Shown here in pieces: positions 1-64,000 of a DNA stretch of 64,000 nt. Numbering within the stretch: the stretch's first letter is position 1; each line of letters opens with the position of its first letter. The stretch lies in NCBI GenBank assembly GCA_002189035.1, contig NEEC01000004.1, forward strand, positions 1,054,001 to 1,118,000, written 5' to 3'. The position numbers and the translations under genes were made by a program. The notes beneath the pieces were generated by a model, which was given only the letters and a program-made list of their open reading frames with translations, was not told the DNA's origin and searched no databases. Source of the stretch: Utricularia gibba (taxonomy: Eukaryota; Streptophyta; Magnoliopsida; Lamiales; Lentibulariaceae).

Positions 1-2499
1 TCCAGTGTATGTTACAACAAGTGGTTTGTTTGCTACTCTGCATAGCTTGCTTAGCTGAAATCCAGAAAGCAGAGATGAGAACGATGAAATTGGAGCCATG
101 GTGCATAGCAGACATGAGATACCTGTTTTAGTGCATCATCGCACCTTCCAGCACTGCAAAGGCAACGAGCAAGGTCATAGTATATACCGGCATTGCCAAC
201 TATTCCTCTTCTCTCCATTTCATCAACAGCTGTTATCGCCTCATTGATTTTGCCCTCCTTCCAGAGGGTATTCACCAGAACTACAGACAGCAAGGAAGGC
301 TGTTTGGGTTGGATAGTAAACACACTGCATTAGGGGAAAGGTTTAAAAGAGATACTACCTCTGTAGATCAAAGCATTTGGTACGTATGATTTCTGAACTT
401 TCTTGAAAAAATCATGTACTAGGTTGTACTTCTCACATGCCAACATCACCTGTTCCAACAAGTATGAGATGGCAAGAACAGAAATGTGGCAAAGGCTGAA
501 CTGCAGAAAAGATTGATTACCTCCATAACTAGCCCATATGTTGCACAAGAAGGTTGTTGCCCCTTTTCACGAAGCTGCTGCAGAACCCAGAAAGCTCCTT
601 CCCAGTTTTTGCGTTGAACACAAGCATTTAGGACCTAGAAATACAGGCAGAAATTGGAAACCTGAAGGAAATGAATGAATAAAAGCATGGCTTCACAGTG
701 CAGCAGTTTGATTATAAATTTAGTCAGTATCCATGGACCGGAATTTCACCATATAAATAATGCTAATGTTCCATATATGTCACAACAAACTGCGTAGGGG
801 GTCATTTCCCACATACAAGGTAGAAAGCATGCAAGTGATACTTACAGCATTGTAAACGGTAATATCTGGTTCCAGACGTGGATCCCATTTGTCCAGAAAA
901 GGAGTACTGAACTTCTTTTTAGGAGGAGCTCTCATGGTGTCGATCACATCAAAGAGCTCCTTGATATGCCCAGCTTGACCAAGAGTAACCGCAATACAAT
1001 GATAAGCTACAATATCAGGATAGGAAGGCATTTGTTCCTGCACATTTATAAAAAGAAAACCAAATAATTCAGTTTACGGACCCATTATGTACTTATGCAC
1101 GATCATGGAGTATGAATCATCACCAGCATGGCGTGAAAAAGATTGAGAGACTCTACAGGCCTCTTGGCCTTCCCAAGAGCACTCAATGCAGCAGTGTATA
1201 CATATCTGAAGATATGAAGAAATTAAGGATGGTAAGATGCTAGCTATGAATAGAAAACACACAAGTTTTTGCTGATATTAGGATAAAAAATCTGTGAGAC
1301 ATAACAAGCTGCATGCATTTTCATGATGCATTGATGAATAGTCAGACTGGACAGGTAGGACAGAATTTAGGATTGATGTGAAAAATCTACAAAAATAACC
1401 TTAGTTTGTGGGATTTGAAGCGTTCATGAGACCGCATCCAATCAATTACTTGAAGTACCCGCCTCCAGTTTCCAAGCATTCCTAATGCCTGAACAAGCCT
1501 CATTATTGAATAATCTGTATACTTTATTTGAGCACTTCGCATCATTTTTGAGAACTGCCACTCTGGTATGTCGATGTCAGCACCGTTGAGACTGCAAAAG
1601 GAAGCAAATTTCTTTGATCTACTGAACAACAAGGCATAACTCTTGAAATGGTAAATTATCATATCCTTCATAGTAGAATCAGAATTATATTCATTACACA
1701 CAAATCAACTCATACAAAAAAGAAAAATCAGTGAAGCACCCAAAGGCCTAGAAAAACAGAAACTAAAGTGTATTCCATCAATAAGGGGACCATGTATTAC
1801 TCACCACCTAGCAAGTTTCTGAATTCTGTCCTCCTTATCAGCCTTGGTGACTCTCTTCTTTTCAACAGATCCATCTTCAGACTCCAATGATCTAAAGGCA
1901 GCTCTTTCAAACATCGCATCATCATCTCTCTTCCCATCAAACCTCTTAATTACACCATTACGCTTCTTCTTAACCTCCTCTGTTGCAGTATCGTGATCAA
2001 AAGAGTCCTCATTTGGTATTACCCGGCGCTTCACATAACCTTCCTTGGATACAATTTTTGAAACAGAAGTCTCATTATTGCGCTCATTCGACATTTCTCT
2101 GCGCTTCACTGACCTGTCCTTGGATGCAGTTTTGGTACCAGAAGTCTCCCCTTGGACAACGTCCACTTTTCCCCTTGTTTTTGAACGGACATCAACAGTA
2201 CCCCCAAATTTATCCCTGTCCGTCTTCACAGATTCCAAAGCCTTCAAATACTCAGCAAACGACGGCTTGAATTCGAACTCTTTACTAACAACATTGCCAC
2301 CCTTATCATCCAAGGAGCTTCGCACAGCAAGCTTTATCCTTGACGGAATAAAATCAACTTTCTTTGGCAATACAGACGACCCAAAACGGAAAAAAGGACT
2401 TTGAGGACAGTCTCTCGGCCTCAGAGCTTCGACGGTGGCTTCAGACATACAGAAATTACCCGCCATTTTCCAACCCAACAAAACCTGATCACACCGCAC
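1..2499 (-). CDS. Chloroplast-type pentatricopeptide repeat (PPR) protein, EMB2279/DG1-like, 3' end outside window
   Basis: PPR proteins bind organellar RNA in a sequence-specific way. Eight coding exons can be joined in frame: 1805-2499, 1400-1591, 1124-1205, 846-1037, 521-634, 359-449, 123-280 and 1-54; the gene continues off the left edge. The first exon codes for about 230 residues that are charged and low in complexity, with a serine-rich N-terminus that fits a plastid transit peptide. Later exons hold PPR helices, including the motifs DIPEWQFSKMM, NWRRVLQVIDWM, VAYHCIAVTLGQAGHIKELF and YYDLARCLCSAGRC. These match what I remember of Arabidopsis At1g30610 (EMB2279) and its relative DG1, both plastid proteins needed for early development. 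The start could be the Met at 2499 or the in-frame Met 11 codons later. The gene is divergent from DWF1 across about 1.2 kb. The family is clear; the exact orthologue is inferred. Confidence 0.9.
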
Positions 2500-3712
2500 A
2501 GAGCACTCTTAATACATGACCCAAAGCATCCATAAATACAAAGAAGATCTTTCCCACACCGTTCCCAGTTTGCGATTCAAGTGAGTGTGGTGATTCTTCA
2601 TAGCTCCCAGATAAGAAAGGCGAAAATCCATGAATTTCAAGACAAAAATCAATCAACTGGGCATGCAATAAGTGCCGGCCCAAAAATATCATATTGGGCC
2701 TTCATTGACTAAAGCCCACATAAAAACTTGGAGTCAAAACAAAAAACTATACACCTCACGTATTGACGCGCTCCGCTTTGGAAAACGTGGTGGGACCCAC
2801 GCCGCAAGAAAAATATCCGACAGCTTACCCAATATTGGGCCCCGCAATTTTTATAGCCCGGCCCATCTTTCCAATTGGACCACCAGATCGAATTGTGCTC
2901 CATTGGCACGGCAATTAATCCTACTAAAAAAGAAAGAGAATTATCCCCCATCCTCGTAATTAGCACTAATTTCCATAATTAGAAACGTTCTTAACCCAAA
3001 GGGTTGTGGAATTACGATAATGCCCTTCCGTCTCGATCCCCTTGAAATAAATTTGTTGCTCCGGTTTCCAACACCGCCACCACCTCATTCTTCACTGCAG
3101 TCCCTGCGGCTCACTCTCTGAAGGGTTGGTGTTGCACTCTCTGACGCTCACTGTCAAATTGTTCCCCTTTTTGGGTCCTCTGATCTGTACATTTTTTGAG
3201 CAGCTGTTGCTATTTTGCTTGGCTTTGCATGGTGTATTTCAAGCAATGCTGGGTTTTTTGTTGTGTCAAGGGAATCGTATTGTTGATTTAGTTTCAGCTT
3301 CGGTTGAATTTGCTGTGAGACGGTTGTAGATCTAATAAGTTTAAGGCGTTATCGATCTTTTTAATTGACTTGGGTTGGGAATGTTGGTCTATTCGTTTGG
3401 TTTGAGCTGGTTTTTCCTGCATGCGGAAGGAGTTTCAAGTGATGATATAGTTAAAGCTATCTTCATAGCTGGTTCCTTTGGAATTTCAGATCTGGGGAGA
3501 ATGGGGTTACTGAATCGATTTTTATCCTAGCTACCATATTGGGTATTCAGTAAATGTTTAGTTTTTATTGGTGTTCACATTTATGATGTTGTTGCGTGTC
3601 TTTCTCATATGAGAGTGAATCTAGTTTTAGATTCTGTCTTTGTTGTTAAGGGATGATGCTTACTGGGTAAAACACTGTGTCATTGTCTTTGTAGGTCTCT
3701 TGCATTTTCAGA
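2500..3712. promoter_or_regulatory. Divergent promoter between PPR gene and DWF1, with DWF1 leader
   Basis: No ORF here resembles a known protein. The stretch 2670-2880 holds several TGGGCC/GGCCCA (site II type) motifs, at about 2677, 2694, 2838 and 2860, which are common in promoters of plant housekeeping and organelle-protein genes. The DWF1 leader probably starts near 3060-3130 and has an intron ending just before the start codon (acceptors tttgtag and ttttcag at about 3690-3711). The transcription start sites are inferred, not seen. Confidence 0.45.
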
Positions 3713-5561
3713 ATGTCAGATCTTGAGGCCCCGCTTCGCCCCAAGAGAAAGAAGACTTTCGTGGACTACTTTGTTCAGTTCAGATGGATAATTGTCATCT
3801 TTGTCGTTCTTCCCATCTCCTTCACTCTGTACTTCCTCATTTATCTTGGTGACATACGGTCTGATCGCAAGTCATTCAAGCAGCGCCAGAAAGAACACGA
3901 TGAGAATGTCCAGAAGGTTGTCAAGCGCTTAAAGGAGCGGAACCCAAGCAAGGATGGCTTGGTCTGCACAGCTCGCAAGCCATGGATTGCGGTTGGAATG
4001 CGTAATGTGGATTACAAGCGTGCCAGACACTTCGAGGTTGACCTTGCTGCCTTTAGGAACGTTCTTGATATTGATAAGGAGAAGATGATTGCGAGAGTCG
4101 AGCCTTTGGTATGTATGAGTCAGATTTCCAGGGTCACTGTCCCAATGAACCTATCTCTTGCTGTTGTTGCTGAGCTTGATGATCTTACTGTTGGTGGTTT
4201 GATCAACGGCTATGGCATTGAAGGAAGCTCTCACATTTATGGACTCTTCGCTGACACCGTTGTGGCTTATGAAATTGTCTTGGCAGATGGGAGTTTGGTT
4301 AGAGCTACAAAGGATAACGAATACTCTGACCTTTTCTATGCTATCCCCTGGTCTCAGGGGACACTGGGACTCCTTGTGGCTGCTGAGATTAAGCTTATTC
4401 CTGTAAAGGAATATATGAAACTGACATACAAACCTGTAGTTGGCAACTTGAAGGAGCTTGCTCAAGGTTATATGGATTCCTTTGCACCACGAGATTTGGA
4501 TCAGGACAATCCTTCCAAAGTTCCAGATTTTGTTGAGACGATGGTTTATTCTCCCACGGAAGCTGTGTGCATGACAGGGAGATACGCATCTAAAGAAGAA
4601 GCCAAAAAGAAGGGTAATAAGATAAATGAGGTTGGTTGGTGGTTCAAACCATGGTTTTACCAGCATGCGCAGACGGCATTGAAGAAAGGGGAGTTTGTGG
4701 AATATATTCCAACCAGAGAATACTACCACAGGCACACTAGATGCCTGTACTGGGAAGGCAAACTTATCCTTCCATTTGCTGATCAATTCTGGTTCAGGTT
4801 TCTTCTTGGTTGGATGATGCCCCAAAGGTTTCTTTACTCAAAGCCACACAAGGTGAGGCCATCAGGAATTATTACCATGAAATGCATGTCATTCAGGATA
4901 TGCTCGTTCCACTGTACAAGGTTGGTGATGCGCTCGAATGGGTCCACAGAGAGATGGAGGTTTGTCTCGGTTTTTTTCTCCGACAATGGTCTTTTATTCT
5001 TTCTGCAGATACTGACAGCTGAGTTTTTGACAGATCTACCCCATCTGGCTCTGCCCACACAGGCTATACAAACTCCCTGTTAAAACGATGGTTTACCCTG
5101 AACCAGGATTCGATCAAAATCTACACCAGGGTGACACTACCTACGCTCAAATGTACACAGATATTGGAGTCTACTATGCTCCAGGACCTGTCCTGCGGGG
5201 CGAGGTCTTCGATGGAGCAGAGGCAGTCCGCAGAATGGAGCAATGGCTGATAGAAAACCATGGCTTCCAACCACAGTACGCTGTGTCCGAGCTCTCAGAG
5301 AAGAGCTTCTGGAGAATGTTTGATGCTGATCTGTATGAGCACTGCAGACGCAAGTACGGAGCTGTTGGTACATTCATGAGCGTCTACTACAAATCAAAGA
5401 AAGGTAGGAAGACTGAAAAAGAGGTTCAGGAAGCAGAGCAGGAGACTCTGGAGACCCGGATGCCGATATCAACTAGACAGCATTCAGATGCTTCCCTTCA
5501 AGTTATGCATTGGCTTCTGCTTCTGCAAGTGCAATGTGATGTGTTTGTTTCCCCATTTTAG
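3713..5561 (+). CDS. DWF1: Delta24-sterol reductase DWARF1/DIMINUTO (frame broken twice)
   Basis: DWF1 converts 24-methylenecholesterol to campesterol in brassinosteroid biosynthesis; it is an FAD-dependent ER membrane enzyme. The N-terminus MSDLEAPLRPKRKK leads into one membrane helix (about residues 25-45) and then a FAD-binding PCMH-type domain with the family motif VGGLINGYGIEGSSH. Exon 1 is 3713-4959 and exon 2 starts at 5034 (IYPIWLCPHRLYKLP). The frame is lost at the CCCC run 4820-4823: after GWMMP the family sequence PKVSLLKATQGEAIR continues in another frame, as if one C were missing. A second missing base near 5455-5457 (CCC) would explain the unusual tail; restoring it would place a stop at 5474-5476 instead of 5559-5561. 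Both breaks look like homopolymer errors. Possible poly(A) signal AATAAA at 5646. Identity is very secure; whether it is functional depends on the breaks. Confidence 0.95.
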
Positions 5562-5824
5562 CGACTTCCATTCCATGAGGTGAACTCAGTTTGTGCTGTC
5601 TTCGTTTCTAATACTGGGCTTCATTTCCTTTCTTGTAGAAGCATTAATAAACTCTTTGTTTTAAATTGTTTTTAAGAACAATTGGGGTGTATTTTGTATT
5701 TTCAGAATAATTTGGGGCTGACAATTAATTTGAAGAACTACTTGTACGCATTATGGAAATGAATCATTAATTACAATAAGGACCCCGCCCTCAAAAACCA
5801 GATAACGTTCATTTCTCAGTTGGT

Positions 5825-8800
5825 ATGTTCGATCTTTGGAATGTCTTCTCTGGTCCTAAATTTTCCGATCACTTTTCAAGGTATCGGTTACGCCGCCGTT
5901 GCTCACTGTCGTCATTCTCGGGGAGTAATCTTCACGCGTTTGTCTACAAGCCATTGCAAGTGGTGGATAGAGGAGCGTCAGCATCTGGCGACGGCGGACA
6001 TCCTTCGATAGTTCTGGATAGTCTTCGGGTACTTCAATGGGATGAAGTCTGCGACTGCGTCGCTTCTTTTGCTGGAAGTTCACTCGGAAAGAAAGCGACT
6101 CAGGTTTTTTTTTTCACGGCTGGGACGTATTTTTGGGGTGGATATACTTATGTTGGAAGGAGTTGCTTGGGTGCTTTAATGGTGGTTCTTAAAAGTTCTA
6201 GATTAAGCAACGGTTTTATACAGATCGAGCTGGATTACGACACTAATGCACGATTCGGTTTGCTGAATCGTTTTTTTGCACTATTGCTTTTTCTCCTTTG
6301 AATTTTCATTTGTGTTGTGCCTAGGAGCTTCTGCGGAATTTGGATGGATCCTATGAAGAAAGTATGAAGCTTCTGAAGGAGACAAATGCAGCGGTGGAGA
6401 TGCATAATTATGGTGCAATGATGGACTTTATTGGCATCGATGTTGCTCACGTATGGTGATACATGTTCGTGATTATTCTCGCGTTTTAATGCCTTCGGTT
6501 TATAAGATTGTGCATATGTATGCAAACAAAGAAAAAATCTTTCGAGTTCCTTTTGAAGTAGCGGAGACTGATAGATGGTTCGTAAACTCGATGCTACCTT
6601 TCTGGCTGAAGGTGGAAACTTCCATAAAATGTGCACGTGGGGGATCTCCTGTGGGTGGAGTTGAAGCAATTGCACTTCGAGACCTTTTAAAGTTTGCAGA
6701 ATCGCTACAGTTTAATGTAAATGCTGCAGTAAAGGAGGATTATGATTGGTTTATGAGATTTATGCCCCTTTCAGAAATGGTATTGTGCTTGTATTAATAA
6801 ACTATACTCGTATTTGTGCCAATGGTTTGTGTACTGCCGTTCTAATTGTTGAATTACATGTGATTGCAGATTTTGGAATTAAGAATAACTCACCATTTAA
6901 TCAAGTTCATCGAGCAGCTTGTAGATGAGGATGGTTCAGTGAAGGACTCTGCGGTTCGTATGAGTTTGTCATTTCATTATGCTTTCAGTATACTCAATTC
7001 CATGTGATATTGTTGCCTTTCTTTTTAATCCGTCCATGTTTTCCTTTAGAGTTCAAGTTTGAGGCTAGCTCGTAATCAAGTGCGCTTATTTGAGAGGAAG
7101 GTAAAAGTTATATGATATGAATTAATGTTTGCTAGGGTTTTTTTTTTGTTTGAATAATCTTGGCGAACTTCATTGCTTTGATGCTGCTTTTTAGCTGTAT
7201 GAGATGATGGAAGCTATGATAAGGAACAAAACAGATGGAGACGCACTGGTAAGTTATTGCTATTTATATGTACCACCTCCATAACATTTTTATGTAATTT
7301 ACAAGATGCGCCAACTGGGCGTTCTTTTTTCCAGGAAGTATTTAGTATCGATGGAAGATGGTGCATTAAGTCAGCTGCTGATGGTCGGACCAAATTTGAG
7401 GGACTATTACTGGCAAGGTGTTCGTGTTCTTTATTGTTTTGCCACATCCCACAAGATTCTGTGTCATAATCATTTTTCATCAGCGAATATTATGTATTTT
7501 GGTATTGATTGAGTTGCACTACATATGATCACTATTTTTCTATGCTTTTGTGTAACACTCTTCCAGTTCCCGTGAAGGGACTGCCGTAGAACCACTACCA
7601 GCTGTTCCACTTAATGATGAGCTGGGACGTGCAAGGGAATCTGTGAGAAAAGCAGAGGAGGAAGTGCTCTTAAGGATAACTAAGAAGGTGTCTGGAGTTT
7701 CATTAAGCTGTAACCTTATTCTGTTGCCATTTTTCAAAGTATTCAGATTTATTTTTGTGAAAATATTGCAGATGCAAATGGAACTTGATGATATTGAGAA
7801 TGTTATGGTTACGATGATCCGGATAGACGCGGTAAGCTAACATTAACTCCATATATATAGTGCATTGTATTAGTTTTTCAATTTTGACATTGGTATGCAT
7901 AATGGCTGAATGTGAAACCTTGAAATTTTGAGCAATTACCTGGCTGTTTGTGTCAATTATTTTTAGTTTCTTGAGTGGAAAACAGCTGCTGCAATTTTTT
8001 TTGATAGGTAATCAGTTAAGATGTGAAATCTTTTTGTTATATGGCGATGTTTCTTTGAAGGTTTCATGCATGTTTCTTTCTCTCTTTTCTCTCTTTTTGT
8101 ATGCTTCTTGATTTGCATTACCTAGAAAATTATCAGAAAAAAATTAGTACAATTTCTGAGTTGCACTTCTAGTTTCCACTTGTTTTGGAGCTGGCTACCA
8201 AAATTTAGGGATCTGATACAGATAAATGCTAGAGCACGATATAGTCTTTCTTTCGGGGGTGCATATCCTGACTTGTATTTGCCAGAAGATGAAGATAGCG
8301 CTATAGCTGAAATCCCAACTGAGCAGACACTGAGTCAGAGGAAGTGGAATTTATATTTACCCAAAGCTTATCATCCACTGTTGCTTCATCAGCATCGCCG
8401 TAACTTGCATACCGCAGAAAAAGATTTGAATGATGCTAAAGCGGTGAGTTGCATATGAAGATTTCACCACTTGAATTATTAAATAGTATGTTTTGAATGG
8501 CCACCTGGCTCAGGTTACAAGCTAGAATGATGCTTCATTACTTATAATTATTGTTTCCACAAGAATCCATCATGAGTTATTATTAGCTTGCTAATGGCAT
8601 CAATCTTTTGACTTTTTGGAGTGTAATTCGTGTCTGTTTTTAATCTTTTGGAATTGCTCCTTCATATTAAATCTCATTCATCTTCAGGAGATCAGGAGAA
8701 GAAAGATGGGTGGATCCATAAACAGGAAAGGCGAAGGCAATTTCAATTTATCAGCTTTGGAAAAGCAGGTGACTCCTTGAGTGGAAATCAGCTTATTGAA

Positions 8801-11298
8801 CTTACTGCATCTTTCCAAATCCTATGCATCTGTTCACCATATGCCTCCGTGCTTCAGATTTCTAACTTGAAAAATGCCCCACCAGTCCCCTCCGACATTC
8901 TTATTGGACGTAATACTAAGGTTGTTGTCATTACTGGTCCAAATACTGGTGGCAAAACCATTTGCTTGAAGACAATTGGTTTAGCTGCTATGATGGCAAA
9001 ATCAGGTGACTACAGTTTCTATTTATAGTTTGTGTAAATGAATTTTTGCTTCCCGAGGCTCTAGAGGTAAGGACAGCACATCTCTTCTTATTTTTTCTTT
9101 TTCTGTAATAAGTCAAATATTGTTATATACAGGTCTGTATGTTTTGGCATCTGAATCTGCAAGAATTCCTTGGTTTGATTTTGTACTTGCCGACATTGGT
9201 GATGAGCAATCACTACTGCAATCTTTATCCACATTCTCTGGCCATCTGAAACAAATTAGTGTAAGTTGGTTAGGATAATGGTCTTATACGCATCAACAAT
9301 TGGAGCCATTTGAGAAGATCTACCTCTATTAGTTATTTTTTTTCTAGGGATAAGGGTTTTATTATTTCTACAAGTCTTCCACAACGTGCCCTTGAATGTA
9401 TGCAATCTTCTATTATTTGACCTACATAAAGTTTTAAAGTAGAAGTGGTTTAGAATTATAACTTTCTCATATATCTTGTTGATCACTGCATCGAAGGGTC
9501 TTCTGACCCCGATGTATATGCTCTATTTTTGTTTCCGCAAGTTGGCAACCTTTTTCATCGAGGGGTCATTTTTTTATATTACCAGCTTAAATCTCTCTTG
9601 ATATCTCTGTTTTTTCCAGGATATCAAATCCTTATCTACAAGGCTGTCATTAGTGCTGTTGGATGAAGTATGGAATCTTGAGTTATTATTTACGTATGAT
9701 AAATGATCTATCTACCACTTGAACTAATGAATACAAACACTCAGGTGGGTGCAGGGACGAATCCCCTCGAAGGAGCTGCCTTCGGCATGTCATTGCTGGA
9801 ATCGTTTGCCGATAGTGGTGCATTATTAACAATCTCAACAACACATCACAGTGAATTGAAAGCTCTTAAATGCATGTAAATGATGGAGACAATGACATAT
9901 AGCTTTTTTGCCAGATCCCCCTATGACTAATTTTCTTACCGTTTGACAGCAATTCTGCCTTTGAAAATGCTTGCATGGAGTTCGACGAAATCAATTTGAA
10001 GCCCACTTACAGGATCCTTTGGGGTGTGCCAGGTTGTTTCTCCTTCCCATTTTTTAACTGAGGTTATTTTTTAGCGACTCGGGTCCCAGACAAAAAAAAA
10101 TAAATAAATAAATAAAAGGTTTGGCTCAGTTGAGTCACCTTGTCTTCATAGTTTTAAACAGCTCGTTGTATTGCGTAAAATTGATTATTTGTATAGGACG
10201 TTCAAATGCCATCAATATTGCTGAGAGACTTGGGCTACGTGCTGAGATTTTGGATAATGCACGAGATCTCTATGGGGCAGCCAGTGCAGAGATTAATGAG
10301 GCGAGTCCAAAGCATGATTGATGCCCATGCTACTATATTCTGGATTTGTATTTAGCTTTCCAAAACTTGTGTTATAAGCTCGTTTTTTGTCATTTATCAT
10401 GAACTAGTTCTCTTTAACTCAGTGCAGCTGATAGTGGACATGGAAAGATTCAAGCAGGAGTATCATCACAACATTCAAGAGGCACAACACTACCTGGGGT
10501 TAGAATTAATTTTAGTCATTGATTTTTGCACGAAAGTGATTTCCGTTAACTGATTAAGGCTGCACTACTTCCATTGACTCTTAGGCCAGGTCCCCCCTAC
10601 AGAAACTTGAACTGTCACAAAAAAAAAAAAAATCTTGTTTATCACACACCATGGAACTAAAATCTTCTAGTTTTTGGTTTTAGACTCTCGGAAAAACTTC
10701 ATGCAAGCCTAGTCTCAGCCAATAGCAGAGTTTTGCAACACGCCATGAGGGAGAGAATTAGGATTGCGGAGGAGATTTCCAAGGCTGCAGCAGCAGCTCG
10801 TTCGATCATCCATAAAAAACTGAGAGATGCTCGTTCATTAGCTCGTACCAATCGATCCAAGCAACTTAAAGAAAACAGAGTTCAGGATGATACTTTAGCT
10901 TCAGTTAGTCCTCTAAGAACAGGAGAAACTACTACTTCTTCAGTGGCCACGACTCCAGCTCCTGAAGATGGGTTCCAGAAACTCGCAAGTAAGTGTTTCC
11001 TCAATTCTCCAGTCTCCTCTTTAAGTAAACACAGCCTTGATACAATGTCTTATGATTTTCTGCCTGCACTTGATTGTGAGAAACAATCTATTCGTTGTTG
11101 TTGACTTATCGAATGCTCATTTTTGCACATCCTATATCAGAAAAGAAGCCCCAACTGCCAAGTGTAGGTGACATGGTGAATGTTCCCTCCCTCAGTCTCA
11201 AAGCTAAGGTAATGAAATTGGATCCCTTGAAACAAGAAATGGTAGTCCAAGCTGGCAACATGAAGCTAAATGTGAAAATGGCTGATGTTGTCATATGA
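5825..11298 (+). CDS. MUTS2: MutS2-type ATPase (MutS homologue, plastid-predicted in plants)
   Basis: MutS2 proteins bind branched DNA, or stalled ribosomes in bacteria, and hydrolyse ATP; the plant role is not well settled. Twenty exons join in frame: 5825-6103, 6325-6450, 6612-6779, 6870-6953, 7050-7100, 7195-7248, 7335-7417, 7567-7687, 7772-7831, 8222-8443, 8688-8768, 8858-9005, 9133-9260, 9620-9667, 9745-9875, 9950-10032, 10197-10300, 10428-10498, 10684-10988 and 11141-11298. The ATPase has Walker A GPNTGGKT, Walker B LVLLDE, and the family signatures DIGDEQS and STTHHSELK. An Ala/Arg-rich coiled coil follows. The protein ends at KMADVVI and has no C-terminal Smr nuclease domain, as in the plant form I recall (At1g65070). 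Intron 17 has a GC donor (10301). It starts about 260 bases after DWF1 on the same strand. Confidence 0.93.
10100..10116. repeat. (TAAA)n microsatellite in a MutS2 intron
   Basis: An A-run followed by four AAAT/TAAA units lies in intron 16, between exons ending at 10032 and starting at 10197. An A-run of about 14 bases also sits at 10618-10632 in intron 18. Confidence 0.8.
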
Positions 11299-11952
11299 CA
11301 TCGAGACTAGTCTCCCATTAGACAAATCATAAATATGATTTCTTTGCAATAGTATGCGTTTTGCACTCATTCACAATTGTTTGTTTTCTTACTGTTCACC
11401 AAAATTTTCACATTACACCCACAATTCCTTAGGAACCATAAGAAATCGATCTGTGAGCCTCAACCACTGGAGCATCTTACTACACCTAGGAGCTAATTTT
11501 CAGATGGTGAAACCAGTTTCCGAGGGCGCTTTTTCACAAATAATAAGCCGTTAAGAACCAGAAAAAATTCAGGTATTGAATAGAGAGGTTCACAACAAGA
11601 CCAATCTACAATCTCTAAGATCACAACAAAACTTCCACAAAATGTAGCAAAGGAAGGAAATCAAGAGAAGCAGGAGCAAAGCAGCTGCTTCTGTCAATGG
11701 CATCTGCAAATGAAAAACTCCAATGACGTAGAATGGTAATAAATTGGTTGCAAGCTGCACTGTGCTTGTCTTTATACCTTTACAATGAAACAGAGCAGGG
11801 GCGTGGCCGACCTCAGGCTGTCTGTCCCCTCCATCGGGTGCTTATTAGATGATTCAGTTCAGGTCTCCATTTATGTTGTATCACGGTATGCATAGACCCC
11901 CAGACAGCTAGCTTCAGGGATATGATAAATCGACAGCTCGCTCCAATTTCTC
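11299..11952. other. Convergent 3' region between MutS2 and U-box gene
   Basis: This stretch holds the 3' UTRs of two genes that point at each other. I see no coding sequence and no clear terminator beyond A/T-rich tracts. Confidence 0.5.
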
Positions 11953-13291
11953 TCATTGGATTGTTCTGGTTAGTTTACACTTGGAAAGAAACATGGTGTC
12001 TGAGTAATTCAGACTGCACAGTTTCAACAGCTCAGCCGCTTGCTGCTTGAGAACTTGCCTGCAACCACTTTGGATGACAAGGAGGAGCTTTGCAGCAAGC
12101 CCTGCATCCACAGCTACCAAAGAGCATTCCTCGGGTGCAAGTTTGCAAACGGACAACAAAATTGAAAGAGAATGTCCTGTGCAAATCTCAGATATTCTCA
12201 TCAGCAGTTTTACCATGGTAGGTATAGTGCTTGGACAGTCCTTCAAAGCTTGCTTCCCCTGAGATGTAGATGAGAGTGCATCCAATGTGAAGAGCGCTAG
12301 CTCGATGCATTCCGGGCTCAAGAAGGGTATTAATTCTACCAACTGAGGTGCAGCTCCAATATTCAGAATCAGAGGCAGTAGTTCATCATGTATGCTAATG
12401 GATTTGAGAAGAGCAAGACCAGGCAAATGGCCGTTGGGGTGTCTCTTATCCCTGATCAGCCTCATCAACGCAACCAACAAACTGTGACTCGAAATTGTTT
12501 CTGCACGGAAGCTCTTATCATCCATCAGTGTCTCGATCAGACGAACACAGTTCAGCTTGACATCTATAGACCCTTCATTCAAGACATCTATCACACAAGA
12601 CAGCTTTGAAGGTTGCATCAGGATTGCTTTGGAATCAGAACACAGGGTCAAGTTCACTAGAATTGCTATGACTTCTGATCCCACGGTATACGAAGTAAAG
12701 GGCCGAGTAAGGATGAAAGATGTGCTACTCCCCCTTCATCTACAACGGCGGTCCTCGCAGTTGAATGATTAGCCACGAGCTGCTGCAGTTCCTTCAGAGT
12801 TTGTATTCTGGACTGGCCCTTGACCTTTTTAAGGGTCGTTAGGAGCTCCGAGGTTCTACCCTGTGCATCTTCTGATCTCTTCTTCATCTGCACATACTGC
12901 TGCGAAAACCAAGTGCAAATCAGTTGATAAAGCGTTCTGTTGGGGTGAGCGTATCATCCCAAAGCTCCTGCATAGTTGTTGGGCAAGTGTAATGCCCCAT
13001 TCCCAACCATTTGAGAATATTAGATTTCTCGTACGTTTGCCCTGTGCAGAGGGTGACAGGATCAGTCATAGGCTCTAATGAGATGGGGCAGATAAAAACT
13101 GAGGGAACTTCCGACAAGTTTAGCTCCTCAATCATCTTATTGAGATCCAATTTCTCCACGGCCCCAGTTCCTAACCCACCAACCCCAACTCCTCCCAAGA
13201 CTCCATCTTTTACCGCAGTATCAAGATCCAGCACACGCCCATCTCCGCCCCCAAGAAACCCATTCTTCTTTGACGGCTGAAGCATCGGCAT
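11953..13291 (-). CDS. U-box/armadillo-repeat E3 ubiquitin ligase, PUB30/31-like (frame broken twice)
   Basis: U-box proteins bind E2 enzymes and transfer ubiquitin; the armadillo (ARM) repeats bind substrate. The single-exon protein starts MPMLQPSKK, has a Gly-rich segment, then a U-box (VPSVFICPISLEPMTDPVTL, TGQTYE, YTCPTT), then ARM repeats to the stop at 11953. The reading frame shifts at two points. At 12940-12941, TLTPT... should read on as a segment ending LICTWFSQQYVQ in the next frame. At 12697-12702, LLGP should be followed by FTSYTVGSEVIAIL. Each is explained by one missing base in a short run. With both repaired, the protein would be about 445 residues, the normal length for PUB30/31. 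Upstream, 13292-14100 reads as leader and promoter. Family assignment is firm; the PUB number is from memory. Confidence 0.92.
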
Positions 13292-14878
13292 TGCTGTAAA
13301 AGTAGAAAAGGCTGTCCCAGGTACCCAAGAGAGCTCTCAACTTCCTTGCTTCCTTCTATTGTAAGGCTGAGCAAAATCTCCACCCTTCAATCACATCTGT
13401 CTGCCTTGGAGCACATGCGCAATTGTTAAAGGGATGAAAAGGGGAAGAAAGAATAAGGACTTGCTCAAAACATCCATCCTGCTTTCAGTGACAATTACGA
13501 GCAGCAACGAGGCACTCGCGGCATTCTAAAAGAGTAGCCTCACTACCACCTTTGGCTTTTTCCACGATTTCCTTTCAATGGTCAAAAGCCATCATTAGAA
13601 TGACAATGATAGAAAATTCATAACCCACACTCTTCCCTAGAACCCCAGATCTCAGCTTCCTGTAAACGCCTCAAAAAGAAGTCAAGAGATCCGGAGGGGG
13701 AAAAAGACCTTCTTTTGACGAAAATGCAAAGGAAACACCCAAGACCCAGACCACAATTCCACAAGACGAGAAAGAAAAAAAGGGTATCCCAACCCCAACG
13801 CTCCGCCGCTTCTGCGAGAGAAGAAATGGGCTCCAACCAAGAGACCAAAGCAGTAACAAACACTCTATCCGTGTGTCGCTAATCCATTGGGAACCAGGGA
13901 AATAATTTCTGGAATTCAGAAATGGTCGGAAAATTGGGTTTCCGGGGATTCAAAACCAAAGAAAGCGAGAAAGGAAGAAGCTCGCTTTGACTGTCCGTCG
14001 TCCTTTTCCCGTGTGGGACTTTGACTGCTTTCCAGCGCCAGAGCCTTTGCTTCCACTTTCCACCAATCAATCGCCCAACCCAACCCAACCCAACAAAAAA
14101 CTAAACAAAACAAAATCCCTTTCCTAATCACTCTCGGGAGGATGATCCTTCTCCATCAATCACCCATTCGGACCCAAATCGACCAGTCAAAGTCAGTCAA
14201 AGACTCGAAATAAAGAGAAGAAAAGAAACGGAAAAAAACGACACCATGATTCAACGACAGCAGAGGTTGTGGTGCTGGATCTGCACCCAATCACAGGTTG
14301 CCACCTCAGCCTGTCGCATTCAATGAAATGGAGGATGCGCGCACGTGGGCTCCACCTCATTATTCAAAATCATATTTATCACCAATAAAAATATTCCAAA
14401 ATACTCATCACACGCCCCCTAAACCAACAAAATCAGCACATGCTCGACTCAAACCTTTTACCCAATCAAGCAAAGTAGCAATAATTGAGAGCATCCATCA
14501 CTCCTGCACCTGCACTCAAAAAGAAGTAATTATCCTTATTATTATTTTATTAAATATTTTATTTTTTCCAGCGAAAAAGAAAAGAATCTCGTGTTGGGCC
14601 GCCAGGCCCAGTTATTCTTTACTTTCGGACCGGGATACGTTGGAAAGCGAATTCCCCGCGGTCCGAACCGTGGGAGTCTTAAAATCTGAACCGCCGGATT
14701 GGGTGGCTTTATAGTGGGCCTGGGTATCTGTAATAGTTTTCATGGGCCCACATATCATCGAAGTATCCCGGGCAGCGATATTACAGTGCCTGGCCCACTT
14801 TTATGCTTGATCGGGAATTTTCTCAACTCCCCGGCGGCTTCAGACTTGAGCGAGGCCGTTCGCTTCCACTTCCTTCCG
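13292..14878. promoter_or_regulatory. U-box gene upstream region and GGCCCA-rich intergenic stretch
   Basis: The first few hundred bases are pyrimidine-rich on the minus strand and probably hold the leader and promoter of the U-box gene. At 14595-14760 there are several TGGGCC/GGCCCA motifs (gttgggccgccaggccca, gtgggcctgg, atgggcccac), which suggest another promoter facing right. No recognisable protein is encoded. Confidence 0.4.
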
Positions 14879-15298
14879 ATGGGGATCGAGGGTTTGTTCG
14901 ACGAGGAAAATGTTCCCAGGTGTGGAACATAACAGAAGTCGAGGAGCTGCAAATGGGACGTGGAAGGAGGTGGACGGGTCCGAAAGATTTAGATCGCCTA
15001 AAACACGCTGTGAAACACTTTCAGAAGCCTTACTTAAATTTGGTTTAGTGGAGAACAACGAAAACTTATTGGTACAGGAAGTGCCCTGTGTAGCAGACTG
15101 GATGATCCGTTGCAGGAAGGTGCAGCAAAGGGGAGATTATCTAAACGAAGACTGAGAAACACACGGGGACCTGAAGTTGCAGATTATATCTATCTTCTTG
15201 AAGATGACTTCATATTGAGTGGTTGGGAGACTACATACGTTGCAAGACAAAACACTAGGTTTTCGACATGCATGCAGAAAGCATCCCTCTCTAATTAA
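14879..15298 (+). other. Doubtful gene candidate, unrecognised, frame fragmented
   Basis: Downstream of the GGCCCA cluster at 14713-14756, an ATG at 14879 opens MGIEGLFDEENVPR, with a possible donor (CAG|GTGTGG) right after. Two overlapping ORFs in different frames then show protein-like composition: one to 15155 contains LLKFGLV and VPCVADWMIRC, and one to 15298 contains RGPEVADYIYLLEDDF. The frame change lies at 15110-15155. This could be one conserved gene with introns and a missing base, as in neighbouring genes, a decayed gene, or chance. I do not recognise a family and assign no function. Confidence 0.25.
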
Positions 15299-16382
15299 CT
15301 CAGAAAAGTCTGCATTGGATCATCTGTGTTCGTGGGTAAGAGTTTTTTTGGACGTTTTCAAGCCCTGCCCTCCTTCAACGAACACAGAGAATGGTAACCA
15401 TGGATACCAACACAAATGCGCGGGAATGGATGCTGAATTTTCTATCTCAATTCTCACCCTGCGTGACACCTTATTCCCTGTTCATGCAAAAAATTTTCTC
15501 TTCCCACCACACCATGATTTGAACAAGCGTTCGCAGGGTTAAGAATCTTGAATATTTTTTTTTCAAAAGAAAAGAAAAAAGATTTCCCAGTTTCAAAGAG
15601 TTTGGTGTCGGGTGATGTGAAGTGAGCCAGCCTTGAATCCCTCCTGCAGTCCCCAGACAGACAGACAATTAAGGAGCGTCCATTTCCGCGGGGTCCCAAT
15701 TCCAGCACTAAAAAACCACACAAAAAATTATTTCCCTGGCTTTTTTTAATATCAGTGAAGAAGTAATATTAAATTTCACCCACAGACCCGCCACGTGCAT
15801 GAGACCAGGATAGATTCCCTCCCTCCCTCGTTTCCAAAAAAAAAAAGAGAAAGTAAGCGGCGTGGGTGTGGGGGTGGAGTCCTGCATCAAGCAAGCCTCG
15901 TCACCTGTCCCTTTAAGACATTTATTGTCAGAATAGTGATTAAATTAAGGGAGGGAAGGTAACTGATCTGGAAGTGTGTGTGTTTTTGTCCTGCGTGGGG
16001 TGGAAGGGAGGTCAATGTTCATAAGTAACCGCGGTAAGTATTGAAGGAGATGATTCCGTATTTATTTGGAATTATTGGTGGGGGACAGGGATTGTCAACT
16101 TGGTACTTGAATCTTCCCAGGAGTTGCTGTCGCACGTGGGCCGTCGTCCCGATGGATTGCCGGTCAAGACAGGGCCTTGTCTCTTCCGACCCGACCCGCA
16201 CCGGACACTCTCGAGTTCCGCGGAGTTATCATTGAATCGGATTGGGCTGGATTGGATTGTCCGATCGACCGGAGGTGTGGATAGATGCGCATGTTCTACA
16301 ACAGCTGTTGATTGATTTACAGAGAGGGGGAGGGGAGGGGAGGGGTTTCTGTTCTTTTTCCAATGAATTAGGAAGGAAGAAA
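15299..16382. other. Intergenic, no supported gene
   Basis: Low-complexity A and pyrimidine tracts (around 15555 and 15840), no conserved protein and no RNA gene seen. The right end is the 3' flank of the BOI-related gene. Confidence 0.4.
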
Positions 16383-17402
16383 TTAAGGGGATGTGTTGAC
16401 GTGTACTGTGACGCTCGCGGTGGAGTTACAGACGGGGCAGGAACGGAGTTGGTGGGTCCCACTTCCGCAGACGCTGCATAGGGAGAGATGCCGACAGGGC
16501 AGCAGAAGCACGCACGCTTCTCGCTCCCGGCAGCGCCTACAACGGCGGTTGCTCGAATCGGAAACGGAATCGCAATCTCCATCGCCGGCGCCACTGCTGC
16601 CGCAGACGGAAACGGCGTCGTCCTCCTCCTCGGCCGGTGCTCGGATGAATCGATTCCCGCCACCGACTTGAAGCAGGAGCTGTTCCAGATTCGTACGGAG
16701 AGAATTGGCCGTGGCCTCGTTGGTCTGCGCTAAATCCCGCCAGAGTTGATTTTCCGTGTACAGGGAAGTGACTCTCTCTTGGAGAACTTTATTCAATGTG
16801 CCGATCCTCTGGATCTGCTCATCCTTCTCCTTGAGCTTCCTCATCAACTCGCCCTCGATCGCCGTTTCCAGCAGCCGCAATTGCTGCCGCTGTCTCTCCT
16901 CTAGCCCTACCCTCATCCGCTTCGTCTACAAAACACAGACAGAACACAGAGCCTCCTAATCCTCAGATCACTTCAGCACGTCGTCCTTCACCACACTCAA
17001 TTTCCAATAAGAGAGATGTACGTACATGTTGCGCGATGACGGCGTCGATCTCCAACTGCGAAACCTGGATTTGCGACAAGACCTCATCGCCCAAAAACCC
17101 GAAACCACTCTTCATCTGCGGCGCCGCACTGAACAGCTCTTCCAACGAACCCACCGAAGGCTTCCTCTTCCCCGGAAACTCGTACCCCTCCGGCGCCCTA
17201 TTACAAATCACATCCCCATCATCGCCGCCTCCCCGTCGCCAAGAAACCGCATCTGGTGCGATGTACTGCACACACAATCCCAAATCATCCCCAATCTAAA
17301 CCGAAAAAAAAAACAATAAAATCAACGCAAGCTTTCAGATCATTCACCGCACCTTCCTCGTTGCTGGGTGATGAGATTGAACCGCCGCGCTTCGATCTCC
17401 AT
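16383..17402 (-). CDS. BOI-related RING E3 ubiquitin ligase
   Basis: BOI/BRG proteins ubiquitinate targets and restrain cell death and gibberellin responses. The main exons are 17026-17295 and 16383-16925. The protein holds FLGDEVLSQIQ, a conserved coiled-coil WRD region (LKEKDEQIQRIG, ENQLWRDLAQTNEATANSL) and a C-terminal RING (CRRCREREACVLLLPCRHLSLC, then CPVC), ending VNTSP. A likely first exon at 17353-17402 encodes MEIEARRFNL, which fits the MAVEARH-type start of the family. Its end phase does not match the exon beginning at 17295 (acceptor TTTAG), so either one base is missing or translation begins at the Met at 17283. The family is secure; the N-terminus is not. Confidence 0.88.
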
Positions 17403-18576
17403 CGGAATGAGGAGCCCGGGAGTAGCGAAGAGAAAGAGAGAGCGAGCAGAGGGGATTGGATTTTATCTATTTATTTAAATACAGAGCTCGGGGGAGGGGG
17501 AGGGGAAGGGGGTGGATATTGGGATCGGGAAAGTCAATCAATTAATTCTTGACAAATGAAAATAAAAATAAAATCCAAAATAAATGAAGATAAATAGACA
17601 GGCGTGCAGCTGGATGATATTGACCGTGGGATTCAGTAAATGCGGGAATAGGAATAGGGAGGAACACCAAATCTGGCCTCAATAAATCAATATTATACTA
17701 AATATTTCCGGCATTTTCCAAAACGGCCCCCCACCCAGTCAGCACATTTAAAACCCTATTCCCTCCCAAGTCCCCCCGTCGGCCCAGAGGGGCAAACTCG
17801 GGATTACACCACCTAGCCTTGAACCCGGCCCGCTCCACTACCCGGCGGGCCCCGCGCCCGTGCCCATGCCCTTCTTCCCACTTTTGTCTTGCCCGAACCG
17901 GGCCACCCCAAACAACACTCCACACTCCACAGTGACAACAATAATAATTTAAAAGAAATAAAATTAGGAGTAGATATTGTGTGTTATTATTATAATAATA
18001 ATATTTAGGTGGGTGGTGGGCCAGGCGCCCCAGTTGGGGGGAAACACAAGATAATAGAGAGATGTAATAATGAAGGAAGTCGGAGTTGGGGAGTCTAGCT
18101 AGCTAGAGCTAGGTAGCGGGTGTAATCCCTATTATGTAGACATAGGTGTAGCATATAATGTGTCATTACCCTTTTAAAATAGATATTGTGACGAATGAAT
18201 TATTGCTCCAAACTCTACCCTATGCTCCTTAGGACATGCCCTTCTTCCTCCTCTAAGGCAATCAAGCTCTGCAATAGTGAGAAAGAGAGAACAAATACCC
18301 TTGTTTAGGGTGTATTTGGTTCCAGCTACCTTAGAGCAGGATTTGGATACCATTTCATGGGGTGTATCATAAAAGTAGATGGTCATTGTATATGTAAACA
18401 ATTGATCATAATATATGATATAGAAAGTCAGAATGTCGATTTTCAAAGTGGCTCCCATTCCATGAAATGAGGTTCATAAAAACAATTTTTTTTGAATATA
18501 TAGTATGTAGTAAATGTCGATTTTAATTTTACCTTGTAAAACATATAAATAAAATATCAATGTATTTGATCGATTT

Positions 18577-18592
18577 ATATATATATATATAT
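18577..18592. repeat. (AT)n microsatellite
   Basis: About eight uninterrupted AT units in AT-rich intergenic DNA. Confidence 0.85.
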
Positions 18593-18998
18593 TAGAAAAA
18601 ATGTAGTTTATGAAATATTAATGAATAACTAATTTTTTTTATTAGAAAAAATGGTACAAATGTATGATTAATCCATTAACTTATTTTGAATTTCTCTAAT
18701 TATAATTATATATGTCTGGTTATTTTATATTTAAAAATTATAAATATTATTATTTACAAATAATTTATAAAAAAACTGACTCTTGTTATATCTGATAAAT
18801 TAATTTATAATAGGACTGATTCCCTGGTATCTCAACATTTTTTTATTTGGAAAAAAAATAATGAATTAATTAATTAGTGGGAAAGAAGTAGATGCCCGCG
18901 ATGGGTGTAGCTAGCAATTGGTAAAAGAATACATGTGTATTGTCATCACGGTCGGCAAGAGCGGGCCCCACACACCACACTGGCTGGCTAGCTAGCTT

Positions 18999-19034
18999 TC
19001 CTTCTTCTTCTGCTTCTTCTTCTTCTTCTTCTTC
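18999..19034. repeat. (TTC)n microsatellite
   Basis: About 11 TTC/CTT units, interrupted once by CTG, in intergenic DNA. Confidence 0.85.
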
Positions 19035-20596
19035 ATTCATTCCCTGGGTGGGCAGCAACGTAACTGGTAAACTGTTGAGGGGGAGTGTAGGGGGTTAATG
19101 ACGCTTCTGCCCCTGGTGGTCCACTCGCCTTAACCAAAATAGATGAGAGGGACGGTTCCCCGTTCCACCATTGAAAGTAAAGGCGATGGGCGATCATTTA
19201 AGATGAAAGATTCGATTCCCAAATATCTCTGTTGCGTAGAGTGCGTCGTGTGGGCAAGTAGGCAGTGCCCGGAGACGAGATGTGCGTAGCGACATGTTTT
19301 CAAACCCCCCCATCAATGCCGTCTACAAGACCAAACCAAAGGGAGATCGATCATAACCAGAGCGCCGGGAGTAAACACAGTAGCAGAAACCCACAACATG
19401 TATACTGATTCCCATTTACTGCTGCTCCTGTCCATCCCCATATGTCGATCACAATCTATGTTCAGTTTCATTGTTTGCTCCTTCTTCCCTCCCGGTCTGA
19501 GATGGGCTGCTTGCTTGCTCTGCGGTTACAGAACAAGAACATGGAGTCGGTCGGGTATCTGATCTGCTGTGGTGTACAGGGATGGGAAAGGGGGACAGGT
19601 GCATGGGCGGCTGTGAATTCATTAAGAGCAAGTACTCCTACTCCCAGTGCTACTCTGGGGATGGAGAAGGTTGTCAACGAGGCGTTAATGGGGTGAGTAG
19701 GCGTGTAGTGTGAGTTTGGTTGGGCGAGAAAATGTCGTCGCCGTGGGACAGTAGGAGATTCGTAGGATCCGTTTATTGAATTCGTAGCTGACATGGCATG
19801 GCAATGGCAATGGCATCTCCACTATAAAAAATAACAAATAACTTGTGCCTACTGCTCCGTTTCAATGGAGGAGGAGGAGTTGGATGCGTAGCTTGGACTG
19901 AGTTCCACTTTGAATTAATGAGTGCAGGCAGCACCGTCGTGTTCCGATACCCCCTCATTATACCAAATAATGGACATCCCCATAAAGGCCCAACCCGGCT
20001 TTATTGTGAGGTAACTAACTGGCCCTTTTCAGCTCCTACCCCCCTCCTCCTCCTTTTTGCTTCGATGGCGGACACTTCCGGTGAGAAGCTTTTTGGGGCA
20101 GACGGCGCCGCCGGTGGTGGACGTCTGGTCGGCAGTCGATGGGGAAACTATAGGTTTTATTATGATGGGCCTATATTTGGGCCGTCTGGATGTCAACATG
20201 GGCTTCGGTGGCGAACAAGAGCCCAGCATTTTGGAATTCAGATTTGGTTGAACGTTCACACAATCCCACGGTGAATCGGGAATTCGGAGAATGCCTGCTC
20301 CCGGATAATCAAGCCGCCGCGCCCTGCCGGACTGCATCTCGTTCAGGTGATTCTCTTGCCTGTCTGTGTTTGTAAATTAGTTGACCTCGGTTGCTCTGAA
20401 TTTTGATCGTGGAAGGCTGTCCGATGGCCGGCATGTTTGTCCGTTTACCCAGGGCGATGGTGGTTTCCCTTCGAATGGTCATGTTTCCCATTTCAAGAGC
20501 CAGAAGGTGGTACTACTAACCAACGCAGCCAAGCGGGTGGAAAAACTAGAATCAACATACAAGGAAACATCACGTACAAGGGGAGCGGATCAGAAT

Positions 20597-23500
20597 TCAT
20601 TTCCAGAGTTTGATGGTTTTGTCATGACTTGCAGAAGCAATAAGGCCAGCTGCTGTCGACACACTCAACGATGCAATCAACCCGTCATGCGCAGGGAGAG
20701 TCATCGTCTTGTTCTCCATCATGTTCCACAGCTCCAGTGACTGCGAATCCTTGCCTCAATATTGTTCGAATGCACATGTATTGATGACAATACACTTTCT
20801 ATGCTGCATGAAGAGAGAGCTGACCTGGAAGCAACCAATGACGAGCAACGATGAGTACGTGGGATGAAAAGCGCAAGAGTGGAACTTGTTGCCATTGCAC
20901 CGGAGTTCATGTAAGCATTCGCCTTCATCACTCCCATTTCTCATTGTCCACACTCTAACTGAATCCTCACTGACTGATGCTAGCAGCTCCCCCGTGGGAT
21001 CCCAGCAGACAGAGTGGATCAGTTTCGTATGACCCTACACACCACCAGCAAACATGGTCAGCTTCGATGCAGAGAAGAGCAACCATAAACCTCAGGGAGA
21101 AGGAAAAGTGACCTTTAAAGAGTGTCGACAAGCCTGTGTCTCGGCATCAAGTATCGACACAACATTCTCCGCTGCAACAGCAAGATATCTTCCGATCCTG
21201 GGCTGAAATCTGACTTGAGCAGTACCACCCTGGAAACCGAGTCACCAACATGGGAAAATGACATTGATACTGATGGGTATATTTTTTGTTTCACACTTTG
21301 TACCTTGAAAACTCTGGTGCAGCTCCCGTTGTTGATGCTCCAGTAACGAACCTCACCATCACCGTCACATGAGCAGATGAGATCCTCTTTGTTCGGGTGG
21401 AAGTCCACAGACATTACACTAGCAGCATGCCCTGTAAAGGTACGAAGAGAGTAGCTTGGCTGCTCCCAAACACACCCACAAGAGTAATAATCCATGAGAC
21501 TATTCATGAAAGCAAAGTTTAGTTGTCGCTACACAGCATTAGTTGACTAACGTTTTCAGCATCCCAGACACGGACAGTCTTGTCGAATGACGATGTGGCA
21601 AGGCGGGCCATGCTAGGACTGAAACGAAGGTCAGTAATAAGTGATGTGTGCTCCTCGAGGGTAGTCTTCGGTTTCAAGGTATCTGTATACCATAAAACGA
21701 CCTGCCAATATTACATCAACAGTGAGCTTTGTGAACCGAGCTGTGCAATGCATTGAACTGGAAAAATGTTGCTCCTCAAAGTCCTGGGATTCACCTTTTT
21801 GTCATGGCCGCCGCTGGCCAGCAACCTTCCATCTGAAGAAAAGTGGCAGCAGGCAACTTTGCTGCTACTTGCCCGGACGGAATTCACTTCAGTGAACGAG
21901 AACCCTGAATGGATGACAAAATCAAGGATATCGTTTGATGATGCACAATAGAAAAAATCAATCTTTGAGTTCATAGATTGCGGCAGGTAAAGAAAATACC
22001 TTTACTCACATCCATAGAACGAGCAGCTGCATCCCGAGGATCAGCATCATCATGTGATAGAAAAGATTCCACATTATCTTCAACATCATCTACAAATCTA
22101 TCCATTTCAGCTTCGGCAAGACTTTTCTCATCCCACTGTGAAAACAGACAGGGCGGTTAGCTACAAATTAGGATGCTCCAAAGAGACTAGGATGACAGTC
22201 AATGTGAATCTCACAGTTCTTTATATTTCAAGTACTATGTTTCATTTGCTGTCATTTTCATTAGCATAATCAAAGGCAAGTTGACAAGACTTTTTTTACC
22301 AATGGGTTTGATGGTGATGCAAGGGAACTGCTGTTATCAGCTCCAAACATCATCATTGGCTTCGAAGATGTGCCACTGTGTGGCAATGTGGGTACTGACA
22401 TCACGTCCCCTGCAGTGTGAGTTGATGGTGTTGATGGAGCAGAACTTGGAGATGGGCCAGCCGTATTTGCAGTTCCGGAGCTATTGGCAGCGCCAGAAGA
22501 TGATACAGGCTGTTTCCTCTTTCTCCCAGTCTGGCTTTTTGAAGCCTTGATTTTTTTTTTAAAGCACAGTTAATTTTTTTCCAGTCTGGTATTCTTGTAG
22601 CATGTCCATGTAATCTACTTCATGAAAATAACTTTAGACCTTAATCAAGTTAGGGGCGTACCTGATCATTCCCTCTGGTGGAATTTGGCATGCTGATATC
22701 TCCAGTAATGTTGCCAGAGCCCGAAAGCTTATCCTGTTGGAGATTGTGATTAGAGTTCTGCGGTTGCTGCTGAGAAGAGAGGGCATGCTGCTGAAGCTGC
22801 TGCTGCTGCAGCTGTTGTGTTTGACTGTTTTGTTGCATCTGCTGCTGTTGCTGCTGCAGTTGGGCAATCTTTAACTACCAGTCAAGGAAAAAACATGATG
22901 TTACAAAAAAAAGAAACAACTACACGCAAAATAAACTCAGGGGAGAATATTGAGTACCTTCATTAGCATCTCGGGATCTGCACGAGGCAGACCTGGGCAA
23001 CCGGGCTGTAAAGGGGATCCAATATTAGAAACAATGTCGCCAACTGAATTGGAGGACCCATCTTTCCCCATCGATAAACTTCGGTTATTCAGAAGCATCT
23101 TGAACCTTCTGCTCTCCAAATCATTGGCTGATGGGGATACTAGTCCCTGTTGTGCAAGCATGAGCTGCTGCTGGTGCTGAGGTGCCAACATCTGTATTTG
23201 ATGAAAAGGCTGAGCACCCTGCATAAATGACTTCGGTTGCTGGAGAAGCCCAGATCGCAGCTGATCCAGACCCTATACCACAAAGAATAACTTTTCAGGA
23301 TGTCAATAAAACCTGACATATTTATCTGGGTGTTTCTACATTTGAAGAAAAAAAACATATAGAGCCACAGCTTAAAAAGCACTATACTGGCAGGTTCAAG
23401 ACATTGATTAATATCATGAAATGACACTTACTGTTAAGGGCCATCCTTTCAATGTCAGATTATGACCACCAAGATTTGAACCTGCAGGGAACATAAAATT

Positions 23501-25470
23501 GTAAGCCACGTCCAGCAAACACTATGAAACGGATGAAAATGTACAATTTGCTCTGTGTTGACAATAACATGATTCTCAGTATACATACGAACTACTAAAT
23601 AGAAGCAGTAAAATAGTGGTGACTATACCGGGAATTCCAATTAATGATCCATCTGGCCCTGTGCCTCTTTGATTCATCATAGGATTAATATCAGGTTTAA
23701 TATCCTGGAAAGCATGTAGATAAACATGAAGCAAGTTCAAACACAATTTCCAAAACACACTGCGGAATAAACTAAAAGAACAGAATACAGACCGGTGTAG
23801 ATCCTGGGAATTGCTGACCTCGGGCCTGTATCTGAGGAGATATCCCACCAGCATTCCCATGCAACACTTGCCTACAACCAAAATTGAAAAAAAAAAGGAT
23901 TTAGGGAAAACACAAGGTATCAAACGCCCAATGAACGGAAAAACACCCTATCTTCTAAAACAAAAAAGGAAATACTATTAAAAAAAGATGGAACATGAGC
24001 AAACCCAGGTGTCTGCCCAGTTGCAGCAGCAGCTGATTTCATAATTGATGCATGATTTGGATCCATGAGTTGTCCGATGTTGTCACCAAATCTTTGCTGG
24101 AAGCAGATGACCAGATCTCAGACAATGCAAGAAAAATTCTGATTCAAAGAGAAAAGCTTATATGTTACCTTCAAAGCTTGATCATCCATGGGATCCCTTG
24201 GAACAGGCAGCTTAAGCTTTTCTTCGTACATTTTGGTTGCCATTGCATTTGCAGTTCCTGGATTCTGCCGCATGAGAGAATCATTTCCAACGATTCCATT
24301 TGCAGCACCATTCAAGAGGTGGCCACTGTCTTGCCGTTGTGGCTGATGTGTCTGCTGCTGTTGTTGCTGCCTTTGCTGTTGTTGAGACTGTTGTTGTTGT
24401 TGCTGCTGCTGTTGTTGTTGTTGTTGTTGCTGCTGCTGCTGCTGCTGAGCTTGCCTCTGCATTAAAATTTGTTGCATCTGAAGTTGCTGCTGCTGTTGGG
24501 AATGCTGAAATTGTGCAGGTTGTTGCTGCTGCTGTTGTTCCCTCGCCTTCATTAGCTGAGTCTGATCACGCAGCAAAGCAAATAAGTACAACAGAATTCA
24601 AACTAAGACATGGCCCCAGAATATGTACCCAGATGAAGAAGATAACCATAGGAATTAAAAAAAACAATTTTTGTGCAAGAGATCCATTTCCATGATAAAA
24701 TGACAGCATGATGCCTCCGGAAAATGAGTTACATTCAAAGATTAAAGAGAATGTCACCTCAATATATGAAGCAGCAACTTCAGAATGCTTTTCATTTGTC
24801 CGGGCGATGAATATATCCCAAAACACTGACCACCACTCAAACAGAAAGCCACCAGGTGCATCGATAGCTGAAGCATACAAAATCAATCAATCAATTGAAA
24901 AAAAAAACATTAATACAGCAAACCAAATTTCTATTTGTTCCCTAGCTTTGCAAAGTTTAAGTTTCCAGAGACACACCAACGGGGTCAGACGATACTTTTC
25001 CTTCAGCTTGAAAAGCCTGAGCAGTGGCCTTCAAATCTCTCTTGACTAAATAATCGTGAATGTACACATCCAACCTAGTGAAAGTTACGCATTAGTACAA
25101 GGAAAGAAAAAAAGTCCCAACTGTAACAGAGAAACAGAGCCTCATCCCAAGCAACTGCCACAGTAAATAGAAACACCGATAACCCTGTAACCTTGTGAAA
25201 CACCTTTCCCGTAAATAGAAAGAATGAAAAGGAAGAGTAATCTTGTTTTTTTTTGTCCAAGCGGCTCTCAGGGTGCTAACTACCCAAAATCGACCAAAAA
25301 CCTAGTAATACAAGGCTACCATAAATGCCAATTTCCACTTAAAAAAAGGCCAGTCCCAAGTATACACATGGAAAGAACAAAGAAAGCTTTTTTTTCCAAA
25401 ACGGAAAGAAAAGCTACTCAAAAACAAAGTAAGCTTACATTTTGTCCGCTTCCCAGTTGGTCTGAGACAT
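20597..25470 (-). CDS. LUG: LEUNIG transcriptional corepressor
   Basis: LEUNIG is a Groucho/TLE-type corepressor that works with SEUSS to repress AGAMOUS and other targets in the nucleus. Translation starts [11 protein letters not shown] in a small exon (25439-25470) and continues [20 protein letters not shown]. This is the N-terminal LUFS/LisH domain, completed by [20 protein letters not shown]. Long Gln-rich regions follow (20 consecutive Gln at 24388-24447; more at 22800-22860), then TGRKRKQP and [14 protein letters not shown], which opens seven WD40 repeats. The last exon, 20597-20740, ends in KLWK and TGA at 20597-20599. Many exons join in frame; the penultimate junction gives VIGCFQSLELWN. 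No frame break was seen. A leader exon lies at about 25767-26090 and splices to 25474, four bases before the start codon. Confidence 0.97.
24340..24560 (-). repeat. CAG/CAA polyglutamine tract in LUG
   Basis: On the minus strand, mixed CAA and CAG codons give 20 uninterrupted Gln (24388-24447), flanked by shorter Gln blocks broken by Ser, Arg and Thr-His. Ten CAA and ten CAG codons are interspersed in blocks, which would slow slippage compared with a pure CAG run. Confidence 0.95.
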
Positions 25471-26957
25471 GTTTCTGAGCTCGGAACCCAAGTAAGGACA
25501 TAAACTCACTTCAACTTCCAACTTATTCTACTCTGAAACTCCAAATGAGGAAAGCAATGCTTTCAACAAAACAAAAAGATAGAGAGTTGAAACCAACTCT
25601 TCAACTTCTCCTCATTCAATAGAGAGAAGACAAGCTGTAAGTCTAGGCCATGTATAACGACAACATTGGTTTAAAAAATGAGCCCCAGAAACATCGATGG
25701 AAACCCAGAGCATCACAAGGTGGGCAACCATTAGAATATCACAAGCAGATATTATCTATCACCTACCTTGAACCCCACAAAGCCAACAACGTGAATAAGA
25801 GCATCTCGTTCTTTCAAAAGAAAACTTTCTTTTCCCTTGAAGAAATCCAGGCGCAACCGGCAGTTGTCTGAACCGCAGCGAAGTGGAATAAATTCTGTTA
25901 ATTTCTGAACAGCTTCGTCTGGTGGGTTGAACAATGCAGCAGCGGCCGGATTCATAATGGCCCCGCCGTGTAATTTACAATAAACCCCTGCAAGCGAGTC
26001 GACTTTCCCGATGGAAGCTATTTGCTGCAGAAAGAGTATCGATGAAATGACACTCAAGCCCACAAAAATCCAGCGTAACGGCGTGATGCCGGGGTTATAG
26101 TTGTCAATTCCTTAATTGTTTTCAGCTTTTTGTGCAGCCTTTTCCATGTAGGACTTGTACTTTTGGGTATTTACACATCAGTCCATTCCCTGATGCATAT
26201 TTCAATCTAAGCCTGATTCCCTAATTCATTCTAATAAAATTTAAAAAATTAGGAATATGCAACTTATTAAAATAATAAATAATTTTAAATAAAATCGTTA
26301 TATTGCTTTAATTCTTTTTTTTTTAATTTTTTGTTGAGAAATTAGTTGTAAAATATGCCCTATGTTGCTGGATCGTGGTCATTTACTTTGTTACCCTTTG
26401 TCTCGTTTCTTTTCATTTATTTATTGGAAATACGCATTTCGTTAACTGCACAATTTTTTTATTTTTATTAATCGATATTTTGGATTTATTTTTGGGCCCA
26501 GCACCGGGGAAGTGAGCTATTGTATTTGGGCCTGCACATCAGACAATGAATTGCCGGCCCATACGTGGGAGTGAAATGCTTCTTGAAAGGGAAACAATGG
26601 GTGCTCTTGAACGCCACGGATTGTGTGGAGAAGCCTACCTGCATCAGACTTGAGCTCCAGATAAGACCCTTTTGGTCAATCAGCTTTTCTGAGGATTCTC
26701 TGATAAGCAATTTGTATGTTTTTATAGTTGGTATTTTCTTTTTGCAGTGTTTTTGCATATGAAATGTCGCTGATATGGGGTGGTTTTTGGTGTTGTTTCA
26801 TTTTTATTGGAATGGGAAATGCGAAATGTGTCTGTGGGTTATTTTAGGTTGGTCTCAAGTTGGGGTGCCTCTCAAAATATCGCTTTTTTTTTTCCGAATG
26901 AGACATGGTTCACAGTGTTGTGTTTACTTTCAGGCAACTGACCACATTTGAAGTAAA
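25471..26957. promoter_or_regulatory. LUG leader exon and divergent LUG/DRG promoter
   Basis: A LUG 5' leader exon ends at 25767 (donor AAG|GTAGGTG) and splices to 25474. It contains an ORF opened by an ATG at 26063, discussed in the findings. Between 26490 and 26565 there are three TGGGCC/GGCCCA motifs (tttgggccca, tttgggcctg, ccggcccata), probably serving DRG and perhaps LUG. 26200-26480 is AT-rich. Confidence 0.5.
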
Positions 26958-29636
26958 ATGGGTATCATCGAAAAGATTAGAGAAATAGAAGCGGAGATGG
27001 CGCGTACGCAGAAGAATAAAGCCACAGGTTCCTTCATTGTTAGTGTTGTAGTGCTGATTTTCCTGTTACAATTCGAATCAGATTTTGTGTTGCCCCTGAT
27101 GATGCATATTCTGTTTTTGATTTCGCATCACAGAATATCATTTGGGTCAGCTCAAGGCAAAGATAGCCAAATTAAGGACACAACTGTTGGAACCCCCAAA
27201 AGTACTCTTCTGGTTGATTCATTCGAATTGCACAATCTATCCTTTCCTGGTATTTCATGCCTAATTTTCACTTGTCTTCATGATTGGATCAGGGTTCTAG
27301 TGGAGCTGGTGAGGGATTTGAAGTTACCAAATTTGGTCATGGTCGTGTTGCACTTATAGGTTTTCCAAGGTTGGGCATGCCAGTAACTGAATTTCAACGT
27401 AAATTATTCCACTTCTTGTTTTATTCAGAAAATCCAGGATTAATGATGCGGCATTTGGTGAATGCTTTAATGTCCTTTTGTTTTCTAATGGTCGGTTGAG
27501 TCAGTTCTCATCATTAGTCACTTCATACTATTCTTCTAATAAAAGGAACTCAAACATGCATTTATATTTTAATATTTTGTGGATTTCATTCAGTGTTGGA
27601 AAATCAACACTGTTGACCATGTTGACGGGAACACATTCTGAAGCTGCATCTTATGAGTTTACCACACTCACCTGCATCCCCGGTATTATTAACTATAATG
27701 ATACCAAAATACAGCTTCTTGATCTCCCTGGAATTATTGAAGGTGCATCTGAAGGAAAAGGCCGTGGTAGACAGGTAACATTCAACCTTTCTTTTGTGCT
27801 TATAAACCTTGCTAGTCATTAGCGTGTTCTGTTGACATGATGTCGATGAAAGGCATTCCTTGATTTTTTTTTCTTAATTTTTTATACAGGTCATTGCAGT
27901 TTCCAAATCATCGGATCTTGTCCTAATGGTTCTAGATGCTTCAAAAGTAAGAGCGTGTGATGACTTTCTACCATAGCTGTAGGCACCCCCATTCAATTTC
28001 TGTTGATTCCTCTAGCTCGATTATATTTAAAACTCGGATAACACACTATTGTGAATGGCTGCTTAAACCATTGTGCAAGAAATTCTTCCTGTTTTGACTT
28101 GGATATTTCTTGTTTGCATTCCCTTCTTAAGTTTCCTACACTTTTAATTGGTTCCCTCATGAGAGTTGCATGAGTTTCCAAGCAGGTGAAATTAATCATC
28201 AGTTGTTGTGTATTATCACCAGGGTTGTAGCTGTTCTACTATATTTCATGTTTCAGAATAATTTTTTACGGAACCTTTTATTAAATCCACAGAGTGAAGG
28301 TCATCGGCAAATTCTAACACGTGAACTAGAGGCAGTTGGTCTCCGCTTGAACAAAAGACCTCCTCAGGTGTTGTTCTCTAGAAAATACCTAAAACAGTCT
28401 TCCTTTGGTGTATGGAGTCGTTCTCTCATTCTTGTTTGACTTGATGCCAGATATACTTCAAGAAGAAAAAAACTGGGGGAATTTCTTTCAATAGTACTCT
28501 TGCATTGACTCATGTAAATGAGAAGCTTTGCTATCAGATACTGCACGAGTACAAGATTCACAATGCTGAGGTGCAGCATTCCCCTACATGTTCATTTCAA
28601 TATCGTTGACCCAGAATGTTTGTGTTGTATTTGCATACTTCGTATACGAGTCCTGATCTTATTTTTTAGATGTCCAAGTATTGCCATGGATATGGCTGGA
28701 TCCTACGGGCATGATTAATTTTTATCAAATCCTTAAATTCCTTCATGTAAATGAACATCCACCTGTGCTTGTTTGTAGGTTTTGTTTCGTGAAGATGCAA
28801 CTGTGGACGATCTCATTGATGTCATCGAGGGCAACCGCAAGTACATGAAGTGTGTATATGTTTACAATAAAATTGATGTTATTGGGATTGATGATGTAGA
28901 CAGATTAGCACGGCAGCCTAATTCTATTGTCATCAGTTGTAACCTGAAGGCATGATCCTGATTCTCCATCTTATGCACCATTTACTTGTTAAGTTTCTCA
29001 CCATCAGTATTCTTGCTTTTCAACAGCTGAATCTTGACAGACTACTTGACAAGATGTGGGAAGACATGGGGTTGGTCAGGATTTACACAAAACCTCAGGG
29101 CCAGCAGCCTGACTTCACAGAGCCTGTAGTACTCTCTGCGGTATACATTTACCTACTATAAGTTAAGCCTGCATTTTGCTTGTCTGGGGTGCATCTATCC
29201 GTCTTCCTTGCTCCTTTTTCTGAATGACTATTTCGATGATGCATCCGACTGGTCCATCAACATTGCACTACACATCCCTCAGGGTAGAGGTGGATGCACG
29301 GTGGAAGATTTTTGCAACCACATTCATCGTAGCCTGGTGAAAGATGTGAAGTATGTTCTGGTATGGGGAATTAGCTCTCGGCACTACCCACAACATTGCG
29401 GCCTCAGCCACGTACTTCAGGATGAGGACGTTGTGCAGATAGTCAAGAAAAAGGTACTTCTACCATACAGACGGTGGCAGCACGGTCTCTCTTCATGTGA
29501 GTTGTGAGAACTTACCACCGTGTCGGAAATTTCGCAGGAGAAGGAGGACGGAGGAGGGAGAGGGCGCTTCAAGTCACATTCGAACGCTCCGGCGCGCATC
29601 TCCGACAGGGAAAAGAAGGCTCCTTTGAAGACTTGA
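26958..29636 (+). CDS. Developmentally regulated GTP-binding protein (DRG)
   Basis: DRG proteins are cytoplasmic OBG-family GTPases linked to translation and stalled ribosomes. The protein starts [20 protein letters not shown]. It carries a G1 loop split by an intron (GFP S|VGKST), G3 [10 protein letters not shown]4 NKID and a C-terminal TGS domain ([34 protein letters not shown]). It ends [21 protein letters not shown]... at the stop 29634-29636. Exon 1 is 26958-27027 and exon 2 starts at 27134; roughly a dozen exons follow, and all junctions I checked are in frame. The sequence fits the plant DRG1/DRG2 type (At1g17470/At1g72660, the animal DRG2 clade) rather than the At4g39520 type. Confidence 0.95.
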
Positions 29637-29922
29637 GAACAAGCAAAAGGCTTGAAGGATCTAAGATTACTGTAATGTGCATGCGGTGTCTTCCTTTTGA
29701 GGAAATGGATAAAAAATTTTAATAGAAATATATTTTAATAAGAAAGTGTTTTGAAAATTATATTTATTTTAATAAATTGAATGATGTTTTTTGAGATATT
29801 TATTTTGTGTAGAAATGATTATATAATAGGAAAAAAAATTCATATCCATCTATAATGTAATTCCGAAGTCTTCCACCGGTTTCAGTGCAATAACGGCTGT
29901 TGGAGCAATTTTTGGCGGAGAC

Positions 29923-32900
29923 ATGGCGGCCCGCGGCCTGCTGAAGTCTTTCAGCGCCAACGCCGAAGCGAATGTTTTGCCAAAAGCGGCGGGAATGGCA
30001 GCCCCCACGTTGGTTTCATTGTGGGGAAAGTTCTCTTGTGCGAGGCGTATTCGCTTCATTTGCAGCTACTCACAGCCTGCAGAAGTGGATATGTCCTTTT
30101 ACAGAGAGAAGTTTGCTCAAAGAATGGCGATGGCTGGAATCAAACCCCACGACCGCGTTGGTAATCAAATGTTTTTGCATCTTCTTCTGAAAGTTTGCGC
30201 TTGGCCTTCCTGTACGACTCAAATGATACTTGTATGTTATGGGCTATGGCTGTACTTAAACTGGCGGTAGAAAGTTTTAAGTTTTATCCTTGAATCCTTC
30301 TTCTGTAGTGACTTCTTTATTTGCATTATCACTGAAGTATTGATTGCTGCCAATTTATCTTTCGTATTTTTTTGTTGCATTATTTAAAAAAAAATATAAT
30401 TCTTGCAGCTTCATGTTAGATGGTATTGGTTCATACGATCCTCTTTTCTCAGCGATAGGCGTTTCTGGTGGCCCAGATAGTGTTGCTCTCTGTTTGTTAA
30501 CTGCTGGGTGGAAATCTAGTAACTTTTTCAATTCAAGTAGTGCAAGAAGCAATTTCGTTGAAGGCACCTTGGCTATAGTTGTGGATCATGGATTGCGAAA
30601 AGAGAGTGCTGAAGAAGCATTCCTTGTTTCTGATCGAATCATGGATATGGGTAATTTCCCTGTTTTATTTAGTAATGTGAATATGTGAATGATCTTGTAA
30701 TGTTTGAATATTTTTTAGGTATTAAGTGTGAAGTTGCCCGGTGTGAGTGGTCAGAAGGTAGGCCCAAGGTTGGTCGCTTGCAGGAAGCTGCTCGCAACAA
30801 GAGGTGCGTGTATCTGTATTTGCAGTTCTTCCCATTCCATCCATTTCAACAAAACAACCCATAAAATGATGCGCACATACTCTGCTTTTACATATTGAGT
30901 TTGCTGCCTATTTATATTCTTTTAAAACCAGGTATGAGATTTTGCAAAAAACATGTTTACGGGAGAATATTGGTATATTGCTGATTGCTCATCATGCAGA
31001 CGATCAGGTTCAAGAATCTCAAAACTTGTTTTTATGTTTCTCTAGCATGCAGATGGCTGTTCCTCGTGTACTAGATGTATGATCTGAATCATCTGGAACT
31101 AGGAAAAAATGGTTTATATGTTCTTCAATGATAGCAATCAAGCGTTTGAAAAGTTGCGTTTAAAATTTTTTACACCCTCGTACCATCAGTAGCTGATATT
31201 GGATTGAACATATGAAGATTTGTATTTGGATAGGAGTCGGGCTTGGCTGAATTGTAGGCACAATGCAGGCTGAGCTGTTTATTCTCAGATTATCTAGAAA
31301 TAGTGGCATTCTCGGGCTTGCTGGGATGGCCTTTATTGCTGAAATATTCCCCAAATATCCTGACTTAAATGGAAAGGAATCAAAAATTCATGGCGTTTTT
31401 TTGGTGAGACCTCTTCTAGAGTTTTCAAAAGAAGATCTGTACAATGTATGTAAATGGTAATCTTAGTTTTATATCCACGTAGTACCTTTCTTCTGTTGCT
31501 GAAAACCTGTTGTTATTATTTCAGATTTGCCGAGTAGGAGGTCAAGAATGGGTGGAGGATCCAACAAACCATAGTCCTTTATTTACTCGCAATCGGATAA
31601 GATTTTCTTTGAGCAAGGTTTCCTCTTGTAAGTTAGTTCATTTGGCAGTAAAGATTGCTGAAGGACTTTATGTACGAATGTGATTATGTGAATGATTCAT
31701 TGAACCCTGTTGTGCCTTTTCGGCTCTAGCTGTCATGGCAGAATTGAGAGAACTGATATTAGTGTGCCGTCAAGCACGGATGCATGTTGAAAAACTTTGT
31801 CACATGTTGCTGCATCAAACTGTGACCATCATGCCGGTATGCTCTCTCAATGCAGTTCGTGTACTTTATGCTGACAGCCTCTTTTCATTCATCTAGAAGT
31901 TGATGAGAGCATTTTCATCTAGTGTTGACTGAAGAAGATTACTTGAAACTAGAGCACAAGGAATGCACTGTACTGCTTTTTCTTTTTGATGACATGCTAA
32001 CGTCTTCACTTGCCCCAATTGGAATGCAGCATGGGTATGCGGTTGTGGATGTTGAACAACTTCTATCGATGGAAATCGCAGACATATACCTTGCTAGGTT
32101 TATTTCTATGTTGGTGCAGGTACAAATGTTTATTTTCATGCAGTAATGCTCTTTGATGAATACATTGCTGCCCCTTGATCTTTTTTGTGGTGCATCGTCG
32201 AATGAAGCAGTTCGTCTCACAGAAGCATAGACCAGTTCGAGGGAAAGCCTTGAAATTACTCCTCAGCTACTTTCGCACTCATCCTTGCAAGGTTGATATG
32301 CCTTTAATTTTGGCTTGACTCGTGATCTGTCTTCTTTTTTTTTTTTTTTTGTTTAGCTCCTCAGTTACTTTTTGTATGATTTGATCCAGACTTGTCTCAC
32401 GGCAGCCGGATGTTACCTGAGCCCAGCTCCAGAATCAAAAGGAACTAAAGTCCTCATATCCTGCTCAGTGGATACGCCTTTGCCTGCACCTCTGAAGCTG
32501 TTCAGTCCTGACTCATGCAGGAGGCCACTGGACTTCATTGAATTAGATCATATTGCTTCAGAAAGCAAAGCTCATTTCGATAGACATTCGACAACTGCTT
32601 CAAGGGTTCCATTTTTAGATACAGCATTCTCAGCTTCAGTTTTAGAAGAGTTCAGGATGCTTGGTGCTGTTAGTCCATCAACATATCAGACCATTGTTTC
32701 ATTGACAAGGGAAGAGAGTGAGCATTTCAAGTCCAAAGCTGAAAGTGTGTATGATGATGCATCCAAAGTTGCCATGGAGTCTTCTGGTTCAACTCCAGAT
32801 GGATTGCTTCATCCTGGTCAAGTTGGGTACTTCATGAACAGATTTGTGTTGCACTGGATGCCAAGGAACACCATATCGTCTGACCCCGGCGACTCTGTCT

Positions 32901-33395
32901 CGAGCAACTCTCCAGGTACATGGAACCATGGCTGCATGAAATCATGCACAGCTGATCACCATATGGCTGTCAAGGTGCGACACATGATAGATGCAGATTG
33001 GATGTGCGTTTTCGACTTGGCCAGGGAGGATCCACAGCATCCCAAATCGAAGCCCATTCTCCCTGAAAGAACAGACCGAGCTTCTGCAGAGACAAACAAG
33101 TTTGCTGTCCTATCTGCAAAAAGAGCTCTCCCTTCACTGAAATCCATCCCAGCTGCAGCAAGACGAGCCATGCCTGTTGTAGTGGACACAGAAGGCCGTC
33201 TGCTGAGCATACCGGTGCACTCTCGACTTCACCCCTTCCATCTTTTTTCGATCTTCATTCGATTTTTCGGAAAAAACTCACAAGGATTCCTTCATCTTTC
33301 AGGGCGTTGGGTTTTCATGGTGCCCTTGCTTGATGATCACAGCGGTGTTCAAGCCGAGAGTGCCACTTGGTGGAGGGCACACCTCCTTCTTGTAG
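29923..33395 (+). CDS. RSY3: tRNA(Ile)-lysidine synthase, RASPBERRY3-like
   Basis: TilS attaches lysine to C34 of tRNA-Ile(CAU), so that it reads AUA codons; the plant protein serves the plastid and is needed for embryo development. Eleven exons join in frame: 29923-30160, 30453-30650, 30719-30803, 30932-31007, 31269-31445, 31525-31627, 31730-31836, 32030-32119, 32211-32291, 32390-33214 and 33303-33395. The N-terminus is Ala/Ser/Arg-rich like a transit peptide. The PP-loop motif is GVSGGPDSVAL, with VDHGLRKES, LLIAHHADDQAELF and EWVEDPTN after it. The final exon ends VPLGGGHTSFL with the stop at 33393-33395. Reading through the donor at 33215 would give an unrelated tail, so I favour the spliced end. 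It lies 290 bases downstream of the DRG gene. Confidence 0.95.
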
Positions 33396-33927
33396 AGAAT
33401 CGCCGGTGATGAGTTTTTAGTTCTGATCAGTTTTGTAATAAATATATTTTAAGCATTATAAACCCTGATTTTCCTAAATATATAGAAATTATTTGATAGA
33501 ATATATATATTTATATTTATATTTATTTAAAATAATAGTATTCTTAATACATACAGAGTGAGAAAAATGAAATTTTATTTTATTAAACAATTTACATTGA
33601 AGAATAACCTTTAGATATATATTTTATTAAGAATTGTGTAAAATTATTCTAATGATTTTTTATTAATAACTTTAATAGAGTAAGTATATTTAAATACATA
33701 TTTTATGATGAAAAATGAATAATGAATTCGGGATCTGTGGAGCTACTTTTCCCCCAATTGATTAAAACCCTAGTCACCCAAATTGAGTGCCAACTCGGTA
33801 GTTTTTTATTTCTGGTTTCTACAATTGGGATCGGGATTGCGTCTCTCATCGTTGTTTGATTGGGAACTTTTCTGGGTTCTCTGCAAGTTGTGTTTTTTAG
33901 GCGGAGGAGTGATGTTGGAGATTCGAA
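33396..33927. other. AT-rich spacer, PP2C promoter
   Basis: 33430-33730 is very AT-rich with no gene; 33740-33927 is the probable PP2C leader. Confidence 0.4.
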
Positions 33928-35765
33928 ATGGAAGACAGTAGAGTTGGAGTTAAAAATGTGGATAGTAGCAGGGACGGTTGTAGCACCGGCAATGGCAGGC
34001 CACCAATTCCCAATTCCTTCACCGGCCGGGAAAGATGTCGACAGCGCTTGGATACTACTGGAACTCTTAGCCTGTGTTCTAAGTCCCTTGTTCGGTGTCA
34101 GTCTATAGAATTTCCAGTTAAGCTTCGGTTCTTTTTCCCTTTTTCCTCGTTCATGTGGGACTGGTGCAATTTTCTAGATTGCTTCTTATTGATTAAGTGG
34201 GTTTCAAACGTTTTCTTTGTATTACTTTATGGTGTCCAACGCCTGATTTTACAGCAGTTTTCGTGGAAAAATTTGTTTTGGTTATTGGGTTTTGATGAGC
34301 GTGGGATTGTAACCGACATATGACGATTTTTTGAGACAAGTGGAAAATCCATGATCCTTTGGCATTTGGGATTTTTTATCCAACATCTTGCAACATTTTT
34401 TTTTTGTTTACAAGATTAGTGCATTAGCAGGTGGAGATTATGCCCTTGGATACTTCAAAAGACAAGAGATTCACTGGATATGGCAATGATGCGGTGGAAT
34501 ATCCGCTGCTTCGTTCAGGTGCTTGGGCAGATATTGGCTCACGCTCAAGCATGGAGGATGTGTATGTCTGTGCTGACGACTTGATGCTTATATACGGAAG
34601 AAATAATTCCACTGGAAGGCCAAGTGCCTTTTATGGGGTAACTTATCTCCTAAAACAAAATGCTTTTATACTCTTATTAGTTCGTCATATAAAGTGCCTT
34701 CAAATTCTTTCTGCAAGAAAATGGTATTGTAATTGGGAGATGTTTCGAGTTGGGGTTTTTGTGATATTATTTGCTCTTGACTTGTTTTTTTAATCTTTTT
34801 TTCAGGTTTTTGATGGACATGGAGGAAAGCATGCAGCAGATTTTGTCTGTGACCATCTTCCGAGATTCATTGTGGAAGATGAAGATTTCCCTGAGGAGAT
34901 TGAGAGAGCACTCTCATCAGCATTCTTACAAACGGATGCTGCTTTTGCTGAAGCCTGCTCCTTGAATGCAGATCTTGCTTCTGGCACCACTGCTTTGGCA
35001 GCTCTTGTTATTGGGAGGTGGGTATTCGAGTTCAATATGATTCATCAGTTTTTTTTTTCACCATATTAAATTTTGCAAATCCATGCCAGCATCTTAAGTA
35101 GGATATTTATGGGCTTCGTTTTTTTTCTGGAAGTCCCTCATTATTCAAATTCTTGATATGCTCACTATTATCCCGACTATATTCAAAAGCAATGATGTTG
35201 CTAATATTGCAGTTCTTTGGTGGTTGCAAATGCTGGGGACTGCCGAGCTGTGCTCTCTCGTCGAGGTATAGCAGTTGAAATGTCAAGAGATCATAAGCCC
35301 ATCTGCTTGGAGGAAAAACGGCGTATAGAGGCCTCTGGGGGTTATGTGTGTGATGGTTATCTTAATGGGCAGCTCAATGTTGCTCGCGCTCTCGGAGACT
35401 GGCATATGGAAGGACTGAAAGGGGGCAATGATGGTGGTCCTCTAACTGCAGAGCCTGAGTTGATGAGCACAGAGCTGACTAGGGAAGATGAGTTTCTCCT
35501 CATCGGTTGTGATGGCTTCTGGGAAGTGTTCATGAGTCAAAACGCTGTTGACTTTGCTCGCAGAAGGCTTCAAGTGCACAATGATCCAACAAGGTGCAGC
35601 AGGGAACTTGTAGACGAGGCTCTGAAACGGCGGAGTGTAGATAACTTATCAGTTATAGTTGTCTGCTTCCATCCAGAACCACCTCCCAAGTTGATAACGC
35701 TCCCTCGGCCCGAGTACATCGCAGCATATCTGCTGAAGGCCTCAAGGAGCTGCAGAGTTTTTTGA
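33928..35765 (+). CDS. Type 2C protein phosphatase (PP2C)
   Basis: PP2Cs are Mg/Mn-dependent Ser/Thr phosphatases. The catalytic exons 34431-34637, 34806-35017 and 35213-35765 join in frame and show the family motifs [76 protein letters not shown] and [12 protein letters not shown]; the metal-binding Asp residues are present. A first exon at 33928-34092 gives [10 protein letters not shown] ... NGRPPIPNS ... SLCSKSLV, which looks like the variable N-terminus of the PP2C22/27/47 type. Its phase at the GTGTCA donor does not match the next exon, which must begin in phase 0 at 34431. Either one base is missing in exon 1, the donor differs, or translation starts at the Met at 34440. Catalytic identity is firm. 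Confidence 0.92.
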
Positions 35766-36145
35766 ATAATCTGGAGGTCTGAGATCCTGATGACTTGGAT
35801 TGTTTCCCCTTTGTGCTCACAGTTTTCCCTCTTCATTTTTTCCCATCAATTCATATTGTTGAGAGGATGCATAATCCTACAGATACATCAACCGGCATTC
35901 CGTTCTTCTCAGGCCAAATTGGCTTTCGACATTTGAAGTTGCAGTAGGAACCTAAATGTAGTGCCTTATTTTTCTAGTTTGTGGTCATAATGAAACTTCT
36001 GTTGTGACACTGTTTAGTGCATCATCTTCATTTTATACCTGCAAAAACGCATCTACCGATGGAATGGTGTTTGAATCGAGAAACGAGAGCTTGAAAATAT
36101 GCTTTTTGTATTGTTTGTGCTCTCAAAAGTAACTGATACACACGC
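35766..36145. other. Convergent 3' region of PP2C and NIP genes
   Basis: 3' UTRs of two convergent genes; nothing else recognised. Confidence 0.45.
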
Positions 36146-37402
36146 CTAACAAGAGCTGTCCTTTGTTTTCCCTTTTAGAAAGGATGCGCTTCTGATCAGC
36201 TGACTGAATGGCTTGCCAGTTTCTCTGATTAGATTGTACACAACAGCTCCGGCGACGGTCCCGATGATCGGAGCAAATATGTAAACCCACAGAGCACGGA
36301 ACTCATGCCTCACGATGGCTGGCCCGATGCTTCTCGCAGGATTCATCGAGGCTCCGGAGATGGGACTGCATCAACATAACAAGGCAAAATGACTTCAGGA
36401 AAACGGATACTAACATGAAACCGTCTCAACATTTACTTCACTTACCCGGCGACCAAGACGTTCAGCATGATGGTCATTCCGACGGCGATTCCAGAGAAAT
36501 CTCCGTTCTGGGCAGTAAAAGGAAAGTGATGATGATGTGGGTCATAGTAGTTCATTATCACAATAGCGCGTGTTTGATACTAACCGCCCGGGAATCGGTG
36601 CCGGCGCCGGAGATGACGAACATCAAGAGGAACGAGATGATGACTTCGGCAGCAAAAGATTGGCCATTTGATCCGGTGGGAAGAGTCCCGAAGTAGGCTT
36701 CCTTGGTTACCCTGAACATCAAAGCTAGCGTGCAGCTCGCCAGAATCGAGCCCATCAACTGAGCTATCACATACATCGGAACCTACAGTGACATTATCAA
36801 GTAATCAACCCAAGACAACACAAAAAGAATCGCATACTCAAAAGAAAAGCATGATCAATCAGTCAATATGTGCATGATCCAAGAGATTCGTACCACCACA
36901 TACTCAGATACACAGACAGAGACTCTAGTTTTCCATTGTGGGATATCTGTTTCGCTTTATTAGTTCTCAAAAACTGACCTCTTTCCATGGAATCCGACCG
37001 AGGATTGCATTGGTGAGGGTGACGGCGGGGTTGAAGTGGGCGCCGGAGACATGGCCGAGGGTATAGATCATGACCATAACTATGAGTCCCCAAGTGATGC
37101 ATATTCCAGGAAACGTCACTTGCCCATCGTACAGTCTGTTCACCACCACCGAACCACATCCAGCGAAGATCACAAAGTAGGTTCCCACCAACTCCGCAAC
37201 CACCTACAAGAACACACAGACAGACGCATTCGTTCCATTCATTCACCGAAACAAACAAAAAAAAGAAAAAAGCAAAGCGCCATGTCACCTTTTGCATGAT
37301 GGTGACGAGCGCAGAGGAATGATCATCTTTTACGGGTGGGAAGCCTGCCTCCATTCCCGAGCTCTCCTCGTCTTCACGATCCATGCCTGTTTTAATCGCC
37401 AT
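36146..37402 (-). CDS. NOD26-like intrinsic protein (NIP aquaglyceroporin), subgroup I
   Basis: NIPs are membrane channels for water, glycerol, ammonia or metalloids. Five exons join in frame: 37289-37402, 36979-37203, 36782-36585, 36507-36446 and 36365-36146. Six membrane helices are visible. The pore loops are SGAHFNPAVT and SGASMNPARSIGPA, both with intact NPA boxes. The selectivity filter reads Trp (ITWGL), Ile or Val in helix 5 (AAEVIISF), Ala in the second loop and Arg after NPA, which is the NIP subgroup I (nodulin-26-like) pattern. The N-terminal tail is acidic, and the C-terminal tail is Ser/Lys-rich (LIRSASFLKGKTKDSSC), a usual phosphorylation region. Which NIP (1 or 4 type) cannot be decided by eye. 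Confidence 0.95.
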
Positions 37403-39398
37403 TTGTTTCTATTCTCTCAGAGTAGAGTGATTTTTCGGTAGAAAAGTGTGGGATTGAGGAGAGTGAACGAGCGCTGGCTACTCAGATCATATCCGCATTC
37501 ATAGGATTTGAATGATTCCAAGCCCAGTTTCAGGAACAAACCAGATGCTATAGATTATTACCAAGAATCAGTATTTCTTATAATAAAACTTTTTTAAAAC
37601 GAAATATACAATTAGTATCTTCGAAAAATAAAAACTATATATACAATTACAATATTATCCCTAAACACCCTACTCTTCATTGATTTCTCTTTACATCAAT
37701 CCAATATTTAATTGATTATTTGATAGTATAATATAAAAGATATGTATCTAAATTTACACATAAAATATTGTTTGAGCATATATATATGGTATACACAAAT
37801 GGAGAGGGAGTGAGGTAAATTAATTATATATATATATCATTTATAATTCATATTTATATTTTAAGATATCGAACATTATATACAAATGAATATATAAATA
37901 TTTAATTATATAATACTTAAACATATTATCCAATTATACACACATCAGAACTTTTTTTTTCACTTATTTAAATCATGTTTTCATTTTTTGTAGAATCTTT
38001 AACCAATCAATATTTTTAATTCTTTTGGAAATCGTTAATTTTTCAGATCTTTACTCAGTTTTCTTAGTTTTTAAAAAAATTAAAACAAGTATTTTTTATG
38101 AATACAATATTTTATTATTTATATTTTTTTTTGTATGTATTAATAGAATTTTGATCACTATTACATTTAGAAAACCATCCATTATTCTTTAGTTTTTAAT
38201 GAATTGTGTATAAAAATGAATTGCATAGAAATATTTACAATTGATCAATTTGATTTTCTTTTTGTTATTTTCTTGTAAAATTACCACTAAAAATCGCTAG
38301 CTCCCCACCCCACTGGTTGAAACTTCAGAAGCAAGGCTGAGGAACACACGTGATTCATGGGGCTGTGTTGCATGGAAGTGCATCTCCCTTGTCTCTTTAA
38401 GCCTTTGTCTGATTTTACTGGACTTCATCTTTACCACTCTCCAAGAAGGGAACAAACTCCTGCGTCACAACACACAAGAAGCCACTGCAACTCCTTGAAT
38501 CCCTTAGAACACAGAAGAGGAGGAGCGACGGGGAGGGGGGTTCCCGTCGCCGGCGATCATCATGTGTAACTCCAACATGGTCTAAGACTCCGATCCCGAT
38601 GATAAACGCCACTGGTTTGATGTGTGTTTGTCCAATTAAAAAAGCAAGACAACCCAAAAGCCGGCTGAAAAGAAAAGATGGTCCATTTGGTTGGGCTCGA
38701 GGGCTCCTCCTTCCATCTTTATCGAAATCTATTCAAACTCTCTCTTTCTCCTTTTAATAATCAAAATTTCTTCCTGCTTAAGGAACACATGGCAACTGTA
38801 AAACTCCTTATTGGCAGCTAATTACGCTACTGCAATGAAAAATATGGCGTTTTGGGGACGAACAGACACCTGTACCATCTGTAAACCTGCTCCGGGGTCG
38901 ACTCCCTCCACTCATCCAACACAGGGAACAAGAAGAGTGCTTCATGGTAAACAAGGCACATTGTACTGTTGAATTGAGCCTCGTTTCTCCCACATTCCAT
39001 TCCATTATCACTGTGTCAGTAGGTAAGGTGTGTGGATTTTCTTTTTCTTTTTTGTTTTAAAAGGATTCGTTGGTGGTCTGTGCGATTCACTACCACCGTT
39101 GGCTTTACTTCTTTTTTTCTTTCTTCTTTTTTCTTTTCCTTTTCCGCCTGTTCATTCTTTTTACGTTAAATCAACATATCTGATATGTACCTTCGGTATC
39201 TCATTGCATGATTGTATGAGAAACCATTCAAAATCTGCGTGCATGGGGCGAAAACCCTGCCCAAAGCAACAAATAAAGTTTTTATTATTTGGAATGTTGG
39301 CCTCGGGACGTGTGTCTGTGGCCATTTGATTCTTTGGCGTCATCTTCGAGTATATAACTAACTGTAATGGAAGAAGAAGAAGAAGAAGATAAGAGAGT
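37403..39398. other. AT-rich intergenic region
   Basis: 37540-38290 is strongly AT-rich with short AT repeats. 38300-39000 has higher GC but no ORF of recognisable family. The zinc-finger gene promoter and leader occupy roughly the last 300 bases, with a (GAA)n tract just before the start. Confidence 0.45.
39369..39389. repeat. (GAA)n tract in 5' leader of zinc-finger gene
   Basis: Seven GAA/AGA units ending 9 bases before the start codon at 39399. GAA tracts are common in plant 5' leaders. Confidence 0.8.
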
Positions 39399-39959
39399 AT
39401 GAGCGCCAGGCCAGGGGATTGGAACTGCAGGTCATGCCACCATCTCAACTTCCAGCGCCGTGACTCATGCCAGCGTTGCGGGGACCCTCGCCCCGGAGAC
39501 GGGTTCGGCTCGAGAGGCAGCGCGGCGTTCGGCCTCACCGGTCCGGACGTCAGGCCCGGCGACTGGTATTGCGCCGTTGGGAACTGCGGCGCACACAACT
39601 TCGCCAGCCGCTCCAGCTGCTTCAAATGTGGAGCTCTCAAGGAGGAACCCGGACTCGGGTTCGACGCCCGTGTCCGGAGCCTCGTCTTCAGCGCCGGGGG
39701 CGGTGGCGGTGGCGGAAGCCGCTCCGGGTGGAAGTCCGGGGACTGGATTTGCACGAGGTGAACCCTTTTCATTACCAATGCTTAAAATCGATTCTCGTTC
39801 TCGAATGATACAAGTAGAAGGGATGAAACACACAACTCACTTCCTCACTCCACATGAATTGAGTGCAGATTGGGCTGCAACGAGCACAACTTTGCGAGCA
39901 GGATGGAGTGCTTCCGGTGCAATGCACCCAGGGAGTCATGCAGCAAACCCACGTTCTGA
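39399..39959 (+). CDS. RanBP2-type zinc-finger protein with three fingers
   Basis: These small plant proteins carry Zn-ribbon fingers that bind single-stranded RNA. Exon 1 runs from 39399 to about 39759 and exon 2 from about 39870 to the stop at 39957-39959. Three fingers each show the GDWxC...CxxxNFxxRxxCxxC pattern: GDWNCRSCHHLNFQRRDSC; GDWYCAVGNCGAHNFASRSSC; and GDWICTR|LGCNEHNFASRMEC, the last split by the intron. Gly-rich linkers lie between them. The whole protein is about 150 residues, the usual length for the At3g15680/At5g25490 group. The GC content is much higher than in the flanks. Confidence 0.93.
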
Positions 39960-41145
39960 TGACTTCAACATCCTCCATTTTTGGAAGAAAAGAAGAAGAA
40001 GAAGAAGCAGCAAGAGTCTGACTGCAACGCATGTTCGAGACCACCAGTTTTTTGTCCTTTTTTTAATAAAAATAAATTCCGGGTAGTTAGAGTAGCTCAA
40101 GAATCTGGTGTTGACGACACTACGACAGTGAACTTCTTCAAGTTTGTCTTGTTGCCTTCTCAAGTATGGATAATATTAGCTAAAACAAAAAATAAAAATT
40201 ATACTATTTAATTTCTATACGTCACAATATTATATTTATATACTCATATTAAACTCTATATTAGCTTAATCTGTCTTATCCTATATTATTTTATTTAATT
40301 TCATAAAAAAATGATGCTATTTTGAATAATTTAGAAAACACAAACCGACCCGGCTATAAACCGAATTCAAATTGTACGGTAGTACAGCCAAGTCATAAAG
40401 TGGGCCACAGCAAGATGGGCCTCTTTCATAAGGGGTTGTTTTGCAGGCCCATCTTAAATGGGGCCGTGGCCGCCTACTTTTATTAGGTTTTATTTCTTTT
40501 ATGTTTTTTTTAGATATCTATAGAAAATAATTGTTTTTTTTTCCATAGGTTGACTGCTGATGTGATCGGACAGCAATGTCAACCACAGAAGCCCTACGGG
40601 AAGGAATCTCTTGATCGCAAGTTCCGTACCTTTGACTTAGTCAGATACTCTGAATTGCAGGAGAATGGTTCGAAGAAGCTTCCAGAAGATTTGCAAAGAC
40701 AGAAGAAGACCCATTGAAACCAGGCAGAGAGGTGAAGCTGGGCAGGCAAAAAGCGATAACCATCCGATATTCGGGAGCCGGTGGCAAACTTTTCCAAAGG
40801 TTTCGGTTTTTGAACAGTCACTGCACATCACCATCAATCGAACCGAACCGCCGAGCCGAACCATCGTCACGGCGGTGCGCAGCTGAACAAACATCATGTG
40901 TTTGGGCTAACTGATTTTCCATATGCATCAGAAGGAGTTTGATGGTCTTTAAAGGTAGCTCTAACTGCATGGTCTGGTTCCCCCGCCCAGCCCCGTTTTC
41001 GCTGTCATCATTTACTTCCCGACCCATCCCTCTGCCGTCCCCCCAACTACCTCCTTAACTCTGCGATAAATACGCGCTTTCCTCTGTTCTCCTGTGTTCA
41101 CATTCGCCAGCTCAAGGCCGGATCCCTATTCTGATTCTCCCCACG
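39960..41145. promoter_or_regulatory. Spacer and KCS10 promoter with GGCCCA cluster
   Basis: Four TGGGCC/GGCCCA-like motifs lie at 40402-40465 in an otherwise AT-rich stretch. 40560-41030 has short ORFs of no known family. The probable KCS10 TATA and leader are at 41065-41145 (gcgataaatacgcgc). Confidence 0.4.
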
Positions 41146-43025
41146 ATGGCGATTGCCGAGGAGCACGACCATCTCTCGACTGAAATTCTCAACCGGGGGA
41201 TCGAGTCGTCGGGTCCCGACGCCGGATCCATGACTTTTTCAGTCAGGGTTCGCCGGAGGTTGCCCGACTTTCTCAACTCCGTGAAACTCAAGTATGTGAA
41301 GCTGGGGTACCATTATTTGATGAATCATGCGGTGTACCTTGCTACGGTGCCGATTTTGGTGCTGGTTTTTGGAGCTGAAGTCGGGAGTTTGAGTAAGGAG
41401 GCGCTATGGCAAAGGATCTGGGACAGCGCTGCGGGTTACGATCTGGCTACGGTTGTTGGGTTTCTTGCTCTTCTTGTCGTCACCCTCTCTGTCTACTTCT
41501 TGTCTCGCCCGCGCCTATTTATCTTCTTGACTTCGCTTGCTACAAACCCACCGATGATTTGAAGGTCAGTCTCCGTTCCTTCTTGATCAGAGCATAGGAC
41601 AACACCTGGAGTTTCGAACAAACGCAGTACAGATTCAATTTTTATAGAACCCATTAGATTTGATTAGGTGGAATAGAATTTGGATAATGAAAAAGAAAAG
41701 AAAGATTTCTTTTTTTGGATGGGAAGGGAAAAGATTTGACTTTGATCATGCATGCAGGTGAGCAAGGAAGAATTCATCGAATTAGCGAGGAAATCCGGTA
41801 AATTCGATGAAGAGAGTGTGGAGTTTCAGAGAAGGATACTCCAGAGCTCCGGCATCGGCGACGAGACCTACGTTCCCAAATTAATTGGGTCGCCGGAAAA
41901 CACCGCAACGATGAAAGAAGGACGCGCGGAGGCTTCAACCGTCATCTTCGGTGCCTTGGATGAGCTGTTCGAGAAAACCCACATCCGCCCTAAAGACGTC
42001 GGCGTTCTCGTCGTCAACTGCAGCATATTCAATCCGACCCCGTCGTTGTCAGCGATGGTGATCAACAAGTATAAGATGAGGGGAAACATTTTGAGCTTCA
42101 ATTTGGGTGGGATGGGTTGCAGCGCCGGAATAATTGCGCTCGATTTGGCGAGAGATATGTTGCAGGCGAATCCCAGTAACTACGCCGTGGTAGTGAGTAC
42201 GGAGATGGTGGGCTACAATTGGTATCCTGGAAAGGATAAGTCGATGCTCATTCCGAATTGTTACTTCCGAATGGGCTGCTCCGCCGTGTTGCTGTCGAAT
42301 CGCCGCCGCGATTTCCATCGCGCAAAATACAAGCTCGAACACATCGTACGAACCCACAAGGGCGCCGACGATCGCAGTTTCAGGTACCCATTTCCATCTG
42401 TTTGCAATACCTGGGCGTGACAGTTCTTGATCCTCGAGTTATGAATCAACTGACGGATCCTAATTGGTGTAACAGAAGCATCTATCAAGAAGAAGATGCA
42501 GAAAGATTCAAGGGACTGAAGATCAGCAGAGACATAATCGAGGTTGCAGGGGACGCCATTAAAACGAACATCACCACACTTGGCCCCCTTGTTCTCCCTT
42601 TATCAGAGCAGCTACTCTTCTTCTCCACCCTCGCGTGGAAGCTCCTTTCCGGCAAGAAATCACAGCCGACCAAGCCGTACATCCCTGACTATAAGCTCGC
42701 CTTCGAGCACTTCTGTATGCATGCTGCAAGCAAAACAGCTCTAAATGAACTCCAGAAGAACTTGAAACTGAGCGATGAAAACCTGGAGGCTTCGCGTGCC
42801 ACACTTCACAGATTTGGGAACACATCCAGCAGCAGTACCTGGTACGAGCTCGCGTACCTGGAAGCTAAGGAGCGCGTCAAGCGCGGCGACCGTGTCTGGC
42901 AACTGGCTTTTGGTTCTGGCTTCAAGTGCAACAGTGTCACCTGGAAGGCGGTTAGACGCATCCGGCGACCAGAGAGGAACCCGTGGCTTGATTCAATCGA
43001 TAGGTATCCTCAGGGACATTTTTAG
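41146..43025 (+). CDS. KCS10: 3-ketoacyl-CoA synthase 10, FIDDLEHEAD-type (frame broken once)
   Basis: KCS enzymes condense malonyl-CoA with long acyl-CoA in very-long-chain fatty acid elongation at the ER; FIDDLEHEAD acts in the epidermis and prevents organ fusion. The exons are 41146-41564, 41758-42383 and 42476-43025. The N-terminus [18 protein letters not shown] and [12 protein letters not shown] is specific to this subfamily. Two membrane helices follow (about 60-80 and 100-120). Catalytic residues are Cys in GGMGCSAG, His in [11 protein letters not shown] and Asn in [10 protein letters not shown]. Near 41514, SRPR should continue [17 protein letters not shown], which is present but in the next frame, so one C appears to be missing in the CC at 41514-41515. 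Otherwise complete. The FAH gene lies 1.5 kb downstream. Confidence 0.95.
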
Positions 43026-44574
43026 ATGGGAGTGCACCAAGACGACTCTGTGCCATTGTATCCTTTTCAGTTTTTTTATTGTAACCAAAACATCTGAGGA
43101 TGTAGTCTGTGGAAACAACTGGTGAGCTCTCATCTCATCAAACTATTCATGAATCATTTCTGTATCCTTGGCATACTTGACAAACAGAGGAAGCTGATAT
43201 CCGGGAAATCTAACCATATTTACAGAGGATCAACCGGCATCTACCCACCTGATCTTACATGAAGGATTGGATCTAAAGCCAGAGTACAAACACGCTCCCA
43301 GAGTCTCAAAATCTTCGAGTATGTACTGTTTTTAGCAGAGCCAGGATACGAATCTTTGTTACCTGATATCCACGCCTTAGGAAACCCACGAATCTCTTTA
43401 CAAGCAAGGTTTGATCTTTCTGATGCAGGAAGACGATTCATTGGGATAGTCCGGATAGGTAGATAGCACAGTGCTGTATTGCGCTACAATGAGAGTAACC
43501 TTTGGCTAGGACTGCGCTCAGCTGCACTTTCTAGTGCTTGATACAGTTGCAATCCTAGTTGACTTCCAAAACTCTGCATCTACTCTTTGAATAACCAGAG
43601 TCCCTGAATTCTGTGAGAAAATGGATGGGAAAGAGAGAAAATCGGATGAACACTTCTCAGAATTTGTTGTTTAGCAGAAACCAGTGATCGCAGAGACGTG
43701 CAGCGAGAGTGGATGTTTTATTGATTAGAAAAGGAGTACATAATCCATACAAAAACACAGCTTAAATAGACAAAGGCTTAACAGACTGACCGAAAGCAGC
43801 TTCCGTGAAAGCAGGAAAAGTGGAGATTGATTCTCTGGTTCGTTGGCTTAACGAGCACGTGTGTTGATAAATTCGGATCATCTCTTTCCGCTACTAATTG
43901 GCAGTGTTGGGTGGGCTAATAAACACGAACGAATTCATGCAAGAAGTTCTTTTTAAGCAAAAAATTGTATCTTCCGAGAAACCCTTGAAGAAGAAAGGAA
44001 ATCACATTGATATTCACCACTGGAAAGAACACCTGGAAATCAGTAGGGATTGATTGGAAAGCCATGCTATGCATTCGCCATCCTCTAAGTATAAAGAATG
44101 AACTTTTGAATTCTAAATACGAAGAAAGAACAATACAACAATGGTGTCAGATCTGGGAAAGGCTAAAATTTTCAACTTGTGTTGATTTTAGCAGAAACTG
44201 ATAAGCGGGAGTACATTTTATACAGCACAAGCCAACCGGGGAAGTGGGATATGAGCACCGACGGTTCATCGCCACTTTTTCTATGCAATCTTACCTTAAC
44301 AGAGAAAACCTACTTCACTTCTCTTGATTAAGTTTAGTTTTTGTACGTCAATGCCATCGTTCCATCATGAGATGACCACCCTTTTGGTTTTGAAGTGGTC
44401 CCATTTCCGCGATCTTATCTGTTTGAATTCAATTTCGATATAGATACAAGTCCGAGATTAAGGTTAGTCACAGGGCACAACTTGCCTGAAAAAAGCAAGA
44501 AGCCAATTTCGATTTGTGCAGTGTTTCCAGTATATATTGAGTATGCAGATGAACAAGATGATGCATCCGTAAGC
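43026..44574. other. Intergenic, KCS10 3' end and FAH leader
   Basis: No ORF resembles a known protein. The last 180 bases are open in the FAH reading frame back to 44395, but probable leader introns (ttccag at about 44530, atgcag at about 44548) make this part of the 5' UTR more likely. Confidence 0.4.
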
Positions 44575-45711
44575 ATGGAAAAGGAGGCCAGAGGCTGTGA
44601 GTTGGATATGAGCAAACCCCTTGGCTTTCAAGTGAGACATATTTTTTATACACAACACACATCTTTCCCCTTCTCATTTCTTGAGCTTGAATAGGTTGGC
44701 CATCTTGGTGAAGCATATCATGAATGGGTTCACCAGCCTGTTCTCACACAAGGAAGCCCCAGATATTTCGAAAGCGAGTTTTGTGAGGTTCGATTAGATC
44801 CCTATGTTACTCGTCTCTTTGATTTCATTCTCTTGATCTACTAGAGCTTACAAAACGCAGATGCTGACAAAGACCCCATGGTGGACTGTGCCTCTAGTCT
44901 GGCTCCCCGTTGTTGGATGGTGCCTCCTGAGATCCATTTCATTGGGATGCGCAGCTTCCTTGGCCTTGTCATGTGCAACTCTTGGAGTTTTCATCTGGAC
45001 ATTGATTGAGTATATTCTTCATCGCTTCGTCTTCCACATCAAGACCAGCAGCTACTGGTACGGATTTTACTCGTTTGTAAGAATCCTCCCTTCTTTCTGG
45101 AGCTGAGCAACACTTTTCAGGGGCAACACGATCCATTTTCTTACTCATGGTTGCCATCACAAGCACCCCATGGATCATCTACGCCTTAATATCTCTCCAT
45201 TGGCAGTTGCTATTCCTGCGTTTCTGGTATCACCATTCCTTTTCGGATCATTTACTTGTCCAAACGAGCTCATCCCATACATAATTCTTCTATGCAAACT
45301 CGCCTAGCCCATGCGGCTCCTGAACTTCAACAGATTCAACTCCTGAACCACTGATTCCTGGTGCAGATCTGGAATTTGCTGAAGGTGATCCCAACCCCAT
45401 CAGCCAGACCCGCCTTGTTTGGAGGAATCTTGCTTGGTTACATAGCATACGATGTAACTCACTACCATTTGCACCATGGGCCAACAAGCAGCCGCATATG
45501 GGGGAGTCTCAAGGCATGTGAATCCCCAACTCATTTCTCTTTCAAAACACTTACTACAGCAACTGATACTGAATCCTTCCCTTCGCAGAGATATCACATG
45601 AACCATCATTTTCGTATCCAAAACAAAGGCTTCGGCGTCGTTTCAGCCTTCTGGGATAAGGTTTTCGGAACTCTACTTCCATATGAACTCCTCCTTGAGA
45701 AGACCCAGTGA
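44575..45711 (+). CDS. FAH: Fatty acid 2-hydroxylase (FAH), di-iron membrane enzyme
   Basis: FAH adds a 2-hydroxyl to very-long-chain acyl groups of sphingolipids at the ER and interacts with cytochrome b5 and Bax inhibitor-1 in plants. Six exons join in frame: 44575-44631, 44695-44787, 44861-45057, 45121-45226, 45367-45513 and 45589-45711. Histidine boxes are HRFVFH, HGCHHKH, HYHLHH and HMNHHF, all complete. As in plants generally, the fused N-terminal cytochrome b5 domain of the yeast and animal enzyme is absent. Intron 5 has a GC donor (AAG|GCATGT at 45514). The N-terminus before SKPLGFQVGHLGEAY is less certain; I chose the Met at 44575, but the Met at about 44608 is possible. Confidence 0.93.
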
Positions 45712-47557
45712 AGTCAGTCCCATTGGAGGAAGCTCCTGAGTTTCGCAGGGCATGGGTTTGCAATACTTACGACGTCAAGAAAGTGGGTCTTCCAACTGCA
45801 TGCATGGCTGATGCTTGTGAAGCATGGCATCTCCTAGAACTATGCATGGATCGATCACATGTATCTTATGTTGAAATTTACGTCAGATGAATGCAAGAAA
45901 ACCCTAAAATCACAAATATATTTACCAACTAATTCATATTATATTTCGTTGTGATGGAAATAAATTACTCCACAATGAGTTTTTTTTGTTTTTGAGATTG
46001 GATTTTTAAGTAATGAATCAAATAAGTATGTACATGAAATCCAAGTATAATAAATAATATGAATTACATTCGAAAAATTTAAGATGAATTGATTAATATT
46101 GATTTATATAGTTCTTATTTACTTAACCATGTTATTTTAATCTTCCCATATGAAATTATTTGTTTTAATGCTCATCCTTAAATAAAATTGGTCTTATTCT
46201 AGTTCATGTTTTTTTATGATTTTAGATAATATTTGAGTTATATATCAATGTAATTTTTATCATTTAATTTTAATACATCTCAATATTTTTTTAATCAAAA
46301 CTTAAATTAATACTGAACTCATTTTAGTTATCCCATTAAAAATCCGATGAGTCTAATGATATTAGATCCAAATATAGATTACATTCAAAAATAGGAGTTA
46401 CAATCGATTACTAATAAAGAAGTATAATGGAACTTGTTTTCATAAAATAAGATATTCATAGTGAAAAATGGCTACAAAAAATGAGTGATTAAGCTAATAA
46501 TGCTATGAGAAGCTTAAGATATTCATGTTATGGTGTACGTTAGCCCCAAGATGATTTATGCATTTTTTTTCCTTTTTTTATTTTTAATGAATGGATTGGT
46601 TGTAGTATTTTTTAATATTAATTTAAATTTGACCACAAAAAAGGCCTATGGCCCTATACATGTGAAGCTCCTCCTAAATTGATTGGCTAACAGGCGTTAA
46701 TCATACACTTGATTTTGATCGCATACTTGCATTATTAAATATAAAATATTCGGATTTCAGATATTAATTTTTTAAAAAACCAAGGAAATAATGTCCGCTA
46801 AATTTCCTATTATATGAAAATGACGTCAGCATGCCTACTAAAACAAATATCTGGCTCCTATTCATAGAAAGCGAATATTCTTGGAATTATTGTAATTTTT
46901 CTTTTCAGTTGAAAAAAATAATAAAGTATTAGAAGATAAGCCGCACTGCTTTTGTTCGTTTGTCTCTGTTCTTATCCTCGAAATGCATTTAACATATCGC
47001 CACCTGGTCACCATGTCTTGTCCTGAATGACGAGGACGATTCTAATTTGAACACCCCTTTTATTTCCAATTCCAGAAAAATCCAGTTAATATTAAATATT
47101 TTGTTATAAATTAAAATGAGAAATGAGGATGATAGAATTAAAATTAATTATAGGTTTATTCATATTTTTAATCATATATGTGTTGTGATAATTGATTTCA
47201 TGTTATTTATATTTATATTTTTATTTTCATATTCATAGCTATGTATATTTGAATAAATATATTCATATATTTTTAATATATATTTTCAATTACAATCATA
47301 AAATATACATTTATGTAAATTAAATACTTTAAATTAATCATTAATTAAAGTTTGGAAATTTTAGTTTGCATTTTACGAAATAAAAATATATAATTAGAAT
47401 GAGAGTAATTAATACTTACATGAATAGTGGTGCCTGAATAGCGTTATAACATACTATTGAGGCTACTAGCAGGGGAAAATACACCTGTGCATCTCGATCG
47501 GCCCTAAAAGAGAAGCCATGCCATCAAACAGAGGACGCGCGAGTGGATGGAGATATT
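45712..47557. other. AT-rich intergenic region
   Basis: No gene, RNA or transposon could be recognised. 45890-47450 has long A/T tracts; any old mobile element here is too decayed to name. Confidence 0.45.
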
Positions 47558-48148
47558 TCAAAGTAAACTCCTGATGATGCCACAGGCGACCCCTGCCAAG
47601 TCCTGCACGTTCTTGTTCACTTCTCTCAGAGTCCCGTCCTCCGCCACCGTGCCGTACCTCCGGTCACAAATCTGGGCTTCCCACGCGGCGTCCTTCATCC
47701 CGAATTCCGCGAATTTGGGTACTCCTCTCGTCAGCGCTGCCACCGCCTCCGGGACGTCGGCCGTCACCACCGCCTCGTACGAGTCCCTGCAGTCTGCAAG
47801 CGCCGCTCTGTGTTCGGGGACGTGGGCTTCGTCTCCTTTATGGCAGAGAGCGCCACCTATTGAGAAAAGAAGGTAGCAGCATTACCCCTGGACGGAATTC
47901 GTGTAGTTAAGTAAGCAGTGTAATTGATAATTCATTACCTCCGCCTTTTCCCGGACGGCCTCGACGACAATCAGGCCGACGTCCTCCACGTTCGCGGCGG
48001 CTGCGCTCCGAGGATCGGCGGCGACGGCGGAGACGCAGAGGTCGTAGTTGGGTGTGCTTCTGCACGCGGACTCGATCAGAGCTTCGTTCCCCGGCTGCGT
48101 GATGCGATGCAATTGGAGAATTGTGAGCAAGATCAGCGGCAACTTCAT
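47558..48148 (-). CDS. Invertase/pectin methylesterase inhibitor (PMEI domain), frame broken once
   Basis: These secreted four-helix proteins inhibit cell-wall or vacuolar invertase, or pectin methylesterase. The exons are 47939-48148 and 47558-47856. The Met at 48148 gives a hydrophobic signal peptide (MKLPLILLTILQL), preferred over the Met at 48196. The Cys-hairpin motif is ESACRSTPNYDLC, followed by VEAVREKAE|VALSAIK. The frame is then lost near 47837-47839: the rest (EHRAALADCRDSYEAVV, EAVAALTRG, KFAEFGMKDAAWEAQIC, GVACGIIRSLL) runs in the next frame, as if one A were missing from an AAA run. With that, the four conserved Cys are in place. Invertase inhibitor is favoured by the C-terminal part, but the target cannot be read from sequence. 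Confidence 0.85.
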
Positions 48149-48912
48149 ATCTACCAGAACACAGGTTTTTGTAGTTCTGTTTCTTTCCTCAGACAAATAG
48201 CAAGCAAGCCACTCCGATAGAAGATATTTATGGGTGGAATATTCAATAAAAATTAAATACTAATAATATATATTATTTATTACTATTTTTTTAAGTTCGA
48301 TTGTGACATCAACGGCTGTATTGCAATCCCTATCCACCGCTATTATTTCACTGAAAAAAAAACATAGCTAGTTGTCTGAACTACTATTATTAGTATTATT
48401 TTAAGTATGCAAAGTATTCAAAATAGTTTCTATTTCTTTAAAAATATTTCAAAAATAATTTTATTATTAAATATAATTAATTTATGTTCAAAAAAATAAA
48501 AGTCCAATCATATTTTTTGGAATAAATTCTTGAAAAATGTTTTCCAATAAACAAAATCAAATATAAAATAACTGTAATTTTCAAGAAGTGAATTTAAAGT
48601 GCAGGGATCAGAACAAACAGATATTTTTGTGGTGGTGGGGTGGGGTGAGGGACAGATTCGTCTTTCCACGCGCCGGCTGCTGCCGCGGTATGGAGGCCAA
48701 TTGTTTTCTATTTCCAGCTGGTATCCAAACCTTAGTTTTTAATTTAATGTATATATAAAAAATATATATTTTATTATCACCCCTGAATATCAAATCATAT
48801 AATTTAGTTCATCCACAACCATGACATTAACATTTTATTTTTTAATCATGTCAAATTAATAATAATAATAATTTACCCTTAAAAATTAGACGGCCAGCGT
48901 CTTTGTTGCTTA
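48149..48912. other. AT-rich spacer
   Basis: Promoter side of the inhibitor gene and 3' flank of the lipase gene. No gene seen. Confidence 0.4.
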
Positions 48913-50597
48913 TTAGGGTGTTTTTGGGTAATTGGTGTCCTTCACGGTGTCTGAGTTCTGATTGGATCGCCGGAGTCTCTGCTCGTTGCACAATAGCTCC
49001 GCGAACCTGTTTTGAAAACATAATAAAAAAATGAAAATGTATTGTTGTTTCGACACGTGTAAGTGATCTGTTGAGTCAGAATTTACCTTTGCAAGGCATG
49101 TTCATTTGTTCCGTTATGAGGTACGGGTTCGTAGTTCCCCGTTAACGGGTTGATTCTGGAGACCGGCTTCTTCAGTAGGTCTTCTCCGATCTTCAGCAGC
49201 CCCTGCAAGTTCTGCTCCGTCGTGACGTCGGCCGACGAGTATTGTTGCGGCAGGGAGTCATCCTGAATGCGAAGATACCTTTCTTCGGAGTGAACGACTT
49301 GGAAGACTGAGCGCAGGAAGTAGTCCACCATGTCTGCACTTGCTTGATTGAAGACGTCCAGGATCGGAATGGAGTTGCCCTGAAGCACCCACCCAAACAC
49401 CCCCAGTGCGCCGCCGTCTCCGCCGTGTATCTGTGCTCGCGCTTCCCTGATCCGGTGCCCAATGAGATCACCAGAAGCCTAGTGTAATCCAACGGCTGGT
49501 ACTCGGAGAAATCCGGGTTTTTCATGAAGATTTCGGTCGTCACTTCGCGGACAGCAACCAATGTCTACAAGAAACGTAGAGAAGTGAACGGAGGCCTCAA
49601 GTATTGCGGGATAGGAGTAGTACGAGACTACAACTATTCGATACTAAGCTTACTGGGTTGTTGGCTGCCACACCGCCATCAACGAGGTTGAAGTCCCGAT
49701 ATGTTCCGGAGTCATCCTCGTTCGTGAAACTGTAGGCCGGAAGAAGCGTCGGCGCGGCGGATGTGCCGATGCATATATCGGCCAACAACGCATCCATGTC
49801 GGGTCGTTCATCGACCTGCAATACAAACATTTCCCCCATCAAACCCACCATCAAGGAGTCCACATCCTCTACATCCTGCACGCCTGTCACCTTAAAAGAA
49901 GAGAAGATGGTCGGAGTCATGTTCTTGATATCGAAAGTCGGAATTACAACGTTCGTCAAGGTCTGATGAAGCCGAGTTTGGCCCAGGTTCTGTTTCAGCA
50001 GGTTGCGTAGATACTTCCCGTTGTACTTTGGGCGTGACAACTGATTCATCGTGCTGAGTAGTGGTCCTAATTTACACCTGCAAGTCACAAACATCCTTCG
50101 AACACGTCCCACATACAAACGTCATCATATCTACTCTACACGACAGTGATCCAACAACGAGTTGACTCGCGGAAGCGATGATGCCGGAAAACAGACTTAC
50201 GGGAGCTGCGGGAAGATCTGAGGACCGTGTTGCACGTAAAATGGAGCGAGATCTTTAGCAGCATACAAGGGACGGCGGTTGGGGCCCGGAGCTGTGAGCA
50301 TGGCAGCTATAAGCCCCCCTGTGCTCGTTCCGGCGATCACATCAAAGTAATCAGCTATACGAGCATCCTCTCCGTCAAGGTCCTGCCCCATGACACCAAG
50401 TTCCATCAAACTCAGGCTTCGTTGCAAACGAATTTGGCCGGAAAGAGTACCTGAAGTCGGGACTCGAGGAAGTCGAGAATCTTTGCCGGTATTATTCCGC
50501 GAATGCCGCCACCGTCGATGCTCAGAATGGTGATCAACCGCCCTTTTGACGGAGGAGGAACGACGTCGCCCTTCAGACACGGCTCCATGTGTTCCAT
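48913..50597 (-). CDS. Patatin-like phospholipase A (pPLAII type), frame broken once
   Basis: Patatin-like enzymes release fatty acids from galacto- and phospholipids and act in defence and root signalling. Five exons: 50451-50597, 50201-50384, 49654-50077, 49087-49564 and 48913-49006. The oxyanion loop is SIDGGGIRG, the nucleophile elbow GTSTGG (Ser) and the catalytic Asp lies in [11 protein letters not shown], so the Ser-Asp dyad is intact. At 49400-49404 (CCCCC on the plus strand), HWG should continue [17 protein letters not shown], found in the adjacent frame, so one base appears missing. The C-terminal part ([26 protein letters not shown]-like) is typical of PLP2/pPLAII. The start is taken at [11 protein letters not shown]; an upstream exon is possible because an acceptor-like TATACAG precedes it. 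Confidence 0.92.
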
Positions 50598-51844
50598 TAC
50601 GTCCTCTGTACACAACTCCTGTATAAAATAGAACAATTTGAAGGTCAACTCCTTCAGATTTTAGTATATTTTATTTCTGAAAAAGGAAAACGTTTTGTAA
50701 ATAACCTGGAAATTTTCTGGATATTTACAAGAACGATCCAATTTACCCACATGTTACTTTTTTTTGCACGCAACACGACTGCTCTAAATCTGCACGTGCG
50801 CAGTCCGCTCAGGAAATTGTCAATCTTTTAACTCCGAAACTTATCCAATGACTTCTTAATGGGTAATTGATTACTGTATGAAGTTTTTTTGTCAGAATTA
50901 ACACGCACGTGTTATAAATTAATGGACGAGCCGGTTCAGCCTTAATTACGATTGTCCTCCGGTTAGCTCGGTTCAGCGCTTATTGGTTACTGGACCTTGG
51001 CCCATGTTTGAAATAAATTCTGAACAGGCCCAGTTGTTGCTTCCAGGCCTGGTGAGGGTTCAGACATGAGAGATTGATCATGAGGCGGTTTCGAGTTCAG
51101 TATGATCGGAGACTCAGAAAGCGGAATTGGATTGAGTGTGGTGAGCACTGCGGTGTGAATCGTTCCTGAATGATTATTTTCTGGATTGTAGTCGATCGAT
51201 CGGAGATATTCTAATGGGTGACAATGGAAACTCCCTTCGGGCTATACGTTTTTCCCGGATCATTCTTGGTGTAAGTTATTACTTTGCGTGGTTCTTGTTG
51301 GCGATTGTTGTGATAGTAGATAGCTGCATTCACTAAACAGAGTTGAAGATCGGAATGTATACTGTTCGATGAGTGAATTGCCAGTTTTCTAGGAATTGAC
51401 TAAAAGAGATTTATGATGCACAGGAAATATCAACTGACAGGACAAATCCTCCGACATTGGTGGTCCATATGTAGATAGAACATGAGAGAGCCGCCGCCGC
51501 CTACACGAATTCCGTTAGTCTTTTTTATCTTTTCCATATTTGAGTTGTTGCCTGTGACTGTGAGCTATGGATTTACTGCAAGTAAATATTTGTTCCTTCA
51601 CATGACCTCGTTTCCGAGCTCTTCATTTCTCGCAACGTAGCCTGTAATCTCGCTCTCTATCAAAAGCAACCTAAGTAGTGGCCATTTATTGTCAATAAAT
51701 GAATGGAGGGTGATCGTTTGTATTCCATTTCATGTCTCGTTCTTGAGTATGCACTGAGAAAGCACAGAAGTTGGGAATGGGAAGGAGATAAGCGTTGTAT
51801 TCCATTCATCGTTCTGAAACTCTGGTTTCTGCGGCGTCACGTAA
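50598..51844. promoter_or_regulatory. Divergent region between patatin-like and TM9 genes
   Basis: GGCCCA/TGGCCC motifs near 50998 and 51026. A possible TM9 leader exon lies around 51060-51270, with a donor at gtgtaagtt. No ORF of known family. Confidence 0.4.
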
Positions 51845-54306
51845 ATGGGTAGGGCAGCGTTTGGGCCTGCTACGATTCATGCGTTCCTCTTCTTCGTCTA
51901 CACCCTGTTTCCTCAGAGCGCTCGCAGTTTTTATCTCCCTGGTGTTGCGCCTCAAGACTTTGAAACGGTTTGTGGGCATCTTTTTTTACTTCAATCTTGG
52001 TGGCAGAATGTCATTGACCCGTTTTTCGTTCATGACATCCATTGAAGAGTGGGCTTGAAAGTTCATGTTAAAGGAGGGGATATTGAATCCTTGTGTGATA
52101 TTTTCAGATATTTGAATGAATAATGCAGGGTGATGTGCTGAATGTGAAGGTGAATAAATTGACTTCTATCAAGACCCAGCTTCCATATTCCTACTATTCT
52201 CTCCCATTTTGCCGCCCAGAAGCCATAGTTGACAGCAGAGAAAACCTTGGTGAAGTTCTGCATGGTGACCGCATTGAAAACTCCCCCTATGTGGTTAGTT
52301 TCTGTAATCATAGATTATGATCCTTAATCCTACCACATATTATTAAACCTTGCTTCTTCAGTTCAAGATGAGAGAACCGCAGCTATGCAATGTTGTTTGC
52401 CGAACTACACTTGATGCTGAAACTGCCAAGGAGTTTAAAGACAAAATCCAGGATGAATATCGTGTTAACATGTGGGTTCATTGTGGCATCCTTGGATTAT
52501 TGTTACTATATTTTTTAACTTGTATAGATACATTAATGGTGTGCTGATTTGCAGGATTTTAGATAATCTTCCTCTGGTTGTTCCTGTAACTCCAGGAGAG
52601 GGTCCTCTTTACCAATTGGGTTTTCATGTTGGTGTAAAAGGTCAATATGCAGCTGGAGTAAGTACTATGCAGTTTCCTTCGTATTTTTCGCTATACAGAG
52701 ATGACTGACGTACATAATATATGATTTTAAAACAGAGCAAAGATGAAACCTACTTTCTACACAATCATCTCAGATTCACTGTTCAGTTTCACAGAGATGA
52801 GTTAACTGATTCTGCAAGAGTTGTTGGTTTTGAAGTCACACCTTTTAGGTTGGTTCTTCTGCAGGAACACCCTTTATTTTCTCAAGCTTTTGACTTTTTT
52901 TGTTTAATGTTTTAGTGTCAAACATCAATACGAGGGGCAGTGGAATGAGACCACTCGTCTTACTACATGTGATCCACGTGAAAAAATAACAGTTTCCTCC
53001 TCAAACACTCCAATGGAAGTCCGAGATGGACAAGAAGTTATATTTACATATGATGTCAATTTCCAGGTTTTGAATGTAACATTTAGCATGCTTTTTGTAT
53101 ACATTTTTTCTTACGGTGGCTGATAGTGGAAGTCCTGAGTTGCAGGAGAGTGAGGTGAAATGGGCTTGGAGATGGGATCAGTATCTTCTCATGGGTGACA
53201 ACCAAATCCACTGGTTTTCCATTGTGAACTCTCTGATGATCGTGCTATTTCTTTCTGCCATGGTGGCGATGATAATGCTGCGAACCCTTTATCACGACAT
53301 CTCGAAATACAACGAACTCGAGACGCACGAGGAAGGAGCGCCAGAGGAAACTGGATGGAAACTCCTTCATGCTGATGTTTTCAGGCCCCCTGACCACTCT
53401 GATCTGCTATGCATCTATGTTGGAACAGGATCACAGTTCTTCGGCATGGTCCTTGTTACCATGATGTTTGCCGTTCTGGGATTTCTTTCCCCGGCAAACA
53501 GAGGCGGAATCATGACAGCCATGCTATTTCTGTGGGTTTTCATGGGAATCGTCGCCGGTTACACATCCTCCCGTCTGTACAAGATGTTCAAAGGAACAGA
53601 CTGGAAGAGATTAGCCATCCATACTGCCCTCCTCTTCCCCGGTACAGTCTTCGTCATCTTCTTTATACTCAACTTGCTAATCTGGGGTGAGAAATCCTCT
53701 GGTGCAGTCCCCTTTGGTACAATGTTCGCTCTAGTTCTGCTATGGTTCGGTATCTCACTTCCCCTTGTTTTCGCCGGCACCCTTATCGGACACCGGAAAC
53801 CGGCCATTGAATCTCCGGTTAAGACGAACAAGATACCACGACAGATCCCTAAGCAACAATGGTACATGAACCACATCTTTCAAATACTGATCGGAGGCAT
53901 TCTCCCATTCGGGGCGGTCTTCATTGAGCTCTTCTTCATACTAACCTCAATATGGCTCAACCAATTCTACTACATGTTCGGGTTTCTGTTCATCATCTTC
54001 ATCATCCTCATCATCACCTGCGCAGAGATGTCGATCGTTCTCTGCTACTTCCATTTATGCAGTGAGGATTACCTCTGGTGGTGGAGATCTTATCTTACCT
54101 CGGGATCCTCAGCACTTTACCTGTTCATATATGCAACCTTGTACTTCTTCGCCAAGCTGAATATCAGCAAGCCTGTTTCTGGTGTACTCTACTTTGGCTA
54201 CATGTTCATTGCTGCCTATTGCTTCTTCATTCTCACTGGAACCATTGGCTTCTATGCCTGCTTCGCCTTCACCAGGCTGATCTACTCCTCTGTCAAGGTG
54301 GATTGA
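51845..54306 (+). CDS. Transmembrane nine (TM9SF/EMP70) family protein, TMN8-10-like
   Basis: TM9 proteins are Golgi/endosome membrane proteins involved in sorting. Seven exons: 51845-51967, 52129-52293, 52362-52471, 52555-52657, 52736-52848, 52916-53066 and 53146-54306. A signal peptide precedes [11 protein letters not shown]. The large lumenal domain contains [17 protein letters not shown] and [14 protein letters not shown], and then nine membrane helices are encoded mostly in the last exon ([47 protein letters not shown]). The C-terminus is [10 protein letters not shown], ending in the KxD motif known to bind COPI and hold these proteins in the Golgi. No frame break. The last exon is intronless, as usual for the family. 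Confidence 0.96.
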
Positions 54307-54648
54307 TTGACTCATCGGCGCAGGGACAGAAGGGAGGTCAGCTTCAGGTGATTCACAATGAGAATGCGCTGATTCTACTCTATCATGATCGGAATAAAAT
54401 AATGGAGGGATCTGTGTCACATGGTTTACTTAATTTCATGTCGAATGTTCCTACACTTGTTCTTAATTTCATGTCGAATATTCCGACGCTTGTTTATCGG
54501 TGTGCTGTTTGCTAGCGATTCTCCGACGACCGGAATACATTCCCGCCGATACGGGATCGACATGAAACTCATGCTTTTTTTTTTTTAGCTTGAGAAGCAG
54601 CAAGTAGGTTTCTTTCCAGTGAAAACATAGTACAGGCACAAGTGTGAG
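54307..54648. other. Convergent 3' region of TM9 and small membrane protein genes
   Basis: 3' UTRs of two convergent genes. The stretch holds a 33-bp tandem duplication at 54430-54495, listed separately. Confidence 0.45.
54430..54495. repeat. 33-bp tandem duplication in TM9 3' region
   Basis: Two 33-base units (54430-54462 and 54463-54495) begin ttaatttcatgtcgaat and differ at a few positions. Confidence 0.85.
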
Positions 54649-54957
54649 CTACTTGCGAGGGCGAGTGTCTTCTGGGCCGGCGACTCCGGCGGCGACTTTG
54701 GCGACCTCGCTGGCGCTGGCCTCGGGCTTCTTCTTGATGTAGAGTGTCAAGTACCAGAGTCCACCGCAGAGGGCGAGGCCTCCGAGGAGCATCGTAGGCA
54801 TGCTGTACGGCATGCCCCGTCGTTGGTGGAGGAATCCGCCGGGGTTGGCACCCGGCGATCGTACGGATCCCTGGAGGCCGAGCCTTCTGACCTCCTCCGG
54901 GCTCATCTTGTGCGTCTCCGCATTCTTCCTTAGCTCTTCCCCTGTCCCGTTTCCCAT
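54649..54957 (-). CDS. Conserved small plant protein with one membrane helix
   Basis: Single-exon ORF of about 100 residues starting MGNGTGEELRKNAETHKMSP, with EEVRRLGLQGS and a Pro/Gly-rich stretch (PGANPGGFLHQRRGMPYS). One hydrophobic helix (MLLGGLALCGGLWYLTLYI) and a Lys-rich tail ending VAGPEDTRPRK follow. I recognise it as a plant-wide family of unknown function. The polar N-terminus with a single central helix and a basic flank (IKKKPEAS) suggests a small membrane-anchored protein; the location is not certain. An upstream Met at 55026 extends the frame but is less like the family. It converges with the TM9 gene. Confidence 0.85.
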   Translation of the reverse strand: MGNGTGEELRKNAETHKMSPEEVRRLGLQGSVRSPGANPGGFLHQRRGMPYSMPTMLLGGLALCGGLWYLTLYIKKKPEASASEVAKVAAGVAGPEDTRPRK

Positions 54958-55640
54958 TTTTCTGTTGCTGCGTCTACCCGAAGAGGCTTGAAGAAGGTGA
55001 AAGGTACTGTAGCAGCATTGATGCACGTGTCATATATCGCCGACACGTGGCGCGATGCATGTCCGAAGTGTTAGATTAAAACCATAATTAATTATAAAAC
55101 GTTTATTTAATTAGAAATATTCAAGGAAAGGAAGCTGGTTGGCCGCCGAGAACTGGGCATTGAAAGCCTGCGCCGTTTTGATCCTCTGCCTCTGCGCCAT
55201 TTCCACAAATCCGTTTCATGTGCGTTTCTTCCTCCAGGCCAAGCGAAGCGAAGCATGTCGCATCTCTATCTATCAAGATCCCACAGTTGTGGAGATAAAT
55301 ATGGAAACAATATTATTCTGATAACACGATTGGTTTATCTATCAATGGATAATCATCCGTATCTTGGGAGGAGGAGGAGGAAGAGATACAACGATATAAC
55401 TCCTTTCTTTCACCAACCACACACTACTTTTCTCATACTCTCGCCGGCCGCCTAGTAGGCTATTATCAATTTATATATAGTTCCTGGGTTTGCCCCCCTG
55501 GAATTCAGCCAAAGGGAATCCGGCCGAATTGCTTTTCTTCCCAATTCCTTGACTTTATTGAAGGGGGTTTTGCTTCTTTGTGGAATTTTTGTGTATACGG
55601 TTGAATTGGGTTTGTGCCGTTTCTCTAAAGTTGTGGTGGG
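54958..55640. promoter_or_regulatory. Divergent promoter between small membrane protein and 55641 gene
   Basis: Contains paired ACGTG-type motifs (cacgtgtcatat at 55025, gacacgtggcgcg at 55041), which look like G-box/ABRE sites, next to the small membrane protein gene. No coding sequence. ABA control is inferred only from the motif. Confidence 0.4.
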
Positions 55641-56422
55641 ATGGATGGTTTATCGAGGAAAAAGGCGAAGAGGGCTTCTACGGATGTGGGAATACGGAAC
55701 GCTAACTATCAAAATCTTTTGAATAAGTACTTGGAGTTGCAAAAGGTTGGAAAGTTTTGCTTTTTTTTGTTGTAATCTTTGTATGTGTATGTGATTTGAA
55801 GTTCGAATGGTTAGTTTTGTTGTTTTGCGTACTCTTGGTAAGAGAATTGTTACATAATCAATCTTCTGTTGACTGTGGGGCTCTTGCTTTCTGTTGATGC
55901 TAGGAATGCGTCTCCAGAAAGGAAAAACGGCGAACTGCGTTACTAAAAAGAGACATACTTCTGGGTGAAGTGAGGTGCGAACGTGGTCAATCAGTCTCTT
56001 GATATCTGGGAAATACTGTAACACTTATCATCGATGATTTTGACCTTTATGTGTTTCTTCTACTTCCAAAGGTTCTTGAGGAAGAGGAGAAAAAGTTTAT
56101 TAAAAAGCCAAGCTCCCATTGCTTATCAACAAATCGCCTCCTCGCCCTTGGATCCAAATTGTTCCTTCGCAGTAAGCCTGATGGGATTCTTTTAATCAGC
56201 ATTAACACACCAGCACCCTTAGAGTCCTTTGACTGTTTGGACTCCCTCACCTTACTGTTTTCTTTGCTGATGTTGAAGGGAAAACAGGGAATTGAGATGG
56301 CTGGGGCTCTACATACCCGTAGTGTTGCTGCAAAAACTGGGAAGAAGACGAAGAATCATCAACATGGAATTGGGAAACAGAGCAAATGTTGGAATGGTGA
56401 AGGTGCCCCCTTGAAGGTCTGA
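55641..56422 (+). CDS. Conserved plant protein of unknown function, basic with coiled coil
   Basis: Proposed exons are 55641-55745, 55904-55974, 56072-56171 and roughly 56279-56422. The first three join in frame: MDGLSRKKAKRASTDVG, NANYQNLLNKYLELQK, ECVSRKEKRRTALLKRD, ILLGEVRFLRKRRKSLLKSQ. This Lys/Arg-rich helical region matches a plant family I remember as unnamed, with the usual motif NLLxxYLELQKEFVSKKKKL. The last exon (GKQGIEMAGALHTR, a Lys-rich stretch, stop 56420-56422) is an inference from a phase-matched donor/acceptor and is weaker. A nuclear protein is possible because of the basic clusters, but no function is known. Confidence 0.6.
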
Positions 56423-57230
56423 AATTTCTGCAGATCGGAACTTGCTAACCGGAAGTTACATTATTAGGAGGAATTACTTTGCCTATAATTTAAGAGATTA
56501 TGCTGATTGGCAATGGCACAAGCATACATTTTGGTTTGATACACTTGATTTTCTTTCCCTACCCTGTCTTTTGGCTGCATGGTTGTATGTTTACTATTCT
56601 CAAAAAAATGTTGCATCATTTAGATTCAACGAAAGAAGAGGAAGCTGAAATGCTTCCACTCTCAAATCACATCATTAGTATTTCTATTGTAATGCTGTTT
56701 CTTGTCCCTGATAAACATTAGCCCCATGTGCAACCTGTTCATCTACTCGGACGGCCTCAGTTTCTCTGCATCTTCTTCTGTGTGTCGTTATCGCCCTGAA
56801 AGCTATGGATGCTGTAGCAATTTGCCAATCCTCATACAAATACATCAACTCCTTCAGGATTACCATGGGCTGATCTCAGGACGCAGTGAGGATGAGGAGT
56901 GCATCCAACACCTAAATCTAACGTTTGCTATAAAATTTCTCAGGATGATATGAGCTGCTCCTGCTGCTTCTACTCAATCCAGCATCTTTGATGGGTAGTT
57001 TAAAACTCATCAGACTGACAGAAATGGGATGAAGGTACCTGGCTGGCCTCCAAACGGGAGGTGTTGTGGTTCTTGTAATTTTGAGGCCCCATTCGCAGCA
57101 GGCAGGACATCACATTGTAATTTTGGAATTCTCTTTTCCTTATGTAGCAGGAATACAAATAAAAGAACAAGCAATTCAAATGTAGCATTTTCAAACCATT
57201 TCTTATTCGTTTGCTGCAAAAACCAGTTAT
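56423..57230. other. Convergent 3' region
   Basis: 3' UTRs of the 55641 gene and the RlmH gene; ORFs here do not resemble known proteins. Confidence 0.45.
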
Positions 57231-58265
57231 CTAGTGATGGTACTTCTGACCTTTGAGAATAGTCCAGGCCCTGCGGTGCATTGAGATTGGATGCTAAATT
57301 TTCCTTTGATTGGAAACAAGTAACAGAGAGTAGGTAAACCTATGGATATAGTTCTTACCGATAAAGCTGTTCAACCAGAACTACTAAAGCGATTTCATGA
57401 TTTAGGACCAAAGATGAGAGGCGAACCACAACATCGGCCCTCTTTCTCAACTGCTGTCCATGCCCATAAGGCCCCCCAATGCAGAAAACTATGGCTGAAG
57501 CCCCCTTAGAAGAGGAAGGACATATGATAAAACTTTCTTTCAATAATGATATCCACGCAGGGTATATGAGTTGAGCTTTAGAGGGTGGTTCATACTGTGT
57601 TTGCGGCATCTGCAATTAGAGAGGCCATTTGTCGAGAACTAATGTCAGATCCATGTTCGTCTAACATCACAATCTGACCAAAAAATGAGCCATGGATGAA
57701 AATTTAGGATTGGGGGCAATACTTTATTATGAAAAAGAGAATCAGCGTATGAAAATCGAAGATTCTATCGGTTATCATGGAGAACAAAAAGGAGAAAGTA
57801 ATGAGATGGTCTACCCAATCGCTAGGCTTGATGAGGCACATCACAGCGGCATCTTCATGTTCAACCTGTGCCTTTTCATGCCTGTCCGGAAAGCATTCCC
57901 ATAGAAGAATCCTTAGGACCAAGACACATGCTTTTCCAGCAGCATTCATCCCCAAAGCAGTTACAACTAAAAAACTCACCGGGCATTCTTGGGATTGGAC
58001 TTGATTCTCACATCCTCCACAGGGCAAAAACGCTTGAGCTTTTCCACATATTCATCACATATGAGCTTAACCCCCAATGACCTATTCTTCCCTACACTCA
58101 GAATCCGGATTGGCAATGGCCTCTGCAACAAGACAACCGTAAGCTCTCTACAAGATCCATCCAAATTACTGATAAAGTAGTGAGTTTTTCCAGATTCTTT
58201 TACCACAGCCTGACCCCGTCCTATGTAATCAGTTGGAGTACCTGAATTGCAAGACTAAACCTCAT
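57231..58265 (-). CDS. RlmH-type rRNA pseudouridine methyltransferase (SPOUT family)
   Basis: Bacterial RlmH methylates pseudouridine 1915 of 23S rRNA; the plant copy is probably organellar. Six exons join in frame: 58242-58265, 57980-58122, 57815-57881, 57596-57673, 57359-57504 and 57231-57270. The order of motifs is PIRILSVGKNRS, EYVEKLKRFCP, EDAAVMCLIKPSDW, VMLDEHGSDISSRQM, then the SAM-binding knot FCIGGPYGHG, RLSSLVLNHEIALVVLVEQLYR and AWTILKGQKYHH. This matches plant RlmH-like At5g10620. The very short first exon (MRFSLAIQ) is the least certain part; the usual plant protein has a longer transit peptide, so the true 5' end may lie further upstream. Confidence 0.92.
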
Positions 58266-59076
58266 TGAGCGAAAGTTAATGGGCTCCGAAAATTGAAAAA
58301 AAAAAATCGAATACATTAACCTGGAGGAGAAGGGTAGTGCGTTTTTCCATTGGAGGAAAAAACAGTTCCCAATTTTCCATAGCCCATACAACTGCAGTCC
58401 AGTGCAACTAACAAAACTTGGAGACAGCAACCTTGTTGCTGAATAGATAACCCACGATAAGGAAATGTCCCTCCATTGCAGCGTAGTCACCAAATAATAA
58501 GAAATGAAGCATGCACTCCCAATCAAAACACAAAAGCCGGCCTTGTCCAAAAGCGTAGTTAGTCACCACAGAAACCATATACTCGAATGAACAGTACCCG
58601 AAGCATTTCAGAAAGAGTCGCGAGCACAAAAATAAATGGACAGCAAATAAGTGCTTCACTCAAGCATTTCATCAAACATAACGCATGCAAAGAAACCACA
58701 TTTTATTCAATCAGGCATTATTGACCTCCTCCACAACGAACCAAGCGCAGAAGAATATAGGCGAGACACGCAGTACGTCGTTTCGCGTCCGCCACGGCGG
58801 TAGACTGAAGACGCCAAAGTCTCGGCCAGAGGTAAAGGCGTTGTTGTGTTTTGATATAACAGCTAGCGGCGTGATATCTTATCGCGGGTTACTTCTCTCA
58901 TGTCGTAGATTTGAGTTCTGAAATTTATGGTGCAGCTTTCAACGTTTCATGGGTTGCCTTATAAATTTGAATCGTCGTTTCGGAACCACGATCGTAGCTC
59001 AGAAACTCCGAAGGATTTCATTTCTCAGAGGGGTCTTTCTTGCTGACTTTACAGATGACAAACCCGTTCATGTGAA
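58266..59076. other. Spacer between RlmH-like and fibrillin genes
   Basis: Upstream flank of the RlmH gene and 3' flank of the fibrillin gene. No supported gene; short ORFs on both strands look like chance. Confidence 0.4.
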
Positions 59077-60296
59077 TCACTTGAGCCTGTTGAAGACAAA
59101 CAGAGAGCCTCTCGACCCCATCCCAAGTCTGATCTTCTCATCGATGTATGTGATTTGGAGTTTCACCTCACTCTGCCCACCATATCTCAAATCCAAACCT
59201 CCAACTTTCAGTTCTGGTGCCTCAAAGACTACTTTTATCCATTTCCCATCCAAAACTGTCAGTTTTCCTGCAATACAAACACCTCGTTAGCTTAGATCTG
59301 TCTTGAATCACAAAAGGAAACATCTTCATAACAGAACGAAACCAGACTAGTTACCCTTCAATGACACCTCCCCATCGAAGATGCCAAGCACAGAAAATGA
59401 GACCTTGTTTTTCACCACATCAGGGGCTTCAACAGTTTGCACCATTTCCTTCGTTTTGAATACAAGACGACCGATTGTACTTCGATACCCGCCCCCAGGG
59501 GAGGTCGGGTTTGAGCAATACACTACATCCCAATCTGCATTCAATCATAAACAAGAATTGAAAAGTTGATAACCTTCATCTATGGAGGTGGGCTGTTGAA
59601 GAGAAGCCGAGCTCTTCACCTCCAAATATAAGTGGGGATGCAACAGGATTTTCAATGCAAAACCTTCCCAACTCATCAGCCACCTCACCAACCTTTTTGT
59701 GATCGTCTTTTTTCAACAGCACTCCTCTGTCTGTTCCTACAACCTACTGAAAAAATAAGCCTCAGCTATTCTTCATACGGAAGACCTTCTACGTCTTCCA
59801 AAGTTGGTTTTTCACACTTCGGGATTGTTTAGTGCTCCATGTTTATCCATGTAGAGAAAGAAAGTATGCGAAGCAAAAACCTTTTCAAAAAAATTCATCC
59901 TACTTCTGTATAGATCACAGCAGGTAGCAGCAAATAGAAGCAAGAGATTAAAAAACGATTTTTGTATAACTAGATCTTGGATGCCATCCCTTCCCTGTTC
60001 AATATATTAATTTCACAAAACTAGGTATATGATGTTAAAATCCTAGGGCAAATCTCCAAAATCGAACAAAGTGCTACTGTTTTACATCATGAAAAGAAGC
60101 GAACCTTGGAAAGAATATCATTGACCAAATCCGCCTGCTTCGTTGGGTACGAAACCACTGAAGATGCACTCACATGAGCAGCAGAGGAGCCTGATCGGAG
60201 ACTGCAAGGAAGCCGAACGGGATTCCCGTTGGAGTTCCTCGTCGGGAAGGACGTCGGAGGAATTTTAACAAATGCATTCGCTGCAATGACCGCCAT
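59077..60296 (-). CDS. Plastid-lipid-associated protein (PAP/fibrillin), PAP8-like
   Basis: Fibrillins are plastoglobule and thylakoid lipid-binding proteins. Four exons: 60105-60296, 59620-59743, 59355-59534 and 59077-59267. The Met at 60296 begins MAVIAANAFVKIPPTS, a Ser/Ala/Arg-rich transit peptide that continues PVRLPCSLRSGSSAAHVS. The fibrillin domain includes VGTDRGVLLKKDDH, DWDVVYCSNPTSPGGGYRS, a KLTVLDGKWIKVVFEAPEL segment and a C-terminal IDEKIRLGMGSRGSLFVF, which is typical of the At2g46910-type (PAP8). All junctions are in frame. A Met at 60401 also opens this frame, but 60296 matches the family start better. Confidence 0.9.
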
Positions 60297-62092
60297 TTTT
60301 GTACGGATTTCTTCTCCTCGCTGTCGCAGTTTAGTGGCGATGGTTCCATCGTGGTGAAGGATTATCAGCAGCCATTGATTTTCAGCACTTGAAAATCTCA
60401 AGAATCCATTTTATTGGTCCAAGTTCCGCCACGTCTACTCGCTCTTCTATTACCAAATCTGGTTCTGGAATAGTCGCCGCCCAAAAAAAAAAACTTTATT
60501 AATATAATTATATATATATATATATAATATTCAAATACTAAACTCATATTAAAAATTAAAGATAATATTTAAATTTAGGTAAATTATACTTTAATAACAC
60601 TACATTTAATTATACTAAAATTTAAATGCCAAAAAGGACCCGTGGTTGATATACAATGTTTAATGTTATCTATATTATTTTAACATAATGAGAAAATTAA
60701 GCTTCAACCTTTTAAAAATTAGTTTTTAATATTTTAGTAATCATCAATTTGATATAAATAATATTAATTATTTAAAATAATTGGCATAATTAGTTTCTAA
60801 TCATTTAAAATTTTGATAAATTTAGTTCTGATTTTATTTTTTGAAGAATTAAAAACTAATTATGTTCGATATTTAAACAGTAAATTACCAAATATATATA
60901 TAATACTAAACTTTGAGGATCAATCATATATAGTACATACATAAAACTTTAAAAATTTATTTTGTGATTACGAAGTACATAATTATATTACACGAAAATA
61001 GTAAACTTTGGGATTTTTTTGACGTAATTTTATCGTTTAAAACAAATGTAAGGGAAGAATAATTTGCAAGGCTAAACGTGATTAGCGAGCATAATCTTGA
61101 TTCTGGTGTGAATGAACTCCACACGGAATCTGAAAGAAGAAAGCAACTTAACAAGTGATTCTCACACACAGAATTGTCTTCCTCCCGACATCTGCTTCTG
61201 TGTTTCCCATATTCGTTGGTATGTCATTTTCCAATTTCAGTTTTTGATGATTGAGATTCAAATATTACTCAGAATACTTTGCAATCTGAATTCTTTTGCG
61301 TGTGCATGATCCCGACCAATATCGTCTCTGCTTTCTTCTGTCCCACCTCCGTTTGGAGTACGTTTGACTCGGTGTCAAAAAAGGAAAAGTTGGAACTTTG
61401 TTTTTACCTGGTCTTCAATTGCCGACCGAAATAAAATGAGGAAAAGGGATCACAATAATCGGTGGTGAAGGAGATATCCCCACCATTCGGGTTGCGGCTG
61501 TGTTTCTTCTTCTTCAACTTCTTGTTTGTTAGCTTGTCTTTAACCACAGAAACGAACGGTGGTGAACTGGGCTATAACTCCTTTAATTGCCGTCGTTCCG
61601 GAGTTTGATGCAAAATTTTAAATTTATTCATGTATCTATCTTGTTTGATTGATCTATCCCGTGCGTCCTCTCATCTCTTTGTGGGTTTCTTTTAAAATAA
61701 CCTGAATCCCGTTTTTGTGTCGATTACTCCTTTTCACGTTTCTTGCTTTGTCGAAACTATCTAAGGTTGAGCATTCTTCGGTTTCTGGGTGTGAAAAAAG
61801 GAGTTGCCTTCCGGATTCCTGCAGGTGTAAGGGAAAGGGAAGCTGTCACAGATGAAGTGATTGTCGAAGCACTAGGGACAGGGGAAGCTATCTGTGATTG
61901 AATTTTGAAAAGCTTGAATTTGGAGATGATCATACAGTCCAAAGAAATCCTAGAAAATTCTGAGCTTACTGTGTTGTGAACTTGATTCTTATTGATTGCT
62001 TGTAAGCTTTGTTTGTCTGGGAACCAAGTCTAGCTTCGACTCCTTCTGCTTATTGTTTACATCTACTTGACATTGCAGCTACTCCGAAAGTC
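60297..62092. other. AT-rich intergenic region and DUF1644 leader
   Basis: 60470-61080 is very AT-rich with an (AT)n run at 60506-60527. The DUF1644 leader appears to run from about 61450, with an intron ending at gacattgcag (about 62079). No other gene seen. Confidence 0.45.
60506..60527. repeat. (AT)n microsatellite
   Basis: About ten AT units in AT-rich DNA. Confidence 0.85.
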
Positions 62093-63142
62093 ATGGTTGG
62101 AGACCGCCCCAAAGATTTCCATTTTCAGAAAGAAGAGATTGAGTTGTTCACGAACCTGGACGATGTCACCTGCCCCATCTGCTTGAACTTTCCTCACAAT
62201 GCTGTCCTCCTGAAATGCACTTCCTATGCAAAGGGATGTCGGTTTTTCGTTTGCAATACAAGCCATTTGCATTCCAACTGTCTGGTACGCTTCATACAAG
62301 AAAATGGGATGCCACATGCCTCTCAAGCCCTGAGCTCCACAGAGAATTTGAACTTTCCGGCCTCAGGATCTCAGATCAGGCCGGTGTGCCCGCTCTGCCG
62401 AGGACTCGTTTGCGAGTTTGTTGTATCGGATTGGGTGCGCATGCTATTGGATGGCAAGATAAGATGCTGCGAAGAGGAGAAGTGTATATTCAGCGGCACT
62501 TACACAGAGCTTCAAAAGCACTCGCAAGTTGAACATCCTCACGCTTGCCCTTCAAAAGTTGATCCAGCAAGGCAGCTTGATTGGGAAAACTTGCAGCAGT
62601 CGTCGGCGGCAATCGATGTTTTGAGCACTATCCGATCATCGTTTCCGAATAGCGTGGTTTTTGGAGACTATGTTATAGAATACGGGGGAGAGAGCTCTGT
62701 GGATGACTTTCCCAGAGATCATGGAAACTGGTGGAATTGCTGCGTACCTTGCCAGGTTTTTACCAGTTTCAGGAGACACAGAAACAGGAGAAGCTCAAGA
62801 AACAGCAGCCAGTCACTCCCACCTTCCGGATCCGAGGAGACCGACGAGGATTTAGTCAATGCAGTGAGACTCGCTAGGCGGCGAGCCGAACAACGCAGGT
62901 CAGGGGAAGGGGAAGCTGCATACCCGTCTGTTTCGTTCATTATAACTTTACCTCTTCCAATGAATTATCTGCCTGCAATTTCAGTCACCGGAGGCGCCGC
63001 CCCCGCCTCCGTTCCAGCTAGGCGAAAGATGAGATCAAATGCCCCGGAACAAAAAGGGCTGGCAGTGGCGGTGGGAAACCATAGAACCCCAAGGCCCTGG
63101 TTCAGTGGTTGTTGTGCTTCTCAACATTCATCAGCCTGCTAG
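62093..63142 (+). CDS. DUF1644 zinc-finger-like protein
   Basis: DUF1644 proteins are plant proteins with a RING/U-box-like Cys cluster, some linked to salt or ABA responses. The start MVGDRPKDFHFQKEEIELF leads into DDVTCPICLNFPHNAVLLKC, GCRFFVCNTSHLHSNC, PVCPLCRGLVC and KIRCCEEEKCIFSGTY, then LQKHSQVEHPHACP. Ser/Arg-rich DNA follows (RRHRNRRSSRNSSQS, EETDEDLVNAVRLARRR). The frame stays open to 63142, but a donor at 62898/62899 (CAG|GTCAGG) and an acceptor at 62984 (tttcag) would instead give an Arg-rich end, SHRRRRPRLRSS, with a stop at 63019-63021. The latter resembles other family members, so the true end may be 63021. The Met at 62009 is in frame, but a leader intron acceptor lies between the two. 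Confidence 0.88.
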   Translation: MVGDRPKDFHFQKEEIELFTNLDDVTCPICLNFPHNAVLLKCTSYAKGCRFFVCNTSHLHSNCLVRFIQENGMPHASQALSSTENLNFPASGSQIRPVCPLCRGLVCEFVVSDWVRMLLDGKIRCCEEEKCIFSGTYTELQKHSQVEHPHACPSKVDPARQLDWENLQQSSAAIDVLSTIRSSFPNSVVFGDYVIEYGGESSVDDFPRDHGNWWNCCVPCQVFTSFRRHRNRRSSRNSSQSLPPSGSEETDEDLVNAVRLARRRAEQRRSGEGEAAYPSVSFIITLPLPMNYLPAISVTGGAAPASVPARRKMRSNAPEQKGLAVAVGNHRTPRPWFSGCCASQHSSAC

Positions 63143-63855
63143 TTATCTTGTTCATAGTTCTTTCTTGCAGAACCATTTGCTCTATTTGTTCCTCCAACCA
63201 ACTTCTAAATGATTTGCTTATAACAAACAAAATTGTATATATTGCATAGGCTGCTTTTCTTGAAAACAAGGAGATTCCAAAAATCACAATTTCAGGTAAT
63301 AATTTTAGGTTGTTATATCAAACCAACAAAAATGTTATTCATTAATTTAAATTTATCAAATGATCAATTTATTAAATTTTTTTATTTAAATTAAATGAAT
63401 AAAAATTTATCTCGTTTATAAATATGTAAATAAGTAAGTATATATTTATTTATATTTAAAATTAATTAAATATATATAATATATTTTACTAATTTAAATT
63501 TAAACACAAAAATATTATATATATATATATATGTATGGTTTGTTTTCTTATTATTCTGAAAATTCAATGAAGAAAACTGCAAAGACTAAATCGTGACTTA
63601 TTTTTTATTTTCATAAATAAAATATAATAATCAACAACAAAAGCAATCGAGGCTGTACAGACGGAGATGCCAAGGGCTATCCAAGACAAGAGAGAAGAAG
63701 ACAGAAAGACTTCGGCCCTTCTGCGGCTTGCACTTCAATGAATCTTGTACGGAAAACATTTTGAAAAAATAGCAAATCCACTGGAGAAAAGCAAATTGCA
63801 ACAGCTCCTCCGTCTATTATCATATTACACAATTAGCCCACGACCGCCCAAGTTC
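63143..63855. other. AT-rich spacer before WRKY gene
   Basis: 63290-63540 is AT-rich with an (AT)n run at 63515-63532. The remainder is the 3' UTR of the WRKY gene. Confidence 0.45.
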
Positions 63856-64000
63856 TCAAGAAGACTCAAATACGACGAGGTGAGGTGGCACCGCCGCGGC
63901 GCCATCATCGGAGATCTCCTGCATCGCCGGTTGTGTGTGGTGGTGCTCGCCTTCGTACGTCACGATCAGCATATTCGGATCGTCCATAGCCCGCTCCACG
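63856..64000 (-). CDS. WRKY transcription factor, C-terminal fragment (5' part outside window)
   Basis: The rest of the gene lies beyond the right edge. The visible part reads [23 protein letters not shown], the end of a WRKY zinc-binding domain in which the two zinc-binding His occur as HxH. A tail of about 25 residues ([21 protein letters not shown]) ends at the stop 63856-63858. The sequence [20 protein letters not shown] fits group IId WRKYs, but the subgroup cannot be proved from the fragment. WRKY proteins bind W-box DNA. Confidence 0.85.

Follow-up and report, generated by a model that had tools for sequence, protein, structure and literature searches.

Long-read assemblies are known to contain single-base homopolymer deletions, which lead to false frameshifts in otherwise good genes (PMC8306402, PMC8812927, PMC12007338). 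For Utricularia gibba, a PacBio assembly made with HGAP/Quiver has been published, which comprises 581 contigs with an N50 of 3.4 Mb (PMC5793159). The DNA analyzed here, called the window in the following, is a stretch of 64,000 nucleotides that represents bases 1,054,001-1,118,000 of contig C413 (5,667,865 bases). The assembly totals 100.09 Mb in 516 contigs, and this size and the contig of 5.67 Mb are compatible with the HGAP/Quiver assembly of PMC5793159. A literature search on frameshifts or assembly quality of U. gibba yielded nothing useful.

A first-pass annotation of the window had claimed that five genes lose their reading frame at seven points, each time at a short run and as if one base were missing, and had suspected homopolymer undercalling in a long-read or 454 assembly. 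The analysis led to the conclusion that the breaks arose as errors in the consensus of a long-read assembly, in which one base was undercalled, chiefly in short G/C runs (probability about 0.95).

Frame breaks in the window

Firm switches to the -1 frame were found at five of the seven points, i.e., the first DWF1 break, both breaks of the U-box gene and the breaks of KCS10 and the patatin-like lipase gene, while the second DWF1 break and the PMEI break were weaker but probable (Table 1). Codon statistics, which had been trained on intact genes of other contigs, moved to the -1 frame at 4822, 12944, 12699, 41514, and 49404, were silent at 5455, and had little to say before the PMEI point. A G/C run of 2-5 bases is present at or a few bases from all seven points, with CGCGCC of KCS10 as the poorest homopolymer. 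In the Pfam analysis, the U-box/ARM_PUB pieces and the PMEI pieces fell in different frames, and their profile positions were successive.

Table 1. Genes of the window and the points at which their reading frame changes.
Feature	Position	Strand	Observations
DWF1 (delta24 sterol reductase type) gene	3713..5476	+	FAD_binding_4 E 4e-14; single strong genomic match
DWF1 break 1	4820..4823	+	C4 run one base short, -1; three-frame translation, codon statistics
DWF1 break 2, near C-terminus (weaker)	5455..5457	+	C3 run one base short; three-frame translation
U-box/ARM (PUB) gene, coding region and upstream open frame	11956..13336	-	U-box E 2.5e-12, ARM_PUB E 7.5e-71
U-box break 1	12942..12945	-	G4 on + (C4 on gene strand), one base short; homeolog gap 12944
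U-box break 2	12697..12702	-	CCC-TTT on gene strand, one base short; homeolog gap 12699
BOI-type RING gene, intact, outside the error set	16389..17295	-	donor/acceptor in phase 0
PP2C gene, intact, outside the error set (ends approximate)	33929..35750	+	phase-joining introns
KCS10-type 3-ketoacyl-CoA synthase gene	41147..43026	+	FAE1_CUT1_RppA E 1.8e-94, exon after break
KCS10 break	41508..41516	+	CCCGCGCC, one base short; C4 homeolog 1-nt gap at 41514
PMEI (pectin methylesterase/invertase inhibitor) gene	47561..48148	-	Pfam PF04043
PMEI break (probable)	47824..47826	-	C3 on gene strand, one base short; Pfam frames, translation
Patatin-like lipase gene (5' end approximate)	49086..50600	-	frames and paralog alignment
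Patatin break	49400..49404	-	C5 on + (G5 on gene strand), one base short; paralog, codon statistics

The first of the genes was taken to be DWF1 from its likeness to the family sequence. Three-frame translation revealed that at its first break one frame can be read up to GCCCCAAAG (4819-4827), and that PKVSLLKATQGEAIRNYYHEMHVIQDMLVPLYKVGDALEWVHREME follows in the -1 frame. Downstream of this point the codon statistics were +12.7 bits for the shifted frame and -7.0 for the old frame. At the second break ETLET is followed by PDADIN and a stop codon in the -1 frame. Here the codon statistics were silent because only about eight C-terminal codons remain after the break, and the case for this break is based on the short C-terminus of the DWF1 family. 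A PDB search with the C-terminal part of DWF1 detected no relative. Sequence matching found no second DWF1 copy in the genome, and thus the window copy is the sole one. Arabidopsis dwf1 mutants are brassinosteroid-deficient dwarfs. In view of this phenotype and of the sole copy, two real frameshifts in the window DWF1 gene are implausible. A decayed DWF1 homeolog was detected on contig C4 (3291491-3294764); all that is left of it is part of the last exon, which contains stops and deletions. This relic is located beside an AT-rich stretch, and the neighbouring U-box duplicate has been retained.

The U-box homeolog is part of a duplicate block of the window region on contig C4. The two copies could be aligned over 1,364 bp with 87% identity, and in this alignment the window copy had 1-nt gaps at 12944 and at 12699. 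The alignment had no further gaps except one at the stop end and, near 12505, two 2-nt gaps that compensate each other. Around the second break, the ARM_PUB profile matched with positions 4-53 (weakly) before and 61-308 after it, in differing frames. The differences between the homeologs were counted for third versus other codon positions and amounted to 31/118 versus 1/119 and 4/119 in the first frame segment, to 22/81 versus 5/81 and 5/82 in the second, and to 64/247 versus 22/247 and 13/247 in the third. The excess at third positions in all three segments indicates that the shifted frames were under selection, at least during most of the period after the duplication. Purifying selection is thus seen in every frame segment, as a time-averaged signal with which a very recent loss is still compatible.

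At the KCS10 break the codon statistics changed from f1 to f0, and at the patatin break from f2 to f1. A patatin paralog on contigs C509 and C508 stays in frame where the window copy shifts. For PMEI, Pfam positions 2-49 were found in exon 1 and positions 71-153 in the shifted frame, with an intron between them, and only about ten exon codons separate this intron from the break. Almost certainly all five genes are intact in the plant; the true base at each individual position of the window is one that we infer.

Two further genes had been put forward because their exon phases seemed not to join, and both turned out to be intact. The BOI junction CAT/GTACGT ... TTGTAG/ACG is in phase 0 with the product IAQH-TKRMRVGLEER, and the RING end is intact. 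PP2C is in phase at FYG/VFDGHGG and at the intron that follows, and CCA/GTTAAG, a donor of phase 0, fits its first intron; the phase was judged only at introns where conserved sequence permits this.

Single-base losses on other contigs and in loci assembled twice

The GRAS genes of other contigs, which are mostly intronless, were analyzed with a frameshift-aware profile alignment. The profile was built from intact genes, and therefore the event-free intact genes are not an independent control. In total 23 events of -1 and six of +1 were detected. Four of the latter were found at inserted intron-like sequence (one in L033, two in L040, and one in L046), while introns do not explain the other two, of which one can be read as two single-base losses (L035) and one was in a divergent case (L045). 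After the removal of divergent, intron-like and terminal cases, 20 clean -1 breaks remained in 14 of the 40 genes (35%), which corresponds to a break in roughly every 2.2 kb of coding sequence. None of these 14 genes contained in-frame stops. Three KCS, six HSP70, and seven BAHD breaks were found in about 87 kb, all 16 of them -1 and none +1; they were derived from match coordinates alone, from which small pieces escape, so that these numbers are a lower bound.

The GRAS breaks were clearly associated with G/C runs. Runs of four or more G/C touched ten of the 20 break intervals versus 2.2 expected (4.6-fold), and a value this high was reached in none of 2,000 random draws from these genes. Runs of five or more were found at six intervals versus 0.6 expected. 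A/T runs of four or more showed no enrichment (2 versus 2.6 expected), and at eight of the 20 intervals the longest touching run was A/T or had a length of one. In several GRAS paralogs the break is located in or next to the GC-rich RPGGPP motif, the codons of which form C or G runs, and all six HSP70 breaks adjoin G/C runs of 2-5 bases. In the 349 kb of examined DNA, which include some overlap of loci, A/T runs extend to 20 bases, G/C runs nearly end at 6-7, and no G run of 7-12 is present.

Two HSP70 copies, C241:16598-17794 and C304:2236266-2237462, differ by real substitutions but share one -1 break, located at a G5 run, which could have been inherited or could be a context-driven error that was made twice. 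The use of C241 versus C304 as an error yardstick was dropped, as the differences are mainly substitutions and the copies are divergent. The P450 family (PF00067; 92 of 269 candidates scored) was not counted, as partner pieces were absent and nearly all junctions were intron-like, and neither were the subtilases, with three usable pairs, all -1 and one in a stop-ridden copy. A sign test over 43 events was set aside, because in it window points that the reader had picked were combined with GRAS events that had been prefiltered to -1.

The most direct evidence came from one locus that was assembled on both C508 and C509. The two contigs have 1,511 bp in common, without any substitution, and differ at three places by a single base (G6/G5, C5/C4, and C3/C4). 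In the coding part, C508 is out of frame at ACCCCGG, where it has one C fewer, and C509 is in frame, reading MLATPGDSHRPLFAAKD through ACCCCCGG. Conversely, C509 is out of frame at ATCCCACT, again with one C fewer, and C508 is in frame, reading NVVIPTYDINKMTPVVFSS through ATCCCCACT. Real alleles may differ in run length; compared with two noisy consensus calls, two alleles that are separately broken by G/C-run losses and are otherwise identical are far less likely. A comparison of C316 with C412 over 4.1 kb revealed a single substitution and ten gaps, all of them one-sided; the contig C316 is small, and part of its gaps lie outside homopolymers. The small contigs C509, C316, C241, and C376 duplicate loci that are present on larger contigs. 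Therefore, the assembly contains redundant or haplotype copies, which may inflate its gene counts.

The cause of the breaks

The proposal of a common technical cause is strongly supported by the -1 bias, the G/C-run context, the occurrence on other contigs in families that are unrelated, and the disagreement of C508 and C509. One dominant indel sign, a location at G/C runs (weakly for KCS10), and copies that disagree without substitutions are what long-read homopolymer errors should leave. The plant DNA would keep the frame, and the assembled consensus would drop a base, chiefly in a short G or C run, whereupon the gene would appear to go on in the -1 frame. As to the platform, a contig of 5.67 Mb fits a long-read assembly and does not fit the 454 alternative of the earlier claim, for which short contigs are expected, and a 454 origin was dropped. 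Size and contiguity would agree with long reads that had not been polished with short ones, and the chemistry is one that we infer. Four of 26 contigs measure exact multiples of 500, well above chance expectation (C1, 8,500,000; C2, 6,192,500; C505, 3,452,500; C507, 642,500); perhaps the submitters cut them at round coordinates.

Real null alleles or recent pseudogenes in the sequenced plant would be in line with the duplicated partner block, in which genes have been lost and the DWF1 homeolog is a true relic. However, stops, mixed indels and relaxed selection, the marks of true pseudogenes, were not found: there is a strong -1 excess, the broken GRAS genes are free of stops, and the U-box gene has its third-position excess in all segments, even if a time-averaged signal tolerates a very recent loss. 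In addition, DWF1 is single-copy, and each loss in the locus assembled twice is contradicted by the other copy, so that null alleles are very improbable. It is similarly improbable that some of the seven breaks go back to introns that were overlooked or to splice phases that were misread. Such an explanation holds for BOI and PP2C, it is likely for several of the +1 GRAS cases in which sequence is inserted (L033, L040), and the PMEI break has an intron shortly upstream, but at the remaining points the homeolog, paralog or profile continues with one nucleotide missing and no insert.

Even less credence is due to a clone that is a real mutator, e.g., deficient in mismatch repair, and shortens its homopolymers by genuine slippage deletions. 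Single-base homopolymer deletions are the expected product of such a defect, and C508 and C509 differ at such runs only. Yet upon loss of mismatch repair slippage should strike the longer and commoner A/T runs most, and these are not enriched at the breaks, although they reach 20 bases in the examined DNA. Moreover, the living plant would have to do without a third of its GRAS genes and without its sole DWF1 gene. It is just as improbable that some of the losses are real slippage deletions caused by a mutator that is specific for G/C runs in a line kept clonally.

Consequences and comparison with known systems

If the breaks are undercalled bases of the consensus, many other genes of this assembly will look falsely broken. 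Studies of gene loss, pseudogenes or missing families in this genome would count false losses, and these would be biased to GC-rich conserved motifs such as RPGGPP. What stands out in this artefact, which is of a known kind, is how often it occurs and that it prefers G/C runs.

Pseudogenes that arose after whole-genome duplication do occur in this genome, as exemplified by the DWF1 relic on C4. In contrast to the window breaks with their one clean missing base, the relic has large deletions, stops and low identity. Mis-calls of 454 sequencing share with the breaks that they are errors of homopolymer length, but a 5.67 Mb contig is beyond the reach of a 454 assembly, and the G/C-only, -1-only pattern is unlike what 454 should give. 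The long-read-only assemblies of PMC8306402, PMC8812927, and PMC12007338 concern small genomes, whereas a contiguous plant assembly is affected here, and the context is G/C runs, even of only 2-4 bases.
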